In this document: one piece after another, positions 1-64,000 of the stretch
Layout: the number at the start of each line of letters is the position of its first letter
Position numbering within the stretch: position 1 is the first letter of the stretch
Assembly (NCBI RefSeq): GCF_023554555.1
Contig: NZ_JAMJWC010000001.1
Span: 2,232,001 to 2,296,000 of the forward strand
Reading direction: 5' to 3'
From: Sphingobacterium sp. lm-10
Lineage (GTDB): Bacteria; Bacteroidota; Bacteroidia; Sphingobacteriales; Sphingobacteriaceae
DNA length: 64,000 nt
Made by a program: the position numbers and the translations under genes
The notes under the pieces: generated by a model
Database searches by the model: none
What the model saw: only the letters and a program-made list of their open reading frames with translations
Told to the model about the DNA's origin: nothing

Positions 1-1281
1 ACCACTATAGCGATCCATAGCTTGTTGAATGGCTTTGCGTTCCATTTCTTCTAAATTGCGAGGCTGATCAGTGACACCGCTTTCTACAGGCGGAGGAGAT
101 TCTATCGGTGAAAACAAAAGATCTGAGGCACGCAACCCACTATACTCCGACATAATCACCGCACGCTCAATGCTATATTGCAGTTCTCGCACATTGCCTG
201 GAAAATGATATTGCCTCAATTTCTGTAGGGCATCTGACTCAAAACCCTCTATCGTCTTATGGTATTTGGTGATATAATGAGCAAGAAAATATTCGGCCAA
301 TAAAACCACGTCATCTCCTCGCTCGCGCAAGGGTGGCACTTGGATCTCAACGGTATTAATGCGATAAATCAAATCTTTACGAAATCGTGTTTCATCTGCT
401 AATGAACGAATGGGCACATTGGTAGCCGACAATAGTCGGATATCTACCGGTAGTGGCTGAGAGGATCCCAGCGGTAATACTTGTCTGTTTTGTAATACGC
501 TTAATAGCTTGGCCTGTTGGTGTAAGCCAATATTTCCGATTTCGTCCAAAAACAATGTGCCTCCGTTAGCATGTTCAAAACGTCCTTTGCGGTCTTCACG
601 CGCATCGGTAAAAGCACCTTTCTTATAGCCAAAGAGTTCACTTTCAAACAAAGTTTCTGTTAGCGAACCCACATCTACTTTTATGTAAGGCATAGCCTGC
701 CGCAACGACTTCTTGTGTAGTACCTGCGCAATGACATCTTTGCCGGTTCCATTTTCACCCATGATCAAAATATTGGCGTCCGTGGGTGCCACCTTATTCA
801 TCTTATACTGCAGGTCTTCCATCACCGCAGAACTTCCAATAAGTGGATTCTCGTCGGTGGACTTTTTATCGACTAACTTACTTCGACGGGAAGCCACTTT
901 TATTTCGGAAAGAGCGCTTTGCAGCGTTTCAAGCAGTAACTCATTATGCCAAGGTTTTACAATAAAGTCGGAAGCACCGAGCTTTAGCGCTTTCACTGCC
1001 AGATCTACCGCACCATAAGCGGTAATCATCACTACACGAATCTGTGGATACTTCTCTTTAATGGCAGAAAGCCAATACAATCCCTCATTACCGGTATGAA
1101 TGGTACTTTTAAAATTCATATCTAGCAAAACCAGATCGATGTGCTCTTTGGCAAGCACATGCAATAAATGTTCAGGATTAGATTCAATAAATACCTGCTG
1201 TACTTTGGGACGCAATAGAATCCGCACGGCAGTCAGCAGATCCTGATCATCATCAACAACCAGTATGGAAGCCTTTTTCAT
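1..1281 (-). CDS. sigma-54-dependent NtrC-family response regulator (partial, C-terminus cut by window edge)
   Basis: 427 codons are visible from an ATG at 1281. A receiver domain spans about residues 1-120, with acidic pocket VVDDD and phospho-acceptor Asp54 in LVLLDMNF. It is followed by a sigma-54 AAA+ domain (about 145-385): Walker A GENGTGKD, the sigma-54 contact loop as GAFTDA (textbook form GAFTGA), Walker B GGTLFLDEIG, and arginine-finger region FRKDLIYRIN. The visible end (LEEMERKAIQQAM) is the start of a Fis-type HTH; the recognition helix lies outside. The family activates RNA polymerase-sigma-54 from upstream sites after phosphorylation by a partner kinase. It sits 97 nt downstream of the TolC-like gene on the same strand, so it is probably co-transcribed with it. 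It is the best candidate to bind the paired palindromes at 2787, 2834, 36803 and 47440; that link is inference. A cognate kinase may lie left of the window. Confidence 0.95.
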   Translation of the reverse strand, partial: MKKASILVVDDDQDLLTAVRILLRPKVQQVFIESNPEHLLHVLAKEHIDLVLLDMNFKSTIHTGNEGLYWLSAIKEKYPQIRVVMITAYGAVDLAVKALKLGASDFIVKPWHNELLLETLQSALSEIKVASRRSKLVDKKSTDENPLIGSSAVMEDLQYKMNKVAPTDANILIMGENGTGKDVIAQVLHKKSLRQAMPYIKVDVGSLTETLFESELFGYKKGAFTDAREDRKGRFEHANGGTLFLDEIGNIGLHQQAKLLSVLQNRQVLPLGSSQPLPVDIRLLSATNVPIRSLADETRFRKDLIYRINTVEIQVPPLRERGDDVVLLAEYFLAHYITKYHKTIEGFESDALQKLRQYHFPGNVRELQYSIERAVIMSEYSGLRASDLLFSPIESPPPVESGVTDQPRNLEEMERKAIQQAMDRYSG

Positions 1282-1378
1282 ATTTAATATTTGTCAGCTC
1301 AAAAGATCATCCGGAGCTATACTATGTATTGGTAATTAGTGGCATGGCACAATTTCATGCAGCGCAGGATAAATATAG

Positions 1379-2692
1379 CTATAAATCTAACGACCCGGAG
1401 TAAAAATCATTGACATATTTTTGCAGAAGCCATTCATATCGCCTGACTACTAACTGGTTTTGCGCATTTTCCAACTTATTTTTGGCAGTTAAATAAATAA
1501 CCGAGTTCGTTGCCCCTAAATCAAACTGGACCTGCGCTACACGAAAAGCTTCGGCATAACTCTGTTCTTGCTGCTGTAAGTTGTCTACATTTTTACGCGC
1601 TACTTCTAAATCAAAGACCGCTTTGGCTGTATTTTCGCGCAACTCATTCAGGGCAATATCTTCTTCCCATTTCACACGCTCCAGATCGATCTTGGCCTGA
1701 TTGATCCGATTCCGCACCTGAAATTGGTTAAATATCGGAATACTTAAACCAACAGACACAAAACGCCCTAAGAAATCACGCGCCTGAATAGGGTAAGATT
1801 GCGGATTGATGCTGGAGTAGAACGTGTTAAAGCCCGCTCCAAAACGCAGTCCTGGATACAATCCGGATCTTTCTGCTTTGATAAAACTCTCTGCCTCCTT
1901 TTTCCGCCATTCCCAAGCCTGAAACTGTGGCAAATGAACACGCGCTAGCTCGTATAGACGTTTATTGTCTAACACCTGCATTTGCGCTGGAATGTCGATG
2001 CGGTGCAAACTACCTATTTCCTCCACCGAAATATTTAATAGACCAGCCAATTCCGCACGCGCGTTATTGGCCAGCTGCCTGTTTTGTTCGATCGTATTTA
2101 AGTTTAGGCTATACTCTCCCTTGATATCGTAATAATCTCCTGGCGAAACAGCCCCCTCCCGAAAAAGCACTTCTGCATTGCGTAGGCGTTCTTTCGTAAC
2201 CTCAAATTGCTGTTGAGACTGGATGATCAGGTCTTCGCCCGTAAGCACTTTGATATACGCCGTAATCACATCTAGTTTTAACACATTTATTTGTCCATCA
2301 AACTCCAGTTTACCGGCTTCTCGCGCAGAAGAACGACGGCGAATATCGTGAAGTATGCGAAATCCGTTCTGAAGATTAAGGTTAGAAATCAGATTCAGAT
2401 TCCCGGCATTTACAATTTCCTCTACAAAAAGGTTGGTGGTTGGATTTATCGTCCTTCCCGTATTAATGCTGTGCGATATATCACCGTTTAAGCTGGGCAA
2501 CAAGCTTTGCCAGGATTGTCTATATTGTAATTCGTTTTCTCGAAGTTGCAAAGCAGATCTGCCCAAGGTTGGGTTGTTGGCCACTGCCAGTTCCAGACAT
2601 TCAGAAAGGCTCCGTACAGAATCCTGCTGACCAAATGCCTGGGCAACGTAAGTGATTATAGAGACAATAAGAAGTATAAGTTTGTACCACAT
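1379..2692 (-). CDS. TolC-like outer membrane efflux protein (OMF family)
   Basis: 437 residues, the usual length for an OMF protein. A signal peptide (hydrophobic stretch LILLIVSIITYVAQAFG, then QQD) is followed by two OEP repeats. The conserved N-terminal start SLSECLELAVANNPTL and long amphipathic helices rich in Gln, Asn and Glu (about 150-230 and 340-420) match the alpha-barrel tunnel of TolC. It would form a trimeric duct through the outer membrane and dock with the HlyD-type adaptor encoded divergently at 3001. The ATG at 2692 begins a good signal peptide. It is the first gene of the leftward transcript that continues into the sigma-54 regulator. Its promoter carries a TGGCAC element and a palindrome pair. 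Confidence 0.93.
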   Translation of the reverse strand: MWYKLILLIVSIITYVAQAFGQQDSVRSLSECLELAVANNPTLGRSALQLRENELQYRQSWQSLLPSLNGDISHSINTGRTINPTTNLFVEEIVNAGNLNLISNLNLQNGFRILHDIRRRSSAREAGKLEFDGQINVLKLDVITAYIKVLTGEDLIIQSQQQFEVTKERLRNAEVLFREGAVSPGDYYDIKGEYSLNLNTIEQNRQLANNARAELAGLLNISVEEIGSLHRIDIPAQMQVLDNKRLYELARVHLPQFQAWEWRKKEAESFIKAERSGLYPGLRFGAGFNTFYSSINPQSYPIQARDFLGRFVSVGLSIPIFNQFQVRNRINQAKIDLERVKWEEDIALNELRENTAKAVFDLEVARKNVDNLQQQEQSYAEAFRVAQVQFDLGATNSVIYLTAKNKLENAQNQLVVRRYEWLLQKYVNDFYSGSLDL

Positions 2693-2717
2693 GGATGTTT
2701 TTGTTTGTATCCATCAA

Positions 2718-2733
2718 TCCATAGCAAGTGCCA
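2718..2733 (-). promoter_or_regulatory. candidate sigma-54 promoter of the TolC-like gene
   Basis: Read on the minus strand the site is TGGCACTTGCTATGGA. The -24 element TGGCAC is perfect. The -12 element is ATGG, with the expected 10-bp gap between the two doublets but GG instead of GC. The GG of the -24 box lies 63 bp from the centre of the nearest palindrome (2787-2802), the same distance as at the HlyD promoter on the other side. The promoter call is inference from position and motif. Confidence 0.6.
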
Positions 2734-2786
2734 AAATCACAACCCGCTGATTATCAAAGTCTATATATTTATTACAAAGCATATAG

Positions 2787-2823
2787 TGTTCGTTTCCGAA
2801 CAATATTTGTTCACTACTGAACA
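2787..2823. promoter_or_regulatory. paired 16-bp palindromes, probable enhancer site for the TolC-like gene
   Basis: Two copies, TGTTCGTTTCCGAACA at 2787-2802 and TGTTCACTACTGAACA at 2808-2823, start 21 bp apart (two helical turns). Both fit TGTTCG-N4-CGAACA. The same paired design recurs at 2834, 36803 and 47440, so chance is very unlikely. The intergenic region 2693-3000 holds no gene; it is wholly regulatory. Confidence 0.85.
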
Positions 2824-2833
2824 ACAACACAAT

Positions 2834-2870
2834 TGTCCATCTTCGCACAATAAGTGTACGATATCGAACA
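2834..2870. promoter_or_regulatory. paired 16-bp palindromes, probable enhancer site for the HlyD-permease run
   Basis: TGTCCATCTTCGCACA (2834-2849, the weakest copy) and TGTACGATATCGAACA (2855-2870) start 21 bp apart. The second is centred 63 bp from the GG at 2925. With the pair at 2787 the layout is mirror-symmetric between the divergent genes. Confidence 0.82.
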
Positions 2871-2923
2871 GGAAAAGTCTCATATCACACTATAAAACAC
2901 ACCAAATCAGCTATTTAATTTTT

Positions 2924-2939
2924 TGGCACATCATTGTAT
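2924..2939 (+). promoter_or_regulatory. candidate sigma-54 promoter of the HlyD-permease run
   Basis: TGGCACATCATTGTAT has a perfect -24 TGGCAC. A TTGT follows as -12 element but one base closer than the textbook spacing. The lone ATPase promoter at 47531 has the same short spacing (TGGCACATCCTTGG), which argues that the pair of elements is real. The untranslated leader to the ATG at 3001 would be about 50 nt. Confidence 0.6.
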
Positions 2940-3000
2940 ATAAGTGAGTAGCGATCAATACGCAGACATTATATTATACATTTAAATTTTTGCTGTACTA

Positions 3001-4254
3001 ATGGACAGAGCAATTGAGAAAAAAAAGTGGGGAACTAAACGCATACTTACCATCGTTGGCGTGTTGGCTTTGGTTGGATTAATCGGCGCAAGCTACTACT
3101 ATACTAGTGGCAACAGCCGACTAAACGTGGATAGCGAGCGTATTAGCATCTTCGAGGTAAAAGAAGGGACTTTTCAGGAATTTATTCCGATCAACGGTAC
3201 GGTGCTCCCAATTAGCAGTATTTACTTAGATGCTTCTGTAGGTGGCCGTGTCGAAGAAAAGTTTGTAGAGGATGGAGCACATTTGAGAAAAGGCGATCCG
3301 ATTATGCGCCTTTCCAATACCGATTTGGAGTTAAGCTTGGTAAACCAGGAAACACAAGTGCTTAACTTATTAACACAAGCGCAGATCGCGCAGACTAACG
3401 CACAACAAGTCACCATTTCTAACAGAAACCAAATGGCCGATGTAGAACTGGCCGTAAAAGAAGCGGAGCGGTTGTACACGCTGAATAAGAAATTATATGA
3501 CGAGAAAGCCATCGGTTCCCAAGATTACCAGAAATCGGTAAATGACTACAATTACCAGAAACAACGTATTGACCTTACTCGGCAAATTCTTAAACAAGAT
3601 GAGGTATCCAATAACCAAAAGGCTGGCCAAGATCGTAAAACCTACGAACGTACTCAAAGTGCGCTGGAATTGATGCGGCAGAAAGTGGGCGACTTGATCG
3701 TACGATCGCCGGTTGACGGGCAATTGACCTCCTTCGATGCGGAGATCGGACAGAATAAAAATTCGGGCGAGCGGCTCGGTCAACTAGATGTGCTGACAGG
3801 CTTTAAGGTTCGTGCAGATATTGATGAGCATTATATCAACCGCATCTTCCCAGGCTTGGAAGGTCAATTCACGATCAGTGGCAAACCTTACCGTTTGGAG
3901 ATTAAGAAAGTATATACACAAGTGAAAGACGGGCGTTTTCAAGTAGATATGGAGTTTGTCGACGAGGTACCTGCCGGTATCCGTAGAGGGCAGACCTTAC
4001 AAACACGTCTGGCGCTTAGTGACGAAACCAAGGGCATTCTATTAGCTAAAGGCGGCTTCTATCAACAAACAGGTGGCAATTGGATCTTTAAGTTAGACAA
4101 GGATGGACAGACGGCATACAGAATGGATATACAATTAGGCCGACAAAACCCAGAATACTACGAAGTGATCGGTGGCCTGAAACCAGGAGACAAGGTGGTT
4201 GTATCCAGCTACGAGACATATGATAAAGTACAGGAACTAAATATTAAAAAATAG
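3001..4254 (+). CDS. HlyD/MacA-type periplasmic adaptor (membrane fusion protein)
   Basis: 417 residues. A basic cytoplasmic tip (KKKWGTKR) is followed by one TM helix (about 15-35). A split lipoyl domain has halves near 55-105 (VLPISSIYLDASVGGRVEE, DGAHLRKGDPIMRL) and 230-260 (DLIVRSPVDGQLTS). Between them is an alpha-hairpin (about 105-225, Gln/Asn-rich heptads) that should meet the TolC-like tunnel. C-terminal beta-barrel and membrane-proximal parts follow (GLKPGDKVVVSSYE). The family bridges inner-membrane transporter and outer membrane factor. It starts divergently from the TolC-like gene and ends 16 nt before permease P1, so it heads the permease operon. It is the only adaptor in the window and presumably serves several permeases. 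Confidence 0.93.
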   Translation: MDRAIEKKKWGTKRILTIVGVLALVGLIGASYYYTSGNSRLNVDSERISIFEVKEGTFQEFIPINGTVLPISSIYLDASVGGRVEEKFVEDGAHLRKGDPIMRLSNTDLELSLVNQETQVLNLLTQAQIAQTNAQQVTISNRNQMADVELAVKEAERLYTLNKKLYDEKAIGSQDYQKSVNDYNYQKQRIDLTRQILKQDEVSNNQKAGQDRKTYERTQSALELMRQKVGDLIVRSPVDGQLTSFDAEIGQNKNSGERLGQLDVLTGFKVRADIDEHYINRIFPGLEGQFTISGKPYRLEIKKVYTQVKDGRFQVDMEFVDEVPAGIRRGQTLQTRLALSDETKGILLAKGGFYQQTGGNWIFKLDKDGQTAYRMDIQLGRQNPEYYEVIGGLKPGDKVVVSSYETYDKVQELNIKK

Positions 4255-4270
4255 AACAGACCTCCCTATT

Positions 4271-6640
4271 ATGATCAGGAATTTTTTCAAATCGGCGTTT
4301 CGAAATCTTTGGAAAACCAAAGGCTACAGTTTTCTGAACATTTTCGGCCTGGCTGTAGGGGTCACAGCTGCAGCACTCATCTTTCTTTGGGTGGAAAGCC
4401 AAATAACTAAAGACGACCACTTTCCCGACAAGAAGGATATCTATGTGGTCAAATCTATTCAGAAGTATGATGGCGCGACCAACATCTTTGAGTCCACACC
4501 AGGCCCTTTTGCTCAAGCAGCTGCAGAAGATATTTCTGGCATTAAGCATATCGCGCGCACAGACTGGGGCAACTGGCTTTTATTTTCCGTAGATGATAAC
4601 GGAATCTCTCAATCGGGACATTATGCTGATCCTAGCCTATTGGACATTCTGTCCGTAGAATTTAAAGCTGGTGATAAACGCCAGGCGCTTTCTGAATTAA
4701 ATAACGTTGTGCTAAGCGAGTCGGCCGCCAAACGCTTATTCGGAAACGGGGCTGCTGTTGGCCAAACCGTTCGGGTAAATAATGAGGAGAGTTACACCGT
4801 CACCGGTGTGATAAAAGATCTTCCTAAAAATAGCAGCTTCAAATTTGATTGGCTGATTAATTTTAAAAAATTCGAGCTGGCCAATCCGTGGTTGGAAAAT
4901 TGGAATGCTAACGGCTTACGTACCATCGTTCAATTACAGCCTGAGGCCTCCTTGTCGGCGGTAAATGCCACGCTGTTAGATTTTGCAAAATTAAAAACCA
5001 GTGGCGAAACTGCTTATTATCAAAACTTCCTCTATCCTATGAGCCGCTGGACACTGTATAACTCCTTTGATAACGATGGCATGGAGCGCGAAGGCGCCAT
5101 TAAAAACATTCGCCTATTCAGCATCATCGCCTGGGTAGTGTTGCTGATAGCCTGTATTAACTTTATGAATCTGGCAACAGCACGTTCGGAGAAACGCGCC
5201 AAAGAAGTCGGCATGCGAAAAGTCGTAGGTGCCAAGAGACACACGCTGATTTTACAATTCTTAAGCGAATCTATGATCAGTGCATTTTTTGCCGTGCTAT
5301 TTGCGATCGGTTTGATTTACCTCGCCATAGGCCCTTTCAACACGATGCTAAAAACAGATTTATCAGTGCGGTTATTTGAACCTTTACATCTGTATTTTTT
5401 GCTAGGGATTGTGGTGATTTGCGGGCTGCTGGCCGGCAGCTACCCCGCTTTTTACTTGTCTTCGTTCAACCCGTTGAAAACACTGAAAGGGGCGAAGCAA
5501 AACGCAGGCACCGCTGGACTTATCCGCCGTGGATTAGTGATTGTACAATACACCGCCTCTATCCTACTCGTCATCTGCACGGTGATTATCTATCAGCAAA
5601 TACAGCATACCAAAAACCGGGATATAGGTTTCGAACGTAGCCAGGTCATTACGACGTCGCTTCAGGGCGATATGGCCAAAAAGATCCATCTTATCAAAGA
5701 TCAACTTATTGCAACGGGCGACATCGAAAGTGTGGGCGTGAGTGACAACAATATCATGAATATCGGATCCAATGCCAGCGGCTTTGATTGGGATGGCAAA
5801 GCGAAAGACAGCCAGGTACTTATTAGCATTTTAAATGGTGATGAGGGTTTGATTCCTAGCCTCAGCATGCAACTGCACGATGGGAGAAACTTTAAACCAC
5901 AACTTGTAGGCGACAGTACTGCGCTAATTATTAACGAAACACTGGCTCGAATGATTAAGCGGGATGGACTGGTCGCTGGGCAAACTTTGCATTGGAACAA
6001 TGAAGCACGTATGATTGTGGGTGTGGTTAAAGACTTCGTGTACAACGATGTATTTTCCAGTAGTCCCGAACCATTGATCATCAGTCCTACGGATTACGCT
6101 TACGGCCAGCTTTATATGAAAACAAAGGCAGGCATTGATTTACCTGAAATGTTAGTTCGAATGGAAAAGATCATAAAAGCGAATAACCCGGCTTATCCCG
6201 TTGAATATAAGTTCCTCGATGAGACCTTTGATCGCCAATTTAGCTCTGTGATGATGATCCAACATTTGGCGACCGTGTTTGCGGTACTGTCCATTATTAT
6301 TTCTTGTCTGGGCTTATTTGGACTAGCTTCTTTTTCCGCGCAGCAACGCGCCAAAGAAATCAGCATCCGTAAAGTATTAGGGGCATCCATCACGCGTTTG
6401 GTCAGCATGCTGAATCGCGAATTTGTCGTTTTAGTCGGATTATCTTGTCTGATTGCCTTTCCGTTGGGCTGGTGGTTTATGCACGATTGGCTGGGCAACT
6501 ACAAATACCGGATTGACATAAGCTGGATCGTATTTGCCTTGGCAGCGGGATTAGCGATCGCAATTGCCATATTAACGGTAAGCACACAAGCATTACGTGC
6601 GGCGACAGCCAACCCAACGAAAACCCTGAAAAATGAATAA
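4271..6640 (+). CDS. FtsX/MacB-type ABC permease P1
   Basis: 789 residues with the layout shared by all 14 permeases here: TM1 (about 20-42); MacB-type periplasmic domain; FtsX block with TM2-4 (about 280-395); TM5 (about 420-442); a second periplasmic domain; FtsX block with TM6-8 (about 665-780). The polypeptide thus resembles two MacB-like halves fused. Cytoplasmic coupling motifs are RAKEVGMRKVVGA (near 303) and RAKEISIRKVLGA (near 693). MacB-type permeases do not form a channel; they pass ATPase motion to the periplasmic adaptor. The end is ANPTKTLKNE, unlike the NPVxSLRDE of most later copies. The second periplasmic domain groups with P6 and P11 (QGD...LIKDQL, NPAYPVEYKF). It lies 16 nt after the adaptor gene and is the only permease before the ATPase, so these form the core exporter. 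Confidence 0.93.
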   Translation: MIRNFFKSAFRNLWKTKGYSFLNIFGLAVGVTAAALIFLWVESQITKDDHFPDKKDIYVVKSIQKYDGATNIFESTPGPFAQAAAEDISGIKHIARTDWGNWLLFSVDDNGISQSGHYADPSLLDILSVEFKAGDKRQALSELNNVVLSESAAKRLFGNGAAVGQTVRVNNEESYTVTGVIKDLPKNSSFKFDWLINFKKFELANPWLENWNANGLRTIVQLQPEASLSAVNATLLDFAKLKTSGETAYYQNFLYPMSRWTLYNSFDNDGMEREGAIKNIRLFSIIAWVVLLIACINFMNLATARSEKRAKEVGMRKVVGAKRHTLILQFLSESMISAFFAVLFAIGLIYLAIGPFNTMLKTDLSVRLFEPLHLYFLLGIVVICGLLAGSYPAFYLSSFNPLKTLKGAKQNAGTAGLIRRGLVIVQYTASILLVICTVIIYQQIQHTKNRDIGFERSQVITTSLQGDMAKKIHLIKDQLIATGDIESVGVSDNNIMNIGSNASGFDWDGKAKDSQVLISILNGDEGLIPSLSMQLHDGRNFKPQLVGDSTALIINETLARMIKRDGLVAGQTLHWNNEARMIVGVVKDFVYNDVFSSSPEPLIISPTDYAYGQLYMKTKAGIDLPEMLVRMEKIIKANNPAYPVEYKFLDETFDRQFSSVMMIQHLATVFAVLSIIISCLGLFGLASFSAQQRAKEISIRKVLGASITRLVSMLNREFVVLVGLSCLIAFPLGWWFMHDWLGNYKYRIDISWIVFALAAGLAIAIAILTVSTQALRAATANPTKTLKNE

Positions 6641-6696
6641 AGAAGAGGTGCAATCATCGAAGTGCGATATGAGACATAAGAGCAAGAAAAAGACAA

Positions 6697-6746
6697 GTCA
6701 TATGGAATATTCATGGATGTTTGTGTTGGAAGAACATGAATATTTT
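6697..6746 (+). repeat. 50-bp palindromic intergenic repeat, copy 1
   Basis: Arms AATATTCATG (6706-6715) and CATGAATATT (6735-6744) form a perfect 10-bp inverted repeat with a 19-nt loop. The 50-bp block matches the reverse complement of 39394-39443 at 42 of 50 positions, including the loop. It sits in the P1-ATPase gap (6641-6836). The rest of that gap is AT-rich with repeated CTAAATACT words. Confidence 0.75.
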
Positions 6747-6836
6747 ATATCTAAATACTTATATCGCAATCCGCACATCTAAATACTAACATCTAAATAC
6801 TAAATACTCATATCTCAATACTAACTCTGAAAAAAA

Positions 6837-7514
6837 ATGATTAAAATAACTAACCTCCAAAAATTTTACCGTACCGAAGAGGTAGAAACGGTAGCCTTGA
6901 ATGACTTGAATATCCATGTGCAAGAAGGAGAGTTTGTCGCTGTGATGGGCCCGTCGGGATGTGGCAAGTCCACCCTGTTAAATATTATCGGATTATTAGA
7001 TGATTTGGACGAAGGCAGCTATGTATTTAACAGTGTTGAAGTAGCCAAATTCAATGAGCGCAAGCGTTCAGATTTACGCAAGCACAACATCGGCTTTGTG
7101 TTTCAAAGTTTCAACCTGATTGATGAACTGACGGTATTTGAGAACGTGGAGCTGCCTTTGATCTACACCAATGTACCAGCCGCAGAACGCAAAAAACGGG
7201 TGGAAGAAGTATTGGAGAAAGTGCAGATCATGCATCGCCGGAATCACTTCCCGCAACAGCTATCTGGCGGTCAGCAACAGCGTGTGGCCGTAGCACGCGC
7301 CGTGGTAAATAATCCTAAACTGATTCTGGCCGATGAGCCTACAGGTAACCTGGATTCCTCGAACGGTAATGAGGTGATGAACCTGCTAACGGAATTGAAC
7401 GAGGCAGGCACAACGATCGTGATGGTAACACACAGTGAGCATGATGCTAAATTCTCTGATCGCGTGATCCGCATGTTGGACGGACAGGTGATTATGGAAA
7501 CAACTACCGTTTAA
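6837..7514 (+). CDS. MacB/LolD-type ABC transporter ATPase (with the permease array)
   Basis: 225 residues, a typical stand-alone nucleotide-binding subunit. Walker A is GPSGCGKST (about 38-46), Q-loop FVFQSFNL, signature LSGGQQQRVAVARA (about 142), Walker B LILADEPTGNLD (about 160), and switch His in MVTHSEHD. All catalytic residues are present. It powers the permeases from the cytoplasmic face. It lies 196 nt after P1 and 25 nt before P2. It is the only ATPase in the 29 kb run, so up to eleven permeases may share it. The gap before it holds a 50-bp palindromic repeat that could set its expression apart from P1. Confidence 0.95.
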   Translation: MIKITNLQKFYRTEEVETVALNDLNIHVQEGEFVAVMGPSGCGKSTLLNIIGLLDDLDEGSYVFNSVEVAKFNERKRSDLRKHNIGFVFQSFNLIDELTVFENVELPLIYTNVPAAERKKRVEEVLEKVQIMHRRNHFPQQLSGGQQQRVAVARAVVNNPKLILADEPTGNLDSSNGNEVMNLLTELNEAGTTIVMVTHSEHDAKFSDRVIRMLDGQVIMETTTV

Positions 7515-7539
7515 TTATAAGGGTTTAAAAAGAACCGCG

Positions 7540-9933
7540 ATGACCAATTCCTACTTTAAAACCGCTTGGCGAGCCATTCGTAAAAACAAAGGGTTTACGT
7601 TGTTAAATATCTTTGGATTAGCCATGGGCATCACCTGCTTTATGCTGCTGTCGGCTTACCTCGTCCACGAATGGAATTACGATCGTTTTCATCCAAACAT
7701 CGATCGACTCGCGTGGGTATCTTATGGGTACAAAGGGGATTCGGAAACGGAGTACCAATATATTCCTACTACTCCAACGGCGGTTGCTCCCACCCTAAAA
7801 AACGAATTTGCAGAGGTAGAAGAGGCGGTTCGCTTAGCCGAATATTCTGGCGAATCGGTCGTGAAAACAGGTACGCAAACGGTAGTGGAGACCAAATTAT
7901 TATACGGGGACGAAGGATTTTTCCGTGTACTGAACTATCCTTTTACAGAAGGTACACTACATGATGAATTGTTATCACAGCCGTACCAAATTGTAATCAC
8001 AGAAAATTTAGCTAAAAAATACTTCCATGATCAGTCTGCTTTAGGGCAGACGCTAGTTATCGATGATCAACCCTGGAAGGTTACCGGTGTGATAGAGAAT
8101 CCTCCTACCAATACGCGCTTTGCCTTTCATGCCGTCTTATCCAACAAACACCTGAAACGATATCAAGAGCAAGTATGGCATTCGGCGAATGATGTTACGC
8201 TGTTATTATTAAACAATGTGAACAGCTTTGGTCCCTTACAAGAGCACGTTACATCCTTTATTGACAAAAGATTTAAAAATTCTCCGGATAAAGCTGCACA
8301 AATCAAGGTAAATATCGAAAGGCTAGCCGAGGTCCATTTGTTTTCAGAAGCAGGCCGGGGCAATTTAATGTACATGTATATCTTCGCAGCCTTGGCTGTG
8401 GCTATTATTGTACTGGCCAGCGTAAACTTTACCAATTTAATTTTGGCTCGTTCTTCTGAGCGCGCCAAAGAAGTAGGCGTAAAGAAAGTATTGGGTGCTG
8501 CTCGTTATGCTATTTTTTACCAATTTCTGTTGGAATGTGCACTGATGATCGGAATAGCGACTGCAATAGCTGTAGTTTGCGCTTGGTTGTTACTTCCTGC
8601 ATTCAGCCAGTACATTGGTGTGGAGATGCATTTGCACTTTTGGAATCAACCACTATTCTATCTAGCCATTTTGGTATTTACTCTATTCATGTCACTCCTC
8701 GGCGGAGGCTGGCCAGCTTGGTTAATATCCAAACTTCGCCCTCTGCAGATATTAAAAGTAAAAGGCGCAACTGCTGGAGAGGGTTTTGGTTCGGGCAAAG
8801 TATTAGTCGTCCTGCAATTTTGCATCTCTTTACTCTTTATCACCTGTACTCTTTTTGCTACCCGTCAGCTACAATTTCTACAGGAAACCAATACAGGGCT
8901 AAATCGCGAACAAGTAATTATATTAAATGGTAGCGTACTTAAAGACGCGGACCGCACGACGCTGAAGAATAATCTACTCCGTCTCCCTGCTGTAAAAGGG
9001 GTAACCGCTTCTTACGACTCTCCTGTCTCAGTACAAGGTGGATATACTGCTTTTGATATAGAAGGCAAAGGCGGCGATTTAGAAATAAGCGTTACGGCCA
9101 TTCCAATAGAAAAAGATTTTCTGTCTGTGTTTGAAATTCCTATTGTAGCTGGACAAAATCTGACCGACGCAGACATCCTTCGTACACGCGACACCAGTTC
9201 TGCTCAAGAGTACCCCTTCATTATTAATAAACTAGCGGCAAATGCGATGGGCTTTGTGCCTGAGGAGGCCATCGGCAAACACATGAACTTAAATGGTCGT
9301 TTAGGAAAAATCACCACCGTCGTAGAAAACTTTAATTTCGCCTCTCTGAAAGAAGAAGTGCAGCCGATAGTGCTATTTCCGGAGTACGACTATTTTGGGA
9401 ATATCTTCATCAAAATAGATCGACATGCTAATATGGCCAGTACATTGGTTGCTATCGGAACCGTCTGGAAAACAATTAAACCAGATATTCCTTTTGAATC
9501 GCACTTTCTAGACGAAGACTACGCGGCCCTTTACAAGCATGAGCGCCAAACCGCTAAAATAATGGGGCTATTTTCTGCTATTACGATCTGCATTGCCTGT
9601 TTAGGACTATTCGCCTTGTCTGCTTATGCTGCGCAGCGGCGGATTAAAGAAATTGGCATCCGAAAAGTATTGGGAGCGTCTATCGCTCGAATCGTCGCCT
9701 TGCTCACCATAGATTTTGTGTCTTTAGTATGCATTGCATTATGCATTAGTATTCCTATAACCTGGTGGATTATGCATCATTGGCTACAGGAGTTTACCTA
9801 TCGCATCAGCATAGATTGGTGGATGTTCCTCTTGGCAGGCGGAGTAACCATCAGCATTGCATTTCTCACGGTAAGCTTTCAGGCTATTAAAGCTGCGTTA
9901 GCGAATCCTGTAGATAGCTTGAGGGATGAGTAA
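7540..9933 (+). CDS. FtsX/MacB-type ABC permease P2
   Basis: 797 residues, two MacB-type periplasmic domains and two FtsX blocks as in P1. It starts TNSYFKTAWRAIRKNKGFTLLN, with TM1 about 20-42. Coupling motifs are RAKEVGVKKVLGA (near 307) and RIKEIGIRKVLGA (near 701). First periplasmic domain: VTGVIENPPTNTRF. Second: PFIINKLAANAMG and VVENFNFASLKEEVQP. C-terminus ANPVDSLRDE. It follows the ATPase by only 25 nt, so the two are surely co-transcribed. Substrate unknown. Confidence 0.92.
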   Translation: MTNSYFKTAWRAIRKNKGFTLLNIFGLAMGITCFMLLSAYLVHEWNYDRFHPNIDRLAWVSYGYKGDSETEYQYIPTTPTAVAPTLKNEFAEVEEAVRLAEYSGESVVKTGTQTVVETKLLYGDEGFFRVLNYPFTEGTLHDELLSQPYQIVITENLAKKYFHDQSALGQTLVIDDQPWKVTGVIENPPTNTRFAFHAVLSNKHLKRYQEQVWHSANDVTLLLLNNVNSFGPLQEHVTSFIDKRFKNSPDKAAQIKVNIERLAEVHLFSEAGRGNLMYMYIFAALAVAIIVLASVNFTNLILARSSERAKEVGVKKVLGAARYAIFYQFLLECALMIGIATAIAVVCAWLLLPAFSQYIGVEMHLHFWNQPLFYLAILVFTLFMSLLGGGWPAWLISKLRPLQILKVKGATAGEGFGSGKVLVVLQFCISLLFITCTLFATRQLQFLQETNTGLNREQVIILNGSVLKDADRTTLKNNLLRLPAVKGVTASYDSPVSVQGGYTAFDIEGKGGDLEISVTAIPIEKDFLSVFEIPIVAGQNLTDADILRTRDTSSAQEYPFIINKLAANAMGFVPEEAIGKHMNLNGRLGKITTVVENFNFASLKEEVQPIVLFPEYDYFGNIFIKIDRHANMASTLVAIGTVWKTIKPDIPFESHFLDEDYAALYKHERQTAKIMGLFSAITICIACLGLFALSAYAAQRRIKEIGIRKVLGASIARIVALLTIDFVSLVCIALCISIPITWWIMHHWLQEFTYRISIDWWMFLLAGGVTISIAFLTVSFQAIKAALANPVDSLRDE

Positions 9934-10078
9934 AGATCTCGAGAAATAGTATTTAGTATGGAGATATTAGTATTAAGATATAAGTATTTAGAATACCAAA
10001 GGAGGAAAAAAGGATAGTAGCCGTATTAACGCTACCGACCTTCTGAATTTTATGAACCTTAAAAATGGAAAGCTTATT

Positions 10079-12448
10079 ATGGAAAACATCAAAACTGCCT
10101 GGCGAAGACTAAAGAACAACAAGTTTTACACGTTCGTCAACATTCTTGGACTTTCGGTAAGCTTGGCAACTGCCATCATGATTATTCTATGGGTTCAGGA
10201 TGAACGAAGTTTTGATCAATTCCATCCTGATTCCGAGCGCATCTATAAAATAAGCTCTCACATGCAGTTTGGTGATTCGCCCACCGTATGGGAAGGTGCT
10301 CCCGGACCAATTGCGCTACTGGCTCGAGCTATTCCTGAGGTAGAAAGTGCATCCAGAGTGACATACAACGCCGGTGGTGTTCTGGAAAATAGGAAAACGA
10401 AAGCAAAGTCCTTCGGCAGCAAAGTCGCTTTCGTGGACGAATCCTTCTTTTCCATTTTTAACTTCCCTTTAGTAGAAGGTCAGTCATCTACATTTCTTGC
10501 CGATCAACGTCATATCTTGCTTACGCCTAAAATGGCTATCGAGCTGTTCGGCAACGAAGACATCGTCGGCGAAACACTGGAATGGCAAGGCGAACCTTTT
10601 ACGGTCACTGGAATCGTTGATCATGCTCCGCAAAATTCGAGCATTAATTTCGATGCATTGATACCGCTATCCTATCATGCTGCCCAATTCACCAAAAATG
10701 GTGGCAACATGAATTGGAAAACCATCGACGAAGATTTGGGAAATTATGCATTTAATACATATGTGAAATTGCAGTCCGGTGCCGATCACTCCATTGTTAG
10801 CGGTAAGATATCTGAAGGATATAAGAAATTAAGGGACGGCGAATCATCTACACTATTTTCCATGGACAGGCTCTCGGAACTACATTTAGTTTCTGCTGAC
10901 GGAAACAAATCTGCGTTACGTTTAGTACAAGTCTTCACCATCATTATTGTCTTACTGCTCGTTATCGGAGCCATCAATTACGTCAACCTTTCTACTGCAC
11001 GATCATTGGAGCGTGCCAAAGATGTAGGTATTCGTAAAGTAATCGGAGCCAGCCGAATCCAGTTGTATACTACCTTTGCTCTCGAGACGACGCTTATATT
11101 TGCCATCGCACTTTCATTAGCCATAGTATTCGTTTGGGCGCTAATTCCTGGCTACAATAGCATTGCCGGAAAATCGTTGACTTTTTCGCTCGGCAATCTC
11201 AATGTCTGGTGGTACATCGGTATGGCTATCGGAGGTACGCTACTTTTGGCGAGTGTCTACCCCGCATTACAACTTACTTCATTTTCTGCGCTTCGATCAC
11301 TTAAAGGTCAACTCAACAAGCATAGTTCCGCGTCTGTGTTAAGAAAAGGATTGGTGATCTTTCAATTCACGATATCCATCACGCTAATCATCGCTACATT
11401 GGTCATTAAAAACCAATTGCACTACATACGCGATAAAAACCTGGGTTACGACAAAGAACAGATATTTACGGTTAATTTAGACTGGGATGCTGTGCAAGCC
11501 TATGATGCCATAAGCAACGAACTAGCCACTTCTACCGCTATTCAAAGCACAGCGTTGACCGGTGTGTACAACCTAGCTGACCATGGCGAGGCCACGGGCG
11601 ATTTAGAATGGGCGGGCAAAAGTGCTGGTGAATCGATTATCGTCACGCAGGCAAACGTAGATAAAAACTTCCTCCCACTACTTAATTTAGAACTTTTGGA
11701 AGGACATAATTTCACCGGCCTGCCAAGTGACTCTTCGTCCTTTATCATCAATGAAGCGTTGGCAAAACAAATCGGTCTAAAGTTGCCTTACACTGGGCAA
11801 ACACTTAATTTCCATGGAATGGATGGTCAAATCATTGGTGTGGTAAAAGATTTCCATTACAAATCGTTGAAGGAGAAAATCGGCCCTATGCTGATGTGGA
11901 CGCACTGGTATCGTGGGGCACTTTACGTAAAAGCGCAACCAGGCATGGCCGAACAGGCTATTGCGGCTGTAGAGACCCAATACAAAAAATACCCAAGTGA
12001 TTTTCCGTTTAAATATTCTTTTCTAGATGCGAAGTTTGATGAGTTGTATAAATCAGACAATCGCACCGGTTTACTTTTCAATATATTTTCGGGCATTGCG
12101 ATCTTTATTTCTGCTTTAGGCCTTTTTGCTCTGACCACCTATTCTGCACAAATTCGTATCAAAGAGATTGGCATTCGAAAAGTACTTGGTGCAAGCGTAT
12201 TAGGTCTTGTACATTTATTGAGCAAAGAGTTTATTGCCTTGGTTTGTATTTCCATCGTTGTAGCCAGTCCAATCGCCTGGTATTTAATGAATGAATGGTT
12301 GAGCAGTTTTTCCTATCGTACCAATGTCAACTTGAGCATATTCGTTATCGGAGGACTAATTGCCATCGTATTAGCTTATCTCACTATTGGATTACGCGCT
12401 ATCCAAGCGGCAATGGCCAATCCGGTTAAAAGCTTGCGAGATGAATAG
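10079..12448 (+). CDS. FtsX/MacB-type ABC permease P3
   Basis: 789 residues from the ATG at 10079. An in-frame ATG at 10052 adds nine residues, but 10079 gives the family N-terminus (MENIKTAWRRLKNNKF) and has GGAAAG eight bases upstream, so I prefer it. Coupling motifs RAKDVGIRKVIGA and RIKEIGIRKVLGA (near 310 and 693 from this start). First periplasmic domain ends with VTGIVDHAPQNSSINFD; the second has FIINEALAKQIG and VVKDFHYKSLKEKIGP. C-terminus ANPVKSLRDE. The 118-145 nt gap before it is AT-rich and repeats TAGTATTTA-like words; otherwise the spacing suggests the same operon. Confidence 0.91.
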   Translation: MENIKTAWRRLKNNKFYTFVNILGLSVSLATAIMIILWVQDERSFDQFHPDSERIYKISSHMQFGDSPTVWEGAPGPIALLARAIPEVESASRVTYNAGGVLENRKTKAKSFGSKVAFVDESFFSIFNFPLVEGQSSTFLADQRHILLTPKMAIELFGNEDIVGETLEWQGEPFTVTGIVDHAPQNSSINFDALIPLSYHAAQFTKNGGNMNWKTIDEDLGNYAFNTYVKLQSGADHSIVSGKISEGYKKLRDGESSTLFSMDRLSELHLVSADGNKSALRLVQVFTIIIVLLLVIGAINYVNLSTARSLERAKDVGIRKVIGASRIQLYTTFALETTLIFAIALSLAIVFVWALIPGYNSIAGKSLTFSLGNLNVWWYIGMAIGGTLLLASVYPALQLTSFSALRSLKGQLNKHSSASVLRKGLVIFQFTISITLIIATLVIKNQLHYIRDKNLGYDKEQIFTVNLDWDAVQAYDAISNELATSTAIQSTALTGVYNLADHGEATGDLEWAGKSAGESIIVTQANVDKNFLPLLNLELLEGHNFTGLPSDSSSFIINEALAKQIGLKLPYTGQTLNFHGMDGQIIGVVKDFHYKSLKEKIGPMLMWTHWYRGALYVKAQPGMAEQAIAAVETQYKKYPSDFPFKYSFLDAKFDELYKSDNRTGLLFNIFSGIAIFISALGLFALTTYSAQIRIKEIGIRKVLGASVLGLVHLLSKEFIALVCISIVVASPIAWYLMNEWLSSFSYRTNVNLSIFVIGGLIAIVLAYLTIGLRAIQAAMANPVKSLRDE

Positions 12449-12489
12449 AAAAGAATCAACCCCAATTTCAGAACTAAACACCTAAAGTC

Positions 12490-14895
12490 ATGATCAAAAA
12501 CTATATGAAAATCGCTTGGCGAAATCTTATTAAAAACAAGGGTTATTCGTCGATCAACATCCTTGGTCTAGCTATTGGTCTTGCATGCTGCCTATTGATT
12601 GCTTTGTATATTCAAGATGAGCTTTCTTTCGACCATTATCATATAAAGAAAGAGCGAATCTATCGTGTAGTTCACGATTGGAAGGAAAAAGATGGTTCAG
12701 AAACACATCAAATTTGGGGGAATGCTCCTGTTGGCGCGGCTCTGAAAGCCGATTTTCCAGAGGTGCAAAAGGTGGTACAATTTTCAGGACAGATCTCTAT
12801 CTTACTGAAGCACGGCGAAAAAGCGTTTCAAGAGGAAAATATTTTCTGCATGGACTCCACAGCTTTCGACGTATTCAGTTGGCAATTTCTCGCTGGCGAT
12901 CCGCATACGTCGCTAACGGCACCATACTCTATTGTATTGACCGAAAAGCTTTCAAAAAAATACTTCGGAGATACCAATCCGATCGGTCAAACGTTGGAAG
13001 GTGGTGTGACCGGCGGCCGTGCTGCGCCGGGCACATATACCGTTACTGCCGTTATCGAAGATCTTCCGTCTAATTCTCACTTCTCGTTCGATGCTTTACT
13101 CTCCATGAGTTCTTTTCGGCAGTCGTGGTCAGAAGTATTTGACACATGGGAGTACGTCGATTTTTACACCTACCTGTTACTACCGGAAGACTACGAAATC
13201 CAGAAACTGGAAAAACAACTTCCGGATTTCATTGCGCGACATCACGCCTCACAAGAGGGTAAATACAGCATTCATCTTGAACCTATGCTGGGCGCGTATC
13301 TAAACTCAAAAGCAGATCGGCAACCCGGGCCAGTAGGCAGCATGCAAAATATCTATATTTTCGTCGTTATCGGTGCTTTCATCCTATGTATTGCCTGCGT
13401 CAACTTTATGAATCTTGCGACCTCCCGATCAATGGAACGTGCAAAGGAAGTTGGAGTTCGCAAGGTAGTAGGCGCCAGCAGAAAAGACCTCGTCTTGCAG
13501 TTTATGAGCGAATCCTTATTGCTGGTGCTCTTCGCGAGTATATCGGGTGTAATACTGGTACTCTGTCTATTTCCTTTTATGAGCATGTTTGTTGGAAAAA
13601 ACTTCGATCTTTCCAGTTTATTCAACCTCACTACCCTGATCTTCTTTATCGTCATCGTGTCAACGACAGCCCTTGTCGCAGCTAGCTATCCTGCATTTGT
13701 ATTGGCTAATTTCAAACCCGTCAAGGTTTTTAAAGGCTCTTCCGGGGCAACTTCTGGCAGCGTTTGGCTAAGAAAAGGATTGGTGGTTTTCCAGTTCGGT
13801 TTGTCAATCGCCTTGATCGCTGGCACGTATATCGTGTTTTCACAGTTGGGTCACTTACAGCAAAAGGATCTTGGGTTTGAGAAAACGCAAATGTTGGTCG
13901 TTGATTTCAATTACGATAATCAAGTTTTGCAGAATTTGGAAGCTATAAAGCAAACTTTTGCTCAGCAGAAGGATGTGGTGTCGGTTTCCTCGTCGCGCAG
14001 CATACCTGGCTCCTACTTCCCAGACGCAGGCACAGCAATAGAGTTGCCCGACGGGGAGATGAAAGTATTTATTCAATCCATATTTGAGGTCGATGTTGAC
14101 TTTATACCGAACTATGAAATTCAGATGGCGGCTGGTCGTCCTTATTCCAGAGAATTCCCGGTAGATACTATACATTCATTGGTCATCAACGAAGCGGCGG
14201 CCAAGCTTTGGGGCTATTCCGATCCAGAAAAGATTATTGGCAAACGCTTTGCCCAATGGGATCGCGAAGGACAGGTCATAGGTGTTGTAAAAGACTTTAA
14301 CTACCTATCTCTTCATCAAAAGATAGAAGCACTTACTTTACGGTTGGAACCTCGAAGCAGTAAGTTCATAACGCTTAAAATCCGAAATGCAGGCGCGTCA
14401 GAAACGCTCGCCAAACTGGCCGACATTTGGACTAGCGTAGCTCCACACCGTCCTTTTCTATATAGTTTCTTAGACGATAGCTTTAATCGCCAATATGAAG
14501 CAGATTATCGCTTTAGACGATTATTCTCCGCTTTCTCTGGGCTTGCACTTTTTATCGCATGTCTCGGACTGCTGGGATTGGCGGCCTACACTGCGCAGCA
14601 ACGGACAAAAGAAATAGGTGTACGTAAGGTATTGGGTGCGTCCACATTTAGTATCGTAAGCTTGCTATCCATCGATTTCTTGCAACTAGTTACCATCTCC
14701 ATATTTATTGCGGGTCCATTTGCCTGGTGGGCGATGAATAAATGGCTGGAAGACTTTGCTTACCGCATCGAGATTCAATGGTGGATGTTTGCATTGGCGG
14801 GCTTAGCCGCCTTAATTATCGCCTTACTAACGGTAAGCGGGCAGGCGATCCGTGCAGCGCTTGCCAATCCGGTAAATAGCCTGCGGGATGAGTAA
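12490..14895 (+). CDS. FtsX/MacB-type ABC permease P4
   Basis: 801 residues with the standard two-block layout. Coupling motifs RAKEVGVRKVVGA (near 316) and RTKEIGVRKVLGA (near 705). First periplasmic domain has a Gly-rich insert (VTGGRAAPG) before YTVTAVIEDLPSNSHF. Second: LVINEAAAKLWG and VVKDFNYLSLHQKIE. The last 174 nt, from 14722, are almost identical to the end of P5 (4 differences), while the preceding part of the two genes is clearly different. Spacers are 41 nt to P3 and 23 nt to P5. Confidence 0.92.
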   Translation: MIKNYMKIAWRNLIKNKGYSSINILGLAIGLACCLLIALYIQDELSFDHYHIKKERIYRVVHDWKEKDGSETHQIWGNAPVGAALKADFPEVQKVVQFSGQISILLKHGEKAFQEENIFCMDSTAFDVFSWQFLAGDPHTSLTAPYSIVLTEKLSKKYFGDTNPIGQTLEGGVTGGRAAPGTYTVTAVIEDLPSNSHFSFDALLSMSSFRQSWSEVFDTWEYVDFYTYLLLPEDYEIQKLEKQLPDFIARHHASQEGKYSIHLEPMLGAYLNSKADRQPGPVGSMQNIYIFVVIGAFILCIACVNFMNLATSRSMERAKEVGVRKVVGASRKDLVLQFMSESLLLVLFASISGVILVLCLFPFMSMFVGKNFDLSSLFNLTTLIFFIVIVSTTALVAASYPAFVLANFKPVKVFKGSSGATSGSVWLRKGLVVFQFGLSIALIAGTYIVFSQLGHLQQKDLGFEKTQMLVVDFNYDNQVLQNLEAIKQTFAQQKDVVSVSSSRSIPGSYFPDAGTAIELPDGEMKVFIQSIFEVDVDFIPNYEIQMAAGRPYSREFPVDTIHSLVINEAAAKLWGYSDPEKIIGKRFAQWDREGQVIGVVKDFNYLSLHQKIEALTLRLEPRSSKFITLKIRNAGASETLAKLADIWTSVAPHRPFLYSFLDDSFNRQYEADYRFRRLFSAFSGLALFIACLGLLGLAAYTAQQRTKEIGVRKVLGASTFSIVSLLSIDFLQLVTISIFIAGPFAWWAMNKWLEDFAYRIEIQWWMFALAGLAALIIALLTVSGQAIRAALANPVNSLRDE
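14722..14895 (+). repeat. 3' gene-conversion tract, copy in P4
   Basis: 174 nt encoding the last 57 residues (from AWWAMNKW to SLRDE) match 17193-17366 at 170 positions. The identity starts abruptly at the Ala-Trp codons and ends at the stop codon. Flanks on both sides diverge. This fits recent recombination between paralogues. Confidence 0.85.
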
Positions 14896-14918
14896 CCTAT
14901 TATTTTAGAAAAAAAATT

Positions 14919-17366
14919 ATGAATACACACCACTTAAAAACTACGCTCCGATATCTCTGGAGAAGCAAACTGTTCACGTTGTTGAATGTATTGGGTTTAG
15001 CGATAGGAATCAGCGCCTGCTGGATTATCTATCAGATAGCGGATTATGAGCATAGTTTTGATAAAAATATACCGGAAGCAGATCGGATCTATCAGGTTAT
15101 CAGTCTGGATCAAGAGGAGGGTGAGACGGAGATAAGCGGATTTGGCGGCGTATCTCAACCTGCGGTCAATTTGCTACTTCATGAAACAAGTGGAGTCGAA
15201 TTGGTGGTTCCGATGTTTTATCGCTATCACAATAGCGTAAAAATACCGAATGAAAGGACAAATAAACCGAAAGAATTTGATGTTGAGTTGGCTCACGTAA
15301 CCACTTTGCCGGAGTATTTCGACATGATCGAATATCGCTGGTTGGCTGGAGACAAGAAGACTGCACTGGATGCGCCAGATAAGATTGTCCTTACCACGAG
15401 CAAGGCTAAAGAGTATTTCGGAAAATTGCCGGCGGCAGAAATTTTAGGTCGAACGATTATTTATGATGATACCGTTTCTTTCCAAATTTCTGGTGTGGTC
15501 GCTAATTTAGATTACGCCAATAGCTTCAATCATGACAATCTGGAATTTCGTCGTGTATCGGATGCTGATCTGAATAACGATTGGTGGACCAGTAAAAGTT
15601 CTTCTGACCTGATTTTCTTCAAAACAATGAGGGGGACAAGTCCTGCACCAATTATGGCGCATTTAAACACAGTACATCGAGATCATTCAGCAGAAATCTT
15701 TAAAAAATATCAGTACGAAAGCTGGTATGAGGCTTTGCCTTTAGCGGAAAAACATTTCGCGGGGACAGAATTTAGCGCACAAACACGGGTGGCAAGCAAA
15801 ACTACGTTGTACGGTCTAATGGCTGTAGGCGGATTCTTACTGTTACTTGCCTGCATCAACTACATCAACCTAAGCACGGCATTGCTTCCGCAGCGAGCGA
15901 AAGAGATCGGTGTACACAAGACATTGGGTAGTACGCCTAAGCACCTAGTCTATCGATTCATCGTCGAGACTTTTATAGTTACCCTCCTGGCGGCTGCTTT
16001 TTCTATAGTCTTGACCTTCGTCGCGAGCAAGGTTTTTGAACCGTTTTTACCTGAGGGCATGTTTGAGCATATCCATTATGCACGCATGATCGTATTTATT
16101 CTTGTGCTTATCCTAACGATCTCCATTATATCAGGACTTTACCCTGCATTTCTCTCTACACAAATACAGACAGTCAAAATTCTGAAAGGACAAACGGAAA
16201 AGTTGGTGGGACGCGGGGGGCTATCCTTTCGCAAAGGACTGATCGTATTTCAATTTTTGGTTGCTCAAGTATTTGTCATCTGTGCTGTGATCATTGGCCA
16301 GCAACTTTATTTTTCGATACACAGTGATTTGGGGTTTGACAAGGATGCCATTCTTACCGTAGATGTGCCCTATAAAGTATACAACCAAGCTGTTAACAAA
16401 GGAAAAGAAACCATACTTAAAAACGAATTGACGCAGGTTCCCTCTCTTCGCGGTGTATCATTAGGCGACAAGCCCATGCATAATAAAATGTTAATGAGTG
16501 GATATATTCATCGCCAGGACACGACCGAAGTAGAACAGTCATTATTGATTAAATACATTGATACAGCCTATCTCAATCTTTACGGCATGGAATTGCTGGC
16601 AGGAAGAAATATACACTATTCAGACACCGTCAGTGAATTGATCATCACCGAGAAAGCACTAGAAGGGTACGGCTTTGATACACCACAAGAAGCCATTGGG
16701 CAATTGTTATTTACGCACAATAAAGCTAAAGCCTACCCTATCGTTGGGGTAGTGACAGATTTTCATCAATTCGGCGTACAGACAGAAATATACCCCACAA
16801 CGCTTTATTCAAGAAAGGAGTCATTGCATGCTTTTAACATTAAATTGCCGCGTGATTCAAAACAATGGCCTGCGGCAATTGAACAAATCGAGACCGCTTG
16901 GAATCGCGTGTATACCGATGTACCGTTCTCATACAAATTTTATGATGAGGTGATCGCCTCATTGTATGAGTCGGAAAGAAATACGCAAACCTTAGTCAAT
17001 GCCGCTACAGGCATCACGATATTTATCAGTTGCCTTGGTCTGTTTGGCCTCGCTACGCTAACCGCGCTTCAACGCACGAAAGAAATTGGCATTCGCAAAG
17101 TACTGGGTGCTTCCGTATCAGGCATTGTAGCCTTGCTTTCCAAAGATTTTGTCAAGCTAGTACTAATTTCTATCGTAATCGCGTCTCCGATCGCCTGGTG
17201 GGCGATGAATAAATGGCTGGAAGACTTTGCTTACCGCATTGAGATTCAATGGTGGATGTTTGCATTGGCGGACTTAGCCGCCTTAATTATCGCCTTACTA
17301 ACGGTAAGCGGGCAGGCGATCCGTGCAGCGCTTGCAAATCCGGTAAATAGCCTGCGGGATGAGTGA
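14919..17366 (+). CDS. FtsX/MacB-type ABC permease P5
   Basis: 815 residues, the longest of the set. N-terminus LKTTLRYLWRSKLFTLLNVLG and the first half closely resemble P7 (shared SFDKNIPE, LPQRAKEIG/VPQRAKEIG, HxxLxxGxNxxxxDT features), so P5 and P7 form a subfamily. Coupling motifs RAKEIGVHKTLGS (near 328; His and Thr replace the usual Arg-Lys) and RTKEIGIRKVLGA (near 720). Second periplasmic domain: ELIITEKALEGYG and VVTDFHQFGVQTEI. The 3' end is a near copy of P4's. Spacer to P4 23 nt, to P6 58 nt. Confidence 0.92.
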   Translation: MNTHHLKTTLRYLWRSKLFTLLNVLGLAIGISACWIIYQIADYEHSFDKNIPEADRIYQVISLDQEEGETEISGFGGVSQPAVNLLLHETSGVELVVPMFYRYHNSVKIPNERTNKPKEFDVELAHVTTLPEYFDMIEYRWLAGDKKTALDAPDKIVLTTSKAKEYFGKLPAAEILGRTIIYDDTVSFQISGVVANLDYANSFNHDNLEFRRVSDADLNNDWWTSKSSSDLIFFKTMRGTSPAPIMAHLNTVHRDHSAEIFKKYQYESWYEALPLAEKHFAGTEFSAQTRVASKTTLYGLMAVGGFLLLLACINYINLSTALLPQRAKEIGVHKTLGSTPKHLVYRFIVETFIVTLLAAAFSIVLTFVASKVFEPFLPEGMFEHIHYARMIVFILVLILTISIISGLYPAFLSTQIQTVKILKGQTEKLVGRGGLSFRKGLIVFQFLVAQVFVICAVIIGQQLYFSIHSDLGFDKDAILTVDVPYKVYNQAVNKGKETILKNELTQVPSLRGVSLGDKPMHNKMLMSGYIHRQDTTEVEQSLLIKYIDTAYLNLYGMELLAGRNIHYSDTVSELIITEKALEGYGFDTPQEAIGQLLFTHNKAKAYPIVGVVTDFHQFGVQTEIYPTTLYSRKESLHAFNIKLPRDSKQWPAAIEQIETAWNRVYTDVPFSYKFYDEVIASLYESERNTQTLVNAATGITIFISCLGLFGLATLTALQRTKEIGIRKVLGASVSGIVALLSKDFVKLVLISIVIASPIAWWAMNKWLEDFAYRIEIQWWMFALADLAALIIALLTVSGQAIRAALANPVNSLRDE
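17193..17366 (+). repeat. 3' gene-conversion tract, copy in P5
   Basis: Partner of 14722-14895; differs at four bases, one of them in the stop codon (TGA versus TAA) and one giving Asp for Gly in FALADLAAL. Confidence 0.85.
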
Positions 17367-17424
17367 AGAAGGGGGAGAATTTAATGATTTGGGAATTTGA
17401 TGATTAATATTTAGTGCTAAAAAC

Positions 17425-19770
17425 ATGATTAAGAACTACATAAAATCCGCTTTACGCAATCTTTGGAAAAACAAAGGGTTTGCAGCGATCAATGTTCTAG
17501 GGTTGGCGATAGGCCTTACTGCGACCTTGTTAATTGCTTTATGGGTGCAACATCAGTTTCGCTACGATAGCTTTCATCGCGACCAATCCGAGATTTACAA
17601 ACTATGGACCAGTTTTACGGAAGGTGGTGCGCATGATGTAACCTCTTATCCCGCGGCAGATGCACTAGTAGCACAATACCCAGAGGTGGCTGCGGCCGCT
17701 CGTGTCTACTGGCCGGCTGAAACACTACTGAAAGCAGAAGACAGAGAAAGTATTAAAGTAATCGGTAACGGAGTGGATCCGACGTTCTTAGAGGTATTTG
17801 ATTTTCCATTGCTTCAGGGACAAGGCAGCGATGCACTGAAGCAAAAATCTAGTATAGTGATCACACAAAGTTTAGCAAAGAGTCTCTTTAAAGATGACGA
17901 GCCTATTGGTAAGACGATTATAGTGGACAATAAAAATCCGCATGTGGTGACTGCTGTATTAGCTGATTTACCGGCTTACACCCATTTTACCTTTTCATTT
18001 CTTATTCCGCTGGAAAATGACCCTTCCAATTGGAATACCTTCACCTACAATACGTATGTCCGACTGAAGAAGCATGTCGATCTATCTCCCCTGAATGCAA
18101 AAATAGCGTCATTGCTATCCACCGAAGCGCCTGATTTAAAGAACTTGTATCACTTCCTCTATCCCCTGTCCAAACAACATTTACATGGGAAGTTTGAAAA
18201 CGGTGTGCCCGTAGGAGGAAAAATTGAAGAGGTACGTCTGGTGGGTATCATTGGCCTTTTAATCTTGGTGGTCGCCGGAATAAACTTTGTGAATCTGAGC
18301 ACCGCTCGCGGTCAAAAACGTGCTAAAGAGGTAGGCGTTCGAAAGGTAATCGGCGCTAAAAAAGGAAATTTAATTGGACAATTTCTGACAGAATCGATGC
18401 TTATATGCCTAGCTGCTGGATTATTTGCCGTATTGCTTGGTATCTTATTTTTGCCAGTTTTTAATCATCTATTAAATACGCAATTGACTATTTCGGGGAC
18501 AGGCTATGCAATTTGGTTAGCTCTGTTTACATTTGTTCTGGCCACCGGGCTATTTGCCGGAATATATCCCGCATTCGTACTATCCTCCTTCAAGCCAATA
18601 AAAAGCCTGCAAGGGCTTCGCGCTATTCCACTATCGCGTTTCAATATGCGTAGCGTATTAGTCGTACTTCAATTTAGCATTGCGATGATCTTGATAATCT
18701 CCACTCTGGTGGTGCGCATGCAAATTAAGCATGCCAGCGAACGAAATGCAGGATATGAGACTTCGCAATTATTAGAAATCGCATTGGAAGGAGATGCTGG
18801 CGAGCGCTACGAATTGATCAAAGACGAGTTATTGAGCAGCGGAATGATAACGGGCGTTACCCGCACTGGAACAACAATAACGCAGAATGGATCGTCTTCT
18901 TCCGGGAATTTTTCCTGGCCTGGAGCCACGCCTGAACAATCCAAAAACACCACTTTCCGAGTGATTCGTTCGCAAGCCGATATGATTCCAACATTAGGAC
19001 TGAAATTAATAGACGGCAGAGACATTCAATATCCACAACTTGCCGCAGATAGCAATGCGATTTTATTAAATGAAGCTGCTATAAAAATGATGGGGCTGGA
19101 AAACCCCATTGGCCAACCCTTCAATTGGGGCGACTCGAACTTTGTGATTACCGGTGTGGTTTCCGATTTCATTACAGGATCTCCCTATGATGATGTAGCG
19201 CCATTAATGATTTATGCTTCCAATGACTGGATGTTTAATATGATTGTACGGACAGACGGACGGCATAGTACGACAGACCGGCTGGTTCAATTAGAGCATA
19301 CACTTAAAAAGTATAATCCGGCCTATCCCTTTAATTATCGTTTTGTCGATGAACGTTATGCCGAAAAGTTTAAAGATCAGAAACAAACCGCTTCCCTGTC
19401 TTTAACATTTTCCCTGTTAGCGATTTTCCTTTCCTGCTTGGGCTTATTCGGCATGATCGCTTACGTGGCCGAAACCAAGGTAAAAGAAATCGGCGTACGC
19501 AAAGTATTGGGGGCTTCCGTATCAAGTATCGCCACCTTGCTATCCAAAGATTTCTTAAAAGTGGTTTTCCTTGCTATCCTTATCGCATCTCCGATTGCTT
19601 GGTGGGCGATGAACAAATGGCTGCAAGACTTTGCCTACCGCATTGAGATGCAATGGTGGATGTTTGCCTTAGCGGGCTTTATCTCCGTTTCAGTGGCATT
19701 GGCAACAGTTAGTTATCAGGCGATAAGAGCAGCACTGGCCAACCCCGTAAATAGTTTGCGAGATGAATAA
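17425..19770 (+). CDS. FtsX/MacB-type ABC permease P6
   Basis: 781 residues, the shortest permease. Coupling motifs RAKEVGVRKVIGA (near 298) and KVKEIGVRKVLGA (near 685). It groups with P1 and P11 by a short first periplasmic domain ending LYPLSKQHLHGKFENG and a second with EGDAGERYELIKDELL, DGRDIQYPQL and NPAYPFNYRFVDERYAEKF. C-terminus ANPVNSLRDE lies within the homogenised tail shared by P4-P9, with Gln and Met variants (KWLQDF, RIEMQW). The stop codon is the first of seven tandem TAA triplets. Spacer to P5 is 58 nt and AT-rich. Confidence 0.92.
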   Translation: MIKNYIKSALRNLWKNKGFAAINVLGLAIGLTATLLIALWVQHQFRYDSFHRDQSEIYKLWTSFTEGGAHDVTSYPAADALVAQYPEVAAAARVYWPAETLLKAEDRESIKVIGNGVDPTFLEVFDFPLLQGQGSDALKQKSSIVITQSLAKSLFKDDEPIGKTIIVDNKNPHVVTAVLADLPAYTHFTFSFLIPLENDPSNWNTFTYNTYVRLKKHVDLSPLNAKIASLLSTEAPDLKNLYHFLYPLSKQHLHGKFENGVPVGGKIEEVRLVGIIGLLILVVAGINFVNLSTARGQKRAKEVGVRKVIGAKKGNLIGQFLTESMLICLAAGLFAVLLGILFLPVFNHLLNTQLTISGTGYAIWLALFTFVLATGLFAGIYPAFVLSSFKPIKSLQGLRAIPLSRFNMRSVLVVLQFSIAMILIISTLVVRMQIKHASERNAGYETSQLLEIALEGDAGERYELIKDELLSSGMITGVTRTGTTITQNGSSSSGNFSWPGATPEQSKNTTFRVIRSQADMIPTLGLKLIDGRDIQYPQLAADSNAILLNEAAIKMMGLENPIGQPFNWGDSNFVITGVVSDFITGSPYDDVAPLMIYASNDWMFNMIVRTDGRHSTTDRLVQLEHTLKKYNPAYPFNYRFVDERYAEKFKDQKQTASLSLTFSLLAIFLSCLGLFGMIAYVAETKVKEIGVRKVLGASVSSIATLLSKDFLKVVFLAILIASPIAWWAMNKWLQDFAYRIEMQWWMFALAGFISVSVALATVSYQAIRAALANPVNSLRDE

Positions 19771-19788
19771 TAATAATAATAATAATAA
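19768..19788 (+). repeat. TAA trinucleotide microsatellite (7 units) at the P6 stop
   Basis: The P6 stop codon at 19768 is followed directly by six more TAA units. Length change here would alter only the P6-P7 spacer, not either protein. Confidence 0.9.
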
Positions 19789-19819
19789 CACCTATTAACC
19801 TTTACAAGAAATCCTACCT

Positions 19820-22246
19820 ATGATGAGACATAACATTAAAATGACGCTTCGGTATCTTTGGCGAAACCGACTCTTTACCTCCCTTAATGTAATTGGCCTA
19901 TCCATTGGCATCAGCGCCTGTTGGTTGGTATTTAGCATTGTACAACATGAGCTTTCCTTCGATAAGAACATCCCCGAATATAAAAATGTATACCAAATTG
20001 TCATGCACGGCAAAGAACATGGGGAAGAAACGGGACTTGCTGGGGTACCACTTGGTCTAGCTCCACTAATGGAAGACCAAGCACTAAATGATGCGCTCGT
20101 TGTACCCATCTACAGTAATTATTTTGAACGGCTATCAACCCTGCAAAGCGACCGCGACGAAACGGTCATTTTGGAAGAAGCTGAAGACGTAGTAAGTACA
20201 CGAAGCAGCTATTTTGATCTACTACCTTATCAATGGTTATCTGGAAACACTCATAACGCATTTTCGAATCCGCACAGTATGGTGTTGACAGAGAGCAAAG
20301 CAAAAGAGTTTTTCCCAAAGGATGACCCTTCAGCCTTGTCTGGCAGGGTAATTCTGGCCGATACCGTGCAGTATGTTATCTCTGGAGTTGTCAAAGACCT
20401 CCCATTCCCAAGCAGTTTTCCCGCGAAAATATTTATGCCTATGGCAGATCAGGAATGGATCGACCAAGGTTGGACAAACATGAACTCAAATCATACTGTA
20501 TTTGTCAAAACAAGTAATAAGGCTTCTTTGGATTTTCTATTAAAAGTGGGACAAACACGCTATCAAGAACTTGCTGGAGAAATGCATGCAAAAATGGGAT
20601 TAAAAGCGAATTTTATTTCTTTCCCTTTGCAAGAGAAACATTTTGAACCGCAATACGACACTCACGGATTGGTGGTGGAAAAAAAAGTAATCTATGGTCT
20701 GATTGCCATAGGAGGTTTTTTATTGACGTTGGCTTGTATCAACTACATCAACTTGAGTACTGCACAGGTACCACAACGCGCAAAGGAGATCGGCATCCGC
20801 AAAACGCTCGGCGCAAGACCTACGGTATTAACCTTCAACTTTCTGATAGAAACCTTTTGTATCTCTTTATTGTCGCTCCTACTATCCTGGCCGATGGTGG
20901 TTGCCTTTCGTCATTTGTATCCAGAGTTTTTACCTGCAGCGATAGAAACCTACAGCAATCTCTGGACTATTGCCCTATTTCTTCTTGGTCTTATCCTACT
21001 TATAACCGCTTTTGCAGGGCTTTATCCATCGTACTTAATCAATAAGTTACGTGCCATAGAAACCTTAAAAGGTAAGTTGGAAACACGTATTCAAGGCACT
21101 CGCTTAACGTTACGCAAAGGGCTTATTGTCTTTCAATTCATTATTGCTCAATTCTTTATCGTTGGTGCGCTAATTATGGCGTATCAACTGAACTATACGC
21201 TTACGAAAGATCTGGGCTTTTCGCACGACGCAGTAGTCACCGTACGCATGCCGTACAAATCGTACCAGAACGCCGATGTGGATCCATTGTTATATAAGCA
21301 GGCCTTACAAAAACATCCAGAGGTAGTTCAAATCGCTCAGGGGCACGAGCCCCAAAACCAAAATCATTGGGGGAATATGTATGATTTCGCAGCTGACACT
21401 GGTCGGATCCAATTGGCCTCTCCTCGAAAATATATTGATCATGATTTTTTAGACCTATACGAGATTGAATTGTTAGCTGGCCGCAATTTGCAGCAAACAG
21501 ACACAATGCGCGATGTCTTAATCAGTGAGGCCGGTGTTAAAGCCTTGGGCTTGAAGTCTCCAGAGCAGGCGATTGGTCAACACCTCCTGCAAGGCGAAAA
21601 TATCTCATTTCCTATAGTAGGTGTATTCAAGGACTTCCACCAAAAATCGTTACGCGCTAAGATTGAACCCCTACTATTGGTATCCTCGAATCAGTCTGGT
21701 CAGTTACAAACCTTTCATATTAAACTTCCGAAAGACAGAACTCAATGGCAAAAAACTTTTGCTGTGATGGAGCGAGAATGGAAACAACTTTATCCAAATG
21801 CGCCTTTCGGATATCAATTTGCCGATGAGAAGATTAAAAATTTATATGAGCGTGAGCATCGAACGGCAAAATTGATTGATTTAGCGACTGGTGTAACCAT
21901 TTTTATCAGTTGTTTAGGCCTTTTTGGATTAGCGACCTTAACGGCATTTCAACGCACCAAAGAGATTGGCATACGTAAGGTACTCGGCGCCTCTGTGGCA
22001 GGCATTGTCAGCTTACTATCAAAAGATTTTGTAAAGATTGTGTTGATAGCCATACTAATTGCTTCACCAATTGCCTGGTGGGCGATGAACAAATGGCTGG
22101 AAGATTTTGCCTACCGCATCGAAATCCAATGGTGGATGTTTGCTTTGGCAGGCTTGCTGGCAGTACTGGTGGCCTTAGCGACTGTTAGTTACCAAGCGAT
22201 ACGAGTCGCGATAGCCAATCCTGTGGATAGCCTACGGGATGAATAA
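19820..22246 (+). CDS. FtsX/MacB-type ABC permease P7
   Basis: 808 residues; two adjacent ATG codons at 19820 and 19823 give nearly the same start. Closest in the window to P5 (same MTLRYLWRN N-terminus, SFDKNIPE, and RAKEIGIRKTLGA coupling helix near 320). The second coupling motif RTKEIGIRKVLGA is near 712. Second periplasmic domain: DVLISEAGVKALG and VFKDFHQKSLRAKIEP. C-terminal 60 residues are of the P7-P9 tail type (GLLAVLVALATVSYQAIR). Spacer to P6 49 nt, to P8 59 nt. Confidence 0.92.
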   Translation: MMRHNIKMTLRYLWRNRLFTSLNVIGLSIGISACWLVFSIVQHELSFDKNIPEYKNVYQIVMHGKEHGEETGLAGVPLGLAPLMEDQALNDALVVPIYSNYFERLSTLQSDRDETVILEEAEDVVSTRSSYFDLLPYQWLSGNTHNAFSNPHSMVLTESKAKEFFPKDDPSALSGRVILADTVQYVISGVVKDLPFPSSFPAKIFMPMADQEWIDQGWTNMNSNHTVFVKTSNKASLDFLLKVGQTRYQELAGEMHAKMGLKANFISFPLQEKHFEPQYDTHGLVVEKKVIYGLIAIGGFLLTLACINYINLSTAQVPQRAKEIGIRKTLGARPTVLTFNFLIETFCISLLSLLLSWPMVVAFRHLYPEFLPAAIETYSNLWTIALFLLGLILLITAFAGLYPSYLINKLRAIETLKGKLETRIQGTRLTLRKGLIVFQFIIAQFFIVGALIMAYQLNYTLTKDLGFSHDAVVTVRMPYKSYQNADVDPLLYKQALQKHPEVVQIAQGHEPQNQNHWGNMYDFAADTGRIQLASPRKYIDHDFLDLYEIELLAGRNLQQTDTMRDVLISEAGVKALGLKSPEQAIGQHLLQGENISFPIVGVFKDFHQKSLRAKIEPLLLVSSNQSGQLQTFHIKLPKDRTQWQKTFAVMEREWKQLYPNAPFGYQFADEKIKNLYEREHRTAKLIDLATGVTIFISCLGLFGLATLTAFQRTKEIGIRKVLGASVAGIVSLLSKDFVKIVLIAILIASPIAWWAMNKWLEDFAYRIEIQWWMFALAGLLAVLVALATVSYQAIRVAIANPVDSLRDE

Positions 22247-22305
22247 TGGAGGGATATAAACGAAAAATATGCGGTTAGTTTTTGTAGAATCTTAACGAGA
22301 ATCAG

Positions 22306-24735
22306 ATGATTGGAAATCACTTTAAAATGGCTTGGCGAAGTCTAAAAAAGCAAAAAATGCTTACATTAATTAATGTCGTGGGGTTAGCCATAGGCTTAGT
22401 CAGCTTTTTGCTGATTTGCTTATATGTTATGGACGAATGGCAGTACGATCTACATCATAAAAACGCTAATCGTATTTATCGGATTAATAGTGACTTAAAA
22501 ATTGGCGGTTCAGATCTACATTTAGCGACTTGTAGTGACCCAATGGGTCCCACCTTAAAAAGCGAATATCCACAGGTAGAGAATTTCGTGCGATTTTACA
22601 CACCCAGTCGGTCAAAACTTTTCAGGCAAGGAAGTAATTTCGTGGAAGAAACGGCCACTATATATGCAGATTCTACTTTACTGGATATTTTCTCCATTCC
22701 CTTGTTATCAGGTAATACGGCCACCACGCTTCGAGAGCCGAATACGGTAATCATCAGTGCATCATCTGCAAAAAAATACTTCGGATCTACAGAAGTACTT
22801 GGAAAATCTATAGAAACGAACGATCCAGCACATCCATTGCATCGAATTACCGCGGTGTTCGAAGATATGCCACGAACCTCGCACTTCCATTTTGACTTTA
22901 TCTTTCCCATGTTAGATATAAGCTATCCATGGGGCAATTTTTTGAGCCATAATTTCCAAACCTACGTGCTATTGCGTGATGGCACTGACTATCAGAAATT
23001 TCAGGACAATTTCTCGCAAGTGATCCAAAAACATATCGTCCCTCAGGCACAGCAGCTCATGGATATTTCTTCGATGGAGGAATTTGAACGGACCGGCAAC
23101 AAACTGGATTATTCATTCATGCCGCTCACCGACATTCACTTGCAATCCAATCGACACCCCGAGCTGGGGCAAAACGGGGATATAAAATACGTGTGGATGT
23201 TTTCCCTAGTGGCTATTTTCATACTGGTTTTAGCCTGTGTAAATTTCACGAATTTGACCATTGCACAGGCAACCTCACGATCAAAAGAGGTCTCAATTCA
23301 AAAAATATTGGGTAGCAAAAAGAAACGCTTAATCATACAGTTTCTAATCGAGTCAATTCTCGTGATTAGTATTTCCTTTGTCATAGCCCTTGTTGCTGCC
23401 CCCATTGCCCTTACCGCATTTAATACACTCTCTGGAAAAATGCTACAGACGGTTGATCTCTTCCGACCACAACTACTAGTTCCCTTTATGCTGTTTACAG
23501 TTATCGCTGGTATACTGGCGGGGCTATATCCAGCACTCTTCCTATCGGCTTTTAATCCTATAGCGGCGCTTAAAGGAAAAGTAGGTGGGAGAAGGCGCAA
23601 GCATAGTTTTAGAAACTCACTGGTTATCTTCCAGTTTATCACCTCTATTGTTCTTATCTGTGCAACTATCGTAATTTATCAGCAATTGCACTTTATTCAA
23701 CAGAAAAAAATAGGTTTTGATAAAGAGCAAGTATTGATTGTAAATAATACAAATGCTTTAGGAACTAATGCAGAAACATTCCGCCATACGGTATCTGAAA
23801 TGAGTGCCGTAGAATCCGCCAGCTTTGCTGGTTACCTACCCGTTGCCAATTCGGCAAGAAGTGACATGCCATTCTCTAGAAATATGACTTCGAATGATGA
23901 AAGTGTGTTCAATGCACAGATTTGGAACATTGACTACAACTACATCCCTACATTGGGAATGACAATGACTCAAGGACGAAATTTTTCACCAGCCCTCGGG
24001 TCTGACTCTACCGGTATTATTATCAACGAAACCGCGGCAAAACTATTTGGTAGTCTTGATCCCCTTGGAGAAAAGATGTATATGTTAGATACAGATGGCT
24101 CAGCAACTACCTATACTATTTTGGGAGTGATAGAAGACTTTCACTACAGCTCATTACGTGAGCAAGTGGGTCCGCTTTGCATGCGCTTAGGCTACAATCG
24201 CGGAGCGAGCGCTTTCCGGATAGCTGCTTCAGAAGTGACCGAAACACTAAAGCAGATTAATACAAAATGGGGGTCTCTTTCTGCAACGATGCCATTTAGC
24301 TACTATTTCTTAGACGACGCCTTTGATAGCATATATCGTACTGAACAACGAGTGGGCGCTGTTGCACTGACGTTTTCTGTTCTGGCGATCCTAATCGCTT
24401 GCTTAGGCTTACTAGGACTCACCACTTTTATCGTGAAAAATCGGGTTAAAGAAATCGGCATACGTAAGGTATTAGGAGCTTCCGGGTCAGGCATAGTGAC
24501 GATGTTGTCTAAGGATTTTCTGAAAGTCGTACTAATCGCTATCCTTATAGCCTCCCCTATTGCCTGGTGGGCGATGAACAAATGGTTAGAAGATTTTGCG
24601 TACCGCATCGAGATCCAATGGTGGATGTTTGCTATCGCTGGCCTATTAGCTGTGCTGGTGGCATTGGCAACTATTAGCTACCAAGCGATCCGAGCCGCAA
24701 TAGCGAATCCTGTCGATAGTTTGCGAGACGAGTAA
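22306..24735 (+). CDS. FtsX/MacB-type ABC permease P8
   Basis: 809 residues. The first coupling motif is divergent, RSKEVSIQKILGSKKKR (near 325), with a strongly basic end; the second is standard, RVKEIGIRKVLGA (near 713). First periplasmic domain: ITAVFEDMPRTSHFHFD. Second: IIINETAAKLFG and VIEDFHYSSLREQVGP. C-terminus NPVDSLRDE with the P7-P9 tail (FAIAGLLAVLVALAT). Spacer to P9 35 nt. Confidence 0.92.
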   Translation: MIGNHFKMAWRSLKKQKMLTLINVVGLAIGLVSFLLICLYVMDEWQYDLHHKNANRIYRINSDLKIGGSDLHLATCSDPMGPTLKSEYPQVENFVRFYTPSRSKLFRQGSNFVEETATIYADSTLLDIFSIPLLSGNTATTLREPNTVIISASSAKKYFGSTEVLGKSIETNDPAHPLHRITAVFEDMPRTSHFHFDFIFPMLDISYPWGNFLSHNFQTYVLLRDGTDYQKFQDNFSQVIQKHIVPQAQQLMDISSMEEFERTGNKLDYSFMPLTDIHLQSNRHPELGQNGDIKYVWMFSLVAIFILVLACVNFTNLTIAQATSRSKEVSIQKILGSKKKRLIIQFLIESILVISISFVIALVAAPIALTAFNTLSGKMLQTVDLFRPQLLVPFMLFTVIAGILAGLYPALFLSAFNPIAALKGKVGGRRRKHSFRNSLVIFQFITSIVLICATIVIYQQLHFIQQKKIGFDKEQVLIVNNTNALGTNAETFRHTVSEMSAVESASFAGYLPVANSARSDMPFSRNMTSNDESVFNAQIWNIDYNYIPTLGMTMTQGRNFSPALGSDSTGIIINETAAKLFGSLDPLGEKMYMLDTDGSATTYTILGVIEDFHYSSLREQVGPLCMRLGYNRGASAFRIAASEVTETLKQINTKWGSLSATMPFSYYFLDDAFDSIYRTEQRVGAVALTFSVLAILIACLGLLGLTTFIVKNRVKEIGIRKVLGASGSGIVTMLSKDFLKVVLIAILIASPIAWWAMNKWLEDFAYRIEIQWWMFAIAGLLAVLVALATISYQAIRAAIANPVDSLRDE

Positions 24736-24770
24736 TTTATGCTGATAAAAAAGTTATTTAACCAAACGCC

Positions 24771-27176
24771 ATGATGTACGCTTTAAAAATTGCTTTACGA
24801 ACATTGCTTCAGGGAAAAACGAACACGCTAATTGCTATCGGTGGACTTTCCATAGGTATTGTCGTAAGTATGCTGCTCGCTGCGGTTGTGACCGACGAGC
24901 TGTCCTATGATAAGCACTGGGCTCGAGCAGACGACCTATATCGTCTGATATCCATCCCACCAGACGAAAGAGACTTACTTTCAAAAAAGAATGGTGCTGC
25001 ATTTGGCGGTGTAGCGCCAGCCTTGAAAAGCAACTTTCCAGAAATAGAAGAATACAGCACATTGTACCTAAGTCCCATTGATTTTAAGCTGCAAAAAAAC
25101 GAAGATATTGCCATTAATGTGACCGCTTTATACACCGATACTGCAGTGCAACGGTTATTAGATATACGTCTCATAAAAAGTGATAATCTCACACCCAGTA
25201 AAGATGCCACGAAGATTATCATCTCAAAAACCTTCGCCAATACCTATTTTAAAGGGCAAGAAGCTATCGGGAAAACCATTTATGATGTACCCAGATACGA
25301 CGATGGGTCGAATGAGTATATTATTGCCGGCATTATGCAAGATCTTCCCACAAATTCACATCTACGTACCGATGTGATCATCGTGGAAAATAGAATAGAG
25401 AGGGAACTTCGTAAGGATGATAGTGGCATGTACATCCGTCATTACTTACTTTTAAAACCGGGCACCGATCAGCTTGCCTTTCAGGAAAAAATCAATCAAT
25501 GGTATGCTCAATTTGTTGAGGTCAAAAAACCTACCCAATTTGAGCTCCAGTCCATCCGCGACAGCTATCTAAAAAGTGATTTTGGTGCCTATCAGATCAT
25601 CAGAGGTAGCCAACAAAATCTCTATATCTACGCAGGTATCGCCGTATTAGTGTTGTTAATGGCATGCATCAACTATGTGAATTTGAGTACGGCACAAGCA
25701 TCGAGTAGATTAAAGATTACAGGCATAAGAAAAGTACTCGGAGCTTCAAAACATAGCCTAATAGCACAATTCTTATTGGAATCCCTCCTTATGTTTGCCG
25801 CCGCTTTGGCTATATCAATAGTGTTTTATCTAATCGCATTACCCTATGTAGAACACTTTATTGGAAACAAAATAGCTTCTGCATACCGTCTAACACATTT
25901 TGTGGGCATGGTATTAATTGTCATCGTCATCAGCTTACTTTCTGGTTTATACCCCGCTTGGTTTATAACTAGGTTAGCTGCCAACGGTGTACTTAAAAAA
26001 TCACTTAAAACAAATAAATCTTCCAAAAGCTATTTACGTTCGACTTTGGTTATCACACAATTCAGTCTCTCCATCATTATACTTGTTGCTATGCTAGTGG
26101 TGCAGAGTCAAGTGTACTTTATGAAAAATAAGGAAACCGGAATTGATACCGAAGGACTGATCAGCATTGGGGGAATTTCCTTCGACAACCAGCTGGAGGC
26201 CTTCAAAAATAAGTTATACGAACATCCTAATATCATGCACCTTAGCCTATCCAGTTGGTTGCCTACTGATGGACCAGGTTACATGACAAGGTTGGTGGAA
26301 GATCCGAAAAACCCACAAAATAAATTCGAGTTATGGTACATTGCAGGCGAACCAAACCTAGCCGAAACATTAGGTTTAAAATTGCGTGAAGGCCGATGGC
26401 TTCAACAATCGTTGCCTACCGATGTGATTGACGCAGATGATTTCATTGCCGAGAGCGAAGCGATGAGACCGTGTCTAATGACCGCTACTACCGCCACTTT
26501 ATTAGACAACCCTAACTTAGGTGAGGTTATCCCGCGCATAAGAACGTTGCTTCCTGTAGGTATAACAGAGGACTTTAGTTCCGAATCACTACACAAAGCG
26601 ATTGTACCAACAGTCATCGTGGGTTACAAAAACCCTCGTCATAGTGCTGTTTTGATACGTAGCCGTGCTGGTGCAGAAGATCAAGTAATGCGATACATTA
26701 CACAGGTCTGGAAAGACCTCTATCCAGAAAAATTATTAGAGATGAATCTAGTAAAAGAAACCCTACAGGCTCAATATCAAAAAGAAGAAAAGCTAAAGCA
26801 AATATTTACTGCCTCTAGTGCATTAACATTATTCTTAGCAGCCTTAGGGATTCTTGGTTTAATGATAAATATGGTCAGTTTACGTATTCAAGAAATCGGC
26901 ATACGCAAAGTACTTGGCGCTTCCGTTGCCGGCATTGTAACGATGTTATCTAAGGATTTTATGAAAGTAGTACTGATTGCTATTTTGATTGCCTCCCCTA
27001 TTGCCTGGTGGGCGATGAATAAATGGCTAGAAGATTTCGCGTACCGCATCGAGATTCAATGGTGGATGTTTGCCATCGCAGGTATATTAGCTGTGCTGGT
27101 AGCATTAGCAACTGTTAGTTACCAAGCGATCCGAGCCGCAATAGCCAATCCCGTGGATAGTTTGCGAGACGAGTGA
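24771..27176 (+). CDS. FtsX/MacB-type ABC permease P9
   Basis: 801 residues; ATG-ATG start. Coupling motif one is RLKITGIRKVLGA (near 313; Ile-Thr for the usual Glu-Val), motif two RIQEIGIRKVLGA (near 706). The second periplasmic domain is odd: the usual INEAxAK segment is missing and an acidic stretch with Cys (MRPCLMTATTATLLDNP) stands there, though GITEDFSSESLHKAIVP keeps the later motif. The tail is of the P7-P9 type and nearly equals that of P8. Spacer to P10 is 71 nt, AT-rich, with TTTGATGATTTGGGAA as in the P5-P6 gap. Confidence 0.91.
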   Translation: MMYALKIALRTLLQGKTNTLIAIGGLSIGIVVSMLLAAVVTDELSYDKHWARADDLYRLISIPPDERDLLSKKNGAAFGGVAPALKSNFPEIEEYSTLYLSPIDFKLQKNEDIAINVTALYTDTAVQRLLDIRLIKSDNLTPSKDATKIIISKTFANTYFKGQEAIGKTIYDVPRYDDGSNEYIIAGIMQDLPTNSHLRTDVIIVENRIERELRKDDSGMYIRHYLLLKPGTDQLAFQEKINQWYAQFVEVKKPTQFELQSIRDSYLKSDFGAYQIIRGSQQNLYIYAGIAVLVLLMACINYVNLSTAQASSRLKITGIRKVLGASKHSLIAQFLLESLLMFAAALAISIVFYLIALPYVEHFIGNKIASAYRLTHFVGMVLIVIVISLLSGLYPAWFITRLAANGVLKKSLKTNKSSKSYLRSTLVITQFSLSIIILVAMLVVQSQVYFMKNKETGIDTEGLISIGGISFDNQLEAFKNKLYEHPNIMHLSLSSWLPTDGPGYMTRLVEDPKNPQNKFELWYIAGEPNLAETLGLKLREGRWLQQSLPTDVIDADDFIAESEAMRPCLMTATTATLLDNPNLGEVIPRIRTLLPVGITEDFSSESLHKAIVPTVIVGYKNPRHSAVLIRSRAGAEDQVMRYITQVWKDLYPEKLLEMNLVKETLQAQYQKEEKLKQIFTASSALTLFLAALGILGLMINMVSLRIQEIGIRKVLGASVAGIVTMLSKDFMKVVLIAILIASPIAWWAMNKWLEDFAYRIEIQWWMFAIAGILAVLVALATVSYQAIRAAIANPVDSLRDE

Positions 27177-27247
27177 AGAGGTGGGAAATGAGAAGTGCGA
27201 TTTGATGATTTGGGAATAAGTTAGTAATTAATGCTAAATGCTAAAAA

Positions 27248-29650
27248 ATGATAACGAGCTATCTAAAAACTGCCTGGCGTAACTTTAAGAAAAATAGTCT
27301 TTTTTCAGGGATAAATATCCTGGGATTGTCCATTGGATTTGCGGGTTTTATATTATCCTATCAATACATCAATCGGGAGACAAGCTATGATACCTGGAAT
27401 CCAAATAGGGAGAACATCTATCTAGTTGGATTAACGTACAATGGAGATTACACGGATCAAACGCCACCTTCATTAGCGCCCGCCATTATGGAAGAATTTT
27501 CTGAAATCGTGCTAGCCGGTAGAGCAGTGCCATACATGTATGGCTCCTATCCTATTTTCGGAAAAGAAACCGCACGCGTAAAGAATGCCCTCTTAGTGGA
27601 TTCTGCCGCCGCAACCATCTTCCAAATGAAAACACAGGATGGCAGATTGTTTACGGAATTGGACAAAATAGAAGGCACGATCGCTAATGAGGAGATTTCG
27701 GCCCTACTGTTTCACAAAGATTCTCTGCCCACAGCAGAAGCACCAATTGAGTTTAAAGCACTTTCACTAGAGCAAAGTTTTTACGAAACATTTTATGGAA
27801 TAACAGAAAGACGTAAACCCTCGGTGTTAGCATACGACATGTTGCTAGTCAAGCCTGTTTACGATGAAGTAGAGCACGGCAACTCTTTTACCTTTCAAAC
27901 CTATATTCAGGTTGAACATAAGACTGATATTGCTGCATTAACAGAAAAAATCAGCCGCTATTATGAACAAAATACCGCCCAACATCATCTAGTAAAATCT
28001 TCTGCCTTTGCAAATGGCAAGGTGTATTTGGACCCATTGACCAATCTTCATCTGCAACCAAAACATGGCTCCACCCTGCCATACATTACCATCTGGGTAT
28101 TAGGTGGATTATCGGTCATCATTCTGATTTTGTCGGCTATCAACTTTACCAATCTGGTCATTGCGCAGTCTGAAAATCGGGCAAAAGAAATTGGTATTAA
28201 AAAGTTATTCGGGGTACGGAGAAGTGCTTTGATTGTTCAGTTTATGGTGGAGGTATTTATACAGTGCCTCATTGCCGCAGGGATAGCTTGGTTTGTATTG
28301 ATTATTTCTAGCAATGCCTTGCAAAAATGGTTTAATGACGACTTATCTGAGTACCTCTATCATACCAATACCCTATGGCAGCTCGGAATAGCAATCGTGA
28401 TGACTACAGCGATAGCAGGGATCTATCCCGCTTTATTTTTATCGGGCTTCAAGCCAATTGCCATGTTACGAGGTAATAGGCAAACCGCCCATACACGCAT
28501 TGGCTTTCGCACCGTATTGCTCACCTTTCAATTTGTTATTGCCAGCATCTTTATCTCTGGCATTATCATCATCAATAGCCAACTCGACTATATGCGTTCA
28601 TCCGAACGGGGATTTGAGACCGAGCAAGTGATTAGTTTCAAGGGTATGTCTCTGGTTTTCGAAGTAGGCAACGATTGGAAAAATGACTTTCGTAGTCGTT
28701 TGATAAATAGTGGCAGTATTACGCATGTGGCCACTACTTCGAACAGTCCTGCAGAAGGACAACCGCCCGTCAAAAAGCAATTTCATGGGCCGAAGAGAAC
28801 TACTGAAGTGGATTTGGTGGGTGTAGATCTGGATTATTTTGACTTATTGTCCATTCCGCTCGTTACTGGCAGAAATACATTAACGCCTGTAGAATTTGAA
28901 CAGGATACGATCAACCATTTCGCGGTAATCAATGAAAGCATGGCAAAAGCCATGGACATCGACCAGCCGCTCGGACAAAAAATAAGTGGCTGCGACACGC
29001 ATTTTACCATTATCGGTGTGGTAAAAGACTACAAAGCGTATGGCTTTGAAAACAAAGTAGCTCCAGCAGTTTATAGTTTTAAAGATGAATGTGGTGCTAG
29101 CTCGTACAAGCTTGATGTACTAATTCGTGCTGAAAAAGGTAAAACAAAAGAAGCGCTTGCGGCTATGGATGTGGAATGGAAGAAAAACCCGAATTCCGAA
29201 AGATTACCACTCGACTACACCTTTATGGATAACAACTACGCACAACTACAAGCAAAAGAAGAACAGCTGAAAAATGTGTCGAGTGCATTTGCTACGATTG
29301 CCATTGTCATAGCCGCGTTGGGATTATTTAACTTGACTGCCTACCATGTCACTTCTAAAAGAAAGGAAGTAAGTATCCGGAAAGTACTTGGGGCGAGTAT
29401 TTTGCAATTGTTTTTTTTACTCAACAAGCCGTTCCTCAAAGTTTTCGTCGTGGCCAATCTTGTGGCCATACCCATCGGTTACTTCTTATTGAAGCGCTGG
29501 TTGGAAAACTTTGCTTACCAAATTAATTTAAGTCCCTGGCCCTTTATCATCTCGGCAATAAGTTTAGTAGTCGTGATGTTAATTACCATCAGTATACAGT
29601 CGCTGCAAGCCGCAATAGCCAATCCCGTAGATAGCTTGCGAGACGAATAG
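27248..29650 (+). CDS. FtsX/MacB-type ABC permease P10 (divergent first periplasmic domain)
   Basis: 800 residues. TM layout and both FtsX blocks are retained, with RAKEIGIKKLFGV (near 311) and KRKEVSIRKVLGA (near 704). The first periplasmic domain lacks the VTGVxxDLPxNSxF segment found in nearly all the others and instead reads IEGTIANEEISALLFHKD...ERRKPSVLAYDMLLVKP. The second is standard (FAVINESMAKAM, VVKDYKAYGFENKVAP). Its tail (INLSPWPFIISAISLVVVML) is outside the homogenised P4-P9 group, except for the last residues AIANPVDSLRDE. Spacer to P11 only 19 nt. Confidence 0.9.
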   Translation: MITSYLKTAWRNFKKNSLFSGINILGLSIGFAGFILSYQYINRETSYDTWNPNRENIYLVGLTYNGDYTDQTPPSLAPAIMEEFSEIVLAGRAVPYMYGSYPIFGKETARVKNALLVDSAAATIFQMKTQDGRLFTELDKIEGTIANEEISALLFHKDSLPTAEAPIEFKALSLEQSFYETFYGITERRKPSVLAYDMLLVKPVYDEVEHGNSFTFQTYIQVEHKTDIAALTEKISRYYEQNTAQHHLVKSSAFANGKVYLDPLTNLHLQPKHGSTLPYITIWVLGGLSVIILILSAINFTNLVIAQSENRAKEIGIKKLFGVRRSALIVQFMVEVFIQCLIAAGIAWFVLIISSNALQKWFNDDLSEYLYHTNTLWQLGIAIVMTTAIAGIYPALFLSGFKPIAMLRGNRQTAHTRIGFRTVLLTFQFVIASIFISGIIIINSQLDYMRSSERGFETEQVISFKGMSLVFEVGNDWKNDFRSRLINSGSITHVATTSNSPAEGQPPVKKQFHGPKRTTEVDLVGVDLDYFDLLSIPLVTGRNTLTPVEFEQDTINHFAVINESMAKAMDIDQPLGQKISGCDTHFTIIGVVKDYKAYGFENKVAPAVYSFKDECGASSYKLDVLIRAEKGKTKEALAAMDVEWKKNPNSERLPLDYTFMDNNYAQLQAKEEQLKNVSSAFATIAIVIAALGLFNLTAYHVTSKRKEVSIRKVLGASILQLFFLLNKPFLKVFVVANLVAIPIGYFLLKRWLENFAYQINLSPWPFIISAISLVVVMLITISIQSLQAAIANPVDSLRDE

Positions 29651-29669
29651 GCCTTAATTTGTATAACTT

Positions 29670-32051
29670 ATGTTAAGAAATTATTTAAAAGTCACACTTC
29701 GAACCCTCACTAGCAATAAGGGGTATACCTTTATCAATATCGTTGGTCTTTCCATCGGCATGGCGGCGGCTATACTGATTATTTTGTGGATACAAAATGA
29801 GCTAAGCATGGATCGTTTTCACGAGAAAGCAGATCGTACGTACCTGATATATAACCGGGATCATTATCAGGGAGAATTGTTTGCCTGGAGCTCCACACCA
29901 AAGATTCTGGGGCCAACGCTGGCCACAGATTATCAAGATGTAGAAGCGTTTACACGTAGAACAGATGCCGATTTTTTACTAACAGTCGGTGAGAAGAAAC
30001 TAAAATCCTCTGGTTCCTTAGTAGATCCTGCATTTTTACAGATTTTCTCCTTCCCCTTGCTGGAAGGAAATGCAGAAAATGTATTAGCGAAACCCGAACA
30101 GATTGTGCTAACTAAAGAATTTGCCGAACGGTTATTTGGTGAAGCCTCAGTGGTAGGAAAAACAGTTCGTATTGATAGTGTACATCAATTTACTGTAAGT
30201 GGTATTCTCGAAGATTTGCCTGCCAACACCTCAATTAAATTTGACTATCTACTTCCCTGGTCTTATATGAAAACACTCGGTTGGGATGATGAACATTGGG
30301 GAATCAATTCCATTCAGACCTATGTATTACTTAAGTCCGGAGCGTCACAAGCCGCATTTGATCAAAAGAGTAGAACCATAAAAATAGACCATACCAAGGA
30401 AGCAGCCATGCCTTCTACGCAAGAAGTCTTTACCCAGCCATTTTACCGTGACTATCTTTACGGCAAATCGGAGAATGGCCGCTTGGTAGCAGGCAACATA
30501 GTTACCGTACGCATGTTTATCATCATTGCTGCATTTATTCTGTTGATTGCTTGTATCAATTTTATGAACCTCAGCACAGCACGCAGTGAACGACGCGCCA
30601 AGGAAGTAGGCATTCGCAAGGTAGCCGGTGTAAAACGGAGTGGTCTAATTGCGCAATTCTTGGGAGAGAGTCTTTTCTTAAGCACAATTTCTGGTTTATT
30701 TGCAATAATTTTGGTTTCGTTTGTACTGCCTTATTACAATGGTCTTGTACAAGAAGAGCTAACTCTTCCGTTGCAAAATATACGTTTCTGGTTAGGTGGA
30801 TTGGGATTTGTCCTATTCACCGGACTTCTTGCGGGCAGCTACCCAGCATTTTATCTCTCTTCATTTAATCCGGTGAAGGTACTGAAAGGCACGTTTCGTG
30901 CGCCAAAGTCATCTTTAAACCCAAGGAAAGTGCTGGTTACCTTGCAATTTACTTTCGCTATTACATTGATGATTTCTACGGCTATTATTGCGCAGCAAAT
31001 TCGATACGGTCTGGATCGCGAAGCAGGGTACGACCGGGATCAGCTGATTTATGTATTTATGGAAGGTGAGCTAGATGCGAAGACCGATCTTATCCGTCAT
31101 GATCTTCAGGAAAAAGAAGCCATTTTGAGCCTGACCAAAAGTTTAAGCCCTATTACCCAGCGTCGGAGCGACAATATGGGCTTTTTATGGGATGGCAGCA
31201 CTACCGACGACGAACGCGCGAGTTTCATTCTATTTGGATCCGATGCAGACTTTGTTTCCACTATGGGAATTACGCTTGTTGCGGGTCGGGATATTGATAT
31301 CCGGAAATTTCCCACAGACAGTACGGCGTTGCTCATTAATGAGTCCGCGGCAAAAGCCATGCGATTAGAAGATCCCATTGGGAAAACCGTTCGGAAAAAG
31401 GGCGAGGATAGTGCCATGCATATCGTAGGCGTCGTGCAAGATTTTATATTTGAATCTCCGTTTCAAAGTAGGATAGCACCGTTAATGATTAGTGGTCCGG
31501 CAAACTATTACGCCAATGTGATGCACTTCCGGTTAAATCCAATCCATACCGCTGCCGCAAACCTAGCAACCATAGAAGAAGTATTAAATACCTACAACCC
31601 CGACTATCCATTTGACTATTATTTTGTAGATCAACAATATGCCAAAAAGTTTGGCAGTGCCGAACGCACCTATAAATTAGTCTTATTATTTTCAGCGTTA
31701 ACGGTAGTTATCTCCTGCCTCGGTCTTTTTGGTCTGGCTACCTACACGGCCGAAAGCCGCACGAAAGAAATTGGAGTACGAAAAGTATTGGGTGCCTCGG
31801 TTCCAGATATTACTGTATTGTTATCTAAAGAGTTTCTCCTGTTGATTCTATTGTCATTTTTGATCGCATCTCCTATTGCCTGGTATACCATGGATCAATG
31901 GCTGAGTGATTACAGCTACAGAATAGCGATAGCATGGTGGGTGTTTGCGGGAATCGGTCTGCTAGCGATAGCTGTTACCTTGGCAACAGTTAGCTTTCAA
32001 GCCATTAAAGCGGCACTGGCTAATCCAGTAAAAAGTTTGCGTCACGAGTAG
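29670..32051 (+). CDS. FtsX/MacB-type ABC permease P11 (last of the first array)
   Basis: 793 residues. Coupling motifs RAKEVGIRKVAGV (near 308) and RTKEIGVRKVLGA (near 697). Belongs to the P1/P6 subfamily (FYRDYLYGKSENG; EGELDAKTDLIRHDL; NPDYPFDYYFVDQQYAKKF). C-terminus ANPVKSLRHE, with His for the usual Asp. It ends the ~29 kb rightward gene run that begins with the adaptor at 3001. No clear hairpin terminator follows before the next start at 32139. Confidence 0.92.
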   Translation: MLRNYLKVTLRTLTSNKGYTFINIVGLSIGMAAAILIILWIQNELSMDRFHEKADRTYLIYNRDHYQGELFAWSSTPKILGPTLATDYQDVEAFTRRTDADFLLTVGEKKLKSSGSLVDPAFLQIFSFPLLEGNAENVLAKPEQIVLTKEFAERLFGEASVVGKTVRIDSVHQFTVSGILEDLPANTSIKFDYLLPWSYMKTLGWDDEHWGINSIQTYVLLKSGASQAAFDQKSRTIKIDHTKEAAMPSTQEVFTQPFYRDYLYGKSENGRLVAGNIVTVRMFIIIAAFILLIACINFMNLSTARSERRAKEVGIRKVAGVKRSGLIAQFLGESLFLSTISGLFAIILVSFVLPYYNGLVQEELTLPLQNIRFWLGGLGFVLFTGLLAGSYPAFYLSSFNPVKVLKGTFRAPKSSLNPRKVLVTLQFTFAITLMISTAIIAQQIRYGLDREAGYDRDQLIYVFMEGELDAKTDLIRHDLQEKEAILSLTKSLSPITQRRSDNMGFLWDGSTTDDERASFILFGSDADFVSTMGITLVAGRDIDIRKFPTDSTALLINESAAKAMRLEDPIGKTVRKKGEDSAMHIVGVVQDFIFESPFQSRIAPLMISGPANYYANVMHFRLNPIHTAAANLATIEEVLNTYNPDYPFDYYFVDQQYAKKFGSAERTYKLVLLFSALTVVISCLGLFGLATYTAESRTKEIGVRKVLGASVPDITVLLSKEFLLLILLSFLIASPIAWYTMDQWLSDYSYRIAIAWWVFAGIGLLAIAVTLATVSFQAIKAALANPVKSLRHE

Positions 32052-32138
32052 TCGCGACACCATCCCCCATCATTCGAGTGTTTATTAACTTCTGGTATGC
32101 ATTATTAAATCTCCTGCCGAAACAATACCTTTGTAGTC

Positions 32139-32510
32139 GTGAAGCGTTGCATTGTAATCATTATGAGTGTACTACTTTTTGCACAGAGTATATCTGTGTT
32201 GGGGGTGTATGCAGGCTTCTATGCGAACAGAGATTACATCTCACAAAATCTTTGTACGTACCGCAACGTAAAAAATTCTGCTTGCGGCGGCGAATGTATT
32301 CTGATGAAAAAATTGAAACAGGCACAAGAGCAGCAAGACGAGGCACTTAATCATCTAATGCAGGTATCCACCTACATTTTGCCTCCATTCGACTTCTATT
32401 TACCTACTCCGGAACACATTGATCAACCTCAAGATGAGGTGTCATTGTGGTCTCCATCGCAGTATGCATTTTCTTTTCACAGCAGACTATTTCGCCCGCC
32501 ATTGGCTTAA
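32139..32510 (+). CDS. small secreted or membrane-anchored Cys-containing protein, function unknown
   Basis: 123 residues from a GTG at 32139, or 115 from the ATG at 32163. I lean to the GTG because it adds a Lys-Arg n-region (MKRCIVIIMSVLLFAQ) before the hydrophobic segment, but a TACCTTTG box (32126-32133) of the Bacteroidota -7 type ends just five bases earlier, which would favour the ATG. The mature part has NLCTYRN...ACGGECILMKKLKQAQEQQ, a Cys arrangement that could hold a metal or a disulfide, and a Pro-rich end. I do not recognise a named family with confidence. It lies between P11 and an AraC gene on the same strand. Confidence 0.6.
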   Translation: MKRCIVIIMSVLLFAQSISVLGVYAGFYANRDYISQNLCTYRNVKNSACGGECILMKKLKQAQEQQDEALNHLMQVSTYILPPFDFYLPTPEHIDQPQDEVSLWSPSQYAFSFHSRLFRPPLA

Positions 32511-32624
32511 ATTTCTCTGATAACACATACCTCTTTTTATTTTTATTACACAGGAAAGGCTCCGGCAAATATTGCCAGGAAAATCCTTTTACCATACTAA
32601 ATCCATACGGAGCAAAAACGGGCT

Positions 32625-33482
32625 ATGGAACCAACATTACCCATACTGGAAATTAACAACGTACAGCAAGGTGCTGATCACTTTTGCCTTGTTGACCTAA
32701 GTGTTGAGATAGATGCTTTGTTGCAGTTTGAGCAGGTACATCGACCAAACTTTTTTATCATTTTACTGCTGTTACAAGGTACTGCTATGATACATACTGA
32801 AGGTCAGCATATTCAACTGAATAGTTACCATGTCTTAGTCAATCGACCATTAGTAGTCAACAGTATGCAATTAAAGACTGGCACTAAAGGCTATTTGATT
32901 TGCTTTACAGAAAGCTTTTTCTCCTTGCGCTACAATAGCAATGTGCTACGGCAGTTTGCCTTTTACCAGACACGGCAAATCTATCATTTTGAAATTCCTA
33001 AAGAGAATCAGTATAAGTGGCGAACCCTGCTGACCTTTATGTTGCAAGAGAAGAAGCTTGATATACAGCGAAAAAATGCACTACGATCGTACTTGAATAT
33101 TTTGCTTCACGAAACCCAAAAATGTTATGGCACAGCAGCCCAGAATAATGAGTTAATGCAGTACAATGAAAAGGTGATGCAGTTTATACAGTTGGTAGAT
33201 CAACATTACGTTCAGCATAAAAACCCATCTTATTATGCAGCAAAATTACATATCTCACAGAGCTATCTGAACAAACTGTGCAAAGGACAACAAGCATTAA
33301 CTAGCGGACAGATCATTAAACAACGTATCTTGCTGGAGGCAAAAAGGCTTCTAATATACACCAGCAGCTCTATTGCGGAAATTGCTTATAGCTTAGGGTT
33401 TGAAAGCCCCTCCTACTTCAACACTTTTTTCAAAAAAGGTGCCGGTGCATCTCCGGAGCGCTACCGTAAACAAGAATCTTAA
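32625..33482 (+). CDS. AraC-family transcriptional regulator
   Basis: 285 residues. The N-terminal ~160 residues resemble a cupin-like sensing domain (QLNSYHVLVNRPLVVNSMQLKTGTKGYLICF). The C-terminal ~100 residues are a classic AraC double HTH: first helix pair around AAKLHISQSYLNKLCKG, second SIAEIAYSLGFESPSYFNTFFKKGAGASPERYRK. It binds DNA as an activator or repressor; the effector cannot be read from the sequence. It is followed 14 nt later by the DUF2911 lipoprotein, probably in one operon. Confidence 0.92.
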   Translation: MEPTLPILEINNVQQGADHFCLVDLSVEIDALLQFEQVHRPNFFIILLLLQGTAMIHTEGQHIQLNSYHVLVNRPLVVNSMQLKTGTKGYLICFTESFFSLRYNSNVLRQFAFYQTRQIYHFEIPKENQYKWRTLLTFMLQEKKLDIQRKNALRSYLNILLHETQKCYGTAAQNNELMQYNEKVMQFIQLVDQHYVQHKNPSYYAAKLHISQSYLNKLCKGQQALTSGQIIKQRILLEAKRLLIYTSSSIAEIAYSLGFESPSYFNTFFKKGAGASPERYRKQES

Positions 33483-33496
33483 CCCCTTATTTATAT

Positions 33497-34141
33497 ATGT
33501 TTTACAATAAATCCATTCTATTTAGCCAAGCAGCTCTGTTAATTTTACTTTCTTCTAGTTGCGGAGAACAGAAAAAAAACGATACAGATGCCCAAGCAGA
33601 CGCTCATAAGCATCATCAAAGTTCCGTATCCAGCAGCAGTCAAGGATATGTGGATAGCTTAAACCGAGGCTTAATCGCTCCAGACACGTTGAAGGGAAGT
33701 CCAAAACGCGTTACCATGACCAATGTGGGGACTACACATGTACACCTCACGTATCAGTCGCCCGGCGTGAAGGATCGGGTGATCTGGGGAGGTTTAGTAC
33801 CGTATGGACAGGTTTGGGTGACAGGAGCCCATATGGCCACCAGCATCCTATTTAGTTCGGACATTGTGATTGATGGGCACACAGTACCAGCCGGCACATA
33901 TGCTATTTTTACTATTCCTGAAAAAGAAGACTGGACCTTTATCCTAAATAAAAATTACGAACAACATCTGGCAGATGATTACAGTGAGGATGAGGATGTA
34001 CTACGCACGACCATTCGTCCAAAATCTCACGAGGCGACCCCGAGACTTACATACGTAATTGAAGCTATCGATGAACAAAATGGAGTCGTCAAAATGCTGT
34101 GGGAAAATCTGGAAATTGCGGTACCATTTACCACCTCTTAG
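33497..34141 (+). CDS. DUF2911 lipoprotein
   Basis: 214 residues. Lipoprotein signal peptide with lipobox LLSSSC (Cys near 22), then a His/Ser-rich linker. The DUF2911 domain spans about 65-210 (VGTTHVHLTYQSPGVKDRVIWGGLVPYGQVWVTGA, VPAGTYAIFTIPEK, FILNKNYEQH). The family is common in Bacteroidota and has no established activity. It is expected on the periplasmic side of a membrane, is 14 nt after the AraC gene and is likely co-expressed. Confidence 0.88.
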   Translation: MFYNKSILFSQAALLILLSSSCGEQKKNDTDAQADAHKHHQSSVSSSSQGYVDSLNRGLIAPDTLKGSPKRVTMTNVGTTHVHLTYQSPGVKDRVIWGGLVPYGQVWVTGAHMATSILFSSDIVIDGHTVPAGTYAIFTIPEKEDWTFILNKNYEQHLADDYSEDEDVLRTTIRPKSHEATPRLTYVIEAIDEQNGVVKMLWENLEIAVPFTTS

Positions 34142-34220
34142 CTTAAAGCGAGACCTAATCCTGCATCTTCGTAGGTCACGCAGTATTCATCGCTAAATAC
34201 GGTAACCACCTGAGTACAAA

Positions 34221-34242
34221 CCCCCAAATTGAAATTTGGGGG
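34221..34242. terminator. strong hairpin after the DUF2911 gene
   Basis: CCCCCAAAT / ATTTGGGGG with a TGAA loop. The stem is strong but no long T run follows directly, so termination is possible rather than certain. Confidence 0.5.
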
Positions 34243-34293
34243 TAACATTTCTTTCCGCTTCCTGTTCTATACATAAACAAAGCAAGGAATGTT

Positions 34294-34497
34294 ATGAAGA
34301 AATCATATTTATTAGCAATAGCAGCAACGGGTATTTTTGGTGCTATATCATGCGCTAATCCCGAAGCACAACGTGGAGATAATTTAGATCACACACCAAA
34401 TGAGGTAAATCCCATGCCTATGACCGACACTTCAGCTAGAGACACGTTATCGGAAGACTCTCTGAATCCGATGACGGAAACACCAGTTACGCCATAG
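34294..34497 (+). CDS. small predicted lipoprotein, function unknown
   Basis: 67 residues. Signal peptide KKSYLLAIAATGIFGAISC with a lipobox ending at Cys20, then a short acidic, Pro/Thr/Ser-rich tail (TDTSARDTLSEDSLNPM). No domain is recognisable. Such short lipoproteins are frequent in Bacteroidota and often related to envelope stress, but nothing here proves that. It stands alone, after a hairpin and 156 nt before the DJ-1-type gene. Confidence 0.7.
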   Translation: MKKSYLLAIAATGIFGAISCANPEAQRGDNLDHTPNEVNPMPMTDTSARDTLSEDSLNPMTETPVTP

Positions 34498-34653
34498 CTG
34501 TTAGTATAATTTATCAGGTTATTAGGCATAAATGCCTATCACACATGTATAGCCATAAAAAGGCATACGGTAAAATCAGTATTAATACAGATAAAATATC
34601 CTTTGAGGATACATTGGAATACGATCAGTATATATTAAAAACAATAAGACATT

Positions 34654-35214
34654 ATGGGAAAATTGACAGATAAAAAAATAGCGATATTGACAGAAGATGG
34701 TTTTGAAGAGATTGAGTTGACGAGTCCAAAAGAGGCTTTGGAACAAGCAGGCGCAACAGTACACATTATATCTCCAAAAAGCGATTCCGTACGAGCAAAA
34801 GAAGGCGATGAATGGAAAGGAGACTATAAAGTAGACAAAGCGCTCGACAGTGCTTCAGCCGATGACTACGATGGACTGCTGATTCCGGGTGGAGTCATTA
34901 ATCCTGATAAATTAAGAGTAAATGAATCAGCCTTATCTTTTGTAAAAGCCTTCTTCGCGGCAGGAAAACCGGTATCTGCCATTTGCCATGGTCCGCAGGT
35001 ACTAATTGATGCCGAAGTAGTCGAAGGACGTAAAATCACCTCTGTTGGTGCAATTAAAAGAGATTTGATCAATGCAGGAGCACAGTGGGAAGACAGTGAG
35101 GTAGTGACGGATCAAGGTTTAGTAACCAGCCGCACACCGGAAGACCTTCCGGCATTCAACAAAAAAATTGTAGAAGAGTATGCCGAAGGCAAGCATAAAG
35201 GTCAGCATGCATAA
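34654..35214 (+). CDS. DJ-1/PfpI-family protein (class I glutamine amidotransferase-like, stress-type)
   Basis: 186 residues, full length for the PfpI/YhbO group. It begins with KIAILTEDGFEEIELTSPKEAL and has LLIPGGVINPDKLR. The nucleophile elbow AICHGPQ holds the reactive Cys near residue 111, with an acidic Glu near 17. Members act as protein or nucleotide deglycases, chaperones or peptidases; which applies here is not decidable. No signal peptide is seen, so it is cytoplasmic. It has its own terminator at 35245-35275. Confidence 0.93.
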   Translation: MGKLTDKKIAILTEDGFEEIELTSPKEALEQAGATVHIISPKSDSVRAKEGDEWKGDYKVDKALDSASADDYDGLLIPGGVINPDKLRVNESALSFVKAFFAAGKPVSAICHGPQVLIDAEVVEGRKITSVGAIKRDLINAGAQWEDSEVVTDQGLVTSRTPEDLPAFNKKIVEEYAEGKHKGQHA

Positions 35215-35237
35215 GTGCACCTTACTTTATGAAGGTA

Positions 35238-35275
35238 CAAAAAGAGGATAGTTCTAAAGAGACTATCCTTTTTTT
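35238..35275 (+). terminator. rho-independent terminator of the DJ-1-type gene
   Basis: Stem AGGATAGT (35245-35252) / ACTATCCT (35262-35269), followed by seven T residues. Confidence 0.85.
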
Positions 35276-35380
35276 GTGTTGTTAAAATGCTACTCAACAT
35301 TCAACTACCGGAGTTATTTAAAAAAATCGTCTACATACATCATATTATGACAATTGCCTGTAAAATATAAAAGCAATTTA

Positions 35381-35412
35381 ATTGCATTTGATGGTTATTC
35401 AGAATATCTTTG
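35381..35412 (+). promoter_or_regulatory. Bacteroidota-type promoter of the oxidoreductase gene
   Basis: TATCTTTG at 35405-35412 fits the -7 consensus TAnnTTTG. ATTG at 35381-35384 lies 20 nt upstream in the place of the -33 TTTG. The leader to the ATG at 35446 would be about 27 nt. Confidence 0.6.
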
Positions 35413-35445
35413 ATGCACTACGAAAAACGTTAAAATTCAACAATT

Positions 35446-36360
35446 ATGACACACGATCAGGTATTCGACACCATCATAATAGGCGGAAGTTATGCAGGAC
35501 TATCTGCGGCTATGGCATTAGGCAGGTCGTTGAGAAATGTTTTAATTATTGACAACGGGAGGCCCTGTAATCGCCAAACGCCACATTCTCACAATTTTCT
35601 AACACAGGACGGTAAGACTCCTGCAGAAATCTCGGCAATAGCGAGAGAACAGGTAGCACAGTATAATACCATTGAGTTTGCGTCCGACTCCGTAGTCACA
35701 GCTAGCCAATTGAATGGGCTTTTTGTAGTTGATACAGCGAATGGATTACACTATCAAACACGGAAGCTAATCCTAGCTACAGGTATCCGGGACATTATGC
35801 CAGAGATCCCTGGTTTCTCTGAATGTTGGGGAGTATCGGTGATTCATTGTCCTTACTGTCATGGATATGAGTTTCGCAGAAAACGCACGGGTATTCTTGT
35901 GCCCGAGGATCCAACAGCTGCCATTCATCTGTCTGGTTTGGTCAAAAATCTTACTTCGTATGTCACCCTATTCACCAATGGCAACACTCCGTTTGATGCA
36001 ACGCAGCTAATGAATTTTGAGGAGCTTAATATCAAGGTTAACACGCAAAAAATCAGTAAAATTCAGCATCAAGATGGCAATTTGCAACAGTTACGGTTAG
36101 AAAATGGAGAAATGATTGCATTAGACGCGCTGTATGCACGAGTGCCATTTGATCTACATCATACAATTGGAGAGCAACTCGGCTGCAGTAAAACCGAGAT
36201 GGGACTGCTACAAGTCGATGCTTTCCAAAAAACAACTGCTTCTGGTGTATATGCATGTGGGGATATTTCCAACCCAATGCGTTCGGTAGCTAGTGCTGTA
36301 TATACGGGTAACTTAGCAGGCGCCATGGTCAATATGGCGCTCTGCGAAGCTAAACCTTAA
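35446..36360 (+). CDS. thioredoxin-reductase-like FAD oxidoreductase
   Basis: 304 residues. The FAD-binding start DTIIIGGSYAGLSAAMALGR is intact, as is the C-terminal FAD motif GVYACGDISNPMRSVASAVYTG. A redox-type CxxC occurs as HCPYCHGYEF near residue 143. The second dinucleotide fold, which usually has GxGxxA/G, reads TGILVPEDPTAAIHLSGLV, so the NADPH glycine motif is lost. The protein may use another donor or bind NAD(P)H differently. No thioredoxin gene is nearby. It converges with the small membrane-protein gene ending at 36379. Confidence 0.88.
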   Translation: MTHDQVFDTIIIGGSYAGLSAAMALGRSLRNVLIIDNGRPCNRQTPHSHNFLTQDGKTPAEISAIAREQVAQYNTIEFASDSVVTASQLNGLFVVDTANGLHYQTRKLILATGIRDIMPEIPGFSECWGVSVIHCPYCHGYEFRRKRTGILVPEDPTAAIHLSGLVKNLTSYVTLFTNGNTPFDATQLMNFEELNIKVNTQKISKIQHQDGNLQQLRLENGEMIALDALYARVPFDLHHTIGEQLGCSKTEMGLLQVDAFQKTTASGVYACGDISNPMRSVASAVYTGNLAGAMVNMALCEAKP

Positions 36361-36378
36361 CCTACGGACTCCATGAAG

Positions 36379-36747
36379 TTATCTATCGGCACGCGTACCA
36401 GCTTCCAAAATTGGAATATTGGCTTCGGTTGGCACGTAGATAACTTGGTTGATCTTGCCCGCCTTTAGGGCTTCACCAAATGCACCAATAAATTCTTGTT
36501 TACGGTATTCGGGGTAGCGCTGTGCCGCCTCGCCCATGATTTTGATCGCTTCTGCCTGCAAGAGTGCGGCATCCTTTTCTGCGCGCGCCTGCTCAATTAG
36601 AATCTGACGGGATTGCGTAGCTTCTGCTAAACGAGCCCGGCCTGCCATTTCCTGTTGCCATACATTATATCGTGGCAAACCAAACATTAATCCCAAGATG
36701 ATTCCAATAGCTACTACTACAATCACTACTAAGTTGAGTACTTTCAT
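36379..36747 (-). CDS. small membrane-anchored helical protein, function unknown
   Basis: 122 residues. One N-terminal TM helix (VLNLVVIVVVAIGIILGLMFGLP) is followed by an Ala/Glu-rich helix (ARLAEATQSRQILIEQARAEKDAALLQAEAIKIMGEA) and a short tail. The helix resembles the C-terminal coiled coil of SPFH/prohibitin-type proteins without their SPFH domain, so it may be a reduced relative. It reads away from the P12 promoter region, sharing the 36748-36985 gap with it. Whether its expression also depends on the palindromes there is open. Confidence 0.7.
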   Translation of the reverse strand: MKVLNLVVIVVVAIGIILGLMFGLPRYNVWQQEMAGRARLAEATQSRQILIEQARAEKDAALLQAEAIKIMGEAAQRYPEYRKQEFIGAFGEALKAGKINQVIYVPTEANIPILEAGTRADR

Positions 36748-36802
36748 ATATTTTTTAGGTATTGACTATAAGATACAGAATTATTGGCAGAGATCAAACA
36801 GC

Positions 36803-36840
36803 TGTTCGGTATCGAACGAAAATTTGTCCGGTATCGAACA
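36803..36840. promoter_or_regulatory. paired 16-bp palindromes upstream of permease P12
   Basis: TGTTCGGTATCGAACG (36803-36818) and TGTCCGGTATCGAACA (36825-36840) start 22 bp apart. They are the best-matching copies of the TGTTCG-N4-CGAACA motif, with the same GGTATC core. The nearer site is centred 64 bp from the GG at 36896. Confidence 0.87.
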
Positions 36841-36894
36841 CTATTCAACCCCATAAAATTACACAAAAAACTAATTATCAACTATTTAAATATT

Positions 36895-36910
36895 AGGTGT
36901 CAAATTTGGT
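36895..36910 (+). promoter_or_regulatory. candidate sigma-54 promoter of the P12-P14 group
   Basis: AGGTGTCAAATTTGGT keeps the essential GG of the -24 element and has TTGG at the -12 place with textbook spacing, but the rest of the -24 box is poor. It was chosen because its distance from the palindrome pair equals that at the other three promoters. A better-looking TTGGTACG at 36906 lies about 11 bp too far. Confidence 0.45.
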
Positions 36911-36985
36911 ACGACCTTATCGGCGTAGCGCTGCACGAGAAGTGTAGTTAGCAACGTCCACTTAAAAACCAGAAAATAACGACGC

Positions 36986-39382
36986 ATGACATCGCATATC
37001 AAAACAGCCTGGCGCAATATCATCAACAATAAACTCTTCAGTCTATTAAATATAGTTGGTTTGGCTACGGCTTTTGCAGTTACGATTCTACTCCTGTCCT
37101 TTGTTTGGAAAGAAACAAGCTACGATAAGTTTCACAACAATTGGCGACATATCTATCGCGTAAATACAGAATTCGATTCAGAGTACAACAATATCAAAAC
37201 GCCTCAATTACCCAACTCTGTTGCGCCCGCCATGCTGGCCGAAGTACCGGGAGTAAAAAATACCACACGCTTAGTAAAACGCGATTTCGGCACGATTGCT
37301 TCTATTCGTGTAGGCGACCAGACCTTTAGTGAGTCTGCGTTGTATTTAGCGGACTCTAGCCTATTCCAGATTTTCGACTTCCATTTCATTGAGGGCGATG
37401 CACGCCAGGTGTTTGATAATCCAAAAAATATAGTAATTTCTGCATCCACGCGTGATAAAATTTTTGGAGAACGTTTGGTAGTAGATGAACTATTGACTAT
37501 CAATAATCAAGATACCATGCGTGTGGCAGGCGTATTTCAGGATCTTCCAGAAAATAGCACCTTGAACTGCAATATGGTATACAACATTATGGATAGCTGG
37601 ATGGGCCAAAACGTGTACTGGTCTAATGCCAGCTATGACACGTACTGCTTGTTGGACCCTACTGCAGATCCAAGCCTAGTGGAGCAGCAAACCGATGCCT
37701 TACTGGATAAATACATGTCAGACAATCGTTTTCTAAAGCGGCTCTTCTTACAGCCATTGGCAAATGTGCATCTGTATTCCACTGATTTACAAGATTGGGA
37801 CTCCGTACGCTCTGGAAATCATGTTACCATAAAGCTAGCAGTACTTCTCGCTGCAATTACATTACTTATTGCCTGCATCAATTATATGAATTTGGCTACA
37901 GCGCGTTCTTCCAAAAATGCGAAAGATGTCGGTGTATCTAAAGTGTTGGGTGCTACGGGCAAACAGGTCGTTGCGAGATTCTATACTGAAGCAGCCTTGG
38001 TAACGCTATTGGCTATTGTACTGGGGTACGGAATGGCGCTATTGTTGGCTCCTTATTTCGAAAAAATTACGCAAACAAGCTGGAGTTATCAGGCATTATG
38101 GAATCCACAATTATTGGGTATTACCTTCGCACTTTGGATAGGCATCACACTATTGGCAGGTAGTTACCCTGCTTATTATATGAATAGGATTAGTCCTCTC
38201 ATCTTGATGAACAAAAGCGCCCTAAAGAATGTATTTGCTAATCGCATGCGCCGTATTTTGGTAGTGTGCCAATTCACGGCTTCTATTATTCTATTAGCTT
38301 CCATTATTATCATAGCACAGCAAATGCGCTATGTTCAACAGAAAGACCTGGGTTACAAGCCTGAAGGGATGGTTGCTGTCTCCATCAATTCTGTCTCTTC
38401 CAAAGCACAATTCCAATCTTTAAGCGACGGGCTTCGTAGTCTGGCTTCTACGACTGATTTGGTAGCGGCACAAAGCTTGATGGGTATGCGCGAGAGTGGA
38501 AAAAATGTCTCCAAAAGAGTTACCGATAAAAACGGCTTGGATGTATTGACAAATAGTGTCAATGGACCGATAGCAGGAACCTTCCAATTAGCCCTTTTAG
38601 CAGGAAAAGATTTGCCAGCAAATTTATCGCCGACTGATACCAACTGCTATGTAATAATTAATGAGACCGTATCAAAATATTTAGGCTACGCCAATCCCGA
38701 AGATGCGATCGGCCAGCCAATCATTACAGAAATGCGGCCTAATAGTTCCATCATATCTGGTGTATCGACAGACTTCAACTATACTTCGCTAAAAGAATCA
38801 GTTGGTGGCTACCTTTATTATCGTATGAATCGGCCATCAGAGTCCCAACAATATCTATTCGTTCGTTTTCAGGCAGCACAGGTCAGTACTTTTTTGGATC
38901 AGGTGCAAGAGGTGTTCAAGCAGCATGTACCAGATGGCGCATTTGTGTATGAATTTACAGATGAACATGTAGCTCGCATGTATAAAGATGAAACACGCAC
39001 GGCCAATATCACAGGGCTGTTCTCCGGACTAGCTATTTTGATCTCCTGCCTAGGCTTATTTGGCCTGGCCAGTTCTACCGCCGAGCAGCGTATCAAGGAA
39101 ATTGGAATCCGTAAGGTATTGGGTTCCAGCGTAAGTAGCGTCGTACTCTTACTCTCAAAAGATTTCATTAAATTGGTGTGTTTATCAATTGTCATCGCCA
39201 CACCAATATCCTGGTGGGCGATGCACAATTGGTTATCCGATTTTTCGTACCGTATCCAATTAGAATGGTGGGTATTCGGCGTAGCAGGACTCGCTGCTTT
39301 GCTAATAGCATTATTAACCATCAGTGGGCAGGCACTTCGTGCAGCCCTCACGAATCCAATCCAAAGCTTACGTAATGAGTAG
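36986..39382 (+). CDS. FtsX/MacB-type ABC permease P12 (heads the second permease group)
   Basis: 798 residues. N-terminus TSHIKTAWRNIINNKLFSLLN, TM1 about 20-42. The first coupling motif is unusual, NAKDVGVSKVLGA (near 309; Ser for Arg); the second is standard, RIKEIGIRKVLGS (near 702). First periplasmic domain: RVAGVFQDLPENSTLNCN, with a Cys. Second: CYVIINETVSKYLG and VSTDFNYTSLKESVG. C-terminus TNPIQSLRNE differs from the first array's NPVxSLRDE. It carries its own palindrome pair, so it is a separately started unit of the same regulon. Confidence 0.92.
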   Translation: MTSHIKTAWRNIINNKLFSLLNIVGLATAFAVTILLLSFVWKETSYDKFHNNWRHIYRVNTEFDSEYNNIKTPQLPNSVAPAMLAEVPGVKNTTRLVKRDFGTIASIRVGDQTFSESALYLADSSLFQIFDFHFIEGDARQVFDNPKNIVISASTRDKIFGERLVVDELLTINNQDTMRVAGVFQDLPENSTLNCNMVYNIMDSWMGQNVYWSNASYDTYCLLDPTADPSLVEQQTDALLDKYMSDNRFLKRLFLQPLANVHLYSTDLQDWDSVRSGNHVTIKLAVLLAAITLLIACINYMNLATARSSKNAKDVGVSKVLGATGKQVVARFYTEAALVTLLAIVLGYGMALLLAPYFEKITQTSWSYQALWNPQLLGITFALWIGITLLAGSYPAYYMNRISPLILMNKSALKNVFANRMRRILVVCQFTASIILLASIIIIAQQMRYVQQKDLGYKPEGMVAVSINSVSSKAQFQSLSDGLRSLASTTDLVAAQSLMGMRESGKNVSKRVTDKNGLDVLTNSVNGPIAGTFQLALLAGKDLPANLSPTDTNCYVIINETVSKYLGYANPEDAIGQPIITEMRPNSSIISGVSTDFNYTSLKESVGGYLYYRMNRPSESQQYLFVRFQAAQVSTFLDQVQEVFKQHVPDGAFVYEFTDEHVARMYKDETRTANITGLFSGLAILISCLGLFGLASSTAEQRIKEIGIRKVLGSSVSSVVLLLSKDFIKLVCLSIVIATPISWWAMHNWLSDFSYRIQLEWWVFGVAGLAALLIALLTISGQALRAALTNPIQSLRNE

Positions 39383-39393
39383 GCACATCAAGT

Positions 39394-39443
39394 AAAATAT
39401 TCACGTTCTGCAAGCACAAACACCGATGAATATTCTATATGGC
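39394..39443 (-). repeat. 50-bp palindromic intergenic repeat, copy 2 (inverted)
   Basis: Reverse complement matches 6697-6746 at 42 of 50 positions. Arms AATATTCA / TGAATATT. It begins 12 nt after the P12 stop. As with copy 1, it follows the first permease of an operon and precedes a non-permease gene. Confidence 0.75.
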
Positions 39444-39521
39444 CTCTGAAAGACAAATAAAACACATATAACTTATCAGTATAAATAACAACTATTTTAT
39501 TCAAACAAACACCACCAAATT

Positions 39522-40493
39522 ATGCGTTACCTTATCTTAACCACGCTTTTCTTTGTTAGTCTTTTCGGATTACAAGCACAACAAAAAAACCTGTCTTACA
39601 CGCAGAAGAAATTTTCTGCATCAAGCATTAAATCACTTGACGCCAGCACGGTTGGCGGCTCCATCCGTGTAGAAGGCACCAGTGGAGAAGCTTCTGTAGA
39701 TGTTATCTTGAATCCCAACGGCAATAAGCTGCTTTCTGGAAACGGAGATCTAAAATCTTTATTTGAAAAAGAATACGACCTGGAGTTGGGCATGAAAGGC
39801 GGCACATTAGTCGCGAAGGTGAAACGCAAATCTGGCCGTAGTGGCAACAACCCGCTATCAGTATCGTACATAATCCATGTACCTACCAAAGTGACTTCAC
39901 AGGTAAAAACCGCTGGCGGTAGCATTAGCATGAGCAACCTAACCGGTGACCAGAATTTCGCTACTTCCGGAGGTAGCTTAACGTTGACCAGTCTGAATGG
40001 TAACATAAACGGCAGAACATCTGGTGGAAGCATTACTGCAAAATCTTCAAAAGGCACTATTCAAATTTCTACTTCAGGAGGATCGATCACGATGGAGCAA
40101 TTGAACGGTACTATCGTAGCAAAAACCTCTGGCGGATCAATTACCGGAAAGCAAGTCGTAGGAAAGCTAGACGCTTCTACTTCCGGAGGATCCATCAAAT
40201 TAGAAAATTCAGAAGGAGATATTCAGGCGGCTACATCGGGTGGCAGCGTTACCGCATCACTTACTAAAATAACGAATCCGGTGAGATTAAGCACGAGCGC
40301 AGGAAGCATTAACCTGAGTTTGCCAAAAGGCGGCTATGACTTGGACTTGAGCGGCAACAAAGTGAATATCGACAACTTGCAAAACTTTTCAGGAAGTACT
40401 AAAAGAGATAAAGTAAAAGGCAGTGTAAATGGAGGTGGACACAGTGTGACGGCGACTACTTCTGCCGGATCAGTGAACCTAAACTGGCTATAA
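39522..40493 (+). CDS. DUF4097-type secreted beta-solenoid protein
   Basis: 323 residues. Signal peptide (YLILTTLFFVSLFGLQAQQ) and about 55 residues of lead-in precede a right-handed beta-solenoid built of ~19-22-residue repeats with TSGGSIT/TAGGSIS turns. At least eight copies are visible between about 45 and 260 (TVGGSIRV, TAGGSISM, TSGGSLTL, TSGGSITA, TSGGSITM, TSGGSITG, TSGGSIKL, TSGGSVTA, TSAGSINL). It is exported to the periplasm or surface; such proteins are annotated as DUF4097 or adhesin-like without proven role. It lies only 14 nt before P13, so it is co-transcribed with the permeases and may be a partner or cargo. Confidence 0.88.
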   Translation: MRYLILTTLFFVSLFGLQAQQKNLSYTQKKFSASSIKSLDASTVGGSIRVEGTSGEASVDVILNPNGNKLLSGNGDLKSLFEKEYDLELGMKGGTLVAKVKRKSGRSGNNPLSVSYIIHVPTKVTSQVKTAGGSISMSNLTGDQNFATSGGSLTLTSLNGNINGRTSGGSITAKSSKGTIQISTSGGSITMEQLNGTIVAKTSGGSITGKQVVGKLDASTSGGSIKLENSEGDIQAATSGGSVTASLTKITNPVRLSTSAGSINLSLPKGGYDLDLSGNKVNIDNLQNFSGSTKRDKVKGSVNGGGHSVTATTSAGSVNLNWL

Positions 40494-40507
40494 AAACCCG
40501 TATCAAC

Positions 40508-42919
40508 ATGCAAAATTACCTCAAAACAGCCTGGCGAAACATTCGGCGCCAAAAAAGCTTTGCTGCGATCCATGTACTTGGCATGGGAGTAGCTATTGGA
40601 GTGGCTACCCTATTGTTTTTAACGGCTATGTTTGAGTTGTCTTTCGACGATCAGCATCAAGATCGTGATCGCATCGGTATGCTTTACTTCCAGTCAAATC
40701 CTGTAGAGGGTTTGACCCACGCTGATCCCATGCCTACGCCATTGGCTCCAACATTAAAGGCGGAGATCACAGGTTTGGAAGGCGTATCCCGCTGTTACAA
40801 TGGTGGGCTTCTCTTTCGGAATGGAGATAAGCAACTAAGCTCTGATAGCAAATTTGTTGACCCCGACTTTCTAACCATCTTCGACTTCGCCTTGGAGTCA
40901 GGCTCAGACAATGCACTGAAGGATTTGGATAACATCGTAATCACTGATAAGCTGGCCAACTCGTTATTCGGCAAAAGTAATGTGGTAGGGCAATCCGTTG
41001 AGGTATACCTCAACGGCGCCTGGACCACCAAGATCATATCTGCCTTACTAGCGGACATCCCAAAGAATTCTAGCCTACAATTTTCTTCTTTAATCCGTTT
41101 TGAACACAAGCCAAACTACATAAATAACATAGAACATTGGAATCATAATGATCACAAAGTGTTTGTGAAGACGGGTTTGCCAATAAAAGAAACCGCTGTA
41201 TTTGGTAGCCAAGCCAGACCATTTATCGACAGCCATTTTAAAACACAAACAGATGAATTGAAAAGAGACGGTGCCACCGCGGATGTAAACGGAGATTATA
41301 TCACGTTGCAAGCCCTTCCTTTTAGTGATTATCACTTGAATGATCTTGGTTTAGGGGACGCTGGATCGACCACTTTCCCTTGGATGTTGATCGGAATTGC
41401 CGGATTGATGGTTTTCATCGCCTGTTCCAATTTTATCAACTTATCTTTAGCCAATTCCATCACTCGTAAACGCGAAGTAGGCACTAGAAAAACGCTCGGT
41501 AGTACTAATGGACAGTTAATTACGCAATTTTGGGTGGAATCTCTTTTGATAACTGCTGCTGCGCTACTCTTTGGGTTGCTACTGGCCTGGGTAATACTAC
41601 CCCAATACAATGCGAACATGGGATACAGCCTGAAGATGGCAGAATTGTTTAATTCCGTCAACCTCACTTTATTTACGTTGACCTTTCTATTGATTGCATT
41701 GATTGCCGGAGGCTATCCAGCCTGGAAAAATGCACAATCTAATGTGATCGAGGCTTTGAAAGGAACCTCATCGGGCAGCACCAAGCATGGCCTGCGAAAC
41801 ACCCTAACCGTAGTACAATTTGCCATTGCCACGTTTATGATCATTGGTACGATTGTAATCAGCACACAGTTGAGCTACCTATCCAATCGTTCGCTTGGAT
41901 ACAATAAAACAGAAGTGATCAGCATACCTATAGGTAGTGGCATCGACCATCAACAAGCGCTGGAAAGGATGCGAGCCGACTTAGCAAAAGTTCCTTTTGT
42001 AACTCATGTCACAGGTACAGATATCAACATGGGGCGTGGCCGAGATGGTAGTACTTCCAATTCAAAGATTGGGTTCGACCACGAAGGCCGCGGAGTTACT
42101 ACGCATTTTCTGCGGGTCGATTACGACTATTTGGATGCGCTAGATATCGATTTATTGGCTGGACGAGATTTTTCACGCACGTTTGGAACGGATACGAGTG
42201 CTATCATTATCAATGAACAAATGGCGGCATCACTAGGTGGAATAAATGATATTATTGGGAAAAAGATCGACATTGACGGCACACCAACCATAATCGGTGT
42301 AGTCAAAGATTTTAACTTTAAAGACCTCAGACAACGTATCGAGCCATTAACTATGTCCATAAATCCAAGTACTGGTTTTGATATAGAATACATCTTCGTG
42401 CGCGTGCAAACCGACAATTTGGCGGTGGCTTTGCGTGAGGTAGAACAAGTTTGGAAAAACATCAATCCGAAGGCGTCCAGTGAAGCTTCCTATCTGGATG
42501 AAAACACTGAAAATTTATACAAAAGAGATCGTCGCTTTGCTCATATTATCGTAGGCGGAGCAGTCATTGCCATCGTAATATCGTGCATGGGATTATTTGC
42601 GATCGCACTTTTAAGTATCAATCAACGGGTGAAAGAGATCGGTATCCGGAAGGTATTGGGTTCTAGTGTATCTGGCATTGTGCTATTGTTATCAAAAGAT
42701 TTTGTCCTATTGGTATTAGTGGCCTTACTAATCGCATCTCCACTGGCTTGGTGGGGTATGCATCGCTGGTTGGATGGATTTGCCTACCGAATAGATATTT
42801 CCTGGTGGATCTTTGCGCTTGCAGGCATTATTTCTTTGGTTATTGCACTCGTAACGGTTAGTGGACAAGCCATTCGCGCGGGTCTGCAAAATCCAGTGAA
42901 GAGTTTGAGAGATGAGTAA
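40508..42919 (+). CDS. FtsX/MacB-type ABC permease P13
   Basis: 803 residues. N-terminus QNYLKTAWRNIRRQKSFAAIHVLG. The first coupling motif is diverged, RKREVGTRKTLGS (near 320); the second is standard, RVKEIGIRKVLGS (near 707). First periplasmic domain has KIISALLADIPKNSSLQFS. Second: AIIINEQMAASLGG and VVKDFNFKDLRQRIEP. C-terminus QNPVKSLRDE. It starts 14 nt after the DUF4097 gene; a 120-nt gap with a GC-rich hairpin separates it from P14. Confidence 0.92.
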   Translation: MQNYLKTAWRNIRRQKSFAAIHVLGMGVAIGVATLLFLTAMFELSFDDQHQDRDRIGMLYFQSNPVEGLTHADPMPTPLAPTLKAEITGLEGVSRCYNGGLLFRNGDKQLSSDSKFVDPDFLTIFDFALESGSDNALKDLDNIVITDKLANSLFGKSNVVGQSVEVYLNGAWTTKIISALLADIPKNSSLQFSSLIRFEHKPNYINNIEHWNHNDHKVFVKTGLPIKETAVFGSQARPFIDSHFKTQTDELKRDGATADVNGDYITLQALPFSDYHLNDLGLGDAGSTTFPWMLIGIAGLMVFIACSNFINLSLANSITRKREVGTRKTLGSTNGQLITQFWVESLLITAAALLFGLLLAWVILPQYNANMGYSLKMAELFNSVNLTLFTLTFLLIALIAGGYPAWKNAQSNVIEALKGTSSGSTKHGLRNTLTVVQFAIATFMIIGTIVISTQLSYLSNRSLGYNKTEVISIPIGSGIDHQQALERMRADLAKVPFVTHVTGTDINMGRGRDGSTSNSKIGFDHEGRGVTTHFLRVDYDYLDALDIDLLAGRDFSRTFGTDTSAIIINEQMAASLGGINDIIGKKIDIDGTPTIIGVVKDFNFKDLRQRIEPLTMSINPSTGFDIEYIFVRVQTDNLAVALREVEQVWKNINPKASSEASYLDENTENLYKRDRRFAHIIVGGAVIAIVISCMGLFAIALLSINQRVKEIGIRKVLGSSVSGIVLLLSKDFVLLVLVALLIASPLAWWGMHRWLDGFAYRIDISWWIFALAGIISLVIALVTVSGQAIRAGLQNPVKSLRDE

Positions 42920-42948
42920 AGAAGTGAGAAATAGGAAGCAAGAAATCA

Positions 42949-42973
42949 TCCGCAGGTATGCTTATCCTGCGGA
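42949..42973. terminator. GC-rich hairpin in the P13-P14 gap
   Basis: TCCGCAGG (42949-42956) / CCTGCGGA (42966-42973) with a 9-nt loop. No T tract follows, so it may act as an mRNA-stability or attenuation hairpin rather than a terminator. AT-rich CTAAATA-like words fill the rest of the gap. Confidence 0.45.
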
Positions 42974-43039
42974 ATCGCAACACACACCTCATGCATAAAT
43001 ACTAGCTACTAAATAGTCAAATCGAAATACGTACTACCT

Positions 43040-45418
43040 ATGTGGAATAACTACCTCAAAATCATGTATCGGAACCTTTGGCGGTACAAAGCTTATTCTT
43101 TGCTCAACATTCTGGGGCTTTCGATCGGGTTAGCTTCCACTTTTATGATTCTATTGTGGGTAAACCACGAGCGCAGTTACGACCAATTCCACGAAAGCGC
43201 CGTACAAACCTACCGATTGACCAGTGGTGTGTCAAAGGATTTTGTGGCCGCAACTACTCCTCCACCATTAGGTGAGGACTTGGCGACTAAAATTCCTGGC
43301 ATAAAAGATTACCTACGCCTCACGCATAGAGTAAGTCATTTATTCGAAAACGAAGGAAAAAAGTTTGAAGAGAAAGAAGGTTTTTATGCCGATTCCAACT
43401 TTCTCTCGTTCTTCTCATTTACCGTGCTGAAGGGCGATCCCGCTACCGCATTGCAAAATCCGGACGCCATCCTGCTCACGGAAAAGATGGCCACCAAATA
43501 CTTCGGGAGTACAGATGTAGTGGGTAAAACATTGACCCGGGATAATAAAACAACTTTTAAAGTATCGGCAGTATTAGCCGACCTTCCAAGTAACTCTCAC
43601 TTACAATTTGACTACATTCTACCGATTTCGGCTTTGAACGAGGGTGACTGGAAATTTCCGAGTCAAAATTGGAGTAATTTCATTTACTACACCTATTTGC
43701 AACTGGATGAACATCTTACGCCTTCGGAAGATGCTCTATCCAGTTTAACGGCAGACATTACCCGTCAATACAGAACGCATGTGGATGGCGCCATATCAAA
43801 AACTATTTTCACACTCCAACCATTGTCAGCTATTCATTTGCATTCTCAAAACTTTCAGGTAGATGTAGCCGTACATGGACATTATCAGTATGTCAGCACG
43901 CTATCCTTGGTGGGTCTGTTTATTCTGATTGTGGCCTGCATCAATTTCATGAACCTATCTACCGCACGTTCCGCGAGGCGTGCCAGAGAGGTAGGTCTTC
44001 GGAAAATAGTAGGCGCAGAGCGGCGGCAATTGATCACACAATTTTTAGGAGAATCCTTATTTATCACTACCCTTTCCGTGATCATCGCCCTGGCACTAGT
44101 CATGTTATTATTGCCGGTATTCGAGGTCTTGGTAGGCAAAGATTTATCGATCTCGCTATTCAGTTCAGAAATAGCGTGGTACTTACTAGCTATTGTTATT
44201 TTTACCGGTCTATTTGCGGGCAGCTATCCGGCAATCTACCTATCTGGCTTTCAACCACTCAACATTTTAAAAGGAATTCTAACGGCTCAACAGAGCGGTC
44301 ATCGCCTTTTTAGAAATGGTTTGGTCGTATTACAGTTTGTGGTGTCTATCTTTTTACTCGTGGGCACTCTCGTTATTTACAAACAGTTGGAGTTCATTAA
44401 AAACCGAGACAACGGTTTTGATCAATCCAATCTTCTGTACGTCAGCATGAGTGGCGAGATTTGGAGAAAACAAGAAACTTGGAAGAATGCTTTAGCAGCA
44501 AATCCTTTAACCAGTAATTTCACGATCACCGATGCACTGCCCTCGAACTTGGTCAGTGGAACAATAGATTACTGGTGGGAAGGCAAAGATCCCAATTCTG
44601 AATTAATAGTGCCAATGATGGATGTCGACGGAGATTTTATTACCGTTTTTGGAATGGAACTGTTGGCAGGACGTACTTTCTCTAAGCTTTTTACGGATTC
44701 TAGCAGCTATATGATCAATGAAAGCATGGCTGTAGTAATGGGATTAACGCCCGAGGAAGCTATCGGAAGGCCTTTTACAGTGTGGAGCAAAAAAGGAAAT
44801 ATTGTAGGTGTCGTGAAGGACTTCAACTTCAAACCGGTTAGTCAATCGGTTGGGCCACTGATGTTGCAATACAACGAGTGGGGTGGGATGGCGGTAATAC
44901 GTACACAGCCCGGGAAGCTAGAAGCCACTTTGGCTGCTGTCAAAGCACTGAATACCGAATTAAATCCAGACTACCCTTTTAATTATGGCTTTTTCGATGA
45001 AGAACTGTCTCGGCTGTACGAGAGCGAACAACGTCTAAGTAAGTTATTTGCGGTATTTGCAGCACTTGGTATATTCATTTCTTGTTTAGGTTTGTACGGT
45101 TTGTCGGCATTCATGGCCGAACAACGTTTTAAAGAAATTGGTATCCGGAAAGTGTTAGGTTCGTCTATTGTAGGTATCATTACACTTTTAAGCACAAACT
45201 TCATTGGACTCTTGGCGTTAGCCATCCTTATTGCGATTCCAATCGCTTGGTATGGCGCTGTGCAATGGCTGAATGGCTTTGCTTATCGAATTGATATGAG
45301 TATTTGGATTGCGGCCTTGGCATCTGCCATCGCTCTGACCATTGCATTATTAACGATAGGATACGAATCGGTAAAAGCGGCTTTGATGAATCCAACGCGT
45401 AGTCTTCGTGATGATTAA
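43040..45418 (+). CDS. FtsX/MacB-type ABC permease P14
   Basis: 792 residues. Coupling motifs RAREVGLRKIVGA (near 313) and RFKEIGIRKVLGS (near 696). First periplasmic domain: FKVSAVLADLPSNSHLQFD. Second: SYMINESMAVVMG and VVKDFNFKPVSQSVGP; the segment NPDYPFNYGFFDEELSRLYESE links it loosely to the P1/P6/P11 subfamily. C-terminus MNPTRSLRDD is the most diverged of the set. It is last of the second group; palindromic repeats begin three bases after its stop and could end transcription. Confidence 0.92.
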   Translation: MWNNYLKIMYRNLWRYKAYSLLNILGLSIGLASTFMILLWVNHERSYDQFHESAVQTYRLTSGVSKDFVAATTPPPLGEDLATKIPGIKDYLRLTHRVSHLFENEGKKFEEKEGFYADSNFLSFFSFTVLKGDPATALQNPDAILLTEKMATKYFGSTDVVGKTLTRDNKTTFKVSAVLADLPSNSHLQFDYILPISALNEGDWKFPSQNWSNFIYYTYLQLDEHLTPSEDALSSLTADITRQYRTHVDGAISKTIFTLQPLSAIHLHSQNFQVDVAVHGHYQYVSTLSLVGLFILIVACINFMNLSTARSARRAREVGLRKIVGAERRQLITQFLGESLFITTLSVIIALALVMLLLPVFEVLVGKDLSISLFSSEIAWYLLAIVIFTGLFAGSYPAIYLSGFQPLNILKGILTAQQSGHRLFRNGLVVLQFVVSIFLLVGTLVIYKQLEFIKNRDNGFDQSNLLYVSMSGEIWRKQETWKNALAANPLTSNFTITDALPSNLVSGTIDYWWEGKDPNSELIVPMMDVDGDFITVFGMELLAGRTFSKLFTDSSSYMINESMAVVMGLTPEEAIGRPFTVWSKKGNIVGVVKDFNFKPVSQSVGPLMLQYNEWGGMAVIRTQPGKLEATLAAVKALNTELNPDYPFNYGFFDEELSRLYESEQRLSKLFAVFAALGIFISCLGLYGLSAFMAEQRFKEIGIRKVLGSSIVGIITLLSTNFIGLLALAILIAIPIAWYGAVQWLNGFAYRIDMSIWIAALASAIALTIALLTIGYESVKAALMNPTRSLRDD

Positions 45419-45420
45419 AA

Positions 45421-46180
45421 GATTGCCGCACCTTCGTCCCTCCGGTTCGCAATGACGAAGTCTGGAGGTTTAGTACTCACCGTCATTGCGAGGAGGTACG
45501 ACGTGGCAATCTTTACAACCTGATGGATCGCCCGACCTACGTCATTGGTGATGGATTGTCACACCTTCGTACCCCAGGGTCGCAAGGATGAAGCCTGGAG
45601 GTTTAATACTCATCGTCATTGCGAGGAGGTACGACGCGGCAATCTTTACAACCTGATAGATTAATGCACTTACTATCTTTGATGATGGATTGCCGCACCT
45701 TCGAAGAGAACTGATCTGAAAAAAGAATAGAAATTAATATCTTTAATCATGGAACGAGGCGGCTGCGTTTACATCATAACTAATTATACCCACACGACAT
45801 TATACACAGGGGTGACTTCCGATTTGCAAGGCAGAATATATGCGCACATCCACGGCTTATTTCCTAATTCATTTTCTAAAAAGTATAAGCTCTATAAACT
45901 GGTATATTACAACTTCTTCTCCACTATTGAAGATGCGATTGCAGAGGAAAAAAGAATTAAAGCAGGTAGTAGAGCAAAAAAAGAATCGTTAATAAATGAG
46001 GTTAATCCAAATTGGTCCGACTTATATGAGACGGAAGTAAAACACTGGTAAGGATAAGTTAGAATATGCCCGTCATTGCGAGGAGGTACGACGTGGCAAT
46101 CCTTACAACCTGATGGATCATGCACTTACTATCTTCGGTGATGGATTGCCGCACCTTCGTCTCTCAGGTTCGCAATGACG
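45421..46180. repeat. tandem ~133-bp palindromic repeat array, interrupted by a GIY-YIG gene
   Basis: Each unit has arm a (GATTGCC...CAATGACG, ~37 bp), a ~24-bp spacer (TCTGGAGGTTTAGTACT), arm b (CGTCATTGCG...GGCAATC, 31 bp) and a ~42-bp linker (TTACAACCTGAT...). Arms a are at 45421, 45554, 45688 (only the first 15 bp) and 46144; arms b at 45481, 45614 and 46071. Unit starts are 133 and 134 bp apart. In the third unit the normal spacer is replaced by about 370 bp that hold the GIY-YIG gene. Arms a and b are inverted relative to each other and can fold into long hairpins. This accounts for the gene-poor gap 45419-45748; in 46052-46390 it covers up to 46180, and the rest shows nothing clear. 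Confidence 0.85.
45749..46051 (+). CDS. small GIY-YIG nuclease-domain protein
   Basis: 100 residues, the usual size of stand-alone GIY-YIG proteins (UPF0213-like). The catalytic motif appears as VYIITN...LYTGVTSDLQGRIYAH: YIITN stands in the GIY place, YTGVT in the YIG place, with the conserved Arg in LQGRIYAH. The metal-binding Glu is probably in EDAIAEEKRIKAGSRAKKESLI. These domains cut DNA or remain of unknown role when small. It lies inside one unit of a palindromic repeat array, which suggests an element that moves or multiplies the repeats. It is lower in GC than its flanks and unrelated to neighbouring permeases. Confidence 0.85.
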   Translation: MERGGCVYIITNYTHTTLYTGVTSDLQGRIYAHIHGLFPNSFSKKYKLYKLVYYNFFSTIEDAIAEEKRIKAGSRAKKESLINEVNPNWSDLYETEVKHW

Positions 46181-46390
46181 AAACCTGGAGGTTTAGTACT
46201 GCACTATCATGCTTCGCGTTTGCTATGGAGGCTCATCAAGTCCATTTCAAGTGCGGCCCGGCAATCGCCGAAGGAAAACAATCTATATAATCCATCTCCA
46301 TTGCATGCAGATGCGATACATCAATCCAAAAAAAAAGCGTTATATTAGAAGACAATTACCTATATGATATAAACGCTAAATCGAAAAAGC

Positions 46391-47350
46391 ATGAATAAAT
46401 TAAGTTCTCTAATGGCGGCTGCTTTGCTCAGTTGCAGCTCATTTGCTCTGGCACAACAAAACCCTGTTTTTCCGGGCAATTATGCCGATCCAGAGGGAAT
46501 TGTATACAACAACACGTACTGGATTTTCCCAACCTATTCTGCTCCCTATGAGGAGCAAATATTCTTCGACGCATTCTCTTCGAAAGATTTAGTAAACTGG
46601 GAAAAACATTCCCGTATTCTGGACAATAATGAGGTAAAGTGGGCAAACAAAGCCATGTGGGCGCCAGCCGTACTGGAGAAAGACGGTAAATACTATATTT
46701 TCTTTGGCGCAAACGACGTACACCCTGGTGAAGTGGGTGGTATCGGCGTGGCTGTAGCAGATAAACCCGAAGGGCCCTACAAGGATTTGATCGGCAAACC
46801 ATTAATCCAAGAAAATGTAAACGGTGCACAGCCCATCGATCAATTTGTATTCAAAGACAAAGACGGTACTTACTATATGTACTACGGAGGATGGAAACAT
46901 TGTAATATGGTGAAGTTAAAGCCTGACTTTACCGGACTACTACCTTTCGATGACGGAACCTACTATAAAGAAGTCACCCCGGAGAACTATGTAGAAGGTC
47001 CATTCATGTTTATAAAAGACGGAAAATACTACTTCATGTGGTCTGAAGGCGGTTGGACAGGTCCAGATTATAAAGTTGCTTATGCTATTGCTGATTCACC
47101 ATTTGGGCCATTCAAACGTGTGAACACCATCTTAGAACAGGATCCAGAAATTGCGACTGGCGCAGGCCATCACTCGGTCATCAAAGTGCCGAATGAAGAA
47201 AAATATTATATCGTATACCACCGTCGTCCATTGGGAAAAACCAGTGCTCATGACCGCGTAACCTGCGTAGAAGAATTACATTTTGATGAACAAGGCTTGA
47301 TTAAGCCGGTCAAGATGACCTTCGAAGGAGTTAGTCACCCCCTGAAATAG
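46391..47350 (+). CDS. GH43-family glycoside hydrolase, secreted
   Basis: 319 residues. The signal peptide (LSSLMAAALLSCSSFALAQQ) is followed by a five-bladed propeller domain. The general base Asp is expected in NYADPEGIVY (near 34). A middle Asp probably lies in PIDQFVFKDKDGTYYMYYGG and the general acid Glu in ENYVEGPFMF (near 205). The family holds arabinofuranosidases, xylosidases and galactosidases; the exact sugar cannot be read. It stands alone, after the repeat array, with no SusC/SusD pair in the window. Confidence 0.9.
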   Translation: MNKLSSLMAAALLSCSSFALAQQNPVFPGNYADPEGIVYNNTYWIFPTYSAPYEEQIFFDAFSSKDLVNWEKHSRILDNNEVKWANKAMWAPAVLEKDGKYYIFFGANDVHPGEVGGIGVAVADKPEGPYKDLIGKPLIQENVNGAQPIDQFVFKDKDGTYYMYYGGWKHCNMVKLKPDFTGLLPFDDGTYYKEVTPENYVEGPFMFIKDGKYYFMWSEGGWTGPDYKVAYAIADSPFGPFKRVNTILEQDPEIATGAGHHSVIKVPNEEKYYIVYHRRPLGKTSAHDRVTCVEELHFDEQGLIKPVKMTFEGVSHPLK

Positions 47351-47439
47351 GAGCTTCGCACGCTTTCGACTATGCGGTAACTATTTTGGATATATCGCTT
47401 ATCGTTTAGAAGAATACAAGGCACGCTAAAGTCGTTAGC

Positions 47440-47477
47440 TGTTCGGAATTGGACAATTTACTGTTCAATTCCGAACA
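47440..47477. promoter_or_regulatory. paired 16-bp palindromes upstream of the lone ATPase
   Basis: TGTTCGGAATTGGACA (47440-47455) and TGTTCAATTCCGAACA (47462-47477) start 22 bp apart. The nearer site is centred 63 bp from the GG at 47532. This ties the solitary ATPase gene to the permease regulon. Confidence 0.87.
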
Positions 47478-47530
47478 TTAACCACATCACACCCTTCTTC
47501 TTTCCGCTGTATTACAACGAGTTAAGACAC

Positions 47531-47546
47531 TGGCACATCCTTGGAA
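47531..47546 (+). promoter_or_regulatory. candidate sigma-54 promoter of the lone ATPase
   Basis: TGGCACATCCTTGGAA: perfect -24 TGGCAC; the TTGG -12 element is one base closer than textbook, as at the HlyD promoter (shared TGGCACATC). The leader to the ATG at 47575 is about 20 nt. Confidence 0.6.
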
Positions 47547-47574
47547 ATGTTTTACAAAACAAGCCATTGCATAC

Positions 47575-48240
47575 ATGATCGAACTAAAGCATATTTTCAA
47601 ATGGTATAATGTCGGAGGTACCAAGACTTTTGTACTGAAAGACATCAACCTACGTATTGAACAAGGAGAATTCATCTCTATAATGGGGCCTTCCGGATCT
47701 GGAAAATCTACCCTATTGCATATATTGGGGAATTTAGATATGCCAGATGAAGGTACTTACCATTTTTTGGAAGAAGATGTTTATGCCCTTAAAAGCCGAA
47801 AAAGAGCGGAGCTTTTTCAATCGCGCGTAGGCTTTGTATTTCAGTCCTACCACCTCATTGATGAGCTCACGGTGTATGAAAACATTGAGACGCCACTGAT
47901 ATATAAAAACATTTCAGGCTCAGAGCGCAAAGCTATTGTTGGCGATATGCTCGACCGCTTTGGCATTGTTGGCAAGAAAGATCTATTTCCTAATCAATTA
48001 TCAGGCGGACAGCAGCAGATTGTAGGCATTGCCCGAGCTTTGGCGGGATCTCCGAAACTCATCTTAGCAGATGAGCCTACCGGAAATCTTAACTCGCAAC
48101 AAGGCGAAGACGTTATGAAATTATTTAAAAAGCTCAATGAAGAAGGTGTCACCATTATTCAGGTAACTCACTCAGAGAAGAATGCAGAGTACGGCAATCG
48201 TATCATCAACTTGTTGGATGGACAGTTAAAGGCAGATTAA
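47575..48240 (+). CDS. MacB/LolD-type ABC ATPase without an adjacent permease
   Basis: 221 residues. Walker A GPSGSGKST (about 38), Q-loop FVFQSYHL, Walker B LILADEPTGNLN (about 160), switch His in QVTHSEKN. The ABC signature is LSGGQQQIVGIARAL: the usual Arg after QQQ is Ile. The D-loop Asp is Asn (GNLNS versus GNLDS in the array ATPase). It should still bind and hydrolyse ATP. No permease follows; the next gene is convergent and a terminator lies between. Since its promoter has the array's palindromes, it may serve P12-P14 or exchange with the first ATPase. Confidence 0.93.
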   Translation: MIELKHIFKWYNVGGTKTFVLKDINLRIEQGEFISIMGPSGSGKSTLLHILGNLDMPDEGTYHFLEEDVYALKSRKRAELFQSRVGFVFQSYHLIDELTVYENIETPLIYKNISGSERKAIVGDMLDRFGIVGKKDLFPNQLSGGQQQIVGIARALAGSPKLILADEPTGNLNSQQGEDVMKLFKKLNEEGVTIIQVTHSEKNAEYGNRIINLLDGQLKAD

Positions 48241-48265
48241 TAGCTGTCACTAAATAGAAAGCATT

Positions 48266-48305
48266 AAAAAAGCGCTATGAAGTTCACTCTTCATAGCGCT
48301 TTTTT
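48266..48305. terminator. bidirectional terminator between convergent genes
   Basis: A perfect 17-bp stem, AAAAAAGCGCTATGAAG / CTTCATAGCGCTTTTTT, with a 6-nt loop. A run on one side and T run on the other serve both the ATPase gene and the leftward gene ending at 48318. Confidence 0.92.
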
Positions 48306-48317
48306 GTAGGCGTATCC

Positions 48318-49118
48318 TTAAAAACTCGATACCCGGAAATTGCTAATAAAAGCCTGAGCACCATTACGGTATTTATCAGTGGATAGAAAGAAGTGCTTGG
48401 GTGCATTTATATCGATTACCGCTGCATCTAGTACCTTTTGGCTATCTATAAACAGCTGCATCTGTTCACCATCCACCGATATCGAGATATGCATAGTCGC
48501 ATTCGCATAATTGCTCAAAGGAAATGGCAGTGTACTGCTATTATTTCCCGCATCCGTGGTGATAGTTTCATAATAATACTTTAGACTGCTATATACACTC
48601 ACCTCTTTGCCCACGCCATAGATATAGCTTTTTGTACTATTGTTCTTCGAAAACCCAAAGTCTATATCGCGCAAATCGCTGGCCTCGCTGGCGCGTGTGA
48701 GCAGATCAAACTCAAGTGTAAATTTCTTCGGTAGCTGAAGCAAGGTGTCTAATTGATAAGATGCACGTGCGGCAAGCTGAAGCCATTTGCCTGATACACC
48801 ATTGAGTGATACCACAGCCCCTGTGCTATTGGTCTGCCAATATCGAGGCATACTACCGGGCGCATCATTTGCCAAATCGTCTGAAAAGATAAGTTGCGTG
48901 CCCCGTAAAAATGGTTCGCCGGGGTTTAATCCGCCCAACACACCTTCTAATTGCGTATTCGTTGACCCAGCGGCAGGCTTGGTTTTCTTCGAATCCAGCA
49001 TCTCGTCGATCTTTTTTTCTGCTTTATTTTCTAATCTTCGTTGTACTTTTTTCAATACCTGTGCTTGCGAGCCATATGCCAAGCCAACAAGGACAGTCAA
49101 AAAAATGATCTTTTTCAT
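48318..49118 (-). CDS. secreted protein with a probable jelly-roll (LamG-like) domain, function unknown
   Basis: 266 residues. Signal peptide KKIIFLTVLVGLAYGSQA; then a basic/acidic helical stretch (LKKVQRRLENKAEKKIDEML) and a low-complexity linker. The ~175-residue C-terminal part (FSDDLANDAPGSMPRYWQTN ... FTLEFDLLTR ... ISVDGEQMQLFIDSQKVLDA ... FFLSTDKYRNGAQAFISNFRV) has the pattern of a concanavalin-like lectin fold. Similar regions precede OmpA domains in Bacteroidota, but no OmpA domain is present here. It is separated from the GH92 operon by a terminator, so it is probably a single-gene unit. Confidence 0.75.
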   Translation of the reverse strand: MKKIIFLTVLVGLAYGSQAQVLKKVQRRLENKAEKKIDEMLDSKKTKPAAGSTNTQLEGVLGGLNPGEPFLRGTQLIFSDDLANDAPGSMPRYWQTNSTGAVVSLNGVSGKWLQLAARASYQLDTLLQLPKKFTLEFDLLTRASEASDLRDIDFGFSKNNSTKSYIYGVGKEVSVYSSLKYYYETITTDAGNNSSTLPFPLSNYANATMHISISVDGEQMQLFIDSQKVLDAAVIDINAPKHFFLSTDKYRNGAQAFISNFRVSSF

Positions 49119-49263
49119 ATCTATTGGTATCTATTTTTTTAAGGTTAAAGAGGAGTAGTATCCTCTGGAACAGTTTAAGACCCTAAGATAAGGCTTATAG
49201 ATAAGAAAACGCTTTTCTATCGTATCCCGGGAAACCAGTATTTTTACCGAGTATGGTATAAAA

Positions 49264-49296
49264 AAGCGGCATGAAATAGTAAATCTCATGCCGCTT
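49264..49296 (-). terminator. terminator of the GH92 operon
   Basis: On the minus strand, stem AAGCGGCATGA / TCATGCCGCTT (11 bp) is followed by TTTTAT. It lies about 30 nt past the GH92 stop at 49325. Confidence 0.85.
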
Positions 49297-49324
49297 CCTG
49301 CATTCTTAGAACTAGTTAATCGTA

Positions 49325-51664
49325 CTATGCCTTTTTGTTGGGCTTTGCTCCCATTTTAAATTCAAGCTTACCTCCATTCACGATATCGGCATGCTTGAGG
49401 ATATACCCTTTTAAAGGCTTACCATTTAAGCGTACTTCCTGTACGTATACGTTTTTATCGCTTTGATTGGTAGCCGTTACCTCAAAGGTTTTCCCATTTT
49501 CTAATTTCACAGATGCAGATTTTACCAAGGGGCTGCCTAACCAATAATCTTGAGAACCTGGAGCTACCGGATAGAAGCCCATGCTGGAAAATAAATACCA
49601 GGCACTCATCTGACCGCAGTCATCATTTCCACCGAGACCATCTGCACCATTATGATACTGATCTTTCAGAATCTTACGAATCCATTCTTGAGATTTCCAT
49701 CCTTCACCGGCTAACTGATAAAGGTATACGACGTGATGCGCCGGCTCGTTGCCGTGCACATAATTACCAATAATTCCCTCCCGGGTAATGTCTTCTGTAT
49801 GTGCAAAAAACTCATCTGGCAAGTGCATCGTAAACAAAGAATCCAGATAGGTAGCAAGCTTCTTCTTGCCACCGATCAATTCCATTAATCCTTCTGGATT
49901 ATGCGGTACATACAGGCTGTAATTCCAGGTATTCCCTTCTATAAAACCCTGCCCATGAGTTTCCAAGACATCAAATTTCTCTCGGAATTTTCCTTCGACA
50001 TTTTTTGGTCGCATAAAACCGATAGATGGATCAAACATATTGCGCCAGTTCTCCGCGCGTTTAGCAAATGTTTGGTAGTCGGCATCCCTATTCAGGTGTT
50101 TGGCTAACTGCGCAATGCACCAATCATCGTAGGCATATTCCAAGGTGTTGGATACCGATGTACCATTTTTCTCATCGGGTATATAACCCAAATCGATGTA
50201 ATCTCCGATACCCTCGTAGCGGCGGTAATTAGCGGTCGCAATACACGCATCTAGCGCGGCATTAGCATCGCCTTTATAAACACCTTTCAATACCGCATCT
50301 GCAATGACCGAAACGCTGTGATAGCCGCTCATACACCAATTATCGTTACCGTAATGCGACCAGATTGGTAGCATTTTCAATGTGCTCTGATCATAATGTG
50401 CCATCATCGAAGCCACCATATCCGCGTTTCGGGAAGGATTGATCAAGTTCATATACGGGTGAAAAGCCCGGAAAGTATCCCACAAGGAGAACGACGAATA
50501 GTTCGTGAAACCATCGGCTTGGTGAACCTGATGGTCCAAACCACGATACTGCCCATTCACATCCATGTATTCCGTAGGCATCAGCGCCGCGTGATACATC
50601 GCGGTGTAGAAATTGACATAATCGGCTTTCGAAGGCAATATAGCTTGAATACGCTCTAGTTCCTTCTCCCACAAATCCTGTCCTTCGCGTTTCGTACGTT
50701 CGAAGTCCCAATGGGGTACTTCCGCTTCCATATTGGCTAAGGCATTGTCCATACTTACGGGAGATATGGCCAATTTCACCTGAACTTCTTCACCAGCCGT
50801 GACATCAAAGTCGAAGTGCATCCGAATTTTAGTACCGGCAATGTCTGGGAAGTTGTCCGTCTGGTCGAACTTGCGCCAAAATCCCTTATAAACTTGCTCT
50901 TTCTCAAAGTTCTTGGTACCATAATTACGGAATGGCTTGGAAAATTTCATCGCAAAATGTACGACGCGCGTACGCGCCCATCCGTGCGTCTGCCGATATC
51001 CTACGATGGTATGGTCATCTAGCACACGCGCTACCGTCCACACATTCTTCTCATCGTAGTTATAGATGCCATGCATTAAATCAAAGATGATATGACTTTC
51101 ACCTGCCTTACTGAAAGTATACTTGTGATGTCCTACCCGTGCGCTGGTCGTCAGCTCCGCTGTAATATCGTGCGCATCCAGTTTTACTTTGTAGTAATTG
51201 GCCGCAGCATGTTCGTTGTCATGGCTGTACGCCGAGCGATAGCCGCTACCGGGTTTATCTGCGGTACCTGGATTCAATTTGAGCGCACCACTGGTGGGCA
51301 TCAACAAGAAATCTCCCAAATCTGAATGGCCTGTACCGCTAAAGTGCGTATGACTAAAACCGACGATAGTAGGGTCACTGTACTGGTAGCCTGCACAATA
51401 TTTATACACATCACCATTGTATTTTCCATTCATGGCATACGGTATGGTATCTGTATCCGGACTGAGCTGTACCGAACCAAACGGTACCGTCGGTCCGGGG
51501 TAAGTATGCCCCATCTTCGCCGTCCCGATCATCGGATCTACATAATCCACCAATCTTTTCTCTTGCGCTTGTGCCGAACCACCAAGGTGCAGCAAGCTCA
51601 AAACACCAAGAGTGCGCAGGCATTCCTGCCAGCGCACTCTTTTAGCTAAACCTAAGTTTATCAT
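49325..51664 (-). CDS. GH92-family alpha-mannosidase, secreted (second gene of tandem pair)
   Basis: 779 residues, usual for GH92. A long n-region and hydrophobic core (LRTLGVLSLLHLGGSAQAQ) form the signal peptide. The N-terminal beta domain begins VDYVDPMIGTAKMGHTYPGPTVPFGSVQLSPDTD. The (alpha/alpha)6 domain has FSLWDTFRAFHPYMNLINP, GNEPAHHVVYLYQLAGEGW and GLGGNDDCGQMSAWYLFSSMGFYPVAPG, the family's calcium and catalytic acid region. GH92 enzymes are calcium-dependent exo-alpha-mannosidases. Its ATG overlaps the stop of the upstream GH92 gene by one base (TAATG), implying translational coupling. Confidence 0.95.
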   Translation of the reverse strand: MINLGLAKRVRWQECLRTLGVLSLLHLGGSAQAQEKRLVDYVDPMIGTAKMGHTYPGPTVPFGSVQLSPDTDTIPYAMNGKYNGDVYKYCAGYQYSDPTIVGFSHTHFSGTGHSDLGDFLLMPTSGALKLNPGTADKPGSGYRSAYSHDNEHAAANYYKVKLDAHDITAELTTSARVGHHKYTFSKAGESHIIFDLMHGIYNYDEKNVWTVARVLDDHTIVGYRQTHGWARTRVVHFAMKFSKPFRNYGTKNFEKEQVYKGFWRKFDQTDNFPDIAGTKIRMHFDFDVTAGEEVQVKLAISPVSMDNALANMEAEVPHWDFERTKREGQDLWEKELERIQAILPSKADYVNFYTAMYHAALMPTEYMDVNGQYRGLDHQVHQADGFTNYSSFSLWDTFRAFHPYMNLINPSRNADMVASMMAHYDQSTLKMLPIWSHYGNDNWCMSGYHSVSVIADAVLKGVYKGDANAALDACIATANYRRYEGIGDYIDLGYIPDEKNGTSVSNTLEYAYDDWCIAQLAKHLNRDADYQTFAKRAENWRNMFDPSIGFMRPKNVEGKFREKFDVLETHGQGFIEGNTWNYSLYVPHNPEGLMELIGGKKKLATYLDSLFTMHLPDEFFAHTEDITREGIIGNYVHGNEPAHHVVYLYQLAGEGWKSQEWIRKILKDQYHNGADGLGGNDDCGQMSAWYLFSSMGFYPVAPGSQDYWLGSPLVKSASVKLENGKTFEVTATNQSDKNVYVQEVRLNGKPLKGYILKHADIVNGGKLEFKMGAKPNKKA

Positions 51665-53976
51665 TATTTATATTTTCCTTCCATTTCTAACGTCAACGAA
51701 TAAGGAAAATCCGCTGCAGCCGTTCCTCGTTGTGTATTCGGTTGCGCTCCCATAGAGAAATCAATTTTCGAACCTTTTAGCAATTGTTCGTGTGTAATAA
51801 AGTTCTTCGCATGGGCTTTACCATCTACATTTAATTGCTGTACATAGCGGTTTTCAGCACTATTGTCCTTTCCTGCTATCGATATGGTATTTCCATTGGC
51901 GAGCGTAATCTCTGCCTTATCGAACAGTGGTGCACCAAAGATGTACTCATTTGTAGCCGGACACACGGGGTAGAAACCTAATGCCGAGAATACATACCAA
52001 GCAGATGTTTGTCCATTGTCTTCATCACCACAGTATCCATCTGGATAAGGTGTATACATACGATCCATCGTTTCACGTGCCCAGTATTGCGTTTTCCAAG
52101 GCTCGCCTGCATAATTATATAGATAGATCATATGCTGGATTGGCTGATTACCATGTGCATACTGCCCCATATTGGCCACTTGCATTTCACGAATCTCGTG
52201 GATCACACCACCATAATAGCTTTCGTCGAAAATCGGCGGAAGAGAGAATACAGAATCCAACTTAGTGGTAAATGATTGGTGTCCACCCATCAAACGTGCC
52301 AACCCTTCCACATCATGGAAGACCGACCAGGTATAGTGCCAGCTATTTCCTTCAGTAAATGCATCTCCCCATGTAAATGGGTTAAATGGCGACTGGAAAG
52401 AACCATCTTTATTTTTACCACGCATCAATCCAGTTGCCGGATCAAATAAGTGCTTATAGTTCATACTGCGTTTGCGGTACAATTCGATCTCTTTTTTTGG
52501 CTTTTTCAAGGCTTTTGCTAATTGATAAATCGCAAAATCATCGTAGGCATATTCCAAAGTTCTGGCCGCATTTTCATTGATTCCGACATCGTAAGGTACA
52601 TAACCCAAATCAATGTAGTACGGCGCACCTGCACGACCAACAGCGGTCATTGGGCCTTCATTGTTTGCACCATTTAACAAGGCTTCGTACAGGGTCTCAA
52701 TATCATAACCGCGCAATCCTTTGATATGCGCATCCGATACCACAGACGCAGAGTTGTTACCGACCATAATGTTGGCATAACCCGGACTGCTCCACTCGGG
52801 CAACCATCCGCCTTCTTTATACGCGTTGGCTAAGCCCTCTTGCATTTCTACGTTGATCTCTGGATATACCAGATTCAGGAATGGATATAGCGCACGGAAT
52901 GTATCCCAGAAGCCGGTTCCGCCAAACATACGGCCGGCGAGAATCTGACCATTATAAGGACTCCAATGTACCGGTTCATTATTAGCGTCGATCTCATATA
53001 ACTTATTCGGAAACAAAACCGTTCTGTACAAACACGAATAAAACGTTTTCAACTGATCCTGTGTACCACCACCTACTTTTACACGACTCAAGGTTTGATG
53101 CCAAGCCTCTTTTGCTTCATCATGAACAGTCACAAACGATTTAGCTCCGACTTCACGAGAAAGATTTAGTTCCGCCTGATCATAACTAATAAACGACGAT
53201 GCGACGCGCATGTTCACTTGCTCACCGCGTTTCGTTTTGAAACCTACAATAGCACCCGTATGGTTTCCCGCAGCTTCATGCGCAGACGAAGCTTGGTAAA
53301 CACTGTCTTTCCAAATCTTGGTGAAGGTAACCTCTTTATCGAAGTAGATCACAAAGTAGTTTTTGAAGTTCTCGTATTTACCACGGCTATAGCGGCTGGA
53401 GTAACCTACAATTTTATTCTCTTCTGGAATGAATTTAATCTCCGATCCTTTATCAAAAGCATCGATAGCAACGAAAGAGCTATCACTCTCTGGAAAGGTA
53501 AAACGAAATACCGCCGCACGTTCGGTTGGCGTAATCTCTGTCGTAACATCCGCATCGGCTAGGTAAACACTATAGTAATAAGGTTTAGCCGTTTCAGATT
53601 TATGCGAAAACCAACTAGCGCGCTTATCTTGATCGATTTCTGGTGTACCACTTCCTGGCATAATGGAAAACTGACCGTAGTCGTTCATCCAAGGAGAAGG
53701 TTGATGTGTTTGCTTGAAGCCGCGTAATTTGTCAGCAGCATAGGTATACATCCATCCGTCACCCATTTTACCGGTTTGCGGGCTCCAAAAGTTCATGCCC
53801 CAAGGCACAGCAATGGCCGGATAGGTATTTCCATTCGACATGGATGGTTTAGAATCGGTTCCCATCAAGGTATTCACCCATTCTTCAGGTCTTTCCACCT
53901 GGTCAATTTGTTGGGCAGATAATGCCCCTATCGAAAACAAGAATGATAGGGAATAAAATAAATAACGAAGGTTCAT
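51664..53976 (-). CDS. GH92-family alpha-mannosidase, secreted (first gene of tandem pair)
   Basis: 770 residues. Signal peptide YLFYSLSFLFSIGALSAQQ. GH92 hallmarks: EEWVNTLMGTDSKPSMSNGNTYPAIAVPWGMNFWSPQTG, GTGFWDTFRALYPFLNLVYP, GNQPIQHMIYLYNYAGEPWK, and GYCGDEDNGQTSAWYVFSALGFYPVCPAT. It shares only moderate similarity with its neighbour, so the two probably differ in linkage choice (GH92 covers alpha-1,2, 1,3, 1,4 and 1,6). It is 25 nt downstream of the BSP-type peptidase gene and coupled by TAATG to the next GH92. Confidence 0.95.
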   Translation of the reverse strand: MNLRYLFYSLSFLFSIGALSAQQIDQVERPEEWVNTLMGTDSKPSMSNGNTYPAIAVPWGMNFWSPQTGKMGDGWMYTYAADKLRGFKQTHQPSPWMNDYGQFSIMPGSGTPEIDQDKRASWFSHKSETAKPYYYSVYLADADVTTEITPTERAAVFRFTFPESDSSFVAIDAFDKGSEIKFIPEENKIVGYSSRYSRGKYENFKNYFVIYFDKEVTFTKIWKDSVYQASSAHEAAGNHTGAIVGFKTKRGEQVNMRVASSFISYDQAELNLSREVGAKSFVTVHDEAKEAWHQTLSRVKVGGGTQDQLKTFYSCLYRTVLFPNKLYEIDANNEPVHWSPYNGQILAGRMFGGTGFWDTFRALYPFLNLVYPEINVEMQEGLANAYKEGGWLPEWSSPGYANIMVGNNSASVVSDAHIKGLRGYDIETLYEALLNGANNEGPMTAVGRAGAPYYIDLGYVPYDVGINENAARTLEYAYDDFAIYQLAKALKKPKKEIELYRKRSMNYKHLFDPATGLMRGKNKDGSFQSPFNPFTWGDAFTEGNSWHYTWSVFHDVEGLARLMGGHQSFTTKLDSVFSLPPIFDESYYGGVIHEIREMQVANMGQYAHGNQPIQHMIYLYNYAGEPWKTQYWARETMDRMYTPYPDGYCGDEDNGQTSAWYVFSALGFYPVCPATNEYIFGAPLFDKAEITLANGNTISIAGKDNSAENRYVQQLNVDGKAHAKNFITHEQLLKGSKIDFSMGAQPNTQRGTAAADFPYSLTLEMEGKYK

Positions 53977-54001
53977 ATTTCGAAGATACTAAAAAATTGT
54001 T

Positions 54002-54700
54002 CTATACTTTATTAGCTGCCACATACGCATCCCAAAGCGCATCCAGCTCCATACCGGTAAGGCTTACCCAAATCTCTGGTGTATACGTTTTGTTGCGCAT
54101 GGCAGCATCTAACAGCTTTACTGCACCTTTTTTCTTATCGGTCTCTACCCAATCCAGAAAGCGTGCTGCTATCCGATAACTACTGGTGTAGCGGTGGTCT
54201 TCCTTAAGCGCTGGCAAAGACCAGTTGGCTGCCTTATTGTTCACACCATACTTATAGCGCACGTAGTCTGCTACTCCCTCTACCAACCAGCCTGGTCCAC
54301 TTCGAGGTGGATAGGCCTGTACGATGTGCATCACTTCATGCGTTACGACGTCAATATCTTCTGGCATCTTTTCCATCCAGGCTTGAGCAATCACAATTTT
54401 ACCATTATGAGCATATGCAACGCCATCATAAGCTGTATCAATCGTGATGTATACTTCCTTAAACGAGTTCTTATTATAATCTTTTACCAACTTAGGATAA
54501 TTAGTAAAAAACACTTCCTGCAGTCGCTTTTGTTGTGCAATATCAAAATCAGGGTTCTGCGCAAGAAAATGTAGCGTATAACCTTTTTTTGTAATTGTTT
54601 GAATTTGTTGCGCATGGAGTACAACAGGCAGAAATAGCGCAGCAAACAATCCTAAGGTTAGGGTGCTTAGCGCAGATTGGCGTTTAAAATAATTTAACAT
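54002..54700 (-). CDS. BSP-type (plant basic secretory protein-like) zinc peptidase, secreted
   Basis: 232 residues. Signal peptide with the core LSTLTLGLFAALFLPVVLHAQQ. The metal motif HEVMH in DVVTHEVMHIVQAY (near 125) is a metzincin-like HExxH; GPGWLVEGVADYVRYKYG supplies the downstream Glu and the family's WLVEG mark. The family (peptidases of plants and bacteria, PF04450) is often found with glycoside hydrolases in Bacteroidota. As first gene of the operon with two GH92 mannosidases it may trim the protein part of glycoproteins; that role is inference. Confidence 0.9.
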   Translation of the reverse strand: MLNYFKRQSALSTLTLGLFAALFLPVVLHAQQIQTITKKGYTLHFLAQNPDFDIAQQKRLQEVFFTNYPKLVKDYNKNSFKEVYITIDTAYDGVAYAHNGKIVIAQAWMEKMPEDIDVVTHEVMHIVQAYPPRSGPGWLVEGVADYVRYKYGVNNKAANWSLPALKEDHRYTSSYRIAARFLDWVETDKKKGAVKLLDAAMRNKTYTPEIWVSLTGMELDALWDAYVAANKV

Positions 54701-54903
54701 GGGTTTAGATGTAGGTGTCTGATAAGATATTGTTCTGTGAACTATCTGGAAATAAAAGTAATCGGATTTACCTAATCCCGATGTTAATGAAACCCCAACA
54801 AATTGTTAACAAAAACTAAACACCAGATCATTACCCATTGATTTTGTGTATATTCAGCCTGTTTTCAGATATAATTTCCCTTCATACATTGCTATACGCG
54901 AAC

Positions 54904-56334
54904 ATGAAATTCACATCCATTTATCTGGTTTATAAGATCGCGGCTGTCTTTAGTTTCATTACCTTGATCAGCCTGCTTGTTTACCTTACCTATAATACCT
55001 TTATACTTAACGATCAGCAGTATCAAAACACGGAGAAGCTATTAATCAAAGAGTTTTATTCTAATGCGATTCGTAATGATAAGCTTTATCCAGGCGGACA
55101 AAACATCTTCGATGCACACATTAACCCTAAGCTAAACCTGCTGGATAGCCTGGAAAGCCACCATAAGCGAGAATTAGAAGATACAGTAGCCACGCTATTA
55201 CATAATTTAGAGTTGGATCTTAAGGCTAACAATACGATGGATAGTGTTTTCGAGCAAATCAAGACAACCTTTCAACTAGGGAACGATTGGGAATATGCCC
55301 TTGTAGTAAATCGGGTGAGAGTTAACCTAACGGGAGACCGAAAGGTGGATATTTATAGTCCGGAGCCAATCACTGCCGGAGACCGAAGTACTATCCCAAG
55401 TATGAAAGGGTTCCGTATCGGGGGCGAACTGAAGCAGCTACGTAAACAGAACGTGGTATCCGAAATCAATGTAAGCAGCACGCAAGATTTTAGCTATCAA
55501 GTATCTTTCGCACTTTTTGCAGATCGAAAAAACCGTACCATTGCCTTGCTCCAACTGATCGCTCCGGTATTTTTATTAGGAATTTTTGCGATTATTACCA
55601 TCATTTTAATTTATCTGGCTACCTACAGAAACTGGATTAGACAGAAACGTCTCGCCGACATGAAGTCGGACTTTATCAATAGCATTACGCATGAATTCAA
55701 CACGCCAATTGCCACCATACAGGTGGCGAATAAGACATTGAAATCTCAGCCGATGATACAAGAAAATAAACCATTATTGTCACTAACCGATGTTATCCAA
55801 CGGCAATCGAGCCGCTTGCAACGCTTATTTGCCCAGGTTTTAGATATCACTTCGATGAGCGGGTATGCGTTACAGAAAGAACCTACAAATATTGGGAACT
55901 TACTTCAGGAAATGGTGGATGACTATCGATTAAAAACCAGTGATTGCGCGGTGGATATCGAATTTTCTGATTTTACGAATCAAGAAAGTACTGCTATGAT
56001 GAACCCATTTTTCTTTACCACAATGATTTCTAATCTAATGGAAAATGCCGAAAAGCACAACCATAAAAACTCTAAATCTATTAAGGTCGGGCTGAGCGAT
56101 AACGGTAATTATTGGCGAATTCATTTATCAGACAATGGGGAAGGTATCGCAGATAAGGAACTAAAACTGGTGTTTCAAAAATTTTACCGTTCGGCTTCCA
56201 ACACGAAAAGTGGCCTGGGTTTGGGTTTATATTATGTGAGACAATGCGTTATCGCACATGGCTGGTCAATCGAGGTTGAAAGCGTACTCGAAGTCGGCAG
56301 TAAATTTGTCATTGATATTCCTAAAAATTCGTAA
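54904..56334 (+). CDS. membrane sensor histidine kinase
   Basis: 476 residues from the ATG at 54904. An upstream in-frame ATG (54838) would add 22 mostly hydrophobic residues; 54904 gives a cleaner basic start (MKFTSIYLVYK). TM1 about 8-32, a periplasmic sensor of about 180 residues without recognisable fold, TM2 about 223-247. HisKA has the phospho-acceptor in FINSITHEFNTPIA. HATPase_c N-box NLMENAEKHNHK, G1 DNGEGI, F-box FQKFYR, G2 GLGLGLYYV. Partner is the OmpR-type regulator 9 nt downstream. The sensed signal is unknown. Confidence 0.94.
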   Translation: MKFTSIYLVYKIAAVFSFITLISLLVYLTYNTFILNDQQYQNTEKLLIKEFYSNAIRNDKLYPGGQNIFDAHINPKLNLLDSLESHHKRELEDTVATLLHNLELDLKANNTMDSVFEQIKTTFQLGNDWEYALVVNRVRVNLTGDRKVDIYSPEPITAGDRSTIPSMKGFRIGGELKQLRKQNVVSEINVSSTQDFSYQVSFALFADRKNRTIALLQLIAPVFLLGIFAIITIILIYLATYRNWIRQKRLADMKSDFINSITHEFNTPIATIQVANKTLKSQPMIQENKPLLSLTDVIQRQSSRLQRLFAQVLDITSMSGYALQKEPTNIGNLLQEMVDDYRLKTSDCAVDIEFSDFTNQESTAMMNPFFFTTMISNLMENAEKHNHKNSKSIKVGLSDNGNYWRIHLSDNGEGIADKELKLVFQKFYRSASNTKSGLGLGLYYVRQCVIAHGWSIEVESVLEVGSKFVIDIPKNS

Positions 56335-56343
56335 TATAGAGGC

Positions 56344-57045
56344 ATGAAAACACGCATTTTGTATGTGGAGGACGAGTCGGATCTAGGGAATGTAACCAAA
56401 CAATACCTTGAAATGATGGGCTTCGAAGTAAATTGGGCTTTGGATGGAGCCTCTGCATTGAAAGCGTATGGACAGGAGCAATATGATATCAGCATCATCG
56501 ATATACAATTGCCTGATACCGATGGATTCACCTTGGCCAAGCAAATCGGACAAATTAACGAGCAAGCTCATTTTCTATTTCTCACGGCAAGAAATATGAA
56601 AGAAGATAAGATTCAAGGGCTGCAATTAGGGGCTTTTGATTATATGACCAAACCATTCGATGTAGATGAGTTGGTGTTACGCATCCGCAACTTTGTGAAT
56701 AGACAATTGCGTTACGCAAACGCTGCTCAGCAACATCCTTCGAACGAAATTTTCATCGATGATGTAAAAGTGGACTTAAAATTGCTGTCGATATCAATCG
56801 GAGACGGTTTTACGACCACACTAACCCTACGGGAGATGGAATTGTTTACGTATTTATATAAACAGCGTAATCAAATTGTGAAGCGAGAAGAGATTCTTAT
56901 ACATATCTGGGGCGACAATGATTATTTTCTAGGTCGCAGTTTGGATGTCTTTATCTCTAGATTAAGGAAAGTGTTATCTAAATCCAATAGCGTAAAGATC
57001 GAGAATGTCTATGGCGTAGGATTTAAGCTGGTATCTCCGAAATAA
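56344..57045 (+). CDS. OmpR-family response regulator
   Basis: 233 residues. Receiver domain about 1-120: acidic pair in LYVEDESD, phospho-acceptor in SIIDIQLPDTDG (Asp near 52), Thr in LFLTARN, Lys in YMTKPFD. The C-terminal winged helix (about 135-230) has LTLREMELFTYLYKQRNQIVKREEIL and GRSLDVFISRLRKVL. The regulator follows its kinase by 9 nt and precedes the SirB1-type gene by 17 nt, so all three form an operon. It is a different system from the sigma-54 regulator at the left edge. Confidence 0.95.
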   Translation: MKTRILYVEDESDLGNVTKQYLEMMGFEVNWALDGASALKAYGQEQYDISIIDIQLPDTDGFTLAKQIGQINEQAHFLFLTARNMKEDKIQGLQLGAFDYMTKPFDVDELVLRIRNFVNRQLRYANAAQQHPSNEIFIDDVKVDLKLLSISIGDGFTTTLTLREMELFTYLYKQRNQIVKREEILIHIWGDNDYFLGRSLDVFISRLRKVLSKSNSVKIENVYGVGFKLVSPK

Positions 57046-57062
57046 TCTAAACAGCACAACGC

Positions 57063-57905
57063 ATGACCAACAAAGAATTTAACGCTTTATTATCCTTGTT
57101 GGACGATCCAGATCAAGACATCTTTCAGCAAGTTGAACACAAGCTAATTACATGCGGACCGGATGTAATTCCTTTGCTCGAAGAATCTTGGGAAGAATCC
57201 TTTGACCCGCTTGCTCAATCTCGCATTGAAAACATCGTACATAAAATTCAGTTCGATGAAATTAAAAACGAACTACAGCTTTGGCAACTAAATAATAGCG
57301 ATGATCTACTCGATGGCCTGATGATTATCAATCGTTATCAGTATCCTAATATGAATGAAGATCAGGTGTACTATCAGTTAGCGGAACTGCGGAGAACAGC
57401 TTGGATGGGGATGATCTACGACATGAGTCCGGTAGAAAAGGTTAGATTTTTAAATAACATTATCTTCCGGGAATTTGGTCTATCTGGCAATACCAGTAAC
57501 TACCACGACCCACAGAATTCTTTCATCAATCAGGTATTAGAGACAAAAAAAGGTAGCCCTATATCGCTGGCTTGTATCTATGCTTTGGTTGCTCAAAAGT
57601 TGGATCTACCTATATATGGAGTAAACTTACCAAAACACTTTGTGTTGGCCTACATGGATGATTCTACGCCACAAAAAGCGTTGTTCTACATTAACGTATT
57701 TAATCGTGGGCAAATCATGAAAGAGGAAGATATACAAGCTTTTCTAAGACAGCTGAATTTGCCAATATCTGGAGAATATACACTCCCTTGCGACAATCCT
57801 GCCATTATTAAACGTGTACTCCGAAATCTGATCTCGGCGTACGAGCATATTGATAACGGCACGAAACGCAACGACATATCGCTTCTTTTAGAACTGATTC
57901 AATAA
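57063..57905 (+). CDS. SirB1-type transglutaminase-like protein
   Basis: 280 residues, cytoplasmic. An N-terminal helical repeat-like part (LDDPDQDIFQQVEHKLITCGPDVIPLLEESWEES) precedes the SirB1-type domain (about 100-240): NIIFREFGLSGNTSNYHDPQNSFINQVLETKKGSPISLACIYALVAQKLDLPIYGVNLPKHFVLAY. The Cys in the thiol-protease position (SLACIY) and His in KHFVLA are kept, so the fold's Cys-His pair is intact. Related proteins are often linked with translation or two-component operons but the activity is unproven. It follows the regulator in the same operon. Confidence 0.87.
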   Translation: MTNKEFNALLSLLDDPDQDIFQQVEHKLITCGPDVIPLLEESWEESFDPLAQSRIENIVHKIQFDEIKNELQLWQLNNSDDLLDGLMIINRYQYPNMNEDQVYYQLAELRRTAWMGMIYDMSPVEKVRFLNNIIFREFGLSGNTSNYHDPQNSFINQVLETKKGSPISLACIYALVAQKLDLPIYGVNLPKHFVLAYMDDSTPQKALFYINVFNRGQIMKEEDIQAFLRQLNLPISGEYTLPCDNPAIIKRVLRNLISAYEHIDNGTKRNDISLLLELIQ

Positions 57906-57916
57906 TAGCTCTGCGT

Positions 57917-57940
57917 AGCATATGTATGCTTTTTTATTTT
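57917..57940 (+). terminator. probable terminator after the SirB1-type gene
   Basis: A short stem AGCAT (57917-57921) / ATGCT (57926-57930) is followed by TTTTTATTTT. It lies between convergent genes with only 35 nt between stops. Confidence 0.6.
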
Positions 57941-59215
57941 TTATCTCCGACCAATTCTGGCCGATCCCCCGCTGCTTCCGTTTGTGGCTATAGTATCCAC
58001 CGGAATTGTACCACGTGCGTCAAGCGATATACTTACAGGTACTCGGTTTGGAATAGTTAAAACGCCGTCAGGTTCTACATTTCCTTCGTTGGTAATCAAG
58101 AAGCGTAGCACAACGCCGCCTACTGTACCAGAACCTGAATCTGCGACATACATGTACTTTCCTCGCTCTCGATTGTCAATGGCTATGCTTACTGCATTAG
58201 TTAATCGTGTTTGGGTTCCCGTAATAATACGGTCTGGTGCTATTTGAGCATTAGCACTATGTGTAGAGAAGTTCTCGAAAATTAAAATTCTACCTTGTCC
58301 CTGCACAGCACCCGATGCTGGTGGGGCTTCTGTTGCAACCATTAAATCTAACCGTGGAGAATAAGCCATACCTGTTAAACTTCGAGCAGTAGGAATTGTA
58401 AGAGTAAAATCGGGGTTAATTCTTCGCACGGAATCCGGACTATTTAGCAATCGATCTGGAAGATCGTTATATACTAAAACTTCACCTATCGTGGCCTGTG
58501 CATTTTCTGGCGACACGGTAGAAAAATAAATCCTGTTTCTTCGATCATTTTGCTGTATGCTGATATCATGTATAAATACAGCCCTTACCATCTTGTCTGT
58601 AAATGGAATTCGAAAATTTGGCAAAGCGGGTTGATTTCTTGCACGAGGACGTCTATATACAAATACATCAGATTGGGTAGGTCCGACTGTAGCCATTACC
58701 GACGTTGGGCTAATACCGGGTGGGTTGATAGCAGGAGGAATAGGCTGGGCGGCAGGACGGGTATTCGCTAGAAAAAGTAGATCACTACTAGGATGATAAG
58801 CTATACCCCGAACGGACGTTATCAATACATTGTTCACCTGTCCTTGCGGAGACAGGGAACCTCTCAATGTATCAATACTTAATACTTGGACGCTATTATC
58901 CGCGAAGTTAACATCAACATTTAGCCCAGATTGGAATAGCAACTGCGCATCGGGACTATAAGAAATCGCAGAGCCACCAATTGCTCCAGTACGGTAACGA
59001 AATGCGGTTGTACTGAAACCTTCTGCATCTGCAGGATCTACTATATATACATTTTCAATCACCTCCACCTCGGGATTCGTGCTAAAATTCGAAGTGGATA
59101 TATATAGTCTGCTTATCGGACGTGTTGGAGCAATTGGCTCATCATCATCTCGCAGACATCCCGCCAATGTAATTAGAACAACTCCCAGAAAAACCAACCG
59201 ACTCCAAACTTTCAT
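57941..59215 (-). CDS. predicted beta-propeller lipoprotein, function unknown
   Basis: 424 residues. Lipobox in VVLITLAGC (Cys near 20), then an acidic linker RDDDEP of the type that often marks surface export in Bacteroidota. The body has repeated strands with blade-like motifs: GGSAISYSPDAQLLFQSG, VRGIAYHPSSDLLFLANT, LTGMAYSPRLDLMVATE, AVSIAIDNRERGKYMYVADS. These resemble YncE/NHL-type propeller blades. The C-terminus is Ser/Gly-rich (NGSSGGSARIGRR). No catalytic residues are evident. Single gene; the flanking genes point in other directions. Confidence 0.75.
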   Translation of the reverse strand: MKVWSRLVFLGVVLITLAGCLRDDDEPIAPTRPISRLYISTSNFSTNPEVEVIENVYIVDPADAEGFSTTAFRYRTGAIGGSAISYSPDAQLLFQSGLNVDVNFADNSVQVLSIDTLRGSLSPQGQVNNVLITSVRGIAYHPSSDLLFLANTRPAAQPIPPAINPPGISPTSVMATVGPTQSDVFVYRRPRARNQPALPNFRIPFTDKMVRAVFIHDISIQQNDRRNRIYFSTVSPENAQATIGEVLVYNDLPDRLLNSPDSVRRINPDFTLTIPTARSLTGMAYSPRLDLMVATEAPPASGAVQGQGRILIFENFSTHSANAQIAPDRIITGTQTRLTNAVSIAIDNRERGKYMYVADSGSGTVGGVVLRFLITNEGNVEPDGVLTIPNRVPVSISLDARGTIPVDTIATNGSSGGSARIGRR

Positions 59216-59335
59216 GCTTCAAACTTTTTTAACTATTACAAATGTAAAAAATAAAGCACTACGAAATACCCACCCTTACAATTCTTAACATATTCTTTTT
59301 GAAATAAGTATCTGTCTACAATTATCACTTAACCA

Positions 59336-59367
59336 TTGGAAATGACTACCACATTTATGTACATTTG
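59336..59367 (+). promoter_or_regulatory. Bacteroidota-type promoter of the metZ-like gene, probably leaderless
   Basis: TTGG at 59336-59339 and TACATTTG at 59360-59367 are 20 nt apart, matching TTTG-N19-20-TAnnTTTG. The start codon ATG (59374) is 6 bases past the -7 box, where transcription itself should start. No methionine riboswitch-like fold was seen in 59216-59373. Confidence 0.6.
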
Positions 59368-59373
59368 CGAACT

Positions 59374-60546
59374 ATGCATAAAGACGAATCCAAAATTATC
59401 CGTAATCAGGTTCCTCGCTCCGATAAAAGGGAACATTCGGCGCCTTTGTACCTGACCTCCAGCTTTATATTTGATAGCGCAGAACAAGGACGCGCGATCT
59501 TTGCGGAAGAGGAAGAAGGTATGGTATATTCCAGGTATTCGAATCCAAACACCGATGAGTTTATTCAGAAAGTATGCATAATGGAGGAAGCAGAAGCTGG
59601 CCTGTCCTTTTCTTCTGGTATGGCCGCCGTATTTGCCTCTTTCGCAGCCTTTATTCATAGTGGAGATCATATTGTATCTAGCCGGGCAATCTTTGGATCC
59701 ACCCATCAACTATTTACGCAACTTTTCCCACGCTGGGGTGTTACCACCACCTATGTAGATGGCGTAAACCAAGAAGAGTGGGAACAAGCCATTCAAGAAA
59801 ATACAAAAATTATATTTCTGGAATCACCTTCTAATCCTGGTCTCGAGCTAGTAGACCTAGAATGGTTGGGCAAATTCAAGGAGAAATACCCACATATTTT
59901 ACTGATGATAGACAACTGCTTTGCCACACCATATTTGCAGAAACCTTTGCGGTATGGTTTTGACCTGTCTATCCATTCGGCCACCAAATACATGGACGGA
60001 CAAGGCCGCGTACTTGGCGGAGTAGCCGTTGGTAAGAAAGAACTCATAGACACTATGATGTTCTTCATTCGCCATACCGGACCATCCATGTCTCCGTTTA
60101 ACGCATGGTTGATTTCTAAAAGCTTAGATACACTGGGCTTACGCATGGACCGCCACTGTTCTAATGCACTGGCTTTGGCAGCGGCGTTGGAAAATAATCC
60201 AGAAATTGAAGATGTCAAATACCCTTTCTTGCCTTCGCACCCACAGTACGAATTGGCAAAAAAGCAAATGAAAGCAGGCGGAGGAATTGTCACCTTCGTT
60301 GTCAAAGGCGGATTCGAACGTGCGAAAAACTTCATTGATCATTTAGAAATGATCCTTTGTACCTCTAACCTGGGCGACAATCGCTCTATCGTAACACATC
60401 CTGCTTCTACAACACACTCCAAATTGTCGGAAGAAGAAAGGCTTAATCTAGGTATAAAGCCAGGCTCTATCCGCCTTTCGGTGGGTCTAGAAGACAAAGA
60501 CGATATCATCGAAGATGTCACCAACGCGTTAAACAAAACACGATAA
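59374..60546 (+). CDS. metZ: O-succinylhomoserine sulfhydrylase / cystathionine gamma-synthase-type PLP enzyme
   Basis: 390 residues from the ATG at 59374; a TTG three codons earlier is unlikely because it overlaps the promoter's -7 box. Cys/Met metabolism PLP fold: YSRYSNPNTDEF (substrate and phosphate contacts), SFSSGMAAVFASF, FLESPSNPGLELVDL, DNCFATPYLQKPL, PLP-binding Lys in SIHSATKYMDGQGR (near 205), and SIVTHPASTTHSKLS and GSIRLSVGLED near the end. It joins an activated homoserine to sulfide (or cysteine) in methionine synthesis. The GQGR after the PLP lysine favours a MetZ-type assignment, though cystathionine gamma-synthase is possible. Confidence 0.87.
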   Translation: MHKDESKIIRNQVPRSDKREHSAPLYLTSSFIFDSAEQGRAIFAEEEEGMVYSRYSNPNTDEFIQKVCIMEEAEAGLSFSSGMAAVFASFAAFIHSGDHIVSSRAIFGSTHQLFTQLFPRWGVTTTYVDGVNQEEWEQAIQENTKIIFLESPSNPGLELVDLEWLGKFKEKYPHILLMIDNCFATPYLQKPLRYGFDLSIHSATKYMDGQGRVLGGVAVGKKELIDTMMFFIRHTGPSMSPFNAWLISKSLDTLGLRMDRHCSNALALAAALENNPEIEDVKYPFLPSHPQYELAKKQMKAGGGIVTFVVKGGFERAKNFIDHLEMILCTSNLGDNRSIVTHPASTTHSKLSEEERLNLGIKPGSIRLSVGLEDKDDIIEDVTNALNKTR

Positions 60547-60567
60547 AGTAACCTTAAGATCCCAAGA

Positions 60568-60599
60568 TTTGCGGTTACGCAATTTATTCTTGACCTTTG
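60568..60599 (+). promoter_or_regulatory. Bacteroidota-type promoter of the Cys-rich protein / TonB receptor pair
   Basis: TTTG at 60568-60571 and GACCTTTG at 60592-60599 (one mismatch to TAnnTTTG) are 20 nt apart. The ATG at 60607 begins 7 bases past the box, so the transcript is probably leaderless or nearly so. Confidence 0.55.
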
Positions 60600-60606
60600 T
60601 AGATAG

Positions 60607-61059
60607 ATGATTAGAATTTTGTCCCTACTTCTATTGTGCATATACACGCTGACCAGTACAGGTGCAACGGTGTATTATCATACCTGTGGACAGAATTCGC
60701 AAATTTCACTTTCCATAAAAAAAGAGAACGTTCGTTCTTGCATTTTTTGTAGTGGTGAAGAAAAACCTTCTTCACAAGAGCGTCAACATTGCGAACAATC
60801 CGATCACTCCTGCGAGCAAAAAGATAGCTGTTGTACAGACGTCGAGGTGGAGTTAAATAATGGCGATAACCAGGCCGTTACCAATTTATTAAAGGATTTT
60901 AACACCCTTTCGCCGGCAGAATTTATTATTCCATGGATTATGGTATTTCACCATTCCTGGCTGGAAGTTCCTGAGACAGCACAGACATCTTTTTCCTCTT
61001 TAACCCCTTCGGGCACTTTCCCTAATCCTTATTTAGTACATTGTAATTTCCGTATTTGA
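60607..61059 (+). CDS. small secreted Cys/His-rich protein of a metal-linked Bacteroidota family
   Basis: 150 residues. Signal peptide IRILSLLLLCIYTLTSTGATVYYHTCG, with the HTCG mark just after. The centre is rich in Cys and His: SCIFCSGEE, HCEQSDHSCEQKDSCCTD. The pattern suggests a metal-binding periplasmic protein. I know this kind of gene only as an uncharacterised partner of TonB receptors. It is 66 nt upstream of the HMA-headed TonB receptor and likely in one transcript with it. Confidence 0.75.
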   Translation: MIRILSLLLLCIYTLTSTGATVYYHTCGQNSQISLSIKKENVRSCIFCSGEEKPSSQERQHCEQSDHSCEQKDSCCTDVEVELNNGDNQAVTNLLKDFNTLSPAEFIIPWIMVFHHSWLEVPETAQTSFSSLTPSGTFPNPYLVHCNFRI

Positions 61060-61125
61060 TTTTAGTGTAGTCTATTATTCTACCACTATTTGGTAGTGTC
61101 ATTCATCCTACATTAAAATACATTT

Positions 61126-63735
61126 ATGAAAAACATACAATATCTCTGTATCGCTATTTTCTTCACGGCGATACAATGGGCATACGCGCAAGAAGCGACC
61201 ACAACTACTTTTGATGTGGCCGGCAATTGCGGCATGTGTAAACAACGCATCGAGAAAGCTGGTAAAGACGCTGGTGCCTCACAAATCGTCTGGGATCCAA
61301 AAACCGGAAAAGCCGAAGTAACATTCGATCCAAAAAAAACTGACGTTTCGAAATTAAAAGAAGCTATTGCAGCTGCGGGACATGACACAGACGAATTCCG
61401 AGCACCAGATGCAGTCTATAATGCTCTTCACACCTGCTGCCTGTACGATCGCGTAGGAGAAGAGGGCGATGTGCACGAACATAAACCTAGTCAAGTTAAT
61501 CCGGACGATCCAGAGCATCATGATCATGACCACGAAGTACGTGGCGTAGTGGTCAACGAAACTGATAATGGCAGTCTAAAACCTATTCAGGGTGCTACTG
61601 TTTACTGGCTGGAAAATCAAGAGAAGAAGGTACAAACGGACAAAGACGGAATTTTTAAAATCATGCACGAGCAAGATTATAAGCGTTTAGTGGTTTCTCA
61701 CACAGCAATGCAAGCGGACACACTGGAAGTGACGAATATGCACGAGGTGCTTGTTGTGCAATCGAAAAATAACGTATTAAAAGAAGTAGTCGTGTCTCGT
61801 CAGCAAAAGTCAAACTACATCTCCCGGATGAACGCTACTCGCGTCGAAACATTGACTGCACGGGAACTATTTAAAGCAGCGTGCTGCGACCTAAGTGAAA
61901 GCTTTGAGACAAACGCGTCTGTAGATGTGGTAAGTAGCGATGCCGTGACGGGTAGCAAACAGATCCAAATGCTGGGTCTCAGCGGGATTTATACGCAACT
62001 CACCGTAGAGGGATTGCCAGGACCCAGAGGTTTTGCCATTCCTTTAGGCTTGAATAGTATTTCTGGTAGCTGGATTGAGTCGATCAACATCAGCAAAGGT
62101 ATTGGCTCTGTAGTAAATGGTTTTGAGAACATGGCCGGACAGATCAATGTCGAGCTCAAGAAACCAAACAATACGGATCGTCTGTATTTCAATGCCTATG
62201 GAAATAACATGGGGCGTACAGATATAAACCTCAATGTCTCGCAGCAACTAAGCGACAATTGGTCTGTGGGTTTTTTATTACATGATAATTTCATGTACAA
62301 TCGCCACATGAACTTTAGTAACAACGGTTTTCGCGACATTCCTGTCGGCAACTTATTCAGTGGTGTTAATCGTTGGCACTATCAGAATGACAATGGTGTA
62401 ATCCTACAATTTGGAGTTAAATACCTAAATGATAACCGCATAGGTGGTGAAATCGATTTTGACAAAGGTAGCGACCAATTCACGACAAACCGATATGGAT
62501 TGGGCTTTATTAATAAACGAATTGAAGGTTTTGCTAAGGTAGGCTATGTATTTCCAACAAACTTACACCGAAGCATTGGCTTGCAACTGTCGGCCAGCAA
62601 CTATGACCAGGAAAGTTTCTTTGGTTTAACAGGGTACAACAACAATCACTCATCCGGCTATGCCAACTTAATTTTTCAAGATGTGATTGGTAGCGAATCA
62701 CATAAATACAAGGTGGGAGCATCACTTCAGTACGACAAATACCGGGAAGACCTGCTGTATACCTCTCCGGGTATAACATATCAAATGGGCCGGCAAGAGC
62801 GTGTGGCCGGTGTGTTTGGAGAGTACACCTACAGCCCGGCAGATAATCTGGATGTAGTCTTGGGCTTACGCCAAGACCACAATAACCTATACGGCTGGTT
62901 TACCACGCCACGCGCAGTAGTACGCTACCAACCGGCAATGAATACAACATTGCGCTTAAGCTCTGGTCGCGGACAGCGTACCGCAAATATCTTTGCCGAA
63001 AATCTAGGGATCTTTGCATCCAGCAGAAGTATTGCTAACCTTGGTGGTATTGTCAATGGAGCGGGCGCTTATGGCCTTCGGCCAGAGGTGTCTTGGAACA
63101 CGGGACTAAGTGTAGATCAGGATTTTCAATTATTTGGCCGGGAGGCTGGCGTATCTGTGGAACTATTCCACAACAATTTCCAGAATCAGGTCGTCATCGA
63201 TTGGGAAAACCCACGCGAGGTAGCCTTCTACAACTTAGAAGGAAAATCTTTCTCTAACAGTCTTCAAACAGAGTTGCGCTTTATGCCTACACGACATTTG
63301 GAAGCGCGCTTTTCCTACCGTTATTTAGATGTACAGACAGATTATCAAACCGGGCGTTTGCAAAAACCCCTTATCGCCAAACACCGTGGGTTTATGAATT
63401 TGGGATACAATACACATGGAGGATGGTCGTTCGATTACACACTGAATGTGGTCGGACAGAAAAGGATTCCGCCAACGACTGGCAACCCTATCCAATATCA
63501 ATTAGAAGATCGCTCCAGAGCTTATGTGACGATGAATGCGCAAGTATCTAAAACATTTGGCAAGAACAAGAATTTCGATGTGTATGTTGGCGGAGAGAAT
63601 CTAAGCAATTTCTTCCAGCAAGATCCTATTCTAGCTTTTGATCAGCCTTTTGGAAGCAACTTTGACACCAATATGCTGTGGGGCCCAATAACCGGAAGAA
63701 TGTTTTACACTGGAATCCGGTATCATATAAAATAG
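61126..63735 (+). CDS. TonB-dependent receptor with N-terminal heavy-metal-associated (HMA) domain
   Basis: 869 residues. Signal peptide to AYAQ (about 21). HMA domain (about 24-92) with the metal pair in GNCGMCKQRIEK. Then NALHTCCLYDR and a His-rich linker (EHHDHDHE, about 105-140), a carboxypeptidase-regulatory-like domain (about 140-225: VRGVVVNETDNG), and a plug (about 240-350) with AACCDLSESFETN, LTVEGLPGPRG and NGFENMAGQINVELKKP. The beta-barrel runs to the end, which is the aromatic/basic TGIRYHIK. Such receptors import metal complexes with TonB energy; the Cys/His content suggests copper or another soft metal. A hairpin terminator follows. Confidence 0.92.
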   Translation: MKNIQYLCIAIFFTAIQWAYAQEATTTTFDVAGNCGMCKQRIEKAGKDAGASQIVWDPKTGKAEVTFDPKKTDVSKLKEAIAAAGHDTDEFRAPDAVYNALHTCCLYDRVGEEGDVHEHKPSQVNPDDPEHHDHDHEVRGVVVNETDNGSLKPIQGATVYWLENQEKKVQTDKDGIFKIMHEQDYKRLVVSHTAMQADTLEVTNMHEVLVVQSKNNVLKEVVVSRQQKSNYISRMNATRVETLTARELFKAACCDLSESFETNASVDVVSSDAVTGSKQIQMLGLSGIYTQLTVEGLPGPRGFAIPLGLNSISGSWIESINISKGIGSVVNGFENMAGQINVELKKPNNTDRLYFNAYGNNMGRTDINLNVSQQLSDNWSVGFLLHDNFMYNRHMNFSNNGFRDIPVGNLFSGVNRWHYQNDNGVILQFGVKYLNDNRIGGEIDFDKGSDQFTTNRYGLGFINKRIEGFAKVGYVFPTNLHRSIGLQLSASNYDQESFFGLTGYNNNHSSGYANLIFQDVIGSESHKYKVGASLQYDKYREDLLYTSPGITYQMGRQERVAGVFGEYTYSPADNLDVVLGLRQDHNNLYGWFTTPRAVVRYQPAMNTTLRLSSGRGQRTANIFAENLGIFASSRSIANLGGIVNGAGAYGLRPEVSWNTGLSVDQDFQLFGREAGVSVELFHNNFQNQVVIDWENPREVAFYNLEGKSFSNSLQTELRFMPTRHLEARFSYRYLDVQTDYQTGRLQKPLIAKHRGFMNLGYNTHGGWSFDYTLNVVGQKRIPPTTGNPIQYQLEDRSRAYVTMNAQVSKTFGKNKNFDVYVGGENLSNFFQQDPILAFDQPFGSNFDTNMLWGPITGRMFYTGIRYHIK

Positions 63736-63756
63736 CGCTGTGGTGCAATAGCAAAC

Positions 63757-63798
63757 AAAAGTCCCTGGGAAAAAGATAAATACTTCTCAGGGACTTTT
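63757..63798. terminator. bidirectional terminator between the TonB receptor and maf
   Basis: Perfect 11-bp stem AAAAGTCCCTG (63757-63767) / CAGGGACTTTT (63788-63798) with A and T runs on both sides; the two genes converge here. Confidence 0.88.
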
Positions 63799-63825
63799 TA
63801 TTTAAGCATTCTAATCGGGCAGATC

Positions 63826-64000
63826 TTAAGAAAGAAATTGCTTGAGTTCACTATATAAACGAGCTGTTGGCAGCCCCATCACATTCTCATAAGAACCATC
63901 AATACGCTCAACGGCAATGCGACCAATCCACTCTTGAATACCATAAGACCCCGCTTTATCCATTGGGTTGTAGTTGGCTACATAGTAATCAATCTCTTCT
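63826..64000 (-). CDS. maf: Maf-family nucleotide pyrophosphatase (3' part only)
   Basis: The last 57 residues are in the window; the start lies beyond 64000. [14 protein letters not shown] and [21 protein letters not shown] are the C-terminal signature of Maf proteins, house-cleaning pyrophosphatases acting on modified or canonical nucleotides. Only the end is visible, so activity residues cannot be checked. Converges with the TonB receptor over a shared terminator. Confidence 0.9.

Follow-up and report, generated by a model that had tools for sequence, protein, structure and literature searches.

Paired palindromes at near-fixed distances from sigma-54-like promoter elements precede the duplicated permease and exporter genes of Sphingobacterium sp. 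lm-10

The NtrC, ZraR and GlrR/QseF regulons combine a receiver-AAA+-Fis HTH activator with paired palindromic enhancers approximately 100 bp upstream of a sigma-54 promoter, and in several of them IHF assists. BceRS-BceAB-type intramembrane-sensing systems contain a kinase with two hydrophobic segments separated by a very short loop, and are found beside FtsX-family ABC transporters. Sigma-54 control of COG0577 (FtsX-like/antimicrobial-peptide ABC permease) has been predicted in Bacteroidia, and was presented by the authors as the first evidence of such a link (PMC12316311, 2025). The passages of that paper considered here assign to these permeases neither an activator nor an enhancer site, and neither a geometry nor autoregulation; the terms 'UAS' and 'upstream activat-' are absent from its text.

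We analysed a window of 64,000 nt, meaning the whole stretch from 2,232,001 to 2,296,000 on the forward strand of NZ_JAMJWC010000001.1 (Sphingobacterium sp. lm-10, GCF_023554555.1; Table 1). Judged from its sequence, the locus appears to share with the NtrC, ZraR and GlrR/QseF systems the activator architecture, the paired upstream palindromes, a predicted sigma-54 promoter and an IHF-type element. However, here the pair, a dyad and the -24 element lie at near-fixed distances over approximately 100 promoters, and it is chiefly a family of paralogous permeases that is targeted. It has in common with the predictions of PMC12316311 the permease superfamily, the phylum and a sigma-54 promoter prediction, but those passages describe a class-level enrichment of predicted promoters, as opposed to the concrete activator, site and regulon proposed here. 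The HlyD-type adaptor, TolC, separate MacB-like ATPase and FtsX/MacB_PCD permeases resemble MacAB-TolC, DarBCD (darobactin export) and ADOP, although no ATPase-permease fusion is present. Scored against the NCBIfam darobactin exporter models, HlyD, ATPase B and P2 fell far below the cut-offs (bits/cut-off: DarB 111/700, DarC 166/450, DarD 246/375), as did P2 against the ADOP duplicated permease (TIGR03434, 287 bits against 622). The kinase has the BceRS-type layout, its two hydrophobic segments being joined by a very short loop, and it lies beside FtsX-family ABC transporter genes. Membership of a BceRS-type module was rejected, as the response regulator here is a sigma-54 AAA+ activator and not of the OmpR type. 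NtrC-type sigma-54 regulons are known in kind; no description of this one was found in the literature searched.

Table 1. Features of the window. Palindromes were located by motif scan; spacing is start to start, and mismatches are to TGTTCG-N4-CGAACA, combined over each pair.
Feature	Position	Strand	Remarks
Sigma-54 activator, NtrC-type response regulator (receiver, AAA+ with GAFTDA loop, Fis-type HTH)	1..1281	-	Window edge cuts gene
TolC-family outer membrane protein (OEP domains)	1379..2692	-	Upstream of activator and kinase, same strand
-24/-12-like element A, TGGCACTTGCTATGGA	2718..2733	-	62.5 bp from proximal palindrome, faces TolC
IHF-type element A, AATCAGCGGGTTG	2740..2752	-	1 mismatch to WATCAANNNNTTR
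Proximal palindrome, pair A	2787..2802	-	Faces TolC; spacing 21; 2 mismatches
Distal palindrome, pair A	2808..2823	-	
Distal palindrome, pair B	2834..2849	+	Faces HlyD
Proximal palindrome, pair B	2855..2870	+	Faces HlyD; spacing 21; 4 mismatches
IHF-type element B, AATCAGCTATTTA	2905..2917	+	1 mismatch to WATCAANNNNTTR
-24/-12-like element B, TGGCACATCATTGTAT	2924..2939	+	62.5 bp from proximal palindrome, faces HlyD
HlyD-type adaptor, permease P1, ATPase A (6837-7514), permeases P2-P11	3001..32051	+	Co-directional run, gaps 16-196 nt
Distal palindrome, pair C	36803..36818	+	
Proximal palindrome, pair C	36825..36840	+	Spacing 22; 2 mismatches
IHF-type element C, TATCAACTATTTA	36876..36888	+	0 mismatches to WATCAANNNNTTR
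-24/-12-like element C, AGGTGTCAAATTTGGTA	36895..36911	+	Weak -24; 63.5 bp from proximal palindrome, faces P12
Permeases P12-P14 and DUF4097 gene (39522-40493)	36986..45418	+	
Distal palindrome, pair D	47440..47455	+	
Proximal palindrome, pair D	47462..47477	+	Spacing 22; 3 mismatches
IHF-type element D, TTACAACGAGTTA	47512..47524	+	2 mismatches to WATCAANNNNTTR
-24/-12-like element D, TGGCACATCCTTGGAA	47531..47546	+	62.5 bp from proximal palindrome, faces ATPase B
Lone ABC ATPase B	47575..48240	+	

The window was searched for pairs of TGTTCG-N4-CGAACA at spacings of 20-23 with up to five combined mismatches. The four pairs described in an earlier sequence-only reading were recovered at the positions and spacings it gave, and its claim that no other pair exists holds within these limits. 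One hundred second-order Markov sequences of the same length yielded 0.00 pairs at ≤4 mismatches and 0.01 at ≤5. A pair with a wider spacing of 24 (44991/45015, 4 mismatches) lies inside permease P14. The distances of 63, 63, 64 and 63 bp given in that reading are the measured values rounded up, taken from the centre of the proximal palindrome to the first G of the GG. TGGCAC is found in three of the four promoters, as it had said, with AGGTGT before P12. Single palindromes at ≤3 mismatches number 34 against 24.6 expected (3 of 100 shuffles reach 34), and TGGCAC-N5-TTGCW by itself occurs at chance (38 matches against 33.6). The informative signal is the combination of pair, spacing and fixed distance; a lone palindrome or a lone -24/-12 element is uninformative.

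When the 3.84-Mb genome was scanned with the spacing set to 21 or 22 and ≤2 mismatches to a degenerate site allowed, five pairs were found, all intergenic and all preceding transporter genes; the reversed pattern gave none. The sequence-only reading had suggested such a scan and had named many pairs within genes, or upstream of genes without a connection to the system, as evidence against its interpretation; no pair of this kind was seen. All four of its target groups lie behind the pairs as described, but a fifth site exists elsewhere in the genome. Detected by pattern alone, this site lies approximately 154 bp before another duplicated MacB/FtsX permease, with a TGGCA element, TGGCAGATAGCTTGAA, 62.5 bp from the proximal palindrome. 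The genes of this large export system, of the peptide type, are distributed over five separate groups, each behind the same cassette. All 15 long duplicated MacB_PCD permeases of the genome are behind these promoters, and a search with P11 also counted 15; three other MacB_PCD frames (408-481 aa) are not behind pairs. We infer that the run from HlyD through P1 and ATPase A to P11 forms one transcript.

The regulator was correctly placed by the earlier reading at 1-1281, but it is encoded on the minus strand and extends 78 bases beyond the left edge, for a full length of 452 aa. Profile matches support its three domains (PF00158 1.8e-61, PF00072 4e-21, PF02954 3.8e-15). Its sigma-54 contact loop reads GAFTDA instead of GAFTGA, as it does in all 58 orthologues, from 80 loci, for which the loop was recovered. 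The genome has a single rpoN (PF04552 8.1e-57). The TolC promoter is also directed at the activator and kinase genes, and autoactivation is therefore likely on this arrangement. Consensus scans gave sigma-70-like matches near the chance count and detected no terminator-like site between TolC and the activator.

The comparison was extended to 60 Sphingobacterium genomes, which are not independent because they are related to one another. Pairs and duplicated permeases are both present in 49 and both absent in 11 (agreement 60/60). The activator is intact in 48 and missing from the same 11, whilst in the sixtieth, G054, it is present but split over two frames (agreement of pairs with intact activator 59/60). 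In all 20 Sphingobacterium loci retrieved by the activator, the two pairs are present in divergent orientation and TGGCA lies 61.5-63.5 bp away. With 5-6 bases between palindromes there were 202 forward matches in 49 of the 60 genomes, against 22 in 16 genomes at control spacings of 8-16 bases. Eighteen of these 22 have 14 bases between the palindromes and look like a second class; two control-spacing matches (G000, G053) extend across the interval that separates pair A from pair B. The reversed pattern gave zero in 58 genomes, 13 matches in G006 and one in G010. The genome of lm-10 has three strong Sigma54_activat genes, so that either of the two besides the window activator might bind the cassette as a sigma-54 enhancer. 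This is very improbable, as the close orthologue alone tracks the pairs, five genus genomes lacking it have 35-36% identical activators and no pairs, and in other genera, too, a pair precedes HlyD beside this activator's orthologue. The adjacent activator probably binds the palindromes: the two are neighbours, they co-occur, and one trend in the recognition helix, which has exceptions, points the same way.

Outside the genus, the cassette geometry with a diverged half-site was found beside activator orthologues in 38 of 60 loci, with a pattern built from 16 intergenic regions that are themselves among the loci scored; 22 loci had no match to this pattern and the reversed control gave 0/60. Reading of the 16 regions revealed a 17-base variant. 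The exact Sphingobacterium half-site gave few matches outside the genus: loci of Albibacterium and of Parabacteroides, together with pairs in L083 that resemble chance matches. In 40 regions chosen by place, targets lay downstream of 43 of 45 sites: a permease at 23, a Lumazine_bd_2-like gene at 18, ATPase B at one and TolC/HlyD at one. In some relatives the same cassette also precedes a gene for a small secreted Lumazine_bd_2-like protein, and the regulon is therefore not one of transporters alone.

A -24 GG is present at 62.5-63.5 bp in all five promoters of the genome, four of them in the TGGCA form. TGGC[AG] occurs at 60-66 bp in 100 of 115 distinct pair sites, pooled, and GG-N7..9-[TA]TG at 60.5-66.5 bp in 44 of the 45 sites. 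In four cases among the 40 regions, a -24-like element lies at the right distance but faces the non-target direction. At -12, TTG or ATG is mostly kept. The following C is absent from all five own promoters, where the dinucleotide is GG, GT, GG, GG and GA, and from 20 of 22 permease promoters of the 40 regions (exceptions L196 and L210), and is not conserved over 93 representative sites; full TTGC is found in 18/18 Lumazine_bd_2-like targets in relatives. This lack of canonical TTGC in the genome's own promoters, together with the unusual housekeeping promoter of Bacteroidota, would suit palindromes that are operators of a conventional regulator, either a repressor or a sigma-A-dependent activator, with TGGCA belonging to another promoter type. 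We regard this as improbable, however, since across the 60 genomes the pairs track the gene of a sigma-54 activator, and since the sites lie approximately 87 and 108 bp ahead of the predicted transcription start, which is the position of an enhancer and not of an operator. Moreover, GG lies approximately 8 nt from TTG in most of the 45 sites, and canonical TGGCA-N6-TTGC is found at the same palindrome distance in every Lumazine_bd_2-like target.

The sequence-only reading described the palindromes and the -24 element but left out a third fixed part of the cassette, an IHF-type dyad between them. For scoring we used the IHF consensus WATCAANNNNTTR. All five own promoters match it with 0-2 mismatches at one common offset, and the centre of the dyad is 20 bp before the -24 GG. 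Over the 93 representatives, 41 match at that offset with ≤2 mismatches (200 shuffles gave at most nine, whatever the offset) and 52 exceed two. The dyad is symmetric (YAA-N4-TTGAW-W-WTCAR-N4-TTR), and the reverse-strand consensus also peaks, at -31 (42/93 at ≤2 mismatches). Classical IHF sites are asymmetric, so a second sequence-specific dimeric regulator may bind here in place of an HU/IHF-type bender. We hold this to be possible but the less favoured reading, as both halves match the IHF consensus and IHF acts between enhancer and -24 at known sigma-54 promoters, which is where the dyad lies.

Taken together, these data place all long duplicated permeases, with TolC, the adaptor and the ATPases, behind one cassette, and these genes probably form one regulon of the adjacent two-component sigma-54 activator (probability roughly 0.85). 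The idea in the sequence-only reading that a sigma-54 regulon joins these separated genes is supported at the sequence level by the genome scan and the co-occurrence across the genus. In the proposed mechanism, the membrane kinase would phosphorylate the activator, two dimers of which would occupy the palindromes, two helical turns apart. An HU/IHF-type protein at the dyad would bend the DNA such that the AAA+ ring reaches sigma-54 polymerase at -24/-12. The TolC promoter would drive the activator and kinase as well, giving self-reinforcing induction. The outputs, TolC, HlyD, 15 permeases and two ATPases, would form export pumps with a common adaptor and outer-membrane channel, plausibly acting against antimicrobial peptides or envelope damage. 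A more speculative and rather doubtful extension is a Bacteroidota-wide sigma-54 analogue of Gram-positive Bce modules, in which a loop-less kinase would read the working state of the permeases and a portable, rigidly copied cassette would recruit each new permease duplicate into a self-amplifying regulon.

The link between sigma-54 and FtsX-type permeases predicted in Bacteroidia (PMC12316311, in the passages considered) can now be tied to a putative activator, DNA site and regulon. The cassette is searchable, so that orphan transporter genes across Bacteroidota become assignable to one system. Approximately 100 promoters with near-fixed enhancer-promoter geometry constitute a natural series for the study of DNA looping, and the regulon offers a test of the signal sensed by the kinase.

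The sequence-only reading had described four pairs of palindromes in the window, before the TolC gene (promoter A), the HlyD run of HlyD, P1, ATPase A and permeases P2-P11 (B), permeases P12-P14 (C) and ATPase B (D), with copies spaced 21, 21, 22 and 22 bp apart and a GG at 63, 63, 64 and 63 bp. Scanning the window recovered all four at these spacings, and the GG was measured at 62.5, 62.5, 63.5 and 62.5 bp from the proximal centre. The statement that the window holds no other pair held for spacings 20-23 at <=5 mismatches, where random sequences give 0.01 pairs per window. A looser pair with spacing 24 lies inside P14 (44991/45015). The proposed genome-wide scan (TGTNCR-N4-YGNACR twice, 5 or 6 bases between, <=2 mismatches) returned five pairs in the host genome (3.84 Mb, five contigs) and none in the reversed control. 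In this genome the window spans C1:2232001-2296000. The fifth pair, with TGGCAGATAGCTTGAA at 62.5 bp, precedes a duplicated permease that shares 48% identity with P11. Under a stricter form, one exact palindrome with TGGCA 52-56 bases later, only promoters A, B and D match genome-wide, promoter C and the fifth site falling outside, and the reversed control gives one match.

The genome has 15 long MacB_PCD frames of 788-835 aa: the HlyD run holds 11 of them, three lie behind pair C and one behind the fifth pair; a search with P11 likewise counts 15 permeases. Three other MacB_PCD frames (408-481 aa) lie elsewhere in the genome. Because P2-P11 are co-directional with gaps of 16-196 nt, we infer that promoter B drives them. 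The AraC, DUF2911, DJ-1 and oxidoreductase genes between P11 and P12 look unrelated. The minus strand downstream of ATPase B (49325-54700) encodes a pair of neighbouring GH92 glycoside hydrolases and a BSP-type peptidase, which also seem to have no link to the regulon.

The suggested comparison with relatives found pairs in 49 of 60 genus genomes, a sample from a larger group. The P11-type permease (E<=1e-60) was present in 49 and the activator, an NtrC-type response regulator encoded beside TolC, in 48 (E<=1e-150); the same 11 genomes lack all three, although shared descent speaks against the weight of this co-occurrence. The sole disagreement is G054, where the activator is in two frames. 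At this locus (L230 4909-9899) HlyD and ATPase A are broken across two frames as well, which suggests assembly errors and not decay. A reversed control pattern gave 13 matches in the whole genome of G006, perhaps a repeat family. Of 80 loci retrieved through the activator, 20 are from Sphingobacterium; all of these carry the divergent TolC/HlyD pairs, and every pair has TGGCA at 61.5-63.5 bp. Over 115 distinct pair sites, TGGC[AG] lies at 60-66 bp in 100; other distances mostly account for 0-4 sites, with lesser peaks at 66.5 (8), 87.5 (12) and 109.5 bp (7).

Forty regions were taken by place, as pair sites not adjoining the activator among the genus matches listed; one of them (L220) does carry the TolC/HlyD pair. 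Their 45 pairs precede permeases (23, that in L217 a mere fragment), a small secreted Lumazine_bd_2-like protein (18), ATPase B (1) or TolC and HlyD (1). Two precede none of these gene types (L195, before a beta-lactamase-family serine hydrolase, and L207 10139). A -24/-12-like element lies at 60.5-66.5 bp on the target side in 44/45; on the opposite side, four such elements were found. In the lone exception, L208 2012, TGGCAAACCGATTGC stands at 53.5 bp, closer by roughly one turn of the helix. Lumazine_bd_2-like genes occur in several copies in some genomes, each with the cassette of pair, linker and promoter, here TGGCA-N6-TTGC (18/18); their products are possibly a substrate or effector of the system.

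Aligned on TGGCA, 93 linkers (<75% identical, drawn from 161 distinct) share a conserved dyad, YAA-N4-TTGAW-W-WTCAR-N4-TTR, whose right half is the IHF consensus WATCAANNNNTTR. At the dyad offset the mean mismatch to this consensus is 2.9, versus 4.2-6.2 elsewhere. In this pool, which includes some of the own-genome sites where the dyad was first spotted, 41/93 linkers match there with <=2 mismatches and 23/93 with <=1 (70 and 43 of the 161), and shuffled linkers reach at most 9/93 at any offset. Over half of the linkers are more than two bases off, which speaks against an IHF site. Promoters A, B, C, D and the fifth have 1, 1, 0, 2 and 1 mismatches at the exact offset.

The activator (452 aa, its gene running leftwards from 1281 beyond the window edge) has the domains of its type, and rpoN is present. 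Its closest named relatives are from Sphingobacterium corticibacter (92% identical) and Sphingobacterium sp. CFCC 11742 (91%). In the part of the activator inside the window (1-1281) the sigma-54 contact loop reads GAFTDA, not GAFTGA, as in 58/58 orthologues with the loop recovered. A 439-aa histidine kinase gene lies 18 bases past the activator gene. Because the kinase opens with two hydrophobic segments separated by few residues, it is plausible that the signal arises inside the membrane or comes from the transporter. By eye, 15 of the 16 kinases listed, of 47 recovered from orthologue loci, start similarly; that of L089 has one segment, perhaps from a wrong start.

Outside the genus, for instance in Mucilaginibacter and Chitinophagaceae, the activator gene and HlyD-ATPase point in opposite directions, away from each other. 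A variant pair, mostly of 17 bases (TGTATC...CGNACA) with TGG[CT][AG] 53-55 nt beyond, occurs in 38/60 non-Sphingobacterium loci, the pattern having been tuned on part of them, and in 0/60 reversed sequences. The other 22/60, all six Parapedobacter loci included, gave no hit, which counts against the reading. In Parabacteroides (L087) a pair has TGGCACAAGACTTGCC at 63.5 bp. The activator recognition helix varies roughly in step with the half-site: it is TRAALYRR in Sphingobacterium orthologues, TRTALYRR where the pair is of the 17-base kind, and TRGALYRR in Parabacteroides. This trend is only suggestive, because two Prevotellaceae loci (L093, L096) have TRAALYRR, and Parapedobacter and Pontibacter TRTALYRR, yet no site was found in them.

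A wider-gap search of the 60 genus genomes (8-16 bases between palindromes) gave an apparent second class of pairs, 18 of 22 matches having 14 bases between copies, which looks like a paralogous regulon. In L232-L237 a TGGTAT-rich element ending in TTTGGC recurs ~75 nt past the pair, and a long FtsX-like permease frame lies downstream in L235 and L237.

Coordinates and occurrence of the features discussed
Feature	Location	Strand	Remark
TolC	window 1379-2692	minus	activator gene starts 97 bases after TolC
Fifth pair	C1:1435982-1436018		~154 bp upstream of permease
Second-class pairs	L232 1525-1570 and 2931-2976		
Second-class pair	L233 3029-3074		
Second-class pair	L234 3050-3095		
Second-class pair	L235 3089-3135		
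Second-class pair	L236 3046-3090		
Second-class pair	L237 3076-3121		
Lumazine_bd_2-like genes behind cassette	L191, L200-L205, L207, L221, L223, L226-L229		
Genomes without pairs, activator, permease	G002, G003, G011, G019, G020, G046, G048, G051, G061, G067, G074		

Literature searches found no description of the activator, enhancer cassette, regulon or dyad. According to a 2025 survey (PMC12316311), predicted sigma-54 promoters are enriched upstream of COG0577 permeases in Bacteroidia, and its authors call this the first evidence of its kind. In the proposed mechanism the activator would bind the paired palindromes, the DNA would bend at the dyad and the cassette promoters would depend on sigma-54; TTGC at -12 in none of this genome's five promoters and the odd -24 of promoter C speak against the last step. 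The activator would also activate its own expression, and the products of the regulon would form export pumps. Every part fits a known kind, the enhancer-dependent sigma-54 regulon.
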